From contig OX422194.1 of the NCBI GenBank assembly GCA_949130485.1, positions 1,900,641-1,964,640 on the forward strand: DNA of 64,000 bases, read 5' to 3'. Under the pieces are notes generated by a model. The model searched no databases. It saw only the letters and a list, made by a program, of their open reading frames with translations, and was not told the origin of the DNA. Position numbers and translations under genes: made by a program. The DNA is from Agelas oroides. Its lineage: Eukaryota; Porifera; Demospongiae; Agelasida; Agelasidae. Every line of letters starts with the position of its first letter. The first letter of the stretch is position 1. Of this stretch, positions 1 through 64,000 are shown one piece after another.

Positions 1-73
1 GAAATCTTGCTATACACACAGATACAACTAGCTAAAATAAGTCAACATGTTTTGCAGTATATTACATGCATAC

Positions 74-3000
74 CTGTGTGGAAGAACTCTGTGTATACAT
101 GGTCTACCATGTTGTTGTCAAACACCCTCACTGCCAGGAAAGTGTTGTTGTGGCAGTCTATCATGTGAAGGAAGATAATTATCATCATCACAATTATTAG
201 CTGAGTGCAAGTCAAAACACACTGTGAAGGAAGAAATTCAGTTTAGTGAAAAAAGAGTAACGTAGATGATAGTAAAATTAGTATATGCAGCCTACCATGA
301 AGGAAGGGGATTTCTGAGCCACCCTCCATACAGTTGCTGGGCGCTGTACCTTCACCAAAGTACTCAACCAGAAACTGGTAGCTTACATGGTCCTAAGAAT
401 ACAGATAATTATCATTCTGTAGAGGTAGATTGTACTACACTTTATAAACTTGTTACATTATTAACACTAGCTGTTCAAGCATTGCTATAAGGATAATGAA
501 CCAGTATGCGACAGTCACAGAAATATTTACTGCTTGTATAGCTTAGGTAAAAGCACAAGTCAAGCGTTGTATCCCTTCACTTGAAAGCTAAAATAATGTC
601 CATATTGTACCTCATTTTCTTCTTCCTCCCCTAGCAACACAGACTTGAGGGACATCCCATCCATATCATCAGGGAGGGCCCAGCCAGCTAGGTCCAGGAA
701 TGTTGGAGCCTGTGCAATTACAAAAAAAAGTATAGCAGCTATCTTGATGGGGTAAATCACCACATCAATACAGGTTTGAACAACACCATGCAATCAAGTC
801 TGTAACTCTAGTGTGGATTTAACTGAGTATTGTCATGTGCTAACTACTAAGCTGCCTCCAGAGGTTTATACTGGAAAGTAGGACTGCCCGAGTTTCAGAA
901 GAATGAGTCTTAGGTAAAAGTACTGAGACCTGGTACACCATGTTATACTAACTTGTTCACTGTTCATCAAACTTAGTACAGGGACTAGATACTGGGTATT
1001 CCAAAATTCATAACATTCTGAATGACCCTTTTCTTACCAGGTCAATATTTAGAGCCAGTGCATCAGTGTTCATGTCTCTTGGCACTTTGGGACCTCGAAC
1101 GATAAGTGGCACTCGAATATCCTCATCATAGGGCTGTCGTTTCTCTCCCTGCACAACAAATAGAAAGATTTCATCATGCACAGAAACTCACTGATAACAG
1201 CATGTTCTATAATCTAGTGCGCGAGCACTGGGTAAGTAGATGGGTAGATTAATCAAATTGATGGGTACAAACAGTCTTGTAAGATCATCAACTTCACAAT
1301 ACATACCTGCTGCTTGAACTGGCCCAGATGGTAACCTGGAGTAAATAATTTTTCATCGTCATATCAGAGATTGAAAACCATTGCATACACTCACCATGGT
1401 CACTATTATAGAAGATGTATGTGTTGTCAAGAACTCCATCTTCCTATATAGGCACGAAAAATTGACGAGGTACGTAGTTGTTAGATGTACAAGCATGCTT
1501 TCTGCCTAACTGGGCCTCATTGTGTGCAAGCAGAAATAGTTTGAGTAGCTACTATGCAAGTTGGTACGATATTTTGACCACCATACAATCTTAATCCATT
1601 AGCCAAACCAAGAGTTTATTACAACTATACCAGTTGAAACAATCAGGAAATTGTATTAAAATTCTGAGAAGCAACAGGTACGACTTGAACCTGGGATTTT
1701 TGGTCTACCATTAATGTTCTAACCACTAGACCACAAGTCAATGCATGCATGTCTTAATGATCACTCCGATTCCCAGCCTTAATTGTAATCTTTCACTGTC
1801 CAATAATTTTCAGTTAACCTTTGTAGTTGCAATGACTATAATCATGAATAGTTAACCATTCTTAATTATCATGAATACCATGGACTGATCATGAATATAT
1901 ACTAATAGTTAACCTTGAGTTGCACATGACATACCTAAGTGCGTGACCATGAATGTTAATACTGAGGGTATGTATCTATTGACAAATCATGAATGGTTGA
2001 CCTCAAGTGCATTGACTACTGCAGTGACAAGGTCATCCACTGACAGCAGAGTCTCCAGCCTCATCTCATACAGTGTATCCACAACATCCTCTATGGCATC
2101 AGTCATGGGTGGAGTACCTGAAGCCAAAACAGAAGCATTCTACTGCTGATAATTATTCGCCTCCGAACTCTTTAGTTAAAGGCTGGTTTCACACACAAGC
2201 AGAGGAAGGGGAAGAAAGGTTACCAAAACAAGTATGGGATAGAAGGGTCAAGTGTTTTAACTTGGCCACCAGTAGTAACTATTTAGCGACCACTACATGG
2301 ATAGAAAGTATACGAGAATGCTCTCCTACCATTAGAAATGATCCAGTGTTTGTCCATTGCTGTGAAGTTATAAGAGGGGGTGCGTGGAGCAATTTTCCCA
2401 GCAAATGCGTTGGCATACTGGGGGGCAGGTGTGGCAGGGCGGTGGGGGGCAGGAGTTGCAATATACATGAAGAATGGGGAGGTGCCCTTTGCATTTGTGT
2501 GAATGAAATCAACAGTATGGTTTCTGATAACATCTGTGAAGTAGTCTTCAGTGTAGTTGTCACCATGCGTCTCCGTTTTGCCATTGTTGGAGACTGCATA
2601 GTTGTAGTACTTACTGTTGTGTGGAATAGGAGGCAAGTAACCAGAAAAAAGGCAATACACATGCAAGGTAAACACTACCAGTAAAGCTACATGTGGCCCT
2701 TGAGATAATACCTCCTCACTACAATCACCCCCAGACCGTCAGCTTACACTTGTACCCACTCCATACACACGATCATACATACTAACACTCACATCCACTC
2801 ACACCTCCACTCACATTCATGTTTGCACACACCCAAGTCACAGCCATACCCACGGACACACACAATAAATGCACAAAACTTTTTGCGCTTACACCAATCA
2901 TGCTGCTTTTTTAAAGTCTGTGTGGCTGCATGCACCAGAGATATAAGAGGTCCATCCACTGGGCAACTTAATGTATGTTAAAGTCATATCCAACTTCATC

Positions 3001-4795
3001 TGCTCAAATGAACTTTTCTCTAATCTTTAAATAATTGTGAAGTGGGTCAACATTTGTAACTACTCAAGAATAAACACAAAGCAAGTAGTGTAGACATTTT
3101 CTCAGTTTGTCCCCTTACCTATTTCCCTGCAGGGTGAACCATGTTGTCCATCCTGGGGGAATGTGGTCAAGACCAACCCCACTTGCCTTCTCGCCATAGT
3201 TGTTCAAGTATTTTCCTGCAGGAACCAAGATTTAGAGCATCAAAACCATTATTATGAGATTGACTACTGACTACTGACTACTGACAAGATGATCTGAATC
3301 TAGACTGTTTACATGCAAAGCAACCAGTTGCAGAACCTTTGATAGGAACTCCTTACGAGAGCCGCGGTCCAGCTTAGAATACTATATCAGTTTAGTTTGA
3401 TACACCTATGATAATATACTCTCGATACACAGGAGCAGCAGTAAAAAGGTAATTACCAAAGAATCCAGTCTTGTATCCAGCCATGCTCATATAAGCTCCA
3501 ATGGTTTTGTTCTCATTGAGCTCCCTCCAGGAGGGAGCGTCACATCCCTTATCCACACCATTCTCATATGTGTGGTGGTTATGCACATACTTCCCAGTGA
3601 GAATAGAAGACCTGTAGGAACACAGCAACATACATACAGTGACCCAGAACTCTTCCAAGAGGTAGCCTCATTCCCAGATCCTGTTCATCACTCGCAGTAC
3701 AAAAAAGTTGGGGTGGGAGAACCTGGTACATAATCTCACATGGGTGATGTCAAGATTGAAGTTAAAAAGGATGTCGGAAAGGATTTAAAATTGTATGTGG
3801 GGCTCAGCATAAAAAGTGAAGGTACCAGGTAAGTTACCACACATATCCAGCTAGCATGGGTTGGACTGTCGTACACACCAAGCGTTGTAGTTGGTTGACC
3901 ATTTGTTGATTATGTCATGCTCACACTTATGTGTGATTATATACCACCACTCTTCTGTACTTCAAGCAATGAAGGTTAGGGCCTGAAAATGAGGCTAGGT
4001 AGAAAAACATCAGTCTTTAACTTGACTTTGAGGACTGTTTCTTTTACTTCTGGTAAGCAAGAGAAAATCTCTAGCTCAATATCAATTTCTGAGAGGGCAT
4101 AAATGGTACTTCCAGAAGGAGAAACAACAGGTCACTAATACTTTAGTACTAGAATGTACCTTGAGGGACAGCAGACAGGTGTAGTAACAAAAGCATTGTT
4201 GAAGAAAAGGCCTTGCTCTACCAACAGGGACTGCACAACAGGTTGCACTTCCAGGGAACCAAGCTTGATGTCTTGGTCATCTGTTAAGATGTAGACTGAG
4301 AAAGAGAAATCAACAAAGTATTTGATACCTCTGTGTATACAGTGTTAACCAAGCAAAGTACTGGCGTAACCTTTTGCATGTTATGAACTGCCATTGCATT
4401 TTCTTTCCATATGATTCTTACAGGTGGACTAATATCAGTTTAACAGGCTGACCAGTGAGTCCTGAATTGCAAGTAAGGGACTAAATCCTACTAGTCATGA
4501 TTCATCCCAGATGTGAGTGCGAGATAGCTAGTTTCACTGGGCAAGCCAAAACTAGCACGTATCTTTTTCGGTATCACGCACGGGTAAGGTGGGTGATACA
4601 TGTACTGAAAACGATTTACGCTGGGTTGGTTGGGTCTGACTTACGAGACTAAGTAAAATCTAGCCCCTCCCCCTCATGCTACAACGTTATGTCAAAATTA
4701 CCGATGTTAGGCTTTTCGGATGCATGGGTACATGGAGAGAGAAGCACAATCAACGAAAGCCACAGCACTGAAACAGGTCCAACAGAACGGTCCAT
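74..4795 (-). CDS. GNS: N-acetylglucosamine-6-sulfatase-like lysosomal sulfatase, 12 exons, 3' end outside window
   Basis: Family role: removes the 6-sulfate from N-acetylglucosamine during heparan and keratan sulfate breakdown in lysosomes. Exons, in transcript order: 4795-4702, 4295-4160, 3611-3457, 3215-3119, 2613-2330, 2117-2002, 1443-1395, 1335-1307, 1148-1038, 709-611, 392-296, 157-74. All junctions are GT-AG and keep phase, giving 450 residues; animal GNS is about 550, so roughly the last 100 lie beyond base 1. The start was chosen because ATG 4795 opens a hydrophobic signal peptide (residues 8-22) directly before KPNIVYILTDDQD. Visible sulfatase features are the metal-binding TDDQD (36-40), CCPSR (73-77, Cys73 being the formylglycine precursor) followed by SSILTGKY, ATPAPH, and SDHGYHLGQF. 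The CCPSR arginine codon is split by an intron. SDHG replaces SDNG of human GNS. Sulfatase identity is firm; GNS over a close paralogue is likely from SKYYNY, TPAPH and LLSVDDL similarity. Confidence 0.9.
1672..1740 (-). repeat. tRNA-like sequence (SINE head or tRNA pseudogene)
   Basis: Read on the minus strand, GGTCTAGTGGTTAGAAC resembles a Pol III A box (D arm) and GGTTCAAGTC a B box (T arm), about 30 nt apart. The arms between them do not give a clean cloverleaf with CCA-ready ends, so a functional tRNA is unlikely. It lies in a sulfatase intron, between exons 6 and 7. Confidence 0.5.
3662..3725. repeat. Partial copy of the CCTCGTTCCCAGG dispersed repeat
   Basis: It begins TAGCCTCATTCCCAG and contains CGCAGTACAAAAAAG followed by GGGAGAACCTGG. 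The same order of blocks occurs in the intact element at 20853-20952. The right terminus has decayed. It sits in the sulfatase intron between exons 2 and 3. Confidence 0.5.
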
Positions 4796-4889
4796 CTCTG
4801 GTCGCGTCGACGTCACGTCAATCAAGGGCAATGACGTCATAATAAGTTTGGTTTACAGTTCTCCTTTGACCCTCTTGTCCGTTGTTGGT
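4796..4889 (-). promoter_or_regulatory. Putative sulfatase promoter / 5' leader with CRE-like palindrome
   Basis: TGACGTCA, the full CREB/ATF palindrome, lies at 4832-4839, 37 bp upstream of the sulfatase ATG. A second overlapping GACGTCACGTCA lies at 4809-4820. The space between the ATG and the transposon at 4890 is only 94 bp, so the native upstream region has been displaced. Function is inferred from position and motif only. Confidence 0.4.
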
Positions 4890-5587
4890 GGGTGTCACTA
4901 ATCACTGGACTGAAGTGGACTGGACTGGACTGGACTGGACTGGACTCACGAAAATGTCAGAAATAGGTTAATAAACCACCGGAAACAAAATTGAGCTTAC
5001 GTACAAAACCAGCAGCCGACAACAACAGATCTCACCACAATGGTATTGGGCTTATGGGATGCTATGTAAATCCTTGCTCTCACCTCGGACTTACATCCTG
5101 TAACTAGCCGTGAGTAAACACTTTGTCTAGCGAGTGTCTCATCGGGGTGACCCGCGTACTCTGACCAATGACCGGGCGAGTAGAGTACAATAGTGAGAGT
5201 ATCCATGCAAACCCCTCGGCATGCACACAATCTATATAACCAATCTTGCACACTTGCACACGTAGCCTCCCTCCTAGGCCCTCCATACACGCATACTGCA
5301 AATAACAGAAAGCTGGGCGGGGCTTGGGAACAAGGCTAGGAGAGCTGTTGGTTTAGTCTCGCGTAGCCAGACCAGCGAGACTATACTGTTCGTTACACGT
5401 AACAAGTAACATTCTAATCATCAGTTGATATTGTAAGGCAGGGATTTACAGACCCTGCGTTTCATCGTGTTGGATTTTTGCAAGTGCTTAATTTTGTTTC
5501 CGGAGGTTTATTAACTTATTTCTGACGTTTTCGTGAGTCCAGTCCAGTCCAGTCCAGTCCACTTCAGTCCAGTGATTAGTGACACCC
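4890..5587. mobile_element. 698-bp non-autonomous DNA transposon, Mutator-like by 9-bp target duplication
   Basis: The inverted termini begin GGGTGTCACTAATCACTGG and match over about 110 bp. The arms include a run of TGGAC pentamers (left 4915-4946, right 5536-5560) and the block GTTTCCGGAGG. The direct repeat GTTGTTGGT flanks both ends, at 4881-4889 and 5588-5596. A 9-bp duplication fits the Mutator superfamily (8-11 bp). The interior has no transposase ORF and contains a fragment of the CCTCGTTCCCAGG repeat near 5300-5340. Short antisense ORFs at 4997-5301 look accidental. Confidence 0.8.
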
Positions 5588-5611
5588 GTTGTTGGTGTAC
5601 TTGTTAGACGC

Positions 5612-5710
5612 AGACTTTGTAGAGTGCTGTAGGCCAAGGTAGAGTATGGAAGAGTTGCAGTAGGGCTTTTGTAGAGTAGTGGTGGTGTATGGTAAAGCCA
5701 TGGTAGGCAT
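5612..5710 (-). repeat. Short TCTAC-decamer tract resembling satellite B
   Basis: On the minus strand this tract reads as CTCTACAAAAGCCCTACT, CCATACTCTACCTTGG and similar units, the same vocabulary as the satellite that starts at 56482 (TTCTACAAAGGCCCTACTT). It is degenerate and about 100 bp long. It could be a relic or a seed of the satellite family, or a chance low-complexity match. Confidence 0.4.
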
Positions 5711-5827
5711 GACACAGAGGAGGTCGGACATAGTCTGGGGTCCAGACTAGTCGGACATAGCATCATGTTTCATAGTAGATAGTAGAGTATCACTCTACTG
5801 TCTATGGTTGCATATGTAAGAGATCAA

Positions 5828-5870
5828 TCATAGATAGTAGAGTAGTACCCTACTACTCTACTATCTATGA
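5828..5870. repeat. Perfect 20-bp-arm palindrome
   Basis: Arms at 5828-5847 and 5851-5870 are exact reverse complements around a CCC spacer. The core reads ATAGATAGTAGAGTAGTA. A less perfect related hairpin lies just upstream (about 5772-5803). The cluster may be the remains of a fold-back MITE. Confidence 0.7.
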
Positions 5871-5972
5871 TCAAATCATGCAGCTTGTCACAGAAAACGT
5901 GTCGGTAGTTCTGTTATGACATACAGTAGCTGCTCCCTGAGCAAAACAACGGAAATTATAGCGGAAAACACA

Positions 5973-6040
5973 GGTTTAGTGTGCTTAATTGGCACAGGAA
6001 TGTAATTAAGCTTTCCTTAGTGAATTAAGCACACTAAACC
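5973..6040. repeat. Inverted repeat with 18-bp perfect arms
   Basis: GGTTTAGTGTGCTTAATT at 5973-5990 pairs exactly with 6023-6040 across a 32-nt loop, and flanking bases add partial pairing. No target duplication was identified. It lies in the intergenic stretch between the sulfatase start and the end of the secreted-protein gene. Confidence 0.65.
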
Positions 6041-6373
6041 AGTTGTGTTTTGCTATTAGGCTGGGATTTTAACGTCTGCATACCATAACAGATCTACCAG
6101 CAAGTGTGCATTGACAAGCTCCATGATTTAATGTGATCTCCTCTGCATGCAAGATGACATCATTTTTCACTGGACTCAACTACTCCACTGATTGCCCTGA
6201 TGTATCACGCCAATAAAATGTCTGTAAAATATCATGTCAAATTTTCTGTGTTACTTTACAAAACTGAGTATACCGAACAAGCTCCAGTCTGTGACTAACA
6301 AGACAAGAACCCAACTAGCAGTCAGTTGCATGTCTAACTGTCACCATACACCCAGTGGATGGCATAGATTCCA

Positions 6374-7204
6374 TTAATGTTTTAGAACCTCCCATTCTAG
6401 GATGTAGAACCAGTAGTAAGTGACATGCCAGCCTTCTTGGGAGTCAGAAATGAAGCAGCCAGGCAGGAGGGACCCACTGGAATTGTCAGTCTGTGGCTCA
6501 AGGTACTTGTAGTCCCAGAGGATGCTGCAGGAGGGGGGCTGTACCCCAATAGCAGATGTGTAGAAGGTTACTTCAAGGTAGGTATGCATCTCTTTCGCAC
6601 CATCTCCAGCTGCAAATAGTAGAACCAAGTTCAGATTGCTGCATGTACTTTATCAAGCTAGGGATTGTGTATGGGTACACACCTTCAATGGTAGACTTGT
6701 TGACTGTATAAGTAAGAGGTCCATGGTCACAACTTCCAACAGTGACGGGTGCAGTTTTGTTCCACTGCTGGTTGGGCTTGAGAGGTTGAGTCTTGACTGT
6801 CTTGATACAGTTGCCCCAGGTCAGGTTCACTGACACCAGGAATGAAACACTGACAACCTCAGATTGTTCAACTTCTGTATGGTGGCAGAATACTGAATTA
6901 TTGAGGTTTAGTGCACAGTAACATAACTTACAAAATGTACCTCAACTAAATTATGTGCAATAGTCTTGATAAACCGTATGGATATGGGTAGATGACACTG
7001 GACACGATCTGGAACCAGTCTAATCGGCATGCAGCACAAATAGTGGGAGCTTTTACAACTTTCTGATCTATATTAAAGACTATACTGCTGACTAGCTAGC
7101 TAATTACCTCCAGGTACATTGCTTTCCTTAGAGCCTTCTCCTGTCAACAGCACGCACACCAAACAGCAAACTAAAAAACTAGTGGTAAGAAGCACAGTAG
7201 GCAT
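6374..7204 (-). CDS. Small secreted protein of unknown family, 3 exons
   Basis: Exons 7204-7108, 6874-6683 and 6609-6374 join in phase with GT-AG sites to give 174 residues. The ATG at 7204 was chosen because it starts a typical signal peptide (hydrophobic residues 4-21, VLLTTSFLVCCLVCVLL) and because an in-phase donor follows. The mature part has few cysteines (in WGNC, GSCDHG, PPSCSILWDY and LPGCF), several N-X-S/T sequons (NLT, NKT, NKS, NSS), and an aromatic C-terminal end (GWHVTYYWFYILEWE). There is no transmembrane segment after the signal peptide. I do not recognise the fold; a small extracellular or lysosomal glycoprotein is the most that can be said. It is divergent to GET3, with start codons 182 bp apart. 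Confidence 0.65.
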
Positions 7205-7386
7205 CGCGCAGAACGCCGTTTTACAACTTAACGCCGTTACAAGAACCACTGAGTGAGTGAGCAGCTACTCTGGATCCTGCATGCAGTGAGGCAAATGTCA
7301 TGCAGCCCCACCCCCTAAACTTTGACCCACTTCAATTAATAACTTACTGATTTAACCCGTTGTGAGCGCTCACTATAATCTAAATC
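7205..7386. promoter_or_regulatory. Compact divergent (bidirectional) promoter
   Basis: Only 182 bp separate the secreted-protein ATG (minus) from the GET3 ATG (plus), so both promoters and 5' leaders must fit here. AACGCCGTT occurs twice (7212-7220 and 7230-7238), and a related CCCGTTGTGAGCGCTCA lies near the GET3 start. CCGTT is compatible with a Myb-type site, but this is only motif resemblance. No TATA box was seen at a convincing distance. Confidence 0.45.
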
Positions 7387-10300
7387 ATGGCTACCTGCCC
7401 CGATCCTGACAGCGAGGAGCCGAAATCCAAGCTAGATGGGACTCACTTGGATGAAGAATTCATTTCCGAGGACCTTGATCCAAGTTTGGACAATGTTCTG
7501 GAGCAAGAATCGCTAAAGTGGATCTTTGTTGGGGGCAAGGGGGGAGTAGGGAAGACCACGTGCAGGTCAGTCCATGCAATTATCCCGTCGTTCCCAGGCT
7601 CATTCCATACTGTATGTAGCAAAAGCTGAGGAGGAGCCTGGGAATGTAGTCTCACGGGCCAAGCTCTCCCCGCATGAGAGTCTGGCTTGCGAGATTGTGG
7701 GTCAACTGAAAAGCATGCCACCGGAAACCTGGATAAGCATTAGGGCATAGGTATGGTAGGAGTTAGGGTTGGATAGGTGATCAAGATTTCCGGTGCCGTT
7801 CTTTCCAGTTGATTCCTGTGTGTGGCAAAGGCTAACGAGGAGCCTGAGAACAAGGCTAGCAGAGAACACCTGATTGAGATCATTGAGCATAGAAAGCATT
7901 TTTATCAAGTAGTACCTTTTGGTACTGAACTTGAGACTTTATAATAGTCATTGGCGGTATATACAATATTGCTTGAAAACCTCACAGTAAACACTTTAAT
8001 ATAAAACTACTTTGACTTGACGTAAAATTTCTAATACTTTGTGCATCTTATTAATTCATATACCAACTTTTTATGGGAAAAGATGACAATATATGCACTC
8101 TATCCATACACATAGAAATGATATTATTGGGATGAGCCCGAACGAGCCCCACACTAGCAGAACTGCATTGCAAAGATGCGTGTGTATGTCTGTTTGCGGC
8201 CACATACCGTGAATTTGAAATGAGTGCATTTGAATATTTCACAAAGCTTGAACATCATCCTCGTGTGCTTAGTAGTGAAGACTACTGCCAGAGTGCAGTG
8301 TTGGCTACCTGAAGCAAAGATGACTGAAGTTAAAACATGCATGGCAACTTGTGGTTTGTACAGCTACGGACCTTCAATGCCAGGCTGCTCACAACGGTGC
8401 TAATTATGGATGGTTGTTGAGGTCACTTCAAGCAAGGGCCATGCATAAACAGCACTCATAAACGCCGGAGACTCAGCTCATGATTTGAGCATGAAGCTTA
8501 GTCCACGCATGTGTAACCACAGTAGCTGCCCTAGTTTGATAAATGACTGCAATTTGTTGGCATATGTGATATGTGGTGAGGACATAGCTACTTATAAATT
8601 ATCAAGTTTGGCTTATAGTGCCAAATCTTGCTGCGTGCCATGAAAAGTAGCAAATCAGCAGTGTGCTGCTCATTCAGGCTCGTCCCACGATGATCATCTG
8701 ACTAGATGATTAATAATTATTCTATTATTCATACAGCAGAAATGCAAGCACAACGAATGGCACAAGTAGTGTGAAACATCATTTCTGACATCCAGAATGC
8801 AAATAAACCACATTCTTGTATGGCTTTTGGTATCATTAGTACAGCCAGGGATGATGTCGACCTTCGCAGGAGTTTTGTCCATGTTCCTTACGCAGGTCTA
8901 TTATCGCGAAGCCTTGCAAGACTAAAGTCAAGTGATACTGTATAGTTCACCATGAAAATTGCTCTTTGATGTTGGCTTGAGGCATTAGTGCGACTGATGT
9001 GCCATGCAAAGGGTATGTTATGCAACTTGTAGCGCCTCAAGCTCAGAAACTTGCGGCTCACACTGCGTACAGATATTATGTATACATAGGTAGAAGTTGA
9101 GGCCACTTGCTACTGGCTTAATCTCACAAGCCAGGCCCAACCAACCACAGCATGATCACACTATAACAGCTACTTTAGCGTAGATAGCTATATAGAATCA
9201 TAGATACCTGTGCAAAGTTGTACGAATGATTGGAAATTACAGTACTGTATAGGAGTGGGATTTTGTCTGGTTCAATACATACTAGAAGCATTACAAGTAG
9301 CTACTATCTTCTTGTAAACCAATGCAGTGGCTGTTTTCTACATTCTTGAGTGTGATGGCATTGCATGAAAAAGGAAACACATAAGTTAGGGCCTTCAATG
9401 TTGTCCTTTTTTTTTTTCGGTGGTTAAATAATATGCCAGGGTATTAGTAACAAGAATGTTCTCCCTTCTCTGAGTGTTGCTTATGAAGTTTCCACTATGT
9501 GTATCTGTTGTGCCAAGTTGGTCAATGTGTCTGGTTCTCCCACAGCTGCAGCTTGGCTGTGTTACTGTCCAGAAGACGGGAGAACGTCCTCCTCATATCC
9601 ACAGATCCAGCACATAACATCTCTGATGCATTTGACCAGAAATTTACAAAATACCCAACAAAAGTAAAAGGTTTCCACAACCTTTATGCTATGGTAAGTG
9701 AGGAATATTTCACAGTCCTTCTCCTCTATATCGTTGGACTGGTAACATTGAAGGAAATGTCACTGTATGTATGAGTTATATCTGTTACTATAAAGAAGTA
9801 TGTTATCAGCGTAAGTGTGTGCTCATTGTCAGCACCTTAGTGTGAGGCATACGTTTATAGTTGTGCGTGTGCGGAGAGGTCTTGGTCTGAGGTTAGTAAG
9901 CATGTTTGTCTGTAATGGGTTTACGACTGAAATATGTGAGTTTTAGGTTTGTTCACATACCCTAATGCCATGTGCACCCTTTGTGACAAAGACAATGACA
10001 AACTAGGGAAATATACAAGGTAGTTAACGTATTGTAATGATGGCAGGACAACAGAAGACTTGTGCGCTAGCAGCAGTGTGATACACCTCTCGTAACCTTT
10101 TTGTGCCATCCTCCAAATGTAATGTCAACTGCTTCAACAATACATGTGGCAGTCCCGAATAGAAATCAAATATTATTCCGTCGCATATTTCGAGAGCATC
10201 ACCAGTTTGACGTGCTATAGCGCTGAGCTTCCGCTAAGGGTGGGGCTCATACACGCTTCATAGACGCATCAGATATTTATGTGTTTGCATGTCACGTATG

Positions 10301-10925
10301 AGCCCCGCCCTTAGCGGAAGCTCAGCGCTATAGCGCGTCAAACTTGGTGATGTGCTTGAAATACGCGACGGAATAATATTCGATTTCTATCTGGGACTGC
10401 CACACATGTAAATAGGTTGTGATCATCCTGAAGTTATGTAATTACACATCTGCACATGTAGGTGTATCATTTTGCTCTGGTTATAATTTGTTTTGATTTG
10501 TTTTGTGTCACACCTGTGAAGTATGAGGGCAGATCTGTTCACGTAATGTCAATAAATCCGAGACAGATGATAGGACGGACGTATCATGTTCATTGCCTCA
10601 GTAGTTGTGCTGTTTCTGTGCATACCTCCAAATGTGCCTTATAATTGTCTTCATAGATTGGGTCTGCTTCTTTATCTTGTTAAGATCTTGAGATATAGAT
10701 CTGCTCTCTCGTACCCAGGAGTTGATACGTTCAATAGCATTGATTCTGGCTTGTAGCTCATCTAATGCCTCACCGATTTTCTCATTTCTGAACTGGATTT
10801 GCTGGTATAGTTTGTAAAGAAACATCAGGTGTTTTACTTCAGAGCTGTTGAGTATATTATTTTCTTCGTAAGGCTTGCCACTGTCACTGGTTGAGTAAGT
10901 AGCATCCATGGTTGGTTTATATCCC

Positions 10926-10961
<36 letters not shown>

Positions 10962-13900
10962 TGGAGGGGGAGGGGGGATTGCTTGGTATACAAGGTGAGG
11001 CATATCTGAACTAGATGTGAGTGTGTGTGTGTGTGTGTTTTGCACGTGCATGTGTGAACATGTTGGGAGCTTAGGCCACAGTTCAAAATTTCTGGCTTCT
11101 CAGACAATTATGGAAGTCTCAATCATGCAAGTGGCGATTAATTTTATTATTATTAAAGTCTTTGAGTGCCGATTGTTCTACTGTTTGACTGTTCTTCAAT
11201 AAATAGTGTGAGTAGTTGTCATGCGAGTGTAATATGTGCTGTATGTGCAGTTTTGTGGCGCAACATCTCAATCTCCTAACAATCCTTGTCTGGTGTTTGT
11301 AGCTTGTGATTGAAATCTCACTCACCAGTGTATTGTGTGTTTTTTTTGTCATTGTGGCTCAGTGGCAGAGCACTGGCGGCTCAAGCCAGAGGTGTCCTGG
11401 GTTCGACTCCTGGCGACTGCTGGCTTTTTCACTTTCCTCTATTTTCGCCTCATAACATCCAAATTCCTTTATTTCCAGGTCAATGCTAGCCTTGTTCCCA
11501 CGCTACTGCTAGATTTTATCTCAGAGCTGTGCCTGATTTTCTCCATGGCTGCAAGACAAAGTCTGGGAGTGGCCTGAGGACAAGGCTAGGTCAATGCTGC
11601 GCCTTAACAAAAGTACCCAGTACTAGCTCAGACTCACCCACCATGCCCAGGCACACTCTACTGTGCTCAGACTCACCCACCATGCCCAGGCACACTCTAC
11701 TTTGCTTAGACTCACCCACCATGCCCAGGCACACTCTACTGTGCTTAGACTCACCCACCATGCCCAGGCACACTCTACTGTGCTTAGACTCACCCACCAT
11801 GCCCAGGCACACTCTACTGTGCTTAGACTCACCCACCATGCCCAGGCACACTCTACTGTGCTTAGACTCACCCACCATGCCCAGGCACACTCTACTGTGC
11901 TTAGACTCACCCACCATGCCCAGGCACACTCTACTGTGCTTAGACTCACCCACCATGCCCAGGCACACTCTACTGTGCTCAGACTCACCCACCATGCCCA
12001 GGCACACTCTACTGTGCTTAGACTCACCTACCATGCCCAGGCACACTCTACTGTGCTCAGACTCACCCACCATGCCCAGGCACACTCTACTGTGCTCACC
12101 CACCATGCCCAGGCATACTCTACTGTGCTCAGACTCACCCACCATGCCCAGGCTCACCCCACTGTGCTTAGACTCACCTACCATGCCCAGGCACACTCTA
12201 CTGTGCTCAGACTCACCCACCATGCCCAGGCACACTCTACTGTGCTTAGACTCACCTACCATGCCCAGGCACACTCTACTGTGCTCAGACTCACCCACCA
12301 TGCCCAGGCACACTCTACTGTGCTCACCCACCATGCCCAGGCACACTCTACTGTGCTCAGACTCACCCACCATGCCCAGGCACACTCTACTGTGCTGAGA
12401 CTCACCCACCATGCCCAGGCACACTCTACTGTGCTGAGACTCACCCACCATGCCCAGGCACACTCTACTGTGCTCAGACTCACCCACCATGCCCAGGCTC
12501 ACCCCACTGTGCTTAGACTCACCCACCATGCCCAGGCACACTCTACTGTGCTCAGACTCACCCACCATGCCCAGGCACACTCTACTGTGCTCAGACTCAC
12601 CCACCATTATGCCCAGGCACACCCCACAGTGTCAGGCTAACCCCATCATACTCAGGCTCACCCCACTGTGCTTAGGCTCACCCCACTGTGCTTAATTAAC
12701 CACAGCTAAGTTTTCTAATGCTAGAAAACAGACAACTAAACTGTTGACTAGTCTGGCTGCATGCTTACTTACCTTTAGTTGATAGACATCCACCTATATC
12801 CCAAACTGGTGGGCTGTAAATAGATATGGAGAACAGGTGAAACTTGTAGGATTTCAGTTAATTATGCAGCAGTAAAGATGTCATTGCATGTACATACACA
12901 TGTTCCATGTATCACCCCCCCTCCCCCCCACACACACTTTACACCCCCCTTCCCTTTTCACACACAGGAAATTGACCAAACTGTATTAGATGCGGATGAA
13001 ATCCCTAATGATGACTTAGGAAAGAACCCAAGTGAGCTCTACAGCAATAAACACACTCATGATGCAACCAAAGCATGTCCACTATATCTGACCTAGTACA
13101 TATTACCCAAATGTCCCATTCATCAACAAGCCTGGGGAGGTGGTGCTAGTTACACCGTGACTGTAGCTGTTAGATTCTGATGTGCTAGTACATGCTGTGG
13201 ATATATTTCACCTAGACTGTTTTCTATGTACTCCAACAGCTCTGTTAGAGATGTACAATAACATAATGCACTGATCTTGGCCTAGATATTCATTCACTTG
13301 AGCATTCAAGCTGACAGGTTGTGATCGATTCGTAAAATGTAGCTAGTGAATGATGGCTGGTATTACAGTGATAGTTGTTACAGCACTATTGTGTTTAGCG
13401 GTGGCTCTGTTCTCTTTCAGGTGGTATATCAGGACTGGCTCGAGAGCTGATGACAGAGTTTGCAGACTCTTTGCCTGGGATTGATGAGGCAAAGAGCTTC
13501 ATGCAAGTTATGACGTGAGTCAACATGTCTGAAATGCATCCTGCATAATGGGCGATCCTTATAGCATAGATGTGTTTCACTGATTGTTCATATATGCAGT
13601 GGTGAGTAGCATACACAGAGGATACACGTTTTATACAGCACACACTGTACATGTAACTACCAACAAGTAGTTGGGGCGAGCCTGAGCGAGCCCCACACTA
13701 GCGGGACCTATGCTTGCGGCCATATACCGTAAATTTTAAATGCACATTTAAATATTTCCCGAAAATTGAACATCCTCGTGCATGCACTTGTAGGTAGCCT
13801 CAATAGGTGAAGGGCAATGCTGGGCTACTGCCAGAGTGCGGCGACGGCAACCGTAACGCAGACGGCTCAAGTTTAAGTACGCATGGCACCTTACTTCTTG

Positions 13901-16032
13901 TTTGTCACAGCAGCTACGGACCGACACAGCATCAACGGCAGGCTGCTCGCAAACAGTACAAAATAACACGAGGGCTTGAGATCGCTTCAGGTAAGGGTCG
14001 TGCATAAACGGCAATCATAAACGCTAGCGATTCAGCTCATGATTTCAGCGTGAAGCTTAGTCTATTCATGTGTAGACATAGTAGCTGCTTGCTCAGGCTC
14101 ACCCCCACAATGTTCTACATTTTCTAGTTATGACACAAAGATAGCTTGAGTGTATTGTGGACAGCATGGCACATATAGAAATTGCATACTGTAAGTATTA
14201 CCGTATAGTGGGAAATTTTCGCTGGTGCAAAATTTCTCAGAAATGCGCCAAGACTCTTCAGAAGAAATTTTTGCAGTTTATATTTTCATGAAACGACACT
14301 CTGACCACACCCCTACAGTTGATGGCCACGCCCAACGTGCAAACAGAATTGACGATGAAGCAAGCTTGTGCAACAGCGGCCTAGTCTTCCTTTTGTGTGG
14401 AGGCCTTCGCAATTACGAAAGTATCAGGACTGTCGCCGTGGGCGAGAAACTGGCTTGTTGGACAGGAGGATTCAGCACTGCTGATCTCGACTTCGACAAC
14501 TCCGGAGCGTCTCTTACGGGTTCGTTAGCATTTTGCACAGTAACAGGCTGATTCGTCTTTACAGTGACCATTTAGAGGGCAGACAGACTGTAGAGAATCA
14601 TCTCGTTCACACGGGTACAAGTTCGTATCGACGTATACACATAATGATGTCATCAATTTCATCCTAGTTAATTTTTTTGCAGTTTTTATTTTCGTGGTAG
14701 CAGGTCTGTCCACGAAAATCGCGAAAATTTGCACCTAACGAATATTTCCCGCTATACAGTATATGACTTTTAAAGCTCTAAACTGTACCTCAGATGTGCT
14801 ATAGTGACCAGTGAGTTCAGTGGTTTCTTCTTAGCTGAAAAACTTCATGATATCCTCAGAGGTCATGCATCTTAGGTGAACCACTGGAAAGTATATAGAA
14901 CCTATTGCTATGGTGATGTACCATGCGAGAACTTGCTGTTATGGGATACAAAAGTCTGTCTGAGCCAGCCCAACATTTACAGTGTGTGCGTGCGTGCGTG
15001 TGTGCGTGCGTGCGTGCGTGCATGTGTGCGTGCGTGTACAAAATGGATGTGCATGTGGAAGTGTGCATCTAAAAGTAATTTCTGCATTGGGATGGCTGTG
15101 TGCATCTCACATTTGCACACCTACTTTATGGTCCCATGGCAGATCAGTGGTTAGCTGAGGTGAGGATTTGATGTATATCTGCCTGTGTCCCGGCCCTTAT
15201 AGATGTGAGGACTAACTGCTGTCCTCCACCTCACTATTAAATGAACTGGAGGTAGGAGTGACTTAGAGGCCAGTCTTTTACAAGATAAATCTTGCAGCTA
15301 AATTTTGCTCCCTGGGGATCTGATTTGAAGGTGTGAAACTGCAATATATCAACAGTTACTGGGCTAATTCCCAGAATGGTACAACACTTTTCTGAAACTT
15401 GACTGAACATGCACATGCATGCTAGCCCCACTTTCAGGCTCTCCCCAAGCAAAAGGAAAGGGGAGAGCCTGAGAGAAGCGTCAAGGGTAGACAGAACTTA
15501 ATTACACGTAGGTGAATAAATGAACTTGCCCACGCTTTATATGACAGACTATACTCGTTCAGTTGTGAAAGCCTTATGGCCACAGAACAGGAGTAGACGG
15601 CATTGTGCTATATTACCCGGCAGTACGGCAAGCTATGGTAAACGTATACAGACCCATGCATACATTCAATAATCACACTAACTTGCTTGCTTACCTATCA
15701 AACTGACCACTGTACACCCCAGAGAATGGCTTTCAATGCACTGTTAAATGCCAAGGAGCTCTCTCCCATGCTTTGTTCAAACCTTCTCTGCGCTTATCTT
15801 TCAAAAAAAACTGCTGGAACAGGCTCCTGCTAAAACGCAGCTGAGTGTACTGTCGATTGTGCAACTACATGCATGGGCACATCAGTGATCGATCTACGCT
15901 CAATTAAGTCCTCTCTACCTTCTCTCTACCCGCTAAGTCACTTGCATAATAAATTATTCCAGGCCCTCTCCCACTTTTCTGTACTGCAAGCAACAGAAAG
16001 CTGGGTGAGGCCTGGGAACGAGGTTATGCACA

Positions 16033-16096
<64 letters not shown>

Positions 16097-19000
16097 ACAT
16101 ATGACAAATACAACCCACTGCACAGCTTAGTAAAGGAGCTGCAGTTTTCTGTGGTGGTGTTTGACACAGCTCCCACAGGCCACACCCTAAGGTTCCTCTC
16201 CATGCCAAGCTTGTTCACAAGAGGTATGGGCAAGCTCACCCAGCTCAAGTCACAGATGGGATCACTGCTCGACCAGGTGATACACTATTCAGAACTTTTT
16301 GCCCAGTATATTTGCAGCAGAGAGTAGTTTGACATTAAGCTCATACTGTGTGTGAAAGTATTATTATGAGAACCAAGTGGAGGGTATTACCTTTGTCCTC
16401 CTGTTTCTTAGCTGCTTCCAGCCATGGGTGTAGGAGATGAGGGAGGCAGTGCTCGGGCACAGATCCGGCAGTCCATGCCTGTCATACAACAGATTAATGA
16501 GGAATTCAGGGACCCAGTAAGTCAGTAGCGAGACACACTAATGATCGACAGCCCTTATTTGGTAGTGGGTGTGTACCACATACTTTGCAGAGGATTCCAA
16601 ACCAAAATTTAGAGCCTTTGACAGTATCAGGTTTTATTTTCCCCATGTCTTGGTCCTGAACAGTGAGCTGTTCATTTTCCACTTTGTACACAGTTTGAAC
16701 TGCTCAGACCCCTCCCCCTCTCTGTCTTCCAAGGTAGTATACCAGAGGAGGTTGAAAGCTAGTAATTTGTGGTGCGCGTGGCATAGCAATTAGTACTACG
16801 TGATGTCGTAATCATACGGGCTGCCATAGAGGCTCATAGTGAAATGTGAAATCGATTTTCACAACGGCGCCCTCGCTTGTTTGGAACGAAACTCGCTCAG
16901 TGGATACTGTCAGGTGAGCTCTAGATCCTACGTTATAAGTGAAACAATTGAGCGGTTTCTTTGGAATCCTCTCAGACTACTATGCGTATCATAAAATGCC
17001 ATAGCGGCGATCTAGAGCTCACCTGGCAGTATCCACTGAGCGAGTTTCATTCCAAACAAGCGAGGGCGCCGTTGTGAAAATCGATTTCACATTTCACTAT
17101 GGCCTCAATGGCAGCCCGTACAATTACATCAGTCATTCACGTAGCACTAATTGCTATCCCGAGCGCATCACTAATTACTAGCTCCTCTGGTAGTATACTA
17201 GATCTTTTGGGATCCATTTTTTTTTTTGTGACAAGGCCTGGAAATGGTATCTCAAAAAATTCTAGCTACATTCTAAATATATTGTAGCTGATTTGAAATG
17301 TACACATACGTAGGTTCTGAAATATCAGATGCACCACATAATTTTGTTTCAAATAAAATATGTGTACATGTTGTCTTGACACACCTACTTTCTGTCTGGA
17401 GTTATTTGCATATAGAGAAGAAACTTTCTATATGAGGAACTTTTCATGTTCTATGTAAGGAACCTTCCATATAAGGAACTTTTCATATAACAAACTTTCT
17501 ATGTAAGGAACCTTCCATCTTTTCATATAACGAACTTTCTATGTAAGGAACCTTCCATATAAGGAACTTTTCATGCGAACTTTCTACGTAACGAACCTTC
17601 CATATAAGGAAATTTTCATATAACGAACTTTCTATGTAAGGAACCTTCCATATAAGGAAAGTACTGACCCTTACACTTGGGCTTTCACACTCCAATACTG
17701 CAAGTGACAGAAAGCTAGGTGTGTGAATGCCTGGGTATGAAGATACTTGCTTCCACACTCAACTAAATACCAATGTATATAGATACAAGTGTAGCCCAGG
17801 AAAGTCTGTTTGACAAGGATAGCCTCATGCACAGAACATGTGTGTGAAGAAGAGCCACCCTCTTCACCACATGACTGAACTGAGGACTACTTTTATGCAT
17901 ACGTTTCTTTCATGGAAATAGCTTACCAGCTGCTGTTAAACCCCAATTTACCTCTCTCCCAGTTGATTATATATTTTTATAAATGAAACACAACGTGAGG
18001 CAGCAGTTGTACAATCCCATGTGATAAGGACATCATGCATGGCTATATCTGATTGTCCCTATTGTGAAGTGGAGAGCTGCTGAATCAAACCCAAGAGTTC
18101 CCTCTGGCTTTGCAAAATGGCTTGAAATGCGGTCCTTGAGAGTTGGAGATGCTCCAACTGGTATTGCTTGTCGTGCTGCTTTAGTTCCTCCCTGCGAAGT
18201 TGGATATCACATCCAGGGTAACCACATTGGATCTCCTCAGCAGGACATAGTGCACGATGCTTCATGAGGTTCTTCCGTGCCATGTCAGGTACTCCACACT
18301 CATTGGGGCATGGCACAATGGTTTCTGGGCACTGGTCCAGGTGGGTTGTGGTCATTGTTTGGTAAGGGCCACTCTGGTTGCATGTGGGGCATCTGTGCTC
18401 CCTCAGCTGGCAGTTGTTCAGCAAGTGCGACTCAAGATCCTTCCTCATAACCTGCTCAGGGCACTGGTTGGAGCAGGATATCACTGCATATTGACAGTCC
18501 TTGGTATGTGACTCCAGATTGAATAATTCTCCCTCCCAATTGCATCCCTTCTCCTCGTTCTCACAGCTCATCTTAAGCGACTTGATCTGCCTTTCTGATC
18601 TCCTGTCATAAAAGATCTTTCCATTCTGCCTGCAGTTGGGGCACTGGTTGCTATGCTTCTCATGCTCATCCAGACAAGCTTTGCAGAAGATCTTCCCACA
18701 ACAGTCACGCTGGTGTGGGTTGCGGGCTGCCAAATGGCAAATGAGGCATATCATGTCATCAGGGAGATTGTCCATGAATTTGTATGTGTAGCCATTGACA
18801 GATGCTTGGGGTTCAGTTGTTGCCATTCTCCACTTCAAGCTAGTCAACAAGAACACGAGAGACACACATAACATGTTAGCAAACAACAATGTAGCACACG
18901 AGAGACGCACATAACATGTTAGCAAACAACAATGTTAGCACACGAGAGACGCACATAACATGTTAGCAAACAACAATGTAGCACACGAGAGACGCACATA

Positions 19001-22000
19001 ACATGTTAGCAAACAACAACGTAGCACACGAGAGACACACATAACATGTTAGCAAACAACAATGTAGCACACGAGAGACACACATAACATGTTAGCAAAC
19101 AACAATGTAGCACACGAGAGACACACATAACATGTTAGCAAACAACAATGTAGCACACGAGAGACGCACATAACATGTTAGCAAACAACAATGTAGCACA
19201 CGAGAGACGCACATAACATGTTAGCAAACAACAATGTAGCACACGAGAGACGCACATAACATGTTAGCAAACAACAATGTAGCACACGAGAGACGCACAT
19301 AACATGTTAGCAAACAACAATGTAGCACACGAGAGACGCACATAACATGTTAGCAAACAACAATGTAGCACACGAGAGACGCACATAACATGTTAGCAAA
19401 CAACAATGTAGCACACGAGAGACGCACATAACATGTTAGCAAACAACAATGTAGCACACGAGAGACACACATAACATGTTAGCAAACAACAATGTAGCAC
19501 ACGAGAGACGCACATAACATGTTAGCAAACAACAATGTAGCACACGAGAGACACACATAACATGTTAGCAAACAACAATGTAGCACACAGCAAAGTGAAG
19601 GCAAGGGCATCTTGGTGTGTTGTTTAGACTTCAACTGAAGGCAAGAATTTTCAACAGCTTAACTGAATAATAGGGGCTAATACAGTAGTGATACTATATG
19701 AATCAATGACACAAGCAATGACTGCAGCTACCAAATTATACCTGCAACCTTACCACTGCATATAGCACAGTCATTGGCTTAAGGGACTTCAGGCTACTAT
19801 GGCTACAGTACCTTCCCTACATTTAACACAGACTGTCTCACCTATTCAAGCAGTATAAGAAATTTCAAGAGAATATCTACTTTCTGAGTAGCTGCAGACT
19901 TCCACTTTCCACTGACTGAATCTGACTCTGGTGGCCTGCTGAGCTCTTTTTATATTCCAGGGGCCATGAAACCAGTTTAACAGGATGCAATCCAGCTGAG
20001 TGGGTTTTGGAAAGCACAAGTTAAGCAGGTCTCAGCAACCCAAGTCTTAGTTTATATTGTGGGTGAGCATGCACTGTCATTGTGGGTTTTTGTGTCAAAG
20101 GTGTTAAATCATAACAGAAAATTATGAGAATAGCACAGTCATGTGTAGCCTCGTTCCCAGGCTGTTAGTCATGTGGCACCTTACAATGCACTGAAGTAGG
20201 TAACCAAGCATCCAGCCTTTCTATTTTCACAAGTACATGTAGCATTCTCACCATGCATGGCAGGTTACACCAGTAACTAGATGGTAGCTTCCTAAATAAG
20301 TCCGACCACAAGGAATCAGAATTCCATGGTACAGATAAGCATACTGTGATAGAGGATAACATAAAGTCTGAGTGAATTTGAAAATACCTTTATGTAGTGT
20401 GCAATATTTTTTACCAGTGGTGTTTTAGTTAACTTGCCAGACAGACAAGCTAAGCTGGGCACAGATAGTGGGGGAAAGGAAAGATTTCCTACTAGCTTCA
20501 TGGTTTAAGTACCTGGTATGAGGCTGCACACAGAACACTTTAGAGGTAGTAGGTATGAAGCTAACATCAAGCACCTTCAAATTAACTACTGTCACATTCA
20601 GCCATTGTAGAAGTAGCGCTGTTGTACATATACGGTGCATGGAATCAGAGGCACAAAGTCCCCACTTTGACCAGTGCATGCATGGAAAGTTCACAACAAA
20701 TGTGCGTGGGACTCACTTTTACAACTTTCTGGTCACATGCTTATACAAATGGGGCAAAATAGGCATTTGCAAATGCTAGAAATGTTAACCCTTCTAGTTT
20801 GCCTGTTGCAGCTGACCTTTGCAGCTTGAATTTGGTATATGTGCTTTCCAGTTACCCTCGTTCCCAGGCCCCGCCCAGCTTTCCGTCGCTTGCAGTACGG
20901 AAAAGCGGGAGAGGGTTAGTTTGCACGCGGGGAGAGCCTGGGAACAAGGCTACTTTCCAGTTGTGTGGTATGTTGGCGCTGTGCCAAGTATAGTGACTGT
21001 ATCCAAATGAGCTAGGGATATCGATCCTCAATGCCATAGCTAGGACTCAATATGCACTAATAATGGGCTACACTCACACTAACTTTCGTTTTGTAAGCCC
21101 TTTTTGAATACACATTAGGTCCAGCTTCATGAAAAAATTATGCAGCCAGCTCTTTATTGCAAAATGAAAAGCTGCGGGTGTGAGAACCTTGGTACAAGGC
21201 TAATGACCAAGCTCACAGTAGATGAACGCCGAGTGAGATCCACTTGCTGATATTGTGTTTTCCCAATGTAGGACAAGGCAACCTTCATTTGCGTGTGTAT
21301 TGCAGAGTTCCTCTCCCTCTATGAGACGGAGAGACTGGTACAGGAGCTAACCAAGCTGAACATTGATGTTCACAACATTGTTGTGAACCAGCTGCTGCAG
21401 CCAGAGAAAGACCAGCAAGGTATTGTTGTTTTTCCCAATTGTGTACTTGAAGTGGCTGAAAATGGTGAAAATGGTTCATTTTTTGCATTTCAATTTCTTA
21501 CAGCAAAATTGTTAGTCTCACACCCAAATGTGTGGATCCACCTGGATGTGAGCCTGTGTGTTGAATCTGGTCATTGTGGTGGACTAGCCGACAACAATTC
21601 AATAGCAACTCAATATCTCAAAAAACTGGCCAACGTGCCATACAACATGGGTATTATATAGAACAAAGGAACAAAAAGAAGGGCAAGGGGCCCTGCGGCC
21701 CTAAGGAAACCAACCAAGTGCTAGGTACAAATCACCAACAAAAGGAGCTAATAAAGCCTAAGTACACAAACAAAAGTAAGACCAGTCCAGTCCATGACAG
21801 TCATACTCCTCCCAGATACATGTACTACGTAGTGCAGTTTCATGTGTCAAGTACTCTCAGGAGTAGTCTCGTGTATACCTAGGCCAGAAAGGGGTGTGTG
21901 GCTATTAAGTTACTGCCCCATAACATCTGGATAAATGTGCATACTTATTTTGTGGCTTCTATCCACAGGTGCAATGAAATGCAAAATGTGTGCATCCAGA

Positions 22001-22956
22001 CATAAACTTCAATCCAAGTATCTTGAACAGGTACATAATACTTTACATGTTGTGTATTGATGGGATTACAGTGCCATGCATGTGGTTTTCTGGCTACTCA
22101 CCTCTACTCACCTCGGTAACATGCCAGGGATTGGTCAGCAGCTAACATGAACTTTCTTCCAAGAATTTGTAAAGCGATTTGTCAAACATCTCAACAATAC
22201 CAGAATGTCACCAATTTATATGTAAAACATTATTCTGGGTAAAATGCAAGCAATAAGAGAGAGATTGGTCAGGAGCTAAAAGGGCACTTGGACTTGGACA
22301 CTAAAGCAGCAGAGTTTTTTGCAGCTGTTGTAAGAGCTATCTACTTGGTGACAGCCAGCTTTTCCAAACTGTTGTCCATGCTCACAAGGCGGTTCTTGCA
22401 CTCCTAGGAGCTCCTTGCTAACTGTAGAATACTGTATGCCAAGGTGACCATGCATCGTCAACACTGAAATCGTTTGCTGTTTCATCTTGCAATGAGGTAT
22501 GGTCAGGAATTTCAGCTGTCCATCACTGACGCTTGAAAATTAATTTGTTTGTCCATGTCAAATCTGCAAAACGTTTTTACACCTCAAAAATTTCTTTTAC
22601 ACTTTCTTTTAGTAATTACATTCTAGACAGATAATGCCGTACAGTATGATACAAACATATTCATATAATTATTGAGGCAAATCTTTGCATTATGTGATGT
22701 TTCAAGAGCACTTGTACTGAGGCTGATGAAGAGAAACACTGTGAAGGTAGTTTGTCTTATATACCCTCATTGCTAAAGAATCCTTGTGAATCATAGTTCG
22801 CATTATGTAATACAATGATTGTTGTTTATATTTTGACAGATTCACGACTTGTATGAGGACTTTCACATCACTGAATGCCCTTTGTTGCCAGAAGAAGTGA
22901 GGGGGTGTGAGAAAGTGGAAACATTTTCGAAATTTCTTGTTCAGAGAAGCAAGTAG
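7387..22956 (+). CDS. GET3: GET3/TRC40 tail-anchored-protein targeting ATPase, 9 exons
   Basis: Cytosolic homodimeric ATPase that delivers tail-anchored membrane proteins to the ER receptor (ASNA1 in vertebrates). Exons 7387-7565, 9546-9693, 12968-13031, 13421-13514, 16126-16276, 16412-16516, 21272-21419, 21969-22030 and 22840-22956 join in phase to 355 residues (human protein 348). Visible motifs are the deviant P-loop [10 protein letters not shown] (49-58), switch [17 protein letters not shown] (78-93), PGIDEA (149-154), switch [16 protein letters not shown] (173-186), [14 protein letters not shown] in the nucleotide pocket, the zinc-binding CKMC (Cys301, Cys304), and YEDFHI...PLLPEEVRG. 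Nothing essential is missing, so it should be functional. The introns are heavily loaded with repeats and carry two antisense coding regions. Assignment is secure; exon 3 (64 bp) is the least conserved part. Confidence 0.95.
8138..8692. mobile_element. MITE-like repeat, copy 1 (GET3 intron 1)
   Basis: Its left end TGGGATGAGCCCGAACGAGC is a loose inverted match to its right end, GCTCATTCAGGCTCGTCCCA. The interior shares long blocks with 13671-14107, such as CTACTGCCAGAGTGC, CAGCTACGGACC, GCTCATGATTT and TGAAGCTTAGTC. There is no coding capacity, and the target duplication was not resolved. Confidence 0.6.
10131..10411. mobile_element. Fold-back MITE (GET3 intron 2)
   Basis: The arms are inverted matches of about 110-120 bp each. 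Left TGGCAGTCCCGAATAGAAAT pairs with right ATTTCTATCTGGGACTGCCA, and the inner arms share GAGCTTCCGCTAAGGG and AGCGCTATAGCG. The short spacer is AT-rich. An RNA copy would form a long hairpin. The flanks share only ACATG, so the target duplication is uncertain. Confidence 0.75.
10598..10909 (-). CDS. Small coiled-coil protein ORF inside GET3 intron 2
   Basis: A 103-residue single-exon ORF starting at ATG 10909 (MDATYSTSD...). The frame stays open upstream to 11107 only by running through a (GT)n repeat that encodes His-Thr, so the inner ATG is preferred. Residues from about 25 onward are strongly helical and heptad-like ([53 protein letters not shown]), with charged and hydrophobic alternation typical of a coiled coil, and a basic C-terminus. 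I do not recognise the family. Balanced amino-acid composition argues for real coding, but it could be an exon of a longer antisense gene or a retrocopy fragment. Confidence 0.5.
   Translation of the reverse strand: MDATYSTSDSGKPYEENNILNSSEVKHLMFLYKLYQQIQFRNEKIGEALDELQARINAIERINSWVRESRSISQDLNKIKKQTQSMKTIIRHIWRYAQKQHNY
10928..10958. repeat. (GT)n microsatellite
   Basis: About 15 GT dinucleotides in a row. A second, shorter GT run lies at 11018-11038. Both are in GET3 intron 2. Confidence 0.95.
11353..11427 (+). repeat. tRNA-like sequence (SINE head or tRNA pseudogene)
   Basis: GTGGCTCAGTGGCAGAGC gives a 4-bp D stem, CTGGC/GCCAG a 5-bp anticodon stem, and GGGTTCGACTCC a B box. The anticodon loop lacks U at position 33, and only about five of seven acceptor pairs form. 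It is therefore more likely a tRNA-derived SINE or pseudogene than a working tRNA. Confidence 0.5.
11487..11588. mobile_element. 102-bp MITE of the TAGCCTYGTTCCC family with 9-bp target duplication
   Basis: It begins TAGCCTTGTTCCCAC and ends GGCCTGAGGACAAGGCTA, giving inverted termini. GGTCAATGC is repeated directly on both sides, at 11478-11486 and 11589-11597. The 9-bp duplication points to a Mutator-type transposase acting in trans. The element abuts the 39-bp minisatellite. Confidence 0.75.
11627..12690 (+). repeat. 39-bp minisatellite, about 26 copies
   Basis: The unit contains CCACCATGCCCAGGCACACT followed by CTACTGTGCTYAGACTCAC. The 39-bp period is divisible by three, so every frame reads as a 13-residue repeat on both strands (for example [13 protein letters not shown]). 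Some units are shortened by 6 bp (CTGTGCTCACCC), which also keeps frame. The last copies before 12690 decay. It lies inside GET3 intron 2 and has no separate support as a gene. Confidence 0.95.
13671..14107. mobile_element. MITE-like repeat, copy 2 (GET3 intron 4)
   Basis: It starts TTGGGGCGAGCCTGAGCGAG and ends with CTTGCTCAGGCTCACCCCCA, an inverted match. The interior is colinear with 8138-8540 but shorter at the 3' end. Two short ORFs here (13748-14014) are not conserved between the copies and are not called. Confidence 0.6.
14201..14759. mobile_element. Tc1/mariner-type MITE with TA target duplication
   Basis: The inverted termini are CCGTATAGTGGGAAATTTTC on the left and, read inward on the other strand, CTGTATAGCGGGAAATATTC on the right. 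TA is present at both borders (14199-14200 and 14760-14761). The termini GTATAGYGGGAAA and the TA duplication fit the mariner group. The 108-codon ORF across 14225-14551 lies wholly within the element and lacks transposase motifs. Confidence 0.75.
14982..15037. repeat. (GTGC)n / (GT)n microsatellite
   Basis: Alternating GTGC and GTGT tetranucleotides over about 55 bp in GET3 intron 4. Confidence 0.9.
16035..16094. repeat. (CA)n microsatellite close to a GET3 splice acceptor
   Basis: About 28 CA dinucleotides. It ends roughly 30 bp before the GET3 exon 5 acceptor at 16125, so length changes could affect recognition of that acceptor. It is preceded by a copy of the CCTGGGAACGAGG repeat (about 15958-16024). 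Confidence 0.95.
16742..17190. mobile_element. 449-bp fold-back element with ~190-bp arms (GET3 intron 6)
   Basis: The termini are CCAGAGGAG and CTCCTCTGG, flanked by TAGTATA on both sides (16735-16741 and 17191-17197). The two arms pair over about 190 bp, including the near-perfect inner block with GAAATCGATTTTCACAACGG and ACTCGCTCAGTGGATACTG. The loop is about 60 bp. There is no coding capacity. A 7-bp (or imperfect 8-bp) duplication leaves the superfamily open. Confidence 0.8.
17420..17660. repeat. ~48-bp minisatellite, about five copies
   Basis: Repeated blocks CTTTCTATGTAAGGAACC and TTCCATATAAGGAACTTTTC alternate with some partial units. The minus frame reads as a Trp/Tyr-rich pseudo-peptide, which is a by-product of the repeat. 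It lies in GET3 intron 6. Confidence 0.85.
18059..18826 (-). CDS. RING and TRAF-type zinc-finger protein, intronless, nested in GET3 intron 6
   Basis: A 255-residue ORF. ATG 18826 was chosen because upstream codons run into the 43-bp minisatellite. Family role: TRAF-like adaptors and E3 ligases in receptor signalling. Residues 27-65 form a RING finger (C27-x2-C30, CCGKIFC at 42-48, C51, C62-x2-C65). Four to five TRAF-type zinc fingers follow: C88/C95/H107/C111, C118/C122/H134/C139, C146/C149/H162/C166, C173/C177/H190/C194 and C201/C206/H218. The tail (222-250) is a short helix. There is no MATH/TRAF-C domain, so receptor binding as in true TRAFs is not expected. The usual RING CGH is CGK here, with an extra adjacent Cys42. 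Being single-exon, nested and antisense is consistent with a retrocopy that stayed open. Confidence 0.85.
   Translation of the reverse strand: MATTEPQASVNGYTYKFMDNLPDDMICLICHLAARNPHQRDCCGKIFCKACLDEHEKHSNQCPNCRQNGKIFYDRRSERQIKSLKMSCENEEKGCNWEGELFNLESHTKDCQYAVISCSNQCPEQVMRKDLESHLLNNCQLREHRCPTCNQSGPYQTMTTTHLDQCPETIVPCPNECGVPDMARKNLMKHRALCPAEEIQCGYPGCDIQLRREELKQHDKQYQLEHLQLSRTAFQAILQSQRELLGLIQQLSTSQ
18852..19590. repeat. 43-bp minisatellite, 17 copies, starting 26 bp upstream of the RING/TRAF-zf ATG
   Basis: The unit contains GTAGCACACGAGAGACGCAC and ATAACATGTTAGCAAACAAC. CACGAGAGA recurs from 18854 to 19543 every 43 bp, with one 44-bp unit. Copies are nearly identical, differing mainly at one A/G (GAGACACAC versus GAGACGCAC), so the array is young. 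It occupies the position where the nested gene's promoter should be. Confidence 0.95.
20853..20952. mobile_element. 100-bp MITE of the CCTCGTTCCCAGG family with 9-bp target duplication
   Basis: It begins TACCCTCGTTCCCAGGCC and ends GAGCCTGGGAACAAGGCTA. CTTTCCAGT is repeated directly at 20844-20852 and 20953-20961. The interior has TTGCAGTACGGAAAAGCGGG, shared with other copies in the window. It lies in GET3 intron 6. Confidence 0.85.
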
Positions 22957-23898
22957 ACAGTTGATTCATGTACAGTATATCCATGTTTAATGGCTTACTG
23001 TCCAATTGTACAAACCTCAGTTGTAATTGAAAAAGTGACACCTTGATCTCTGTATCATGTGTGGCAGTTTGATTCTTATTGTGGAGTGAGTCTGATTGGG
23101 CGATATCTGCATTATGTATTGAGGAGTAGCCTTGATCTTGTTTTAGAGTGGTTCCGTGTTTCACGCACACTGAGTTAGCATCAGTCATACCATCACACTG
23201 GCAAAATAGACTGCTGAAATTGCATACATGCAGGACAACTGTGTGCACATGGTATTAAACAGTGGAGAGGTATGTAATACTTTTCAAATCAACAACTTGT
23301 AACTCAAACTTCCACTGATTTTGTGATGAGGTTTAACCTACTAAAGACCAATTTGCTTCACAAATAATCGCAATTGCAATCTATTACTATACTGACTAGT
23401 TCACAATTAATTATAGGTCTCATGAGCCAAAACCCACATACTTTCACAATTAAGGCAGGTCTAGATGTTTGTGTAATGGTTGCATGCAATTCCTATATAT
23501 AATGGTTGCATAGGTAATGATATCTCTGCACTGTCACTGTGGCATCCTACTGGAGTGTGACGGGCTTATTACTAACTATTAAATTACTAAGTAAGTAGCT
23601 AGCAAGTGGCGTAGAAGAAATCTTTAATTTCTGTATTCTTCCTTACAATTTCCCCCATCTGTGACCCATGCAGTATATATCACGTACACATACGTATACA
23701 CACAGAGAAAGAAATGAATACTGTGGCCCGGTTCATTATACTATTACGGTTTACAAAAACTTTGTGATCAACCTAGCTCGTAATGACATGAAAGTGAATT
23801 TTGAGATCTAGCTACACGTAACAATAATGATATCTCTTATTATCAGAATGTAGTCTGCTGCATGGGCTTAAGGCTGGGAAGGGTGTGAAGTGATGACA
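22957..23898. other. Intergenic, nothing recognised
   Basis: Downstream of the GET3 stop codon. It is AT-rich and unique-looking, and presumably holds the GET3 3' UTR. No ORF with family-like composition, no tandem repeat and no convincing terminal inverted repeat was seen. Confidence 0.5.
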
Positions 23899-24111
23899 TC
23901 ACTCTGTATCTCCACCCCTGCTCCTGCATGGGGGAAGCCTCTGCCAAGTTTTAGATTGTCCTCTTGTGGTATACGTTATGCAGGGTGCATGTAGAAACTT
24001 GCAGCAGATGCAAAATATTATGCACCAAAATGCAGTCACCAGAAACAGAACCCCCAGCACAGATCCAACACATATAACAGCATCAAGAATCAACCATATG
24101 GGAAGCTTCGA
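23899..24111 (-). CDS. Possible exon of a single-pass membrane protein
   Basis: The open frame reads through a strongly hydrophobic stretch (VICVGSVLGVLFLVTAFWC) followed by Cys-rich IIFCICCK and a short polar tail ending at 23899. This looks like a transmembrane segment with a juxtamembrane palmitoylation-type cysteine cluster and a cytoplasmic tail. No ATG lies in a good position, so it would have to be a terminal exon of a larger gene; upstream exons were not found. It could also be chance, since hydrophobic frames are common in AT-rich DNA. Confidence 0.25.
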   Translation of the reverse strand, partial: SKLPIWLILDAVICVGSVLGVLFLVTAFWCIIFCICCKFLHAPCITYTTRGQSKTWQRLPPCRSRGGDTE

Positions 24112-24294
24112 TCATTGTTCTCAGGTATGTAGTCTTTTAGAGAGCTACGTCCCAGTGTAAGTGACCCGGACTTGGAAGAAGAAAACATAATGTCTTAGTA
24201 GTGAAAGTTGCCCTACTCATTTAAAGTTGTGTCTGTTTCTTAAAGTACTCATGTACAGCATAAATATAACTGTTCATTGTCTTCACCAGTTCTA

Positions 24295-24762
24295 CTAGTT
24301 AATATAGAATGCCTGATATCGTGGCAGTGGCGTAGCCATGTCACATTGATTGATTGATTGATTGATTAATTGATATGACACCATACAGGCATTGCACAAA
24401 AGCAAAAGAACAAATACTAGGCCTAGTCCAAACACACAAAAGTCGAGGACAACATAATTATAGAGAGCATGGCAAACACTTGCTAGGACACAAAACACCA
24501 GTCTCAGTCCAAGATCAACCATACTCATCCATATGACATCAGAGATACTTGACAAAGTCCTCTGGTAGATCTGAACCCTCTTGACACCGTCGCCAATGTG
24601 CACTAAGGGGGCTACCCATCCCGCCATGACAGCTAGTACAAGCCAAAGTGTGCCCAAGTGCCACGTGTACACACCTAGCAGCATCGAAGTGGTCCAGACC
24701 GTAAAGACACCATCACTGAGCTTCATCTTGTTGTACCCCCTCAGGAGTCTCTCGAAACACAC
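24295..24762 (-). CDS. Hydrophobic multi-span ORF inside the hAT-like element
   Basis: An open frame of 155 codons; the first ATG is at 24726. Three to four hydrophobic segments are visible (LGTLWLVLAVMAGWVAPLV, LGLRLVFCVLASVCHAL, FCVFGLGLVFVLLLLC), separated by charged loops such as HIGDGVKRVQIYQRTL. The frame leaves the element through its terminal repeat and stops 30 bp outside, so the last residues are not native. The composition looks like a real membrane protein or a captured exon. No family was recognised. Confidence 0.35.
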   Translation of the reverse strand: MCFERLLRGYNKMKLSDGVFTVWTTSMLLGVYTWHLGTLWLVLAVMAGWVAPLVHIGDGVKRVQIYQRTLSSISDVIWMSMVDLGLRLVFCVLASVCHALYNYVVLDFCVFGLGLVFVLLLLCNACMVSYQLINQSINQCDMATPLPRYQAFYIN

Positions 24763-25190
24763 ATAAACATACTAACTCATGAGCTGAGGCATTCAGAATA
24801 CACCTTCAGAACAGACAGCAACTCAGGTCGCCATAGACGACGCCCGGGCACCGCACGCGCTTGTTTGTTTGTTTTTTTTTGGTCGGGGGGAGGGCGGGCT
24901 GGGGGCATGCTCCCCTAGTAAATTTTTGCATCTTAGAGGTAGCTACTCAGATTGTTCTTGAGACTATTTTTGAAATGCCGTCGGTCTTGAATCGGGAGTA
25001 GCTCTGACCCATGACTTCGGCATACGTCCGCGCAGCACAGGTCTTCACCAGTATTAAACCCCAAACGTGCGAACGGTGCTCGGAGGTTAAGAGAGCGTAG
25101 GAAACTGCATCATTGCAAATAGCTATAGTACGAAAGTACGATGTTCAACTGTTTTCCGGACGCTGACGCCCGGGTTTGGCTACGCCACTG
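24325..25190. mobile_element. 866-bp hAT-like element with 8-bp target duplication
   Basis: The inverted termini CAGTGGCGTAGCCA and TGGCTACGCCACTG are exact over 14 bp. TATCGTGG (24317-24324) and TATCATGG (25191-25198) are an 8-bp duplication with one mismatch. Both features fit the hAT superfamily. Near the left end is a (GATT)n tract (24346-24373), and the interior includes GGGGGCATGCTCCCC. There is no hAT transposase; instead it carries a multi-membrane-span ORF (next entry). Confidence 0.85.
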
Positions 25191-25739
25191 TATCATGGTA
25201 AGTGATGTGGTTTGGAGTGAAAACTACCAAGAGGGAGGGCTTCATGCATATGTTCCTTACAATGGAGGTCATGCCTGTATGTTAATAGCTCAGTTAGTCT
25301 CATCACTCAGGAAGGGATACATTGATGATTGCTGCACCAAAAACCTGAACAGGACACTGTAAGTGTTAATTGACAGAATCAAAGTGTAAGAGACAAAGTC
25401 TGACCTTGGGGAATAACACAATTGTTACAATTTGATGTAACTGTAAAACATAGAAGTAATAACCTTCTGTAGCGTGCTACACCATCGCCATCTGTGCAAG
25501 GATATACATGTTGTTATGTGGACCATTGTTGTGTCACATCACTTTGACATGTGTTAACCGTCAGGCAAATAAAAGTGATCAGATGTGAATGACTATGCAG
25601 AGGAACAGTATAACAGTATGTGAATTCCAATAATTTAACTTATAGACTTAGAGAATTCATTACATACATGCACAATAGTATAGTGGTACAACCTACAACC
25701 ATTCATCTCATCACCTCCATCAGAGCATGTCCTGTATCC

Positions 25740-26843
25740 ATTGCATCATGAAGCTAGCAGGCTTGTAGAGGTTGGTGCCTTTCAACTGTCTATTTCCTAT
25801 GCTTCATGTCAATAAGCTACTTGCATTAGTGCAACCTTTGTTTAGGGTTTGGGTTAGCCGTCAATTTGCCTGAATTTCATGTATCTGCGCTAAATCGGCA
25901 TTGCACGACCTCGCGTGACAACGATTTGATATCAGGCTTGTAGAGCTTGGTGCCTTTATTGCACAAACTAACGGCCTACATTTTCCTACTCTTTATTCCC
26001 TAAGCTTCCTTTTAATATGCTACTTGCATTACTACAACGTTTGTTTTGAACTAGGGTTAGCCGTCAATTTGCGTGAATTTCATGTGTCTGCGCTAATTCG
26101 GCATTGCGCGACATCGTGTGAAAAGGATTTGCTAGCAGGATTGTAGAGGTTGGTCACTTTATTGCACAAACTAATGGCTTACATTTTTCTACTCTCTATT
26201 CCCTAAGCTTCATGTTGATATGCTACCTCCATTAGTGCAACCTTAGTTTAGGGTTTGGGTTAGCCGTCAATTTGCGTGAATTTCACGTATCTGCGCTAAT
26301 TTGGCATTGCACGACCTCGTGTAAACGATTTGCTAGCAGGCTTGTAGAGGTTGGTGGCTTGTAGAGGTTGGTGTCTTTATTGCACAAACTAACGGTTTAC
26401 ATTTTCAACTCTCTCTTCCAGGTTAGGGGTAGCAGTGAATTTGCGTAAATTTCCATTGACTGAGCTGATTCGGCATTATATACGGCGTTGTATGAGACGG
26501 ATTTGTTAGCAGGCTCGTACAGGTTTGTGCGTTTCTTGCAGAAACTGAGGGTTTACATTTGTAAACTCTCCATGCTATTAGCTTCTTGTTTATATGCTAC
26601 TTGCATTAGTGCAACGTTTGCTCCGGGTTAGGGGTAGCCGTGAATTTGCGTGAATTTCCATTGACTGCGCAGATTCGGCATTATACGGCGTTGTAGGAGA
26701 CGGATTTGTTAGCAGGCTCGTACAAGATAGTGCCTTTATTCCACAGACTGAGAGTTTATAGTTTTAAACTCTACAGACCCCTAGCTTCTTGTTGATATGC
26801 TACTTGCAGTAGTGCAACGTTTGCTCCGGGTTAGGGTTAGTCG
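25740..26843. repeat. ~200-bp tandem repeat, about six diverged copies
   Basis: Units start near 25758, 25932, 26134, 26336, 26508 and 26711, with shared blocks AGCAGGCTTGTAGAGGTTGG, TATGCTACTTGCATTAGTGC, GTCAATTTGCGTGAATTTC and GATTCGGCATTATACGGCG. Spacing varies from 172 to 203 bp. The array resumes at 28211-28261 after the insertion at 26844-28201, then gives way to satellite A. Confidence 0.85.
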
Positions 26844-27268
26844 TAGCCTCGTCCCCGGCGCGCGCGAAACGGAGAAGCGCCTGGTACACACTGTTTGCGC
26901 ATGCGTTTCATCTCCCCAAGATGTGGGGACTCCGGACTATTTTCTGATTCTTCCGTGTTATGTGACGTCAGAGCTCGGACTCGACATAGTAAACTTGTAA
27001 GGATAATGAAAGTTCGGATTTTCAGCAAGCAATTTATCAAGCCCTTCAGCGACTTGCGACCCCAAGTATGGTTATCTAAACTTTCAACTCTCCGCTTGCA
27101 CTTCGCACACATGAGATTCGGTAAGCCGTCGTCATGGTTCAACGTTATATCCAACAGAGCGCTTATCCTTGATGCTAGTCTTTCCTGGCTAGCTTTTTTA
27201 CCAAATAATGCTACTCTATGGTGGCTATAAGCCACAGAGGATCAGCAAAGGCGGCACACCGATGCCAT
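26837..27268 (-). pseudogene. Broken ZAD-like zinc-binding domain ORF
   Basis: From ATG 27268 the frame reads MASVCRLC, then a TGA stop (27244-27242), then continues SSVAYSHHRVALFGKK, SRISALLDITLNHDDGL, PNLMCAKCKRRVESLDN. CxxC, a spacer of about 50 residues, a DDGLP motif and a second CxxCKRRVE are the signature of zinc-finger-associated (ZAD) domains, which mediate dimerisation at the N-terminus of zinc-finger proteins. The frame then runs on to 26837 with low-complexity basic sequence. The stop sits immediately after the first CxxC. Downstream C2H2 fingers are absent. It is either a dead first exon or a fragment captured by the enclosing transposon. Confidence 0.55.
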
Positions 27269-28201
27269 TTTCGCTAACTGGTCCACGTCGGGATGTTTAC
27301 TACTTGAATTTTGTCAGAGCACACGCCCCTAAACAGTGTAAACGTCATAAACGTGAGCAACGCCATTTTTAATTAATCGCAAAGCTAGGCAAAAGGTGGG
27401 CATCCTCTATCGCAAGTGCTACAAAAATGCCAACAATGCCACAATGCTGAAACTCTATATCTTTCCTGTATTAGACCTGAACTAGAGTACACTGCCACTG
27501 TCTGGTCTCCTCATCAAAAGAGTCAAATTGACACTCTTGAATCTGTTCAGAAACTTGCATTGCGTGTATGTTTTAGGAATTGGGACACCAATTACCATAC
27601 CCTGCTCTCCACGAATAACATTCCAAGTCTGTCCAAAAGAAGGTTCTTTTTACGTCTAAGTTTTCTATTTAATATTGTTAAAGGAGTATACAGTCTGCCA
27701 CACAACGCACCTATCGAAATAAGAGAGTACCACCACTACTCCCGATCTCACAGTCTCACCTTGAAAGTTCCATATGCTAAGACCAATGCATTTTACTACT
27801 CATTCTTTTGTAACACTCTTCGCCACTGGAATGCACTTCCACATGATATTATTGACTCCCCTGATGCCGAACACTTCAAGAGTAAATTATCTGTTCACTT
27901 CAGAAACATGCATTAATTCCTACCTTAAAATAGTATTTTTTAACTACCTATATCATACCTAGTATAATATTACTTCTTTAATGCACACCACTAGATTTAA
28001 ATATATGACTTGTACTATAATATTGTAACATTCGGTCCACACTTGTATTAGCATCATGCCATTTGTGTATCCATGCTCTATATATGCAAAATTATTATAA
28101 ATAAAAAAATTTTAAAAAATAAAATAATAAAATTAAAAATTAAAACCACACGCGCATCAGTGCGTAACAGCCGCTCTTCCTCAGCGCCGGGTACCAGGCT
28201 A
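26844..28201. mobile_element. 1358-bp element with TAGCCTCGTCCCCGGCGC termini and 9-bp target duplication
   Basis: The left end TAGCCTCGTCCCCGGCGC is an inverted match to the right end GCGCCGGGTACCAGGCTA. GGTTAGTCG (26835-26843) and GGTTACTCG (28202-28210) form a 9-bp duplication with one mismatch, and removing the element restores a normal unit of the surrounding ~200-bp repeat. The termini and duplication size match the 100-bp MITEs at 11487 and 20853, so this is a larger relative. It contains a broken ZAD-like ORF and a LINE 3' fragment. Confidence 0.75.
27388..28145 (+). pseudogene. 5'-truncated non-LTR retrotransposon (LINE) 3' end
   Basis: The open frame 27416-27916 reads LYLSCIRPELEYTATVWSPH, LESVQKLALRVCF, NTLRHWNALPHDII, which is the C-terminal region that follows the reverse transcriptase in CR1/L2/Jockey-type LINE ORF2 proteins. 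The preceding codons (VGILYRKCYKNANNATMLKL) are in another frame, so there is a frameshift near 27465. Reverse transcriptase and endonuclease domains are missing. An A-rich tail (about 28088-28145) marks the 3' end. It is inactive. Confidence 0.8.
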
Positions 28202-31200
28202 GGTTACTCGTGAATTTGCGTGAATTCCATTGACTGCGCAGATTCGGCATTATACGGCGTTGAGACACCATGAGACACCATGAGCCTACATCCAAGACAC
28301 AATGAGATATATTAAGACAGCATGAGACACCATGAGACTCCATGAGACATCATAAGACACCATGAGACACCATGAGACATCATAAGACACCATGAGACAC
28401 CATGAGACACCATGAGACATCATAAGACACCATGAGACACCATGAGACACCATGAGACATCATAACACACCATGAGACACCATGAGACATATTAAGACCC
28501 GATGAAACATCATAAGACACCATGAGACAGTATGAGACTGCATGAGACATCATAAGACAAGACACCATGAGACTACAACAAATGACACCATGCGACACAA
28601 TGAAACATATCATGGGACATCATAAGACATCATGAGACACCAACAGACTCAATGAGACGTCATAAGACAACATGAGACACCATGACACTCCATGAAACAT
28701 CATAAGACACCATGAGACACCATGAGACATATTAAGACAGCATGAGACACCATTAGACTCCATGAGACATCATAAGACATCATGAGACACCATGAGACAC
28801 CATGAGACATCATAAGACACCATGATACACCATGAGACTCCATGAGACATCATAGGACACCATGAGACACCATGAGACTCCATGAGATACCATAAGACAC
28901 CATGAGACTATATCATAAGACACCATGAGACACCATGAGACATATTAAGACTCCTTGAGACATCAAAGACACTATGAGACCCAATAACACTCCATGAGAC
29001 ATCATAAAACACCATGAGACAACATGACACCACATCATCGGACACCATGAGACATATTAAGACTCCATCAGACATCATCAGACACCATGAGACACAATGA
29101 GACTCCATGAGACATCATAAGACACCATGAGATACCATGAGACTACATCATAAGACACCATGAGACATATTAAGCCACTAGGAGACATCATAAGACGCCA
29201 TGAGACACGATGACACTCCATGAGACATCATAAGACACCATGAGACACCATTAGACATAATAAGACTGCATGAGACATCATAAGACACCATGAGACACCA
29301 TGAGACTATATCATAAGACACCATGAGACACTATGAGACACATTGAGACTCCATGAGGCATCATAAGACACCATGAGACACCATGAGACTCCATGGGACA
29401 TAAGACACCATGAGACACCATGAGACTCCATGAGACATCATCAGACACCGTGAGACACCATGAGACTACATCCTAAGACACCATGAGACACCATGAGACT
29501 GTATGAGACATCATAAAACACCATGAGACACCATGAGACTCAATGAGATATCATAACACACCATGAGACACAATGAGACTCCCTGAGACATCATCAGACA
29601 TCATGAGACACCATGAGACTACATCACAAGACACCATGAGACACCATGAGACTGTATGAGATATCATAAAACACCATGAGACACCATGAGACTCCATGAG
29701 ACATCATGAGACACCATTAGACTCCATGAGAGATCATAAGACACCATGAGACTCCATGAGACGTCATAAGATACCATGAGACACAATGAGACTACATCAT
29801 AAGACACCATGAGACACCTTGAGACATAATAAGACAGCAAGAGACACCATGAGACCCCATGAGACATCATAAGACACCATGAGACACCATCAGACTACAT
29901 CATAAGACATCATCAGACACCTTGAGACTGCATGAGACATCATATACAAGACACCACGAGACACCATGAGACATATTAAGACTCGATCCATGAGACATCA
30001 TAAGACACCATGAGACACAAATAGACTCCATCACACATCATAAGATAACATCAGACACCATGAGACTACATCACAAGACACCATGAGAAACCATCACACA
30101 CATTAAGACTCATTGAGACATCATAAGACACCATGAGACAACATGAGACTCCATGAAACATCATAACCCACTATGAGACATGAAACTACACCATTACACA
30201 CCATGACACACCATCAGGTGTATTAAGACTCCATGAGATATCATAAAACACCATGAGACACCATGTGACTCCATGAGACATCATAAGACACCATGAGACA
30301 CCACGACACTCCATGAGACATCATAAGACACCATGAGACTACATCATAAGACACCATGAGACACCATGAGGCTGTATGAGACATAGTAAAACACCATGAG
30401 TCACCATGAGACTCCATGAGACATCATAAGACACCATGAGATACCATGAGACTCCATAAGACATCATAAGACAGCATGAGACACCATGAGACTCCATGAG
30501 ACACCCTAAGACACCATGAGACACAATGAGACTACATCACAAGACACCATGAGACACCATGAGACTGTATGAGACATAATAAAACGCTATGAGTCACCAT
30601 GAGACTCCATGAGACATAATGAGACATATTAAGACGCCATGAGACATCATAAGACACCATGAGACACAATGAGACTCCATGAGACATCATAAGACACCAT
30701 GAGACACCATGAGACTCCATGAGACACCATAAGTCACCATGAGACACAATGAGACTACATCACAAGACACCATGAGACACCATGAGACTGTATGAGACAT
30801 AATAAAACGCTATGAGTCACCATGAGACTCCATGAGACATAATGAGACATATTAAGACGCCATGAGACATCATAAGACACCATGAGACACAATGAGACTC
30901 CATGAGACATCATAAGACACCATGAGATACCATGAGACTACATCATAAGACACCATGCGACACCATGACACATATTAAGACACTAGGAGACACCATAAGA
31001 CGCCATGAGACACGATGACACTCCATGAGACATCATAAGACACCATGAGACTACATCATAAGACACCATGAGACAACATTAGACATAATAAGACTGCATG
31101 AGACATCATAAGACACCATGAGACACCATGAGACTATATCATCAGACACCATGAGACACCATGAGACATATTGAGACTCCATGAGACATCATAAGACACC

Positions 31201-32229
31201 ATGAGACACGATGAGACAACATCACCAGACACCATGAGACACCATGAGACTGTATGAGACATAATAAAACACCATGAGTCACCATGAGACTCCATGAGAC
31301 ATCATAAGACACCATGAGACACCATGAGACTCAATGAGACGTCATAAGACAACATGAGACACCATGACACTCCATGAGACATCATAAGACACCATGAGAC
31401 ACCATGAGCCTACATCTAAAACAACATGAGACATATTAAGACAGCATGAGACACCATGAGACTCCATGAGACATCATAAGATGCCATGAGACATCATGAG
31501 ACACCATGAGACATCATAAGATACCATGATACACCATAAGACTCCATGAGACATCATAAGACACCATCAGACACCAGGAGACTACATCATAAGACATCAT
31601 CAGACACCTTGAGACTGCATGAGACATCATATATAAGACACCACGAGACACCATGAGACATATTAAGACTCGATCCGTGAGACATCATAAGACACCATGA
31701 GACACAAATAGACTCCATCACACATCATCAGATAACATGATACACCATGACACTACATCACAAGACACCATGAGAAACCATGACACACATTAAGACTCAT
31801 TGAGACATCATAAGACACCATGAGACAACATGAGACTCCATAAAACACCATAACCCACCATGAGACATGAGACTACACCATTAGACAACATGACACACCA
31901 TCAGGTGTATTAAGACACCATGAGATATCATAAGACACCATGAGACACCGTGACACTCCATGAGGCATCATAAGACACCATGAGACACCACATGAGGCAC
32001 CATGAGATTCCATGAGACATCATAAGACACCATGAGACTCGATGAGACCACATCATAAGACACCATGAGAAACCATGAAACTACATCATAAGACATCATT
32101 AGACATAACAAGACTGCATGAGACATCATAAGACACCATGAGACACCATGTGACTACATGAGACATCATAAGACACCATGAGACACATAATAAGACACAA
32201 TGAGACACCATTAGACATAATAAGATTGC

Positions 32230-34150
32230 ATGAGACATCATAAGACACCATCAGACTACATCATAAGACACCATCACACACCTGAGACATATTAAGACTC
32301 CATGAGACACCACAAGACATCATGAGACACCATGAGACATCATAAGGCACCATGAGACACCATGAGACTACATCCTAAGACACCATGAGATACCATTAGA
32401 CATAATAAGACTGCATTGTATGTGACATCAGGAGACACCATGTGACTCCATCAGACATCATAAGATACCATGAGACTACATCATAAGACACCATGAGACA
32501 CCATGAGACTGTATGAGACATAATAAAACACCATGAGGCACCATGAGACTCCATGGGACACCATAAGACATCATGAGACACCATGAGACTCAATGAGATG
32601 TCATAAGACAACATGAGACACCATGACACTTCATGAGACATCATAAGACACCATGAGACACCATGAGACATATTAAGACAGCATGAGACACCATGAGACT
32701 CCATGAGACATCATAAGACGCCATGAGACACCATGAGACACCATGAGACATCATAAGACACCATGATACACCATAAGACTCCATGAGACATCATAAGACA
32801 CCATGAGACACCAGGAGACTACATCACAAGACATCATAAGACACCTTGAGACTGCATGAGACATCATATATAAGACACCACGAGACACCATGAGACATAT
32901 TAAGACTCGATCCGTGAGACATCATAACACACCATGAGACACAAATAGACCCCATCACACATCATAAGATAACATGAGACACCATGAGACTACATCACAA
33001 GACACCATGAGAAACCATGACACACATTAAGACTCATTGAGACATCATAAGACACCATGAGACACCATGAGGCACCATGAGATTCCATGAGACATCATAA
33101 GACACCATGAGACTCGATGAGACCACATCATAAGACACCATGAGAAACCATGAAACTACATCATAAGACATCATTAGACATAACAAGACTGCATGAGACA
33201 TCATAAGACACCATGAGACACATAATAAGACACAATGAGACACCATTAGACATAATAAGATTGCATGAGACATCATAAGACACCATCAGACTACATCATA
33301 AGACACCATCACACACCTGAGACATATTAAGACTCCATGAGACACCACAAGACATCATGAGACACCATGAGACATCATAAGGCACCATGAGACACCATGA
33401 GACTACATCCTAAGACACCATGAGATACCATTAGACATAATAAGACTGCATTGTATGTGACATCAGGAGACACCATGTGACTCCATGAGACATCATAAGA
33501 TACCATGAGACTACATCATAAGACACCATGAGACACCATGAGACTGTATGAGACATAATAAAACACCATGAGGCACCATGAGACTCCATGGGACACCATA
33601 AGACATCATGAGACACCATGAGACTCAATGAGACGTCATAAGACAACATGAGACACCATGACACTTCATGAGACATCATAAGACACCATGAGACACCATG
33701 AGACATATTAAGACAGCATGAGACACCATGAGACTCCATGAGACATCATAAGACGCCATGAGACACCATGAGACACCATGAGACATCATAAGACACCATG
33801 ATACACCATAAGACTCCATGAGACATCATAAGACACCATGAGACACCAGGAGACTACATCACAAGACATCATAAGACACCTTGAGACTGCATGAGACATC
33901 ATATATAAGACACCACGAGACACCATGAGACATATTAAGACTCGATCCGTGAGACATCATAACACACCATGAGACACAAATAGACCCCATCACACATCAT
34001 AAGATAACATGAGACACCATGAGACTACATCACAAGACACCATGAGAAACCATGACACACATTAAGACTCATTGAGACATCATAAGACACCATGAGACAA
34101 CATGAGACTCCATGAAACACCATAACCCACCATGAGACATGAGACTACAC
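32230..34150. repeat. Tandem 1035-bp duplication inside satellite A
   Basis: The segment from about 32230 recurs 1035 bp downstream with very few differences; for example the string ending CTGCATTGTATGTGACATC appears at both places, as do TAAGACTCGATCCGTGAGAC and its flanks. Just upstream, the similarity continues at an offset of 1075 because the second copy lacks a 40-bp block. Confidence 0.8.
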
Positions 34151-37100
34151 CATTAGACACCATGACACACCATCAGGTGTATTAAGACACCATGAGACAC
34201 CATGAGATTCCATGAGACATCATAAGACACCAAGAGACTCGATGAGACCACATCATAAGACACCATGAGAAACCATAACACACATTAAGACTCATTGAGA
34301 CATCATCAGACTCCATGAGACAGCATAAGACGCCATGAGACACCATGAGAATACATGAGTCAACAAAAGACACCATGAGACACCATGAAACTACATCATA
34401 AGACATCATTAGACATAATAAGACTGCTGAAACATCATAAGACACCATGAGACACCATGAGACTACATGAGACATTATAAGACACCATGAGACACATAAG
34501 ACACAATGAGACACCATTAGACATAATAAGATTGCATGAGACATCATAAGACACCATCAGACACCTGAGACATATTAACACTCCATGAGACACCACAAGA
34601 CACCATGAGACACCATGCGACATCATAAGGCACCATGAGACACTATGAGACTACATCCTAAGACAACATGAGATACCATTAGACATAATAAGACTGCATT
34701 GTATGTGACATCATGAGACACCATGTGACTCCATGAGACATCATAAGACACCATGAGACTACATCATAAGAGACCATGAGACACCATGAGACTGTATGAA
34801 ACATAATAAAACACCATGAGTCACCATGAGACTCCAATAGACATCATAAGACACCATGAGACACCATGAGACATCATGAGACATCATAAGACACTTGAGA
34901 CACCATGAGACACCATGAGACATCATAAGACACTTGAGACACCATGAGACACCATGAGACACCATGAGACATCATGAGACACCATGAGACTCAATGAGAC
35001 ATAATAAGACAACATGAGACACCATGACACTGCATGAGACATCATAAGACACCATGAGACACCATGAGCCTAAATCCAAGACACCATGAGACATATTAAG
35101 ACAGCATGAGACACCATGAGACTCCATGAGACATCATAAGACACCATGAAACACCACGAGACTCCATGAGACATCATAAGACAACATGAGACACCATGAC
35201 ACTCCATGAGACATCATAAGACACCATGAGACACCATGAGCCTACATCCAAGACACCATGAGACATATTAAGACAGCATGAGACAACATGAGACTCCATG
35301 AGACATCATAAGACACCATGAAACACCATGAGCCTACATCCAAGACACCATGAGACATATTAAGACAGCATGAGACACCATGAGACTCCATGAGACATCA
35401 TAAGACAACATGAGACACCATGACACTCCATGAGACATCATAAGACACCATGAGACACCATCAGCCTACATCCAAGACACCATGAGACATATTAAGACAG
35501 AATGAGACACCATGAGACATCATAAGAAACCATGAAACACCACGAGACACCATGAGACATCATAAGACACCATGATACACCATGAGACTCCATGAGACAT
35601 CATAGGACACCATGAGACACCATGAGACACCATAAGACACCATGAGACACCATCAGACTCCATTAGACATAAGAAACCATGAGGCGCCATGAAACATCAT
35701 AAGACAGCATGAGACACCATGAGACTCCATGAGATATCATAAGACACCATGAGACTACATCATAAAACACCAAGAGACACCATGAGACATATTAAAACTC
35801 CTAGAGACATCAAAGACAATATGAGACAACATAACACTCCATGAGACATCATAAGACACCATGAGACAACATGACACCACATCATCGGACACCATGAGAC
35901 ATATTAAGACTCCATGAAACATCATAAGACACCATGAGACACAATGAGACTCCATGAGACATCATAAGACATCATAAGACACCATGAGACTACATCATAA
36001 GACACCATGAGACACCATTAGACATAATAAGACTGCATGAGACATCATAAGACACCATGAGACACCACTGGACTCCATGAGACATCATAAGACACCATGA
36101 GACACCATGAGACTATATCATAAGACACCATGAGACACCATGAGACATATTAAGACTCCATGAGACATCATAAGACACCATGAGACACCATGAGACTCCA
36201 TGCGACATTATAAGACACCATGAGACACCATGAGACTATATCATAAGACACCATGAGACTATATCATAAGACACCATGAGACATATTCAGACTCCATGAG
36301 ACATCATAAGACACCATGAGACACCATGAGACATATTCAGACTCCATGAGACATCATAAGACACCATGAGACACCATGAGACATATTCAGACTCCATGAG
36401 ACATCATAAGACACCATGAGACACCATGAGACTCCATGCGACATTATAAGACACCATGAGACACCATGAGACTACATCATAAGACACCTTGAGACACCAT
36501 GTGACTCTATGAGACATCATAAGACATCATAAGACATCATGAGACTCAATGAAACGTCATAAGACAACATGAGACACTATGACACTCCATGAGACATCAT
36601 AAGACACCATGAGACACCAGGAGCCTACATCCAAGACACCATGATACATCATGAGACTCCATGAGACATTATAAGTCACCATAAGACACCATGAGCCTAC
36701 ATCCAAGATACCATGAGACATATTAAGACAGCATGAGACACCATGAGACTCCATGAGACATCATAAGACACCATGAAACACCACGAGACACCATGAGACA
36801 TCATAAGACACCATGATACACCATGAGACTCCATGAGACATCCTAGGACACCATGAGACACCATGAGACTACATGAGACACCATAAGACACCATGAGACA
36901 CCATCAGACTCCATTAGACATAAGAAACCATTAGGCGCCATGAAACATCATAAGACAGCATGAGACACCATGAGACTCCATGAGATATCATAAGACACCA
37001 TGACACTGCATCATAAGACACCAAGAGACACTATGAGACATATTAAAACTCCTTGACACATCAAAGACAATATGAGACACCATAACACTCCATGAGACAT

Positions 37101-39567
37101 CATAAGACACCATGAGACAACATGACACCACATCATCGGACACCATGAGACATATTAAGACTCCATGAAACATCATAAGACACCATCAGACACAATGAGA
37201 CTCCATGAGACATCATAAGACATCCTAAGACACCATGAGACTACATCATAAGACACCATGAGACACCATTAGACATAATAAGACTGCATGAGACATCATA
37301 AGACACCATGGGACACCACTGCACTCCATGAAACATCATAAGACACCATGAGACACCATGAGACTATATCATAAGACACCATGAGACACCATGAGACATA
37401 TTAAGACACCATGAGACACCATGAGATTCCATGCGACATTATAAGACACCATGAGACACCATGAGACTATATCATAAGACACCATGAGACACCATGAGAC
37501 ATATTCAGACTCCATGAGACATCATAAGACACCATGAGACACCATGAGACTCCATGCGACATTATAAGACACCATGAGACACCATGAGACCACATCATAA
37601 GACACCTTGAGACACCATGAGACTCCATGAGACATCATAAGACATCATAAGACATCATGAGACTCAATGAAACGTCATAAGACAACATGAGAAACTATGA
37701 CACTCCATGAGACATCATAAGACACCATGAGACACCATGAGCCTACATCTAAGACACCGTGACACATCATGAGACTCCATGAGACATAAGTCACCATAAG
37801 ACACCATGAGACTACATCATAAGACACTATGGGACACTATTACACATATTAAGACTTCATGAGACATCATAACACACCATGAGACACAATGAGACTCCAT
37901 GAGACATTATCAGACACCATGAGACACCATGAGACTACATCCTAAGACACCATGAGACACCACGAGACACCATGAGACACCATGAGACATCATAAGACAC
38001 CTCAGACACCATGAGACACCATGAGACACCATGAGACATCATGAGACACCATGAGACTCCATGAGACATAATAAGACACCATGAGACTACATCATAAGAC
38101 ACAATGAGACACCATGAGACAGTATGAGACTGCATGAGACATCATAAGACAAGACACCATGAGACTACATCAAATGACACCATGCGACACAATGAAACAT
38201 ATCATGGGACATCATAAGACACCATGAAACACCACGAGACACCATGAGACATAATAAGACACCATGATACACCATGAGACTCCATGAGACATCATAGGAC
38301 ACCATGAGACACCATGAGACTACATGAGACACGATAAGACACCATGAGACACCATCAGACTCCATTAGACATAAGAAACCATGAGGCACCATGAAACATC
38401 ATAAGACAGCATGAGACACCATGAGACTCCATGAGACATCATAAGACACCATGAGACAACATGACACCACATCATCGGACACCATGAGACATATTAAGAC
38501 TCCATGAAACATCATAAGACACTATGAGACACAATGAGACTCCATGAGACATCATAAGACAGCCTAAGACACCATGAGACTACATCCTAAGACACCATGA
38601 GACACCATTAGACATAATAAGACTGCATGAGACACCATAAGACACCATGAGACACCATTGGACTCCATGCGACATTATAAGACACCATGAGACACCATGA
38701 GACTATATCATAAGACACCATGAGACTATATCATAAGACACCATGAGACACCATGAGACATATTCAGACTCCATGAGACATCATAAGACACCATGAGACA
38801 CCATGAGACACCATGAGACTACATCATAAGACACCATGAGACTCCATGAGACATCATAAGACATCATAAGACATCATGAGACTCAATGAAACGTCATAAG
38901 ACAACATGAGACACCATGACACTCCATGAGACATCATAAGACATCATGAGACACCATGAGCCTACATCCAAGACACCATGACACATCATGAGACTCCATG
39001 AGACATAAGTCGCCATAAGACACCATGAGACTACATCATAAGACACTATGGGACACTATTACACATATTAAGACTCCATGAGACATCATAACACACCATG
39101 AGACACAATGAGACTCCATGAGACATCATCAGACACCATGAGACACCATGAGACTACATCCTAAGACACCATGAGATACCATTAGACTGTATGAGACATC
39201 ATAAAACACCATGAGACACCATGAGACACCATGAGACATCATAAGACACCTGAGACACCATGAGACACCATGAGACATCATGAGACACCATGAGACTCCA
39301 TAGGACATAATAAGACACCATGAGACTACATCATAAGACACAATGAGACACCATGAGACATATTAAGACCCGATGAAACATCATAAGACACCATGAGACA
39401 GTATGAGACTGCATGAGACATCATAAGACAAGACACCATGAGACTACATCAAATGACACCATGCGACACAATGAAACATATCATGGGACATTATAAGACA
39501 TCATGAGACACCATAAGACTCAATGAGACGTCATAAGACAACATGAGACACCATGAGACACCATGAG

Positions 39568-40221
39568 CAGTGATAAAGTTTTGCCAACCCCCTCCTACTG
39601 TCCTCATCAATAAGCCTATACCGCAGCGCCGCAGTATGACGTCATTTTTGAAACTACTGCACTATACTACTCGCCTGAGATACGGACTTCGGTCCAGGGA
39701 GATCTATACCAAGGAACCGATTACGTCCCCGGAGATACTGTCAGAGCCCCCCCAGACGCAAGATGACAGCATCAGCAGCATACAAGAGACACCGAACAGC
39801 CAATTTAGGCTGGCACTCTTGGTAACCCCGTGCATGCCCCATATAAGTAGTATAGAATCTGTTAACCATAGCCCTTCCCCCTTACTGTTTAGCCCCACAC
39901 CCACCGCAAGCCCAGTCCATGCCCCTACCCCCTGATTCCACCCAGGACCAGCCACCTCCCCCTCCACTTAGCCCCACTAACAGTCTAACCTCTTCCCATA
40001 GCACTAGCCCCCAGCATGAAGAATCCCTATCTGGATCCATCGAACTATTCAGCCCCACCCCCAGCATAATCCAGAACAAGTGGCCATCACCCCCCCCTCT
40101 CCCTCAACGATCCCCACGCATTAGGAGAAGACACAATTTACACAACTATGCGAGCCTTGCCTCAACAAATGGGAGCTACGATGTGCGTAGCAGTGTTGGC
40201 GCTCCCCCACCCGATACCCCA
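39568..40221. other. Unique island inside satellite A
   Basis: About 650 bp of complex sequence bounded on both sides by satellite decamers. It is GC-richer than the satellite. It holds two overlapping plus-strand ORFs (next entries). No terminal inverted repeats, target duplication or poly-A tail could be made out, so its route of entry is unknown. Confidence 0.85.
39636..39935 (+). CDS. ORF of unknown function in the satellite island (5' part)
   Basis: The frame is open from 39570; the first ATG is at 39636, giving 99 codons. It begins with basic MTSFLKLLHYTTRLRYGLRS, continues with acidic/Ser-rich SPEILSEPPQTQDDSISSIQ, and ends proline-rich (SPTPTASPVHAPTP). The composition is that of a linker region in a longer protein rather than a folded domain. 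I do not recognise it. Confidence 0.3.
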   Translation: MTSFLKLLHYTTRLRYGLRSREIYTKEPITSPEILSEPPQTQDDSISSIQETPNSQFRLALLVTPCMPHISSIESVNHSPSPLLFSPTPTASPVHAPTP

Positions 40222-40230
40222 ACTCCATGA
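39919..40230 (+). CDS. Proline/serine-rich ORF in the satellite island (3' part)
   Basis: 103 codons in the +1 frame relative to the previous ORF, overlapping it by 17 bp. It is proline-rich (QDQPPPPPLSPTNSLTSS), then basic (QRSPRIRRRHNLHNYAS). The stop codon falls within the first satellite decamer after the island. The similar style of both ORFs suggests one coding region interrupted by a frameshift, or two exons of a captured gene. The family is unknown. Confidence 0.3.
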   Translation: MPLPPDSTQDQPPPPPLSPTNSLTSSHSTSPQHEESLSGSIELFSPTPSIIQNKWPSPPPLPQRSPRIRRRHNLHNYASLASTNGSYDVRSSVGAPPPDTPTP

Positions 40231-43200
40231 AACATAAGACACCATGAGACACCATGAGCCTACATCCAAGACACCATGAGACATATTAAGACAGCATGAG
40301 ATACCATGAGACTCCATGAGACATCATAAGACACCATGAGACACCATGAGACACCATGAGACATCATAAGACACCATGATACACCATGAGACTCCATGAG
40401 ACATCATAGGACACCATGAGACACCATGAGACTACATGAGACATCATAAGACACCATGAGACACAATGAGACTCCATTAGACATCATAAGACACCATGAC
40501 GCGCAATGAGACTCCATTAGACATCATAAGACACCATGAAACATCATAAGACAGCATGAGACACCATGAGACTCCATGAGATACCATAAGACACCATGAG
40601 ACTACATCATAAGACACCATGAGACACCATGAGACACCATGAGACATATTAAGACTCCTTGAGACATCAAAGACACTATGAGACCCAATAACACTCCATG
40701 AGACATCATAAGACACCATGAGACACAATGAGACTCCATGAGACATCATAAGACACCATGAGATACCATGAGACTACATCATAAGACACCATGAGACACA
40801 ATGAGACATATTAAGACACTATGAGACATCATAAGACGCCATGAGACACGATGACACTCCATGAGACATCATAAGACACCATGAGACTACATCATAAGAC
40901 AACATAAGACACCATTAGACATAATAAGACTGCATGAGACATCATAAGGCACCATGAGACACCATGAGACTATATCATTAGACACCATGAGACACCATGA
41001 GACATATTGGGACTCCATGTGACATCATAAGACACCATGAGACACCATGAGACTCCATGGGACATCATAAGACACCATGAGACACCATGAGACTCCATGA
41101 GACATCATCAGAAACCATGACACACAATGAGACTACATCCTAAGACACCATGAGACACCATGAGACACCATTAGACTGTATGAGACATCATAAAACACCA
41201 TGAGACACCATGAGACTCAATGAGATATCATAACACACCATGAGACACAATGAGACTCCATGAGACATCATCAGACATCATGAGACACCATGAGACTACA
41301 TCACAAGACACCATGAGACACCATGAGACTGTATGAGACATCATAAAACACCATGAGACACCATGAGACTCCATGAGACATCATGAGACACCATTAGACT
41401 CCATGAGAGATCATAAGACACCATGAGACTCCATGAGACGTCATAAGATACCATGAGACACAATCAGACTACATCATAAGACACTATGAGACACCTTGAG
41501 ACATAATAAGACAGCAAGAGACACCATGAGACCCCATGAGACATCATAAGACACCATTAGACACCATCAGACTTCATGAGAAATCATAAGACACCATGAG
41601 ATACCAGGAGACTACATCATAAGACATCATCAGACACCTTGAGACTGGATGAGATATCATATACAAGACACCACGAGACACCATGAGACATATTAAGACT
41701 CGATCCATGAGACATCATAAGACACCATGAGACACAAATAGACTCCATCACACATCATAAGATAACATGAGACACCATGAGACTACATCACAAGACACCA
41801 TCAGAAACCATGACACACATTAAGACTCATTGAGACAACATAAGACACCATGAGACAACATGAGACTCCATGAAACATCATAACCCACTATGAGACATGA
41901 AACTACACCATTAGACACCATGACACACCATCAGGTGTATTAAGACTCCATGAGATATCATAAGACACCATGAGACACCGTGACACTCCATGAGGCATCA
42001 TAAGACACCATGAGACACCATGAGATTTCATGAGACATCATAAGACACCATGAGACTACATCCTAAGACACCATGAGATACCATTAGACTGTATGAGACA
42101 TCATAAAACACCATGAGACACCATGAGACACCATGAGACACCATGAGACACCTTGAGACACCACGAGACATCTTAAGACACCTGAGACACCATGAGACAT
42201 CATGAGACACCATGAGACTACATCATAAGACACCACGAGACACTATGACACATATTAAGAAACCATGAGACACCATGAGAAGTATTAAGACTCCATGAGA
42301 GATCATTAGACACCATGACATATTAAGACTACATGATACATCATAAGACACCATGAAACTCTGTGAGAAGACACCATCAGACACCATGAGACTACATCAT
42401 AAGACACCATGAGACACCATGAGACATATTAAGACTCCATGAGATATCATGAGACTCCATGAGACACCATAAGACACCATGAGACACCATGAGACATATT
42501 AAGACTCCATGAGACACCATAAGACGCCATGAGACACCATGAGAATACATGAGTCAACATAAGACACCATGAGACACTATGAAACTACATCATAAGACAT
42601 CATAAGACTGCATGAGACATCATAACATACATTGAGACACCATCAGACACCATGAGTGATCATAAGACACCAAGAGATACCATGGGACTACATCATAAGT
42701 CACCATGAGACATGAGATTCCATGAGACATCATAAGACACCATGAGACTCGATGAGACCACATCATAAGACACCATGAGACACCATCAGACATAATAAGA
42801 TTGCTTGAGACATCATAAGACACAATGAGACACCATGAAACTACATGAGAGATCATAAGACACCATGAGACACATCATAAGACCCAATGAGACACCATTA
42901 GACATAATAAGAATACATGACACATCATAAGACACCATGAGACACCATCAGACACCATCAGACTACATCATAAGACACCATCAGACACCTGAGACATATT
43001 AAGACTCCATGAGACAACACAAGACACAATGAGACACCATGAGACATCATAAGGCACCATGAGACACCATGAGACTACATCATAAGACACCATGAGACAC
43101 CATTAGACATAATAAGATTGCTTGACACTTCATAAGACACCATGAGACACCACGAGACTACATGAGACATCATAAGAAACCATGAGACACATCATAATAC

Positions 43201-46200
43201 ACAATGAGACACCATTAGACATAATAAGATTGCATGAGACATCATAAGACACCATGAGACACGATCAAACACCATCAGACACCTGAGACATATTAAGACT
43301 CCATGAGATACCACAAGACACCATGAGACACCATGAGACTACATCATAAGACACCATGAGAAACCATTAGACATAATAAGACTGCATTGTATGTGACATC
43401 ATAAAACACCATGAGACACCATGTGACTCTATGAGACATCATAAGACACTATGAGACACCATGAGACTCCATGAGACATCATAAGACACCTGAGACACCA
43501 TGAGTCACCATGAGACATCATAAGACACCATGAGACAGCATGAGACTCCATGAGACACCATCAGACATATTAAGACTCCATGAGATATCATGAGACTCCA
43601 GGAGACACCATAAGACACCATGAGACACCATGAGACTCCATGAGACACCATGAGACTCCATGAGACATCATAAAGCACAATGAGACTCGATGAGACCACA
43701 TCATAAGACACCATGAGACACCATTAGACATAATAAGATTGGTTGAGACATCATAAGACACAATGAGACACCATGAGACACATCATAAGACACAATGAGA
43801 CACCATTAGACATAGTAAGATTGCATGAGACATCATAAGACACCATCAGACACCATCAGACTACATCAAAAGACACCATCAGACACCTGAGACATATGAA
43901 GACTCCATGAGACACCACAAGACACAATGAGACACCATGAGACATCATAAGGCACCATGAAACACCATGAGACTACATCATAAGACACCATGAGACACCA
44001 TTAGACATAATAAGATTGCTTAAGACTTCATAAGACACCAAGAGACACCACGAGACTACATGAGACATCATAAGACACCATGACACACGATCAGACACCA
44101 TCAGACTACATCATAAGACACCATGAGACACCTGAGACATATTAAGACTCCATGAGACACCACAAGACACCATGAGACACCATGAGACTACATCATAAGA
44201 CACCATGAGACACCATTAGACATAATAAGACTGCATTGTATGTGACATCATAAAACACCATGAGACACCATGTTACTCCATGAGACATCATAAGACACCA
44301 TGAGACACCGTCAGACTCCATGAGACACCACAAGACACCATTAGACACCATGAGACTACATCATGAGACACCATGAGACACCATGAGACTGTATGAGACA
44401 TAATCAAACACCATGAGTAACCATGAGACTCGATGAGACATCATAATACACCATGAGATACCATGAGGCACCATGAGACATATTCAGACTCCATGAGACA
44501 TCATAACACACCATGAGACACAATGAGACTCCATGAGACATCATCAGACACCATGAGACACCACAAGACTACATCCTAAGACCCCATGAGATACCATTAG
44601 ACTGTATGAGACATCATAAAACACCATGAGACACCATGAGACATCATGAGAAGTAATAAGACTCCATGAGAGATCATTAGACACCATGACATATTAAGAC
44701 TTCATGATACATCATAAGACGCCATGTGACACCATGAGACTACATCATAAGACACCACGAGACACCATGACACATATTAAGACACCATGAGACACCATGA
44801 GAAGTATTAAGACTCCATTAGATATCATTAGACACCATGACATATTAAGACTCCATGATACATCATAAGACATCAGACACCATGACATATTAAGACTCCA
44901 TGATACATCATAAGACAACATCAGACACCATGAGACTACATCATAAGACACCATGAGACACCATGAGACATATTAAGACTCCATGAGATATCATGAGACT
45001 CCATGAGACACCATAAGACACCATGAGACACCATGAGACTCCATGAGACATCATAAAGCACCATGAGACTCGATGAGACCACATCATGAGACACCATGAG
45101 ACACCATTAGACATAATAAGATTGCTTGTGACTTCATAAGACACCATGAGACACCACGAGACTACATGAGACATCATAAGACATCATGAGACACATCATA
45201 ATACACAATGAGACACCATTAGACATAATAAGATGGCATGAGACATCATAAGACACCATGAGACATGATCAGACACCATCAGACTACATCATAAGATACC
45301 ATGAGACACCTGAGACATATTAAGACTCCATGAGACACCACAAGACACCATGAGACACCATGAGACTACATCATAAGACACCATGAGACACCATTAGACA
45401 TAATAAGACTGCATTGTATGGAACAACATGAAACACCTTGAGACACCATGTGACTCCATGAGACATAATAAGACATAATGAGACACCGTGAGATTCCATG
45501 AGACACCATAAGACACCATGAGACACCATGAGACTACATCATGACACACAATGAGACACCATGAGACTGTATGAGACATAATAAACACCATGAGTAACCA
45601 TGAGACTCGATGAGACATCATAATACACCATGAGATACTATGAGAATCCATTAGACACCATAAGACACCATGAGACACCATGAGACATCATAAGACACCA
45701 TGAGACATCATGAGACATCATAATACACCTGAGACACCATGAGACACAATGAGACATCATGAGACACCATGAGACTCCATGAGACATCATAAGACACCAT
45801 GAGACATCATGAGACATCATAAGACACCTGAGACACCATCAGACACCATGAGACATCATGAGACACCATGAGACTCCATGAGACATAATAAGACACCATG
45901 AGACTACATCACAAGACACCATGAGACACCATGAGACTACATCATAAGACACCATGAGACACCATGAGACTACATCATAAGACACCACGAGACACCATGA
46001 CACATATTAAGACACCATGAGACACCATGAGAAGTATTAAGTATTAAGACTCCATGAGAGATCATTAGACACCATGACATATTAAGACTCCATGATACAT
46101 GATAAGACACCATGAGACTCCGTGAGACATCATAAGACACCATCGGACACCATGAGACTACATCATAAGACACCATGAGACACCATGAGACATATTAAGA

Positions 46201-48030
46201 CTCCATGAGATATCATGACACTCCGTGAGACACCATAAGACACCATGAGACTCCATGAGACATCATAAAGCACCGTGATACTACATCATAAGACACCATG
46301 AGACATATTAAGACTCCATGAGACACCATAAGACGCCATGAGACACCATGAGAATACATGAGTCAACATAAGACACCATGAGACGCAATGAAACTACATC
46401 ATAAGACATCATTAGACATCATGAGACATCATAAGACACATTGAGACACCATCAGACACCATGAGAGATCATAAGACTCCAAGAGATACCATGGGACTAC
46501 ATCATAAGACACCATGAGACACCAGAGACATCATAAGACACCATGAGACACCATGAGACTACAGGAGACATCATAAGACACCATGAGACACCATCAGACT
46601 CCATTAGACATAAGAAACCATGAGGCGCAATGAGACTCCACTAGACATCATAAGACACCATGAAACATCATAAGACACCAAGAGACACCATGAGACATAT
46701 TAAAACTCCTTGAGACATCAAAGACACTATGAGACACCATAACACTCCATGAGACATCATAAGACACCATGAGACAACATGACACCACATCATCGGACAC
46801 CATGAGACATATTAAGACTCCATTAGACATCATAAGACACCATGAGACACAATGAGACTCAATGAGACATCATAAGACATCATAAGACACCATGAAACTA
46901 CATCATAAGACACCATGAGACACCATTAGACATAATAAGACTGCATGAGACATCATAAGACACCATGAGACAACTTTGGACTCCATGAGACATCATAAGA
47001 CACCATGAGACACCATGAGACACCTTGAGACTATATCATAAGACACCATGAGACACCATGAGACATATTCAGACTCCATGAGACATCATAAGACACCATG
47101 AGACACCATGAGACTCCATGCGACATTATAAGACACCATGAGACTATATCATAAGACACCTTGAGACACCATGAGACTCCATGAGACATCATAAGACATC
47201 ATAAGACATCATGAGACTCAATGAAACGTCATAAGACAACATGAGACACCATGACACTCCATGAGACATCATAAGACACCATGAGACACCATGAGCCTAC
47301 ATCCAAGACACCATGACACATCATGAGACTCCATGAGACATTATAAGTCACCATAAGACACCATGAGACTACATCATAAGACACTATGGGACACTATTAC
47401 ACATATTAAGACTCCATGAGACATCATAACACACCATGAGACACAATGAGACTCCATGAGACATCATCAGACACCATGAGACACCACGAGACTACATCCT
47501 AAGACCCCATGAGATACCATTAGACTGCATGAGACACCATGAAACATCATAAGACACCTGAGACACCATGACACACCATGAGACATCATGAGACACCATG
47601 AGACTCCATGAGACATAATAAGACACCATGAGACTACATCATAAGACACCATGAGACACCATGAGACTACATCATAAGACACCATGAGACACCATGAGAC
47701 ACCATGAGAGTACATCATAAGACACCACGAGACACCATGACACATATTAAGACACCATGAGACACCATGAGAAGTATTAAGACCCCATGAGAGATCATTA
47801 GACACCATGACTATTAAGACTCCATGATACATCATAAGACACCATGAAACTCCGTGAGAAGACACCATGAAACTCCGTGAGAAGACACCATCAGACACCA
47901 TTAGACTACATCATAAGACACAATGAGACACCATCAGACATATTAAGACTCCATGAGATATCATGAGACTCCATGAGACATCACAAGACACCATCAGACA
48001 CCATGAGACTGTATGAGACATAATAACCAA

Positions 48031-51000
48031 CGCTATGAGTCACCATGAGACATCATGAGACACCATTAGACTACATGAGACATCATAAGACACCATGAGA
48101 CACATAATAAGACACAATGAGACACCATTAGACATAATAAGTTTGCATAAGACATCATAAGACACAATCAGACTTCATCATAAGACACCATCAGGCACCT
48201 GAGACATATTAAGACTCCATGAGACAGCATAAGACGCCATGGGACACCATGAGAATACATGAGTCAACATAAGACACCATCAGACACCATGAAACTACAT
48301 CATAAGACATCATTAGACATAATAAGACTGCATGAGACATCATAAGACACATTGAGACACCATCAGACACCATGAGTGATCATAAGACACCAAGAGATAC
48401 CATGAGACTACATCATAAGTCACCATGAGACACCATGAGATTCCATGAGACATCATAAGTCACCATGCGACTCGATGAGACCACATCATAAGACACCATG
48501 AGACACCATTAGACATAATAAGATTGCTTGAGACATCATAAGACACAATGAGACACCATGAAACTACATGAGAGATCATAAGACACCATGAGACACAACA
48601 TAAGACACAATGAGACACCATTAGACATAATAAGAATGCATGAGACATCATAAGACACCATGAGACACCATCAGACACCATCAGACTACATCATAAGACA
48701 CCATCAGACACCTGAGACATACTAAGACTCCATGAAACACCCCAAGACACAATGAGACACCATGAGACATCATAAGGCACCATGAGACACCATGAGACTA
48801 CATCATAAGACACCATGAGACACCATTAGACATAATAAGATTGCTTGAGACTTCATAAGACACCATGAGACACCATTAGACATAATAAGATTGCTTGAGA
48901 CTTCATAAGACACCATGAGACACCGCGACACTACATGAGACATCATAAGACACCATGAGACACATCATAATCCACAGACACCATTAGACATAATAAGATT
49001 GCATGAGACATCATAAGACACCATGAGACATGATCAGACACCATGAGACACCTGAGACATATTAAGACTCCATGAGACACCACAAGACACCATGAGACAC
49101 CTTGAGACTACATCATAAGACACCATGAGACTACATCATAAGACACCATGAGACTACATCATAACACACCATGAGACACCATTACACATAATAAGACTGC
49201 ATTGTATGTGACATCATAAAACACCATGAGACACCATGTGACTCCATGAGACATCATACGACACCATGAGACACCGTGAGACTACATCATAAGACACCAT
49301 GAGACACCATGAGACTGTATGAGACATAATAAAACACCATGAGTCACCATGAGACTCGATGAGACATCATAATACACCATGAGACTACATGAGACATCAT
49401 AAGACACCATGAGACACCATGAGACTCCACTAGACATAAGACACCATGAGGCGAAATGAGACTCCATTAGACATCATAAGACAGCATGAGACACCATGAG
49501 ACACCATGAGACTACATCCTAAGACACCATGAGACACCACGAGACTGTATGAGACATCATAAAACACCATGAGACACCATGAGCCTCCATGAGACATCAT
49601 AAGACACCATGAGACACAATGAGACACCATGAGACATCATCAGACAACTTCAGACACCATGAGACAGTGTGAGACATAATAAAACGCTATGAGTCACCAT
49701 GAGACTCCATGAGGCATCATGAGACACCATTAGACTCCATGAGAGATCATAAGACACCCTGAGACACCATGAGACTCCATGAGACGTCATAAGATACCAT
49801 GAGACACAACGAGACTACATCATAAGACACCATGAGACACCTTGAGACATACTAAGACAGCAAGAGACGCAATGAGACCCCATGAGGCATCATAAGACAC
49901 CATGAGACACCATGAGACTTGATGAGACATCATAAGACACCATGAGACACCAGGAGACTACAACATAAGACATCATCAGACACCTTGAGACGGCATGAGA
50001 CATCATATATAAGACACCACGAGACACCATGAGACATATTAAGACTCGATCCATGAGACATCATAAGACACAATGAGACACAAAGAGACTCCATCACACA
50101 TCATAAGATAACATGAGACACCATGAGACTACATCACAAGACACCATGAGACACCATGAGACTGTATGAGACATAATAAAACGCTATGAGTCACCATGAG
50201 ACATCATGAGACACCATTAGACTACATGAGACATCATAAGACACCATGAGACACATAATAAGACACAATGAGACACCATTAGACATAATAAGTTTGCATA
50301 AGACATCATAAGACACAATCAGACTTCATCATAAGACACCATCAGGCACCTGAGACATATTAAGACTCCATGAGACACCATAAGACGCCATGAGACACCA
50401 TGAAAATACATGAGTCAACATAAGACACCATCAGACACCATGAAACTACATCATAAGACATCATTAGACATAATAAGACTGCATGAGACATCATAAGACA
50501 CATTGAGACACCATCAGACAGCATGAGTGATCATAAGACACCAAGAGATACCATGGGACTACATCATAAGTCACCATGAGACACCATGAGATTCCATGAG
50601 ACATCATAAGTCACCATGCGACTCGATGAGACCACATCATAAGACACCATGAGACACCATTAGACATAATAAGATTGCTTGAGACATCATAAGACACAAT
50701 GAGACACCATGAAACTACATGAGAGATCATAAGACACCATGAGACACAACATAAGACACAATTAGACACCATTAGACATAATAAGAATGCATGACACATC
50801 ATAAGACACCATGAGACACCATCAGACACCATCAGACTACATCATGAGACACCATCAGACACCTGAGACATACTAAGACTCCATGAAACACCCCAAGACA
50901 CAATGAGACACCATGAGACATCATAAGGCACCATGAGACACCATGAGACTACATCATAAGACACCATGAGACACCATTAGACATAATAGGATTGCTTGAG

Positions 51001-52240
51001 ACTTCATAAGACACCATGAGACACCACGAGACTACATGAGACATCATAAGACACCATGAGACACATCATAATCCACAATCAGACACCATTAGACATAATA
51101 AGATTGCATGAGACATCATAACACACCATGAGACACGATCAAACACCATGAGACACCTGAGACATATTAAGACTCCATGAGACACCACAAGACACCATGA
51201 GACACCTTGAGACTACATCATAAGACACCATGAGACTACATCATAAGACACCATGAGACTACATCATAAGACACCATGAGACACCATGTGACTCCATGAG
51301 ACATCATAAGACACCTGAGACACCGTGAGACTACATCATAAGACACCATGAGACACCATGAGACTGTATGAGACATAATAAAACACCATGAGTCACCATG
51401 AGACTCGATGAGACATCATAATACACCATGAGATACCATGAGACTACATGAGACATAAGACACCATGAGACACGATGAGACTCCACTAGACATAAGACAC
51501 CATGAGGCGAAATGAGACTCCATTAGACATAATAAGACAGCATGAGACACCATGAGACACCATGAGACTACATCCTAAGACACCATGAGACACCACGAGA
51601 CTGTATGAGACATCATAAAACACCATGAGACACCATGAGCCTCCATGAGACATCATAAGACACCATGAGACACCATGAGACATCATCAGACAACATGAGA
51701 CACCATGAGACTGTGTGAGACATAATAAAACGCTATGAGTCACCATGAGACTCCATGAGACATCATGAGACACCATTAGTTTCCATGAGAGATCATAAGA
51801 CACCATGAGACACCATGAGACTCCATGAGACGTCATAAGATACCATGAGACACAACGAGACTACATCATAAGACACCATGAGACACGTTGAGACATACTA
51901 AGACAGCAAGAGAAGCAATGAGACCCCATGAGGCATCATAAGACACCATGAGACACCATGAGACTTGATGAGACATCATAAGACACCATGAGACACCAGG
52001 AGACTACATCATAAGACATCATCAGACACCTTGAGACGGCATGAGACATCATATATAAGACACCACGAGACACCATGAGACATATTAAGACACGATCCAT
52101 GAGACATCATAAGACACAATCAGACACAAAGAGACTCCATCACACATCATAAGATAACATGAGACACCATGAGACTACATCACAAGACACCATGAGACAC
52201 CATGAGACTGTATGAGACATAATAAAACGCTATGAGTCAC
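48031..52240. repeat. ~2.1-kb higher-order repeat in satellite A
   Basis: CGCTATGAGTCAC followed by the same unit order starts at 48031, 50182 and 52229, spacings of 2151 and 2047 bp. Within the first two copies the order of variant units agrees over most of the length (for example the strings at 48460-48681 and 50611-50832). The third copy diverges soon after its start. Confidence 0.75.
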
Positions 52241-55200
52241 TATGAGACATCATGAGACACCATTAGACTCCATGAGATCTAAGACACCATGAGACACAAT
52301 GAGACTACATGAGACATCATAAGACACCATGAGACACATAATAAGACACAATGAGACACCATTAGACATAATAAGTTTGCATAAGACATCATAAGACACA
52401 ATCAGACTTCATCATAAGACACCATCAGACACCTGAGACATATTAAGACTCCATGAGACACCACAAGACACCATGAGACACCATGAGACATCATAAGGCA
52501 CCATGAGACACCATGAGACTACATCCTAAGACACCATGAGATACCATTAGACATAATAAGACTGCATTGTATGTGACATCATGAGACACCATGTGACTCG
52601 ATGAGACATCATAAGAAACCATGAGACTACATCATAAGACACAATGAGACACCATGAGACTGTATGAGACATAATAAAACACCATGAGTTACCATGAGAC
52701 TCCAAGAGAGATCATAAGACACCATGACATACCATGAGACTCCATGAGACATCATAAGACACCATGAGACACCATGAGACACCATGTGACATCATCAGAT
52801 ATCTGAGACACAATGAGACACCATGAGATATCATGATACACCATGAGACTCCATGAGATATAATAAGACATAATAAGACACCATGAGACACAACGAGACA
52901 TCATAAGACACCTGAAACACCATGAGACATCATGAGACACCATGACACTCCATGAGACATAATAAGACACCATGAGACACCATGAGCCTACATCCAAGAC
53001 ACCATGAGACATATTAAGACAGCATGAGACACCATAACACTCCATGAGACATCATAAGACACCATTAGACACAATGAGACTCCATGAGACATCATAAGAC
53101 ATCATAAGACACCATGAGACTACATCATAAGACACCATGAGACACCATTAGACATAATAAGACTGCATGAGACATCATAAGACACCATGAGACACCATTG
53201 GATTCCATGAGACATCATAAGACACCATGAGACACCATGAGACTATATCATAAGACACCATGAGACACCATGAGACATATTCAGACTCCATGAGACATCA
53301 TAAGACACCATGAGACACCATGAGACTCCATGCGACATTATAAGACACCATGAGACACCATGAGACTACATCATAAGACACCTTGAGACACCATGAGACT
53401 CCATGAGACATCATAAGACATCATAAGACACCATGAGACTCAATGAAACGTCATAAGACAACATGAGACACCATGACACTCCATGAGACATCATAAGACA
53501 CCATGAGACACCATGAGCCTACATCCAAGACACCATGACACATCATGAGACTCCATGAGACATTATAAGTCACCATAAGACACCATAAGACTACATCATA
53601 AGACACTATGGGACACTATTACACATATTATGACTCCATGAGACATCATAACACACCATGAGACACAATGAGACTCCATGAGACATCATCACACACCATG
53701 AGACACCATGAGACTACATCCTAAGACACCATGAGATACCATTAGACTGTATGACACATCATAAAACACCATGAGACACCATGAGACACCATGAGACATC
53801 ATAAGACACCTGAGACACCATGAGACATCATGAGACACCATGAGACTCCATGAGACATAATAAGACACCATGAGACTACATCATAAGACACCATGAGACA
53901 CCATGAGCCTACATCCAAGACACCATGACACATCATGAGACTCCATGAGACATTATAAGTCACCATAAGACACCATGAGACTACATCATAAGACACTATG
54001 GGACACTATTACACATATTAAGACTCCATGAGACATCATAACACACCATGAGACACAATGAGACTCCATGAGACATCATCAGACACTATGAGACACCATG
54101 AGACTACATCCTAAGACACCATGAGATACCATTAGACTGTATGAGACATCATAAAACACCATGAGACACCATGAGACACCTTGAGACACCACGAGACATC
54201 TTAAGACACCTGAGACACCATGAGACATCATGAGACATCATGAGACATCATGAGACACCATGAGACTACATCATAAGACACCACGAGACACTATGACACA
54301 TATTAAGACACCATGAGACACCATGAGAAGTATTAAGACTCCATGAGAGATCATTAGACACCATGACATATTAAGACTCCATGATACATCATAAGACACC
54401 ATGAAACTCCGTGAGAAGACACCATCAGACACCATGAGACTACATCATAAGACACCATGAGACACCATGAGACATATTAAGACTCCATGAGATATCATGA
54501 TACTCCATGAGACACCATAAGACACCATGAGGCACCATGAGACATCATAAAGCACCATGATACTACACCATAAGACACCATGAGACACCATGAGACATAT
54601 TAAGACTCCATGAGACACCATAAGACGCCATGAGACACCATGAGAATACATGAGTCAACATAAGACACCATGAGACACCATGAAACTACACCATAAGACA
54701 TCATAAGACTGCATGAGACATCATAACATACATTGAGACATCATAAGACACGATGAGACATGATCAGACACCATCAGACTACATCATAAGACACCATGAG
54801 ACACCTGAGACATATTAAGACTCCATGAGACACCACAAGACACCATGAGACACCATGAGACTACATCATAAGACACCATGAGACACCATTAGACATAATA
54901 AGACTGCATTGTATGGAACAACATAAAACACCTTGAGACACCATGTGACTCCATGAGACATAATAAGACATAATGAGACACCGCGAGACTCCATGAGACA
55001 CCATAAGACACCATGAGACACCATGAGACTACATCATGACACACAATGAGACACCATGAGACTGTATGACACATAATAAACACCATGAGTAACCATGAGA
55101 CTCGATGAGACATCATAATACACCATGAGATACCATGAGACTCCATGAGACACCATAAGACACCATGAGACACCATGAGACTCCATGAGACATCATAAGA

Positions 55201-57035
55201 CACCATGAGACATCATGAGACATCATAATACACCTGAGACACCATGAGACACAATGAGACATCATGAGACACCATGAGACTCCATGAGACATCATAAGAC
55301 ACCATGAGACATCATGAGACATCATAAGACACCTGAGACACCATCAGACACCATGAGACATCATGAGACACCATGAGACTCCATGAGACATAATAAGACA
55401 CCATGAGACTACATCATAAGACACCATTAGACACCATGAGACTACATCATAAGACACCATGAGACACCATGAGACTACATCATAAGACACCACGAGACAC
55501 CATGACACATATTAAGACACCATGAGACACCATGAGAAGTATTAAGTATTAAGATTCCATGAGAGATCATTAGACACCATGACATATTAAGACTCCATGA
55601 TACATGATAAGACACCATGAGACTCCGTGAGACATCATAAGACACCATCGGACACCATGAGACTACATCATAAGACACCATGAGACATATTAAGACTCCA
55701 TGAGACACCATAAGGCGCCATGAGACACCATGAGAATACATGAGTCAACATAAGACACCATGAGACGCAATGAAACTACATCATAAGACATCATTAGACA
55801 TCATGAGACATCATAAGACACATTCAGACACCATCAGACACCATGAGAGATCATAAGACACCAAGAGATACGATGGGACTACATCATAAGACACCATGAG
55901 ACACCAGAGACATCATAAGACACCATGAGACACCATGAGACTACAGGAGACATCATAAGACACCATGAGGCACCATCAGACTCCATTCGACATAAGAAAC
56001 CATGAGGCGCAATGAGACTCCATTAGACATCATAAGACACCATGAAACATCATAAGACAGCATGAGACACCATGAGACTCCATGAGATATCATAAGACAC
56101 CATGAGACTACATCATAAGACACCAAGAGACACCATGAGACATATCAAAACTCCTTGAGACATCAAAGACACTATGAGACAACATAACACTCCATTAGAC
56201 ATCATAAGACACCATGAGAAAACATGACACCACATCATCGGACAGCATCAGACATATTAAGACTCCATTAGACATCATAAGACACCATGAGACACAATGA
56301 GACTCCATGAGACATCATAAGACATCATAAGACACCATCAAACTACATCATAAGACACCATGAAACTACATCATAAGACACCATGAGACACCATTAGACA
56401 TAATAAGACTGCATGAGACACCATAAGACACCATGAGACACCATTGGACTCCATGAGACATCATAAGACACCATGAGACTACATTCTACCAAGGCTGTAC
56501 TTGACTCTACATGACTCTCCTTCATTCCACCATTGCTCTTCTTGACTCTACTTGACTGTACTACACTCTACCATGGCTGTACTTGGTTCCACTTACCTCT
56601 ACTACACTCTACCATGGTCTACTACATTCTACCAAGGCTCTACTTGACTCTACACGACTATACTACTCTCTACCATGACTGTACTTGGCTGTACCTGTCT
56701 GTACTACAATCTACTATGGCTCTTCTACATTCTTCCAAGGCTCTACTTGACTCTACACAACTCTACTACTCTCTACCATAACTCTACTTGGATGTACCTG
56801 TCTGTACTACACTCTACCATGCCTCTACTACATTCTACCAAGGCTCTACTTGACTCTACATGACTCTACTTCATTCCACCATTGCTCTTCTTGACTCTAC
56901 TTGACTGTACTACACTCTACCATGACTGTACTTGGTTCTACTTAGCTCTACTACACTCTACCATGGTGTACAACATTCTACCAAGGCTCTCCTTGACTCT
57001 ACATGACTCTACTACATTCTACCATGGCTCAAGTA

Positions 57036-57137
57036 GAGTCAACTAGAACCGTGAAAGAATGTAGTAGAGTCATGTAGAGTCAAGTTGAGTCATGGTAGAA
57101 TGTAGTGGATCCATGGTAGTGTGTAGTACAGACAAGT
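57036..57137 (-). repeat. Inverted segment of satellite B
   Basis: Here the satellite reads in reverse orientation. Its reverse complement matches about 57948-58058, including the rare blocks ACTACACACTACCATGGATC, CATGACTCAACTTGACTC and TTCTTTCACGGTTCTAGTTG. It is flanked on both sides by normally oriented units. Confidence 0.85.
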
Positions 57138-59658
57138 AGAGCTCTACTTGACTCTACTATTATACAATGACATTCTACCATGGCTCTACTTGGCTATACC
57201 TGTCTCTACTACACTCTGCCATGGCTCTACTTCATTCTACCAAGGCTCTACTTGGCTGTACATGACTCTACTACATTCTACAAAGGCCCTACTTGACTCT
57301 ACTTCACTCTATACTACACTCCACCATGGCTCTACGTGGCTCTACTTGACTCTACTATACTCTACCATGGTCTACTACATTCTACCAAGGCTCTACTTGA
57401 CTCTACATTACTCTACTACATTCTACCATGGCTCTACTTGACTCTACTTGACTGTACTAAACTCTACTATGGCTCTACTACATTCTACCAAGGCTCTACT
57501 TGACTCTACATGACTCTACTACTCTCTACCATGGCTCTACTTGGATGTACCTGTCTGTACTACACTCTACCATGGTCTACTACATTCTACCAAGGCTCTC
57601 CTTGACTCTACATGACTCTACTACATTCTACCATGGCTCTACTTGACTCTACTTGACTATACTAAACTCTCATATGGCTCTACTGCATTCTACCAAGACT
57701 CTACTTGACTCTACACGACTCTATTACTCTCTACCATAACTCTACTTGGCTGTACCTGTCTGTACTACACCCTACCATGGCTCTACTACATTCTACCAAG
57801 GCTCTACTTGACTCTACATGACTCTAGTACATTCTACCATAGCTCTACTTGACAATACTTGACTGTACTACACTCTACTATGGCTCTACTACATTCTACC
57901 AGGGCTCTACTTGACTCTACACGACTCTACTACTATACCATGAATCTACTTGGCTCTACCTGTCTGTACTACACACTACCATGGATCCACTACATTCTAC
58001 CATGACTCAACTTGACTCTACATGACTCTACTACATTCTTTCACGGTTCTAGTTGACTCTACTTGTCTCTACTACACCCTACCATAGCTCTACTACATTC
58101 CACGAAGGCTCTACTTGACTCTACACGACTCTACTACTCTCTACCATGACTCTACTTGGATGTACTTGTCTGTACTATACTCCACCATGCCTCTACTACA
58201 TTCTACCAAGGCTCTACTTGACTCTACATGACTCTACTTCATTCCACCATTGCTCTTCTTGACTCTACTTGACTGGACTTCACTCTACCATGGCTGTACT
58301 TGGTTCCACTTAGCTCTACTACACTCTACCATGGTCTACTTCATTCTACTAAGGCTCTACTTGACTCTACATGACTCTACTACATTCTACCTTGGCTCTA
58401 CTTGGCTGTACCTGGGTCTACTACACTCTGCCATGGCTCTACTACATTCTACCAAGGCTCTACTTGACTGTACATTACTCTACTACATTCTACAAAGGCC
58501 CTACTTGACTCTACTTCATTCTACTACACTCCACCATGGATCTACATGGCTCTACTTGACTCTACTATACTCTACCATGGTCTACTCCATTCAACCAAGG
58601 TGCTACTTGACTCTACATCACACTACTACATTCTACCATGGCTCTACTTGACTCTACTTGACTGTACTAAACTCTACTATGGCTCTGCTACATTCTATCA
58701 AAGCTCTACTTGACTCTACATGACTCTACTACTCTCTACCATGTCTCTACTTGGATGTACCTGTCTGTTCTACACTCTAGCATGACTCTACTACCTTCTA
58801 CCATGGCTCTACTTGACTCTACTTGACTGTACTACACTCTACTATGGTTCTACTACATTCTACCAAGGCTCTACTTGACTCTACACGACTCTACTACTCT
58901 CTACCATGACTCTACTTGGATGTACCTGCCTGTACTACACTCTACCATGGCTCTACTACATTCTACCAAGGCTCTTCTTGACTCTACATGACGCTACTTC
59001 ATTCCACCATTGCTCTTCTTGACTCTACTTCACTGTACTATACTCTACCATGCCTGTACTTGGTTCTACTTATAGCTCTACTACACTCTACCATGGTCTA
59101 CTACATTCTACCAAGGCTCTCCTTGACTCAACATGACTCTACTACATTCTACCATGGCTCTACTTGGCTGTACCTGTCTATACTACACTCTTCCATGGCT
59201 CTACTACATTCTACCAAGGCTCTATAGCTACTTGGCTGTACATGACTCTACTACATTCTACAAAGGCCCTACTTGACTCTACTTCACTCTACTACACTCC
59301 ACCATGGCTCTTCGTGGCTCTACTTGACTCTACTATACTCTACCATGGTCTACTACATTCTACCAAGGCTCTACTTGACTCTACATTAATTACTCTACTA
59401 CATTCTACCATGGCTCTACTTGACTCTACTTGACTGTACTCAATTCTACTATGGCTCTACTACATTCTACCAAGGCTCTACTTGACTCTACACAACTCTA
59501 CTACTCTCTACCATAACTCTACTTGGATGTACCTGTCTGTACTACACTCTACCATGGCTCTACTACATTCTACCAAGGCTCTACTTGACTCTACATGACT
59601 CTACTTCATTCCACCATTGCTCTTCTTGACTCTACTTGACTGTACTACACTCTACCAT

Positions 59659-60212
59659 CAGTGGCGTAGGAACCGTAGCGGCCGTAGCGGCTTTGGCCGC
59701 TACACTTTTTAGGCCGCAAATTAATGTTCATAACCTGCTATAAGTTACTAATAGCTAAAGCTAGCCTCGTTCGCAGGGAACGAGCCCAACCTCAAGCAGC
59801 CTCTTCGTTGGACCAGTCTCATAATTATGCAGTTGCATGCGTACAATCCCCCTTAAAGTACACTATAAAGCAATCAAAACCTTGGCTGTGAGATGCCTTG
59901 GTACGAGGCTAATGCACATTTTCACAGAGACTACTATATACAAGCGACGAAAGCTGGGCGGTCTCCCGGGAACGACGACGAAGTCAGGAAGTACAATCTT
60001 ACAGTTTTCCTAAATATTTTACTGGACGGTTGGGAAGGTCTGAAAGCTTATAGCTACCTTTGAAAAAAGGCTTTATTTTGCAGTCTAAAGGTGCACACTT
60101 TGAAAAAATTCGCCGCCGCGCTACGCGCGTCGAAATTATTTCACATTTTTCTGCCGCGCTTCGCGCCGTACAGCATGGCCTCTACACTCCAAATTTGCTT
60201 CCTACGCCTATG
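59659..60212. mobile_element. 554-bp hAT-like non-autonomous element, copy 1
   Basis: It starts CAGTGGCGTAGGAA and ends TTCCTACGCCTATG, an inverted match with two differences. ACCAT flanks both sides (59654-59658 and 60213-60217), and removing the element leaves a continuous satellite unit (CTCTACCATGACTGTAC). Internally it carries GTAGCGGCCGTAGCGGC, and a CCTCGTTCGCAGGGAACG block related to the other MITE family. There is no ORF. Confidence 0.8.
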
Positions 60213-61575
60213 ACCATGACTGTACTTGGTTCTACTTAGCTCTACTACACTCTACCATGGTCTACAACATTCTACCAAGGCTCTCCTTGACTCTACATGA
60301 CTCTACTACATTCTACCCTGGCTGTACTTGGCTCTACTTGACTATACTAAACTCTACTATGGCTCTGCTGCATTCTACCAAGACTCTACTTGACTCTACA
60401 CGACTCTATTACTCTCTACCATGACTCTACTTGGCTGTACCTGTCTGTACTACACACTACCATGGCTCTACTACATTCTACCAAGGCTCTACTTAACTCT
60501 ACATGACACTACTACATTCTATCATTGCTCTACTTCACTATACTTGACTGTACTACACTCTACTATGGCTCTACTACATTCTACCAGGGCTCTACTTGAC
60601 TCTACACGACTCTTCTACTATACCATGACTCTACTTGGCTCTACCTGTCTGTACTGCACACTACCATGGTTCCACCACATTCTACCATGACTCAACTTGA
60701 CTCTACACGACTCTACTACATTCTTTCACGGTTCTAGTTGACTCTACTTGACTCTACTACCCCCTATCATGGCTCTACTACATTCCACGAAGGCTCTACT
60801 TGACCCTACACGACTCTACTACTCTCTACCATGACTCTACTTGGATGTACCTGTCTGTACTACACTCCACCATGCCTCTACTACATTCTACCAAGGCTCT
60901 ACTTGACTCTACATGACTCTACTTCATTCCACCATTGCTCTTCTTGACTCTACTTGACTGGACTACACTCTACCATGGCTGTACTTGGTTCCACTTAGCT
61001 CTACTACACTCTACCACGGTCTACTTCATTCTACCAATGCTCAACTTGACTCTACATGACTCTACTACATTCTACCTTGGCTCTACTTGGCTGTACCTGG
61101 CTCTACTACACTCTGCCATGGCTCTACTACATTCTACCAAGGCTCTACTTGACTGTACATTACTCTACTACATTCTACAAAGGCCCTACTTGACTCTACT
61201 TCACACTACTACACTCCACCATGGCTCTTCGTGGCTCTACTTGACTCTACTATACTCTACCATGGTCTACTACATTCTACCAAGGCTCTACTTGACTCTA
61301 CATTAATTACTCTACTACATTCTACCATGGCTCTACTTGACTCTACTTGACTGTACTCAATTCTACTATGGCTCTACTACATTCTACCAAGGCTCTACTT
61401 GACTCTACACAACTCTACTACTCTCTACCATAACTCTACTTGGATGTACCTGTCTGTACTACACTCTACCATGGCTCTACTACATTCTACCAAGGCTCTA
61501 CTTGACTCTACATGACTCTACTTCATTCCACCATTGCTCTTCTTGACTCTACTTGACTGTACTACACTCTACCAT

Positions 61576-62129
61576 CAGTGGCGTAGGAACCGTAGCGGCC
61601 GTAGCGGCTTTGGCCGCTACACTTTTTAGGCCGCAAATTAATGTTCATAACCTGCTATAAGTTACTAATAGCTAAAGCTAGCCTCGTTCGCAGGGAACGA
61701 GCCCAACCTCAAGCAGCCTCTTCGTTGGACCAGTCTCATAATTATGCAGTTGCATGCGTACAATCCCCCTTAAAGTACACTATAAAGCAATCAAAACCTT
61801 GGCTGTGAGATGCCTTGGTACGAGGCTAATGCACATTTTCACAGAGACTACTATATACAAGCGACGAAAGCTGGGCGGTCTCCCGGGAACGACGACGAAG
61901 TCAGGAAGTACAATCTTACAGTTTTCCTAAATATTTTACTGGACGGTTGGGAAGGTCTGAAAGCTTATAGCTACCTTTGAAAAAAGGCTTTATTTTGCAG
62001 TCTAAAGGTGCACACTTTGAAAAAATTCGCCGCCGCGCTACGCGCGTCGAAATTATTTCACATTTTTCTGCCGCGCTTCGCGCCGTACAGCATGGCCTCT
62101 ACACTCCAAATTTGCTTCCTACGCCTATG
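61576..62129. mobile_element. 554-bp hAT-like non-autonomous element, copy 2 (by segmental duplication)
   Basis: Same sequence, same ACCAT flanks (61571-61575 and 62130-62134) and same satellite context as copy 1, exactly 1917 bp away. It therefore arose by duplication of the satellite segment, not by a second transposition. Confidence 0.85.
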
Positions 62130-64000
62130 ACCATGACTGTACTTGGTTCTACTTAGCTCTACTACACTCTACCATGGTCTACAACATTCTACCAAGGCTC
62201 TCCTTGACTCTACATGACTCTACTACATTCTACCCTGGCTGTACTTGGCTCTACTTGACTATACTAAACTCTACTATGGCTCTGCTGCATTCTACCAAGA
62301 CTCTACTTGACTCTACACGACTCTATTACTCTCTACCATGACTCTACTTGGCTGTACCTGTCTGTACTACACACTACCATGGCTCTACTACATTCTACCA
62401 AGGCTCTACTTAACTCTACATGACACTACTACATTCTATCATTGCTCTACTTCACTATACTTGACTGTACTACACTCTACTATGGCTCTACTACATTCTA
62501 CCAGGGCTCTACTTGACTCTACACGACTCTTCTACTATACCATGACTCTACTTGGCTCTACCTGTCTGTACTGCACACTACCATGGTTCCACCACATTCT
62601 ACCATGACTCAACTTGACTCTACACGACTCTACTACATTCTTTCACGGTTCTAGTTGACTCTACTTGACTCTACTACCCCCTATCATGGCTCTACTACAT
62701 TCCACGAAGGCTCTACTTGACCCTACACGACTCTACTACTCTCTACCATGACTCTACTTGGATGTACCTGTCTGTACTACACTCCACCATGCCTCTACTA
62801 CATTCTACCAAGGCTCTACTTGACTCTACATGACTCTACTTCATTCCACCATTGCTCTTCTTGACTCTACTTGACTGGACTACACTCTACCATGGCTGTA
62901 CTTGGTTCCACTTAGCTCTACTACACTCTACCACGGTCTACTTCATTCTACCAATGCTCAACTTGACTCTACATGACTCTACTACATTCTACCTTGGCTC
63001 TACTTGGCTGTACCTGGCTCTACTACACTCTGCCATGGCTCTACTACATTCTACCAAGGCTCTACTTGACTGTACATTACTCTACTACATTCTACAAAGG
63101 CCCTACTTGACTCTACTTCACACTACTACACTCCACCATGGATCTACGTGGCTCTACTTGACTCTACTATAATCTACCATGGTCTACTACATTCTACAAA
63201 GGCCCTACTTCACTCTACTTCACACTACTACACTCCACCATGGATCTACGTGGCTCTACTTGACTCTACTATAATCTACCATGGTCTACTACATTCTATC
63301 AAGGCTCTCCTTGACTCTACATGACTCTACTACATTCTACCTTGGCTCTACTTGGCTGTACCTGGCTCTACTACACTCTACCATGACTCTATGCCATTCT
63401 ACCATGGCTCTACTTGACTCTACTTGACTGTACTACACTCTACTATGGATCTACTACATTCTACCAAGGCTCTACTTGACTCTACACGACTCTACTACTC
63501 TCTACCATGACTCTACTTGGATGCACCTGTCTGTACTAAACTCTACCATGGCTCTACTACATTCTACCTAGGCTCTACTTGACTCTACACGACTGTACTA
63601 CTCTCTACCATGACTCTACTTGGATGTACCTGTCTGTACTACACTCTACCATGGCTCTACTACATTCTACCTAGGCTCTACTTGACTCTACATGACGCTA
63701 CTTCATTCCACCATTGATCTTCTTGACTCTACTTGACTGTACTACACTCTACCATGCCTGTACTTGGTTCTACTTATAGCTCTACTACACTCTCCCATGG
63801 TCTACTACATTCTACCAATGCTCTACTTGACTCTACATGACTCTACTACATTCTACCATGGCTCTACCTGTCTCTACTACACTCTGCCATGGCTCTACTA
63901 CATTCTACCAAGGCTCTACTTGGCTGTACTTGACTCTACTACATTCTACAAAGGCTCTACTTGACTCTACTTCACTCTACTACACTCCACCATGGCTCTA

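Follow-up and report, generated by a model that had tools for sequence, protein, structure and literature searches.

Introduction

The closest known system to the satellites described here is that of the 5- and 10-bp centromeric satellites of Drosophila. In Drosophila melanogaster the centromeric 5- and 10-mers include Prodsat (AATAACATAG), AATAG and AATAT, with the 11/12-bp dodecasatellite as a neighbor, and rotational phasing was proposed as an advantage of the 10-mer (PMC5844345, in its available sections). The sponge satellites A and B share with them a tandem build from very short units, at about half a turn or a full turn of the helix, and the adjacency of several families. However, the sequences are different, the 10-mers here are mixed with 11-mers in fixed order (B) or with 13-mers irregularly (A), the WW pattern is weak, and A and B are known from sequence alone. 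Centromeric satellites of nucleosome length, such as rice CentO (155 bp), are reported to be rotationally phased. They share with A and B rotational phasing as a proposed benefit, whereas A and B lack a nucleosome-length monomer and a strong WW pattern. Human satellites II and III form large blocks on several chromosomes, and their units are presumably unrelated to those of A and B. They are pericentromeric, are given as 10-80-bp satellites and include 5- and 10-bp units (PMC8122249, in the portion available). The likeness lies in short-unit satellites near centromeres, which is a candidate location here; the fixed 10/11 grammar and the sponge host set the present case apart. The initial annotation of this locus regarded 150-400 bp as typical for satellites, which is partly wrong.

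A broad survey of candidate centromere repeats dropped monomers of <50 bp in its long-read pipeline, so that repeats of the A and B kind would have escaped it, and neither "sponge" nor "Amphimedon" occurs in its main text as far as accessible (PMC4053949). Among the literature matches listed, no title concerns sponge satellite or centromere DNA, which is a weak indication.

Organization of the Window

The window, a stretch of 64,000 nucleotides from the sponge Agelas oroides (GCA_949130485.1, contig OX422194.1, positions 1,900,641 to 1,964,640), contains array A (28262-56478) followed by array B, which extends from 56479 to the window end (Table 1). Both arrays are interrupted by dispersed elements. 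The 40 best-scored full-length copies of the 660-bp repeat are 96-100% identical, the insert in satellite A being among them; neither of its two ORFs matched a Pfam family at E values up to 0.1, and it is possibly a solo LTR. The first copy of the 554-bp element is flanked on both sides by the 5-bp sequence ACCAT, the remaining scored copies are 82-99% identical, and the element appears to be non-autonomous and DNA-transposon-like. A 1917-bp tandem duplication, in which 59222-61308 recurs at 61139-63225 with 99% identity, is recent and carried the second copy along. Long ORFs occur inside the arrays, but a coding role for them was set aside: the main higher-order lags of B (31, 41, 62 and 103) are not multiples of 3.

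Table 1. Features of the window; positions count from its first nucleotide.
Feature	Position	Strand	Evidence and details
Satellite A, first part	28262..39568	+	TRF, autocorrelation, segmentation: 1099 units, mean 10.286 (se 0.032); 10-bp units AGACACCATG, AGACATCATA, AGACTCCATG; 13-bp unit AGACTACATCATA
Dispersed repeat of 660 bp within satellite A	~39569..40228	.	
Satellite A, second part	40229..56478	+	Segmentation: 1581 units, mean 10.276 (se 0.027)
Satellite B, 44%-GC ("AT-rich") subfamily	56479..59658	+	Higher-order arrangement 41 and 103 bp; 10-mers CTCTACTACA, CTCTACTTGA; 11-mers TTCTACCAAGG, CTCTACCATGG
Inverted copy of satellite B 57953-58065	57030..57142	-	Identity 112/113 aligned positions
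554-bp element, copy 1, inside array B	~59659..60212	.	Ends CAGTGGCGTAGGAA / TTCCTACGCCTATG
Satellite B, resumed	60213..61575	+	TRF, segmentation
554-bp element, copy 2, inside array B	~61576..62129	.	
Satellite B, last part	62130..64000	+	Runs beyond window; later contig samples still B

Unit Lengths and Sequence Families

Unit lengths were determined by wrap-around segmentation, with 26 arrays segmented in all. The initial annotation had described A as 10-bp units with 13-mers and B as 10-bp units with 11-mers, spaced at about 10.3 bp on average in both, and this was borne out (A 10.28 ± 0.02, B 10.30). Pooled satellite A of the window comprises 2680 units with a mean of 10.280 bp (se 0.021), including 2329 10-mers and 157 13-mers (~6%), and the three parts of window B (308, 129 and 178 units; means 10.295, 10.295 and 10.315) contain 434 10-mers and 167 11-mers among 615 units. 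Both A, over 28 kb of the window, and B are thus many-kilobase tandem arrays with a unit of about one helical turn. On 8 contigs, B samples range from 10.25 to 10.35 bp per unit, and all 5164 B units segmented average 10.307 bp (se 0.009). A B stretch on contig C20 simply repeats every 21 bp, or 10.5 per unit. For A, the means on other contigs are 10.50 (C2, se 0.09), 10.44 (C15, se 0.10) and 10.35 (C8, se 0.05).

Autocorrelation, suggested in the initial annotation as a measure of the exact period, was run over lags 1-400 with inserted elements left in. In A the peak lies at exactly 10 (identity 0.675 vs. 0.291 expected) and at its multiples, which move to 63, 73 and 113 as 13-mers accumulate, the strongest lags being 10-80 bp. 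Instead of a single smooth 10.3-bp period, A thus has a 10.0-bp lattice broken by jumps of +3. In B the peaks are 41, 103, 10, 31 and 62, and the units follow a regular 10-10-10-11 / 10-11 grammar. Two such grammars share the same mean, one of 4+4+2 units (103 bp) in AT-rich B and one of 41, 72 and 113 bp in GC-rich B. The strongest lags of A and B over the same range include no nucleosome-length monomer (150-180 bp), and the 26-kb flank has no comparable periodicity by autocorrelation (maximum 0.287, lag 39).

The absence of a common sequence between A and B, likewise asserted beforehand, was upheld, since the best local alignment of the A consensus with that of AT-rich B scored 8.0, and column permutation of A gave an equal or better score in 507 of 1000 trials. 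Permutations aligned as well in 633/1000 cases for A and GC-rich B, in 103/1000 for A and C, and in 519/1000 for B and C, where C is a satellite with a 21-bp unit (10+11) in a second block on the window contig. The presence of ACCATG in both A and B, and a seam reading GAGACTACAT followed by TCTACC, had raised the idea of diverged relatives, which was dropped in view of the 507 equal permutations. An exact 28-base GC-rich B pattern had no match in viral_contigs, nor an exact 27-base AT-rich B pattern in genome_contigs.

Helical Phase

The initial annotation further proposed that the unit cores keep to one side of the helix over kilobases. This applies to B over about 1 kb at a pitch of 10.28 bp, and over 3 kb in one sample, but neither to B at other pitches nor to A at any of the five pitches tested. 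At 10.28 bp the resultant length over 100 units is 0.61-0.97 in the five B samples tested, with 0.81 for the initial stretch of window B. The sole B array long enough for 300 units (~3 kb) gives 0.74. Off this pitch, the values for B over 100 units are 0.08-0.41 (10.17 bp), 0.12-0.28 (10.4 bp) and 0.05-0.18 (10.5 bp). A reaches 0.31 and 0.40 over 100 units at 10.28 bp, its phase being lost after tens of units. Within 14 units, or about one nucleosome, coherence in B is 0.89-0.95 (10.17 bp) and 0.92-0.98 (10.28 bp), compared with 0.83-0.91 in shuffled order, while a plain 10-bp repeat gives 0.91 (10.17 bp) and 0.78 (10.28 bp) and A is lower (0.73-0.77). The observed order of unit lengths keeps phase better than shuffled order in 13 of 22 testable arrays (10 of 18 B and 3 of 4 A), where no more than 14 of 500 shuffles left as small a residual around the mean line (counts uncorrected for multiple testing). 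By contrast, phase hardly improves on shuffled order, if at all, in the GC-rich samples L038 and L039 (equalled in regularity by 254 and 283 of the 500 shuffles), AT-rich C15 (206/500), window B3 (143), C23 (76) and window B2 (67).

The best explanation, tentative and with a probability a little short of even, is that these are phased (peri)centromeric satellites of near one helical turn, which grew by exchange and in which phase is kept in B. The helical repeat inside nucleosomes is 10.2 bp (PMC8349767, in the portion available), and a unit near this pitch would allow the conserved core, which is CTCTAC in B and AGAC..AT in A, to meet the histones on nearly one face per nucleosome. Tandem runs of such units would then be rotationally phased irrespective of their sequence. 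In-register unequal exchange at 10-41-103-bp and kilobase scales may grow and homogenize the arrays, the kilobase scale being shown by the near-identical duplications of that size. The 10/11 order of B, together with an indel shortage in GC-rich B, suggests that phase is kept, either by selection or by a need for register in exchange.

A neutral origin, which is nearly as probable, would have decamer seeds spread by slippage and in-register unequal exchange, such that ~10.3 bp is functionless and the 11- and 13-mers are indel variants carried along in higher-order repeats. Indeed, duplications at all these scales are plainly active, the regularity of the 11-mers follows from higher-order duplication alone, and A loses phase and varies in its mean among chromosomes. 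B remains in phase through 1 kb only at its own mean (10.31), which differs from the nucleosomal 10.2 bp, and it drifts at 10.17 bp; this shifts a little weight from phasing to the neutral reading. Against a neutral origin, A and B arrive near the same mean via different correction units (13-mers and 11-mers), and B does so in two grammars.

Curvature and Dinucleotide Pattern

Curvature and WW-SS contrast were compared with permuted decamers in 9 of the 26 segmented arrays, with A represented by its initial 6 kb and with approximate wedge angle tables of the Bolshoy and Olson types. The first suggestion of the initial annotation, intrinsically curved satellite DNA, appears very improbable on these predictions. 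Unphased Markov sequence has a predicted curvature lower than that of A and AT-rich B by a factor of ~1.6-2.5, but permuted decamers of the same period are as curved in 98-150 of 300 cases (A) and 113-191 of 300 (AT-rich B), and GC-rich B lies below the median of its permutations, 214-242 of 300 of which equal or exceed its curvature. For the first part of A and for window B, respectively, permutations were at least as curved in 137/300 and 140/300 cases with the Bolshoy-type angles, and in 98/300 and 187/300 with the Olson-type angles. Curvature above that of permuted units was predicted for none of the 9 arrays, all of which fall inside the 5-95% range under both models. Curvature no greater than in shuffled decamers is the outcome that the initial annotation had named as refuting its helical interpretation.

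The WW-SS contrast was at least as strong in 245/300 (first part of A) and 275/300 (window B) permutations, and its amplitude was under the permuted-decamer median in 8 of 9 arrays, the exception being the C sample L068 (0.115 vs. 0.109). The low contrast in A and B indicates that the sequence within the unit is not optimized for rotational positioning, which counts against the phased reading. On these comparisons WW-SS phasing was rejected as an explanation, as was curvature. Unremarkable curvature and WW-SS contrast both speak for neutral growth.

Indels and Core Conservation

GC-rich B has 0.022 small indels per substitution event [0.011-0.035], whereas two dispersed repeats from this genome have 0.158 [0.107-0.208] and 0.078 [0.044-0.119]. 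The scarcity in GC-rich B argues against a neutral origin. With short runs masked, AT-rich B (0.069) and A (0.106 indels per substitution) both overlap these controls. A depletion across all satellites, ~2- to 4-fold in B by first counts, was abandoned, as masking and event counts left it clear in GC-rich B only.

Core columns change at 0.41-0.68 of the tail-based expectation in close pairs, with base class being no predictor, which likewise speaks against neutrality. These columns bear on a further explanation, in which a sequence-specific protein would bind the core once per turn on one DNA face, with selection on core and spacing. In AT-rich B the core CTCTAC has a per-column identity of 0.87-0.96, compared with 0.51-0.78 in the tail, and the core/tail rate of rare-base changes is 0.52-0.71 in AT-rich B and 0.51-0.62 in A. 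A precedent exists in Prod, which may align in this way on the Drosophila AATAACATAG satellite that it binds (PMC5844345, in its available sections). However, the contrast is weak in GC-rich B (core 0.76-0.98, tail 0.40-0.95, rate ratio 0.66-0.99), and no core is common to A, B and C, so that several proteins would be needed. Moreover, exchange between neighboring units keeps a shared core and alters tails without selection, and by this analysis binding by such proteins seems unlikely.

Genomic Distribution and the Centromere Question

A satellite block of 370-420 kb, sampled along its span, has its left edge in the window; the genome is of 259 Mb, and the host contig (C12) measures 9.43 Mb and looks like a whole chromosome. 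Samples along C12 gave A at 1.929-1.957 Mb and B at 1.957-2.301 Mb (~340 kb), with ordinary sequence at 2.35 and 2.40 Mb. A second A stretch at 2.177-2.184 Mb has B on either side and is therefore an island within B, so that a symmetrical centromere with A flanking B on both sides was rejected.

The genome-wide search for the units, proposed in the initial annotation, was productive, with B found on at least 21 of the 23 large contigs (C1-C23), on most of them at many places and frequently as large blocks. Among the matches listed, C2, C13 and C18 have a single B match each, and no B was met on C6 and C22 in 40 and 20 grid probes, respectively. A model of one B block per chromosome was discarded when a spot sample met B on C10 at 7.0 Mb and grid probes met it twice on C20. 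B occurs at two or more places millions of bases apart on C3, C10, C12, C14, C15 and C20, which is unexpected for a simple monocentric centromere. The A, B and C families are candidate centromeric or pericentromeric satellites.

Significance

Should B prove (peri)centromeric, it would provide a candidate centromere sequence for a sponge. With several unrelated families of near-equal helical spacing in a single genome, selection on spacing and not on sequence in satellites becomes a directly testable idea. A bolder and rather improbable proposal is a phase-locked heterochromatin code, in which unrelated sequences of this early-branching animal would be recruited to (peri)centromeric DNA for their near-pitch spacing, with the 11-mers of B and the 13-mers of A interposed like a vernier. 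Each array would then turn one face to the histones along a nucleosome, and the slow-changing core would mark one helix face. If true, satellite identity would reside in spacing and not in sequence, which would help to explain how centromeric sequences turn over although centromeres persist.

Unit length and helical phase

The arrays are real and large and have a helical-turn grain. Segmentation of satellite A gave 2680 units (2329 10-mers, 157 13-mers) with a mean of 10.280 bp (se 0.021), and satellite B has a pooled mean of 10.307 bp (se 0.009; 5164 units), its 10-10-10-11 and 10-11 runs amounting to 103 bp per 10 units. Means are 10.25–10.34 in AT-rich B (43–45% GC; sampled on the large contigs C3, C9, C12, C14, C15, C16, C19 and C23, of which C12 holds the window at 1900641-1964640), 10.28–10.35 in GC-rich B (53–55% GC on C12), and, for A outside the window, 10.35 on C8, 10.31 in an island on C12, 10.44 on C15 and 10.50 on C2. 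The spacing near 10.3 bp proposed in the initial annotation therefore holds for both arrays, as does their lack of relationship in sequence, the two consensuses being no more alike than permuted decamers (507 of 1000 align as well). The autocorrelation of A peaks first at exactly 10, contrary to a uniform 10.3-bp period, and slides later to 63, 73 and 113. A local form of B on C20 has a plain 21-bp period (ATTCTACCATGGCTCTACTTC), or 10.5 bp per unit.

Phase coherence of unit starts was computed for eight arrays at five pitches, with shuffled orders of unit lengths as control. Over 100 units at 10.28 bp it reached 0.81 (shuffled 0.47) and 0.86 (0.53) in the first and third B parts of the window (B1, B3), 0.64 (0.51) on C15, and 0.97 (0.60) and 0.61 (0.49) in the GC-rich sampled stretches L035 and L038; the two parts of A gave 0.31 (0.27) and 0.40 (0.26). 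Since coherence in B falls to 0.08–0.41 at 10.17 bp and 0.05–0.18 at 10.5 bp, kilobase-long phase in B requires a working pitch within a few hundredths of 10.28 bp. The suggestion that units face one side of the helix for kilobases thus stands for B over 1 kb at that pitch, but not for A, nor for B at the other two values. For 13 of the 22 arrays that could be tested, 14 or fewer of 500 shuffles had residuals about the mean line as small as those observed; these 13 comprise 10 of the 18 B and 3 of the 4 A arrays. In L038, L039, C15, C23 and the window parts B2 and B3 the number was 67–283.

Free DNA has a pitch of about 10.5 bp, and the B mean falls between this and the nucleosomal value. The latter is reported as 10.2 bp (PMC8349767). 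Over 14 units (one nucleosome) the phase demand is mild: at 10.17–10.28 bp A scores 0.73–0.77 and B 0.89–0.98, and a plain 10-mer would score 0.91 at 10.17 bp and 0.78 at 10.28 bp, so that B is about equal to the plain decamer at the former pitch and better at the latter, while A is not better.

Curvature, possible core constraint and exchange

Selection for curvature, also raised initially, was not borne out. When columns were permuted within every unit (300 permutations, period and composition unchanged), curvature lay within the 5–95% range under both angle models in all nine arrays tested, out of 26 segmented, with A cut to 6 kb. In both A and B the WW-SS contrast fell below the median of the permutations, and the period itself gave 0.079–0.143 against 0.046–0.052 for Markov sequence; any helical contribution therefore arises from spacing, not from tuned letters. 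In B, TA steps taken alone give a weak hint: they were better phased than all but 24–47 of 300 permutations.

In close pairs of array segments, the rate of change in core columns (CTCTAC in B, AGAC..AT in A) was 0.41–0.68 of that predicted from the tail. When only changes to column-rare bases were counted, ten of 12 settings gave a ratio of 0.51–0.71; the remaining two, both GC-rich B at 82–92% identity, gave 0.82 and 0.99. Base class fails to predict this slow change, but exchange between neighbouring units predicts it, because the core is common to all units. With short runs excluded, small indels occurred at 0.022 [0.011–0.035] per substitution event in GC-rich B, 0.069 [0.054–0.085] in AT-rich B and 0.106 [0.084–0.127] in A (satellite windows passing filters: 76 of 119, 127 of 199 and 137 of 180), against 0.158 [0.107–0.208] and 0.078 [0.044–0.119] in control repeats (51 and 50 non-independent comparisons from 17 and 18 copies). 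Phase-breaking indels are clearly under-represented in GC-rich B only.

Within the window, a 1917-bp piece of B is duplicated in tandem, which is why the 554-bp element copies are identical; B also holds an inverted self-copy, and 300-bp copies at the 15 best lags of A are 97–100% identical at separations of 223 to 11,717 bp. Exchange at many scales therefore drives growth and homogenisation of the arrays. Neutral decamer growth with in-register exchange is a real possibility, close behind the reading favoured below.

The flank contains a RING/TRAF-zinc-finger ORF, an ArsA/GET3-type ATPase exon and a zf-AD match. The 660-bp copies on C1 have the pattern that would be expected of a tandem retrotransposon sharing terminal repeats.

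Features of the window (plain positions) and of other stretches of the assembly (G000)
Feature	Position	Remark
39-bp minisatellite	11626-12683	27 copies, 92% matches
43-bp minisatellite	18853-19588	17 copies, 98%; overlaps start of TRAF-type zinc-finger ORF
203-bp tandem repeats	25785-28262	similar sequence (by eye: GTGAATTTGCGTGAATT...CAGATTCGGCATTATACGGCG) stops at array A start
Array A	28262-56478	interrupted once by 660-bp dispersed repeat
Array B	56479 to window end	interrupted twice by one 554-bp dispersed element
Inverted 113-bp self-copy in B	57030-57142	
Tandem duplication, 1917-bp B piece	59222-61308 vs 61139-63225	99% identical
660-bp repeat, four copies	G000:C1:19812433-19826015	spacing 4.3 kb
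Local B form (L160)	G000:C20:2550001-2550400	
Satellite C (L068)	G000:C12:4480001-4481000	second block of C12
Satellite C (L069)	G000:C12:4520001-4521000	second block of C12
72-bp-period probe (L109)	C6, 4.29 Mb	
72-bp-period probe (L145)	C22, 4.25 Mb	
72-bp-period probe (L165)	C20, 4.25 Mb	

Genomic distribution

The eukaryotic assembly comprises 259.3 Mb in 141 contigs, and C1–C23 (32.7 to 6.8 Mb, with C11 and C18 assigned lengths from their place in the size order) together make up almost the whole. The first block of C12 opens with A at 1.929 Mb. AT-rich B follows from 1.957 to about 2.035 Mb, then GC-rich B as far as 2.177 Mb, an A island at 2.177–2.184 Mb and a second stretch of AT-rich B reaching at least 2.301 Mb; by 2.35 Mb, and again at 2.40 Mb, the sampled sequence is ordinary. 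The second block (4.44–4.73 Mb) holds reverse AT-rich B, satellite C and GC-rich B. By pattern search, spot sampling and grid probing, B was located on at least 21 of the 23 large contigs (C1–C5, C7–C21, C23), supported among the matches listed by one each on C2, C13 and C18 and by two or three clustered on C1 and C7. None was found in 40 probes of C6 and 20 of C22, on a 260–340-kb grid that could miss smaller blocks. Pattern density gives roughly 3 Mb of GC-rich B, 1 Mb of AT-rich B and 0.07 Mb of A. B occurred in 3 of 100 samples whose placement ignored it (1 of 20 3-kb samples at round-number positions; 2 of 80 400-bp grid probes, on three contigs chosen for no prior B). TRF on 100 kb of mostly ordinary sequence returned 48 non-overlapping arrays, none with period 10 or 11 outside the B sample L088 and seven with period 19–23, six of these at 2.0–2.4 copies only. 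Three of the 80 grid probes have a 72-bp internal period with weaker lags of 31–42.

A third family, satellite C (GTCCCGTCTT + GTCCCAATGCT), has a period of 21 bp (10+11) and unit means of 10.63 (se 0.12) and 10.45 (se 0.07) in two segmented samples; it lies near B on C12 (4.48–4.52 Mb). C5 and C10 carry it too, as do C8 and C17 at one place each. Its GTCCCGT resembles, perhaps by chance, the Drosophila dodecasatellite GGTCCCGTACT (PMC5844345).

Interpretation and precedent

We tentatively favour, at somewhat less than even likelihood, the reading in which a candidate (peri)centromeric satellite is phased rotationally on nucleosomes. Drosophila centromeres, built of 5- and 10-mers, are the clear precedent for which the same rotational-phasing argument has been made (PMC5844345), so that short-unit satellites of this sort are already known. 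Against this precedent, the present arrays stand out by their 10/11 grammar, by how many unrelated families they include and by their probable sponge host.
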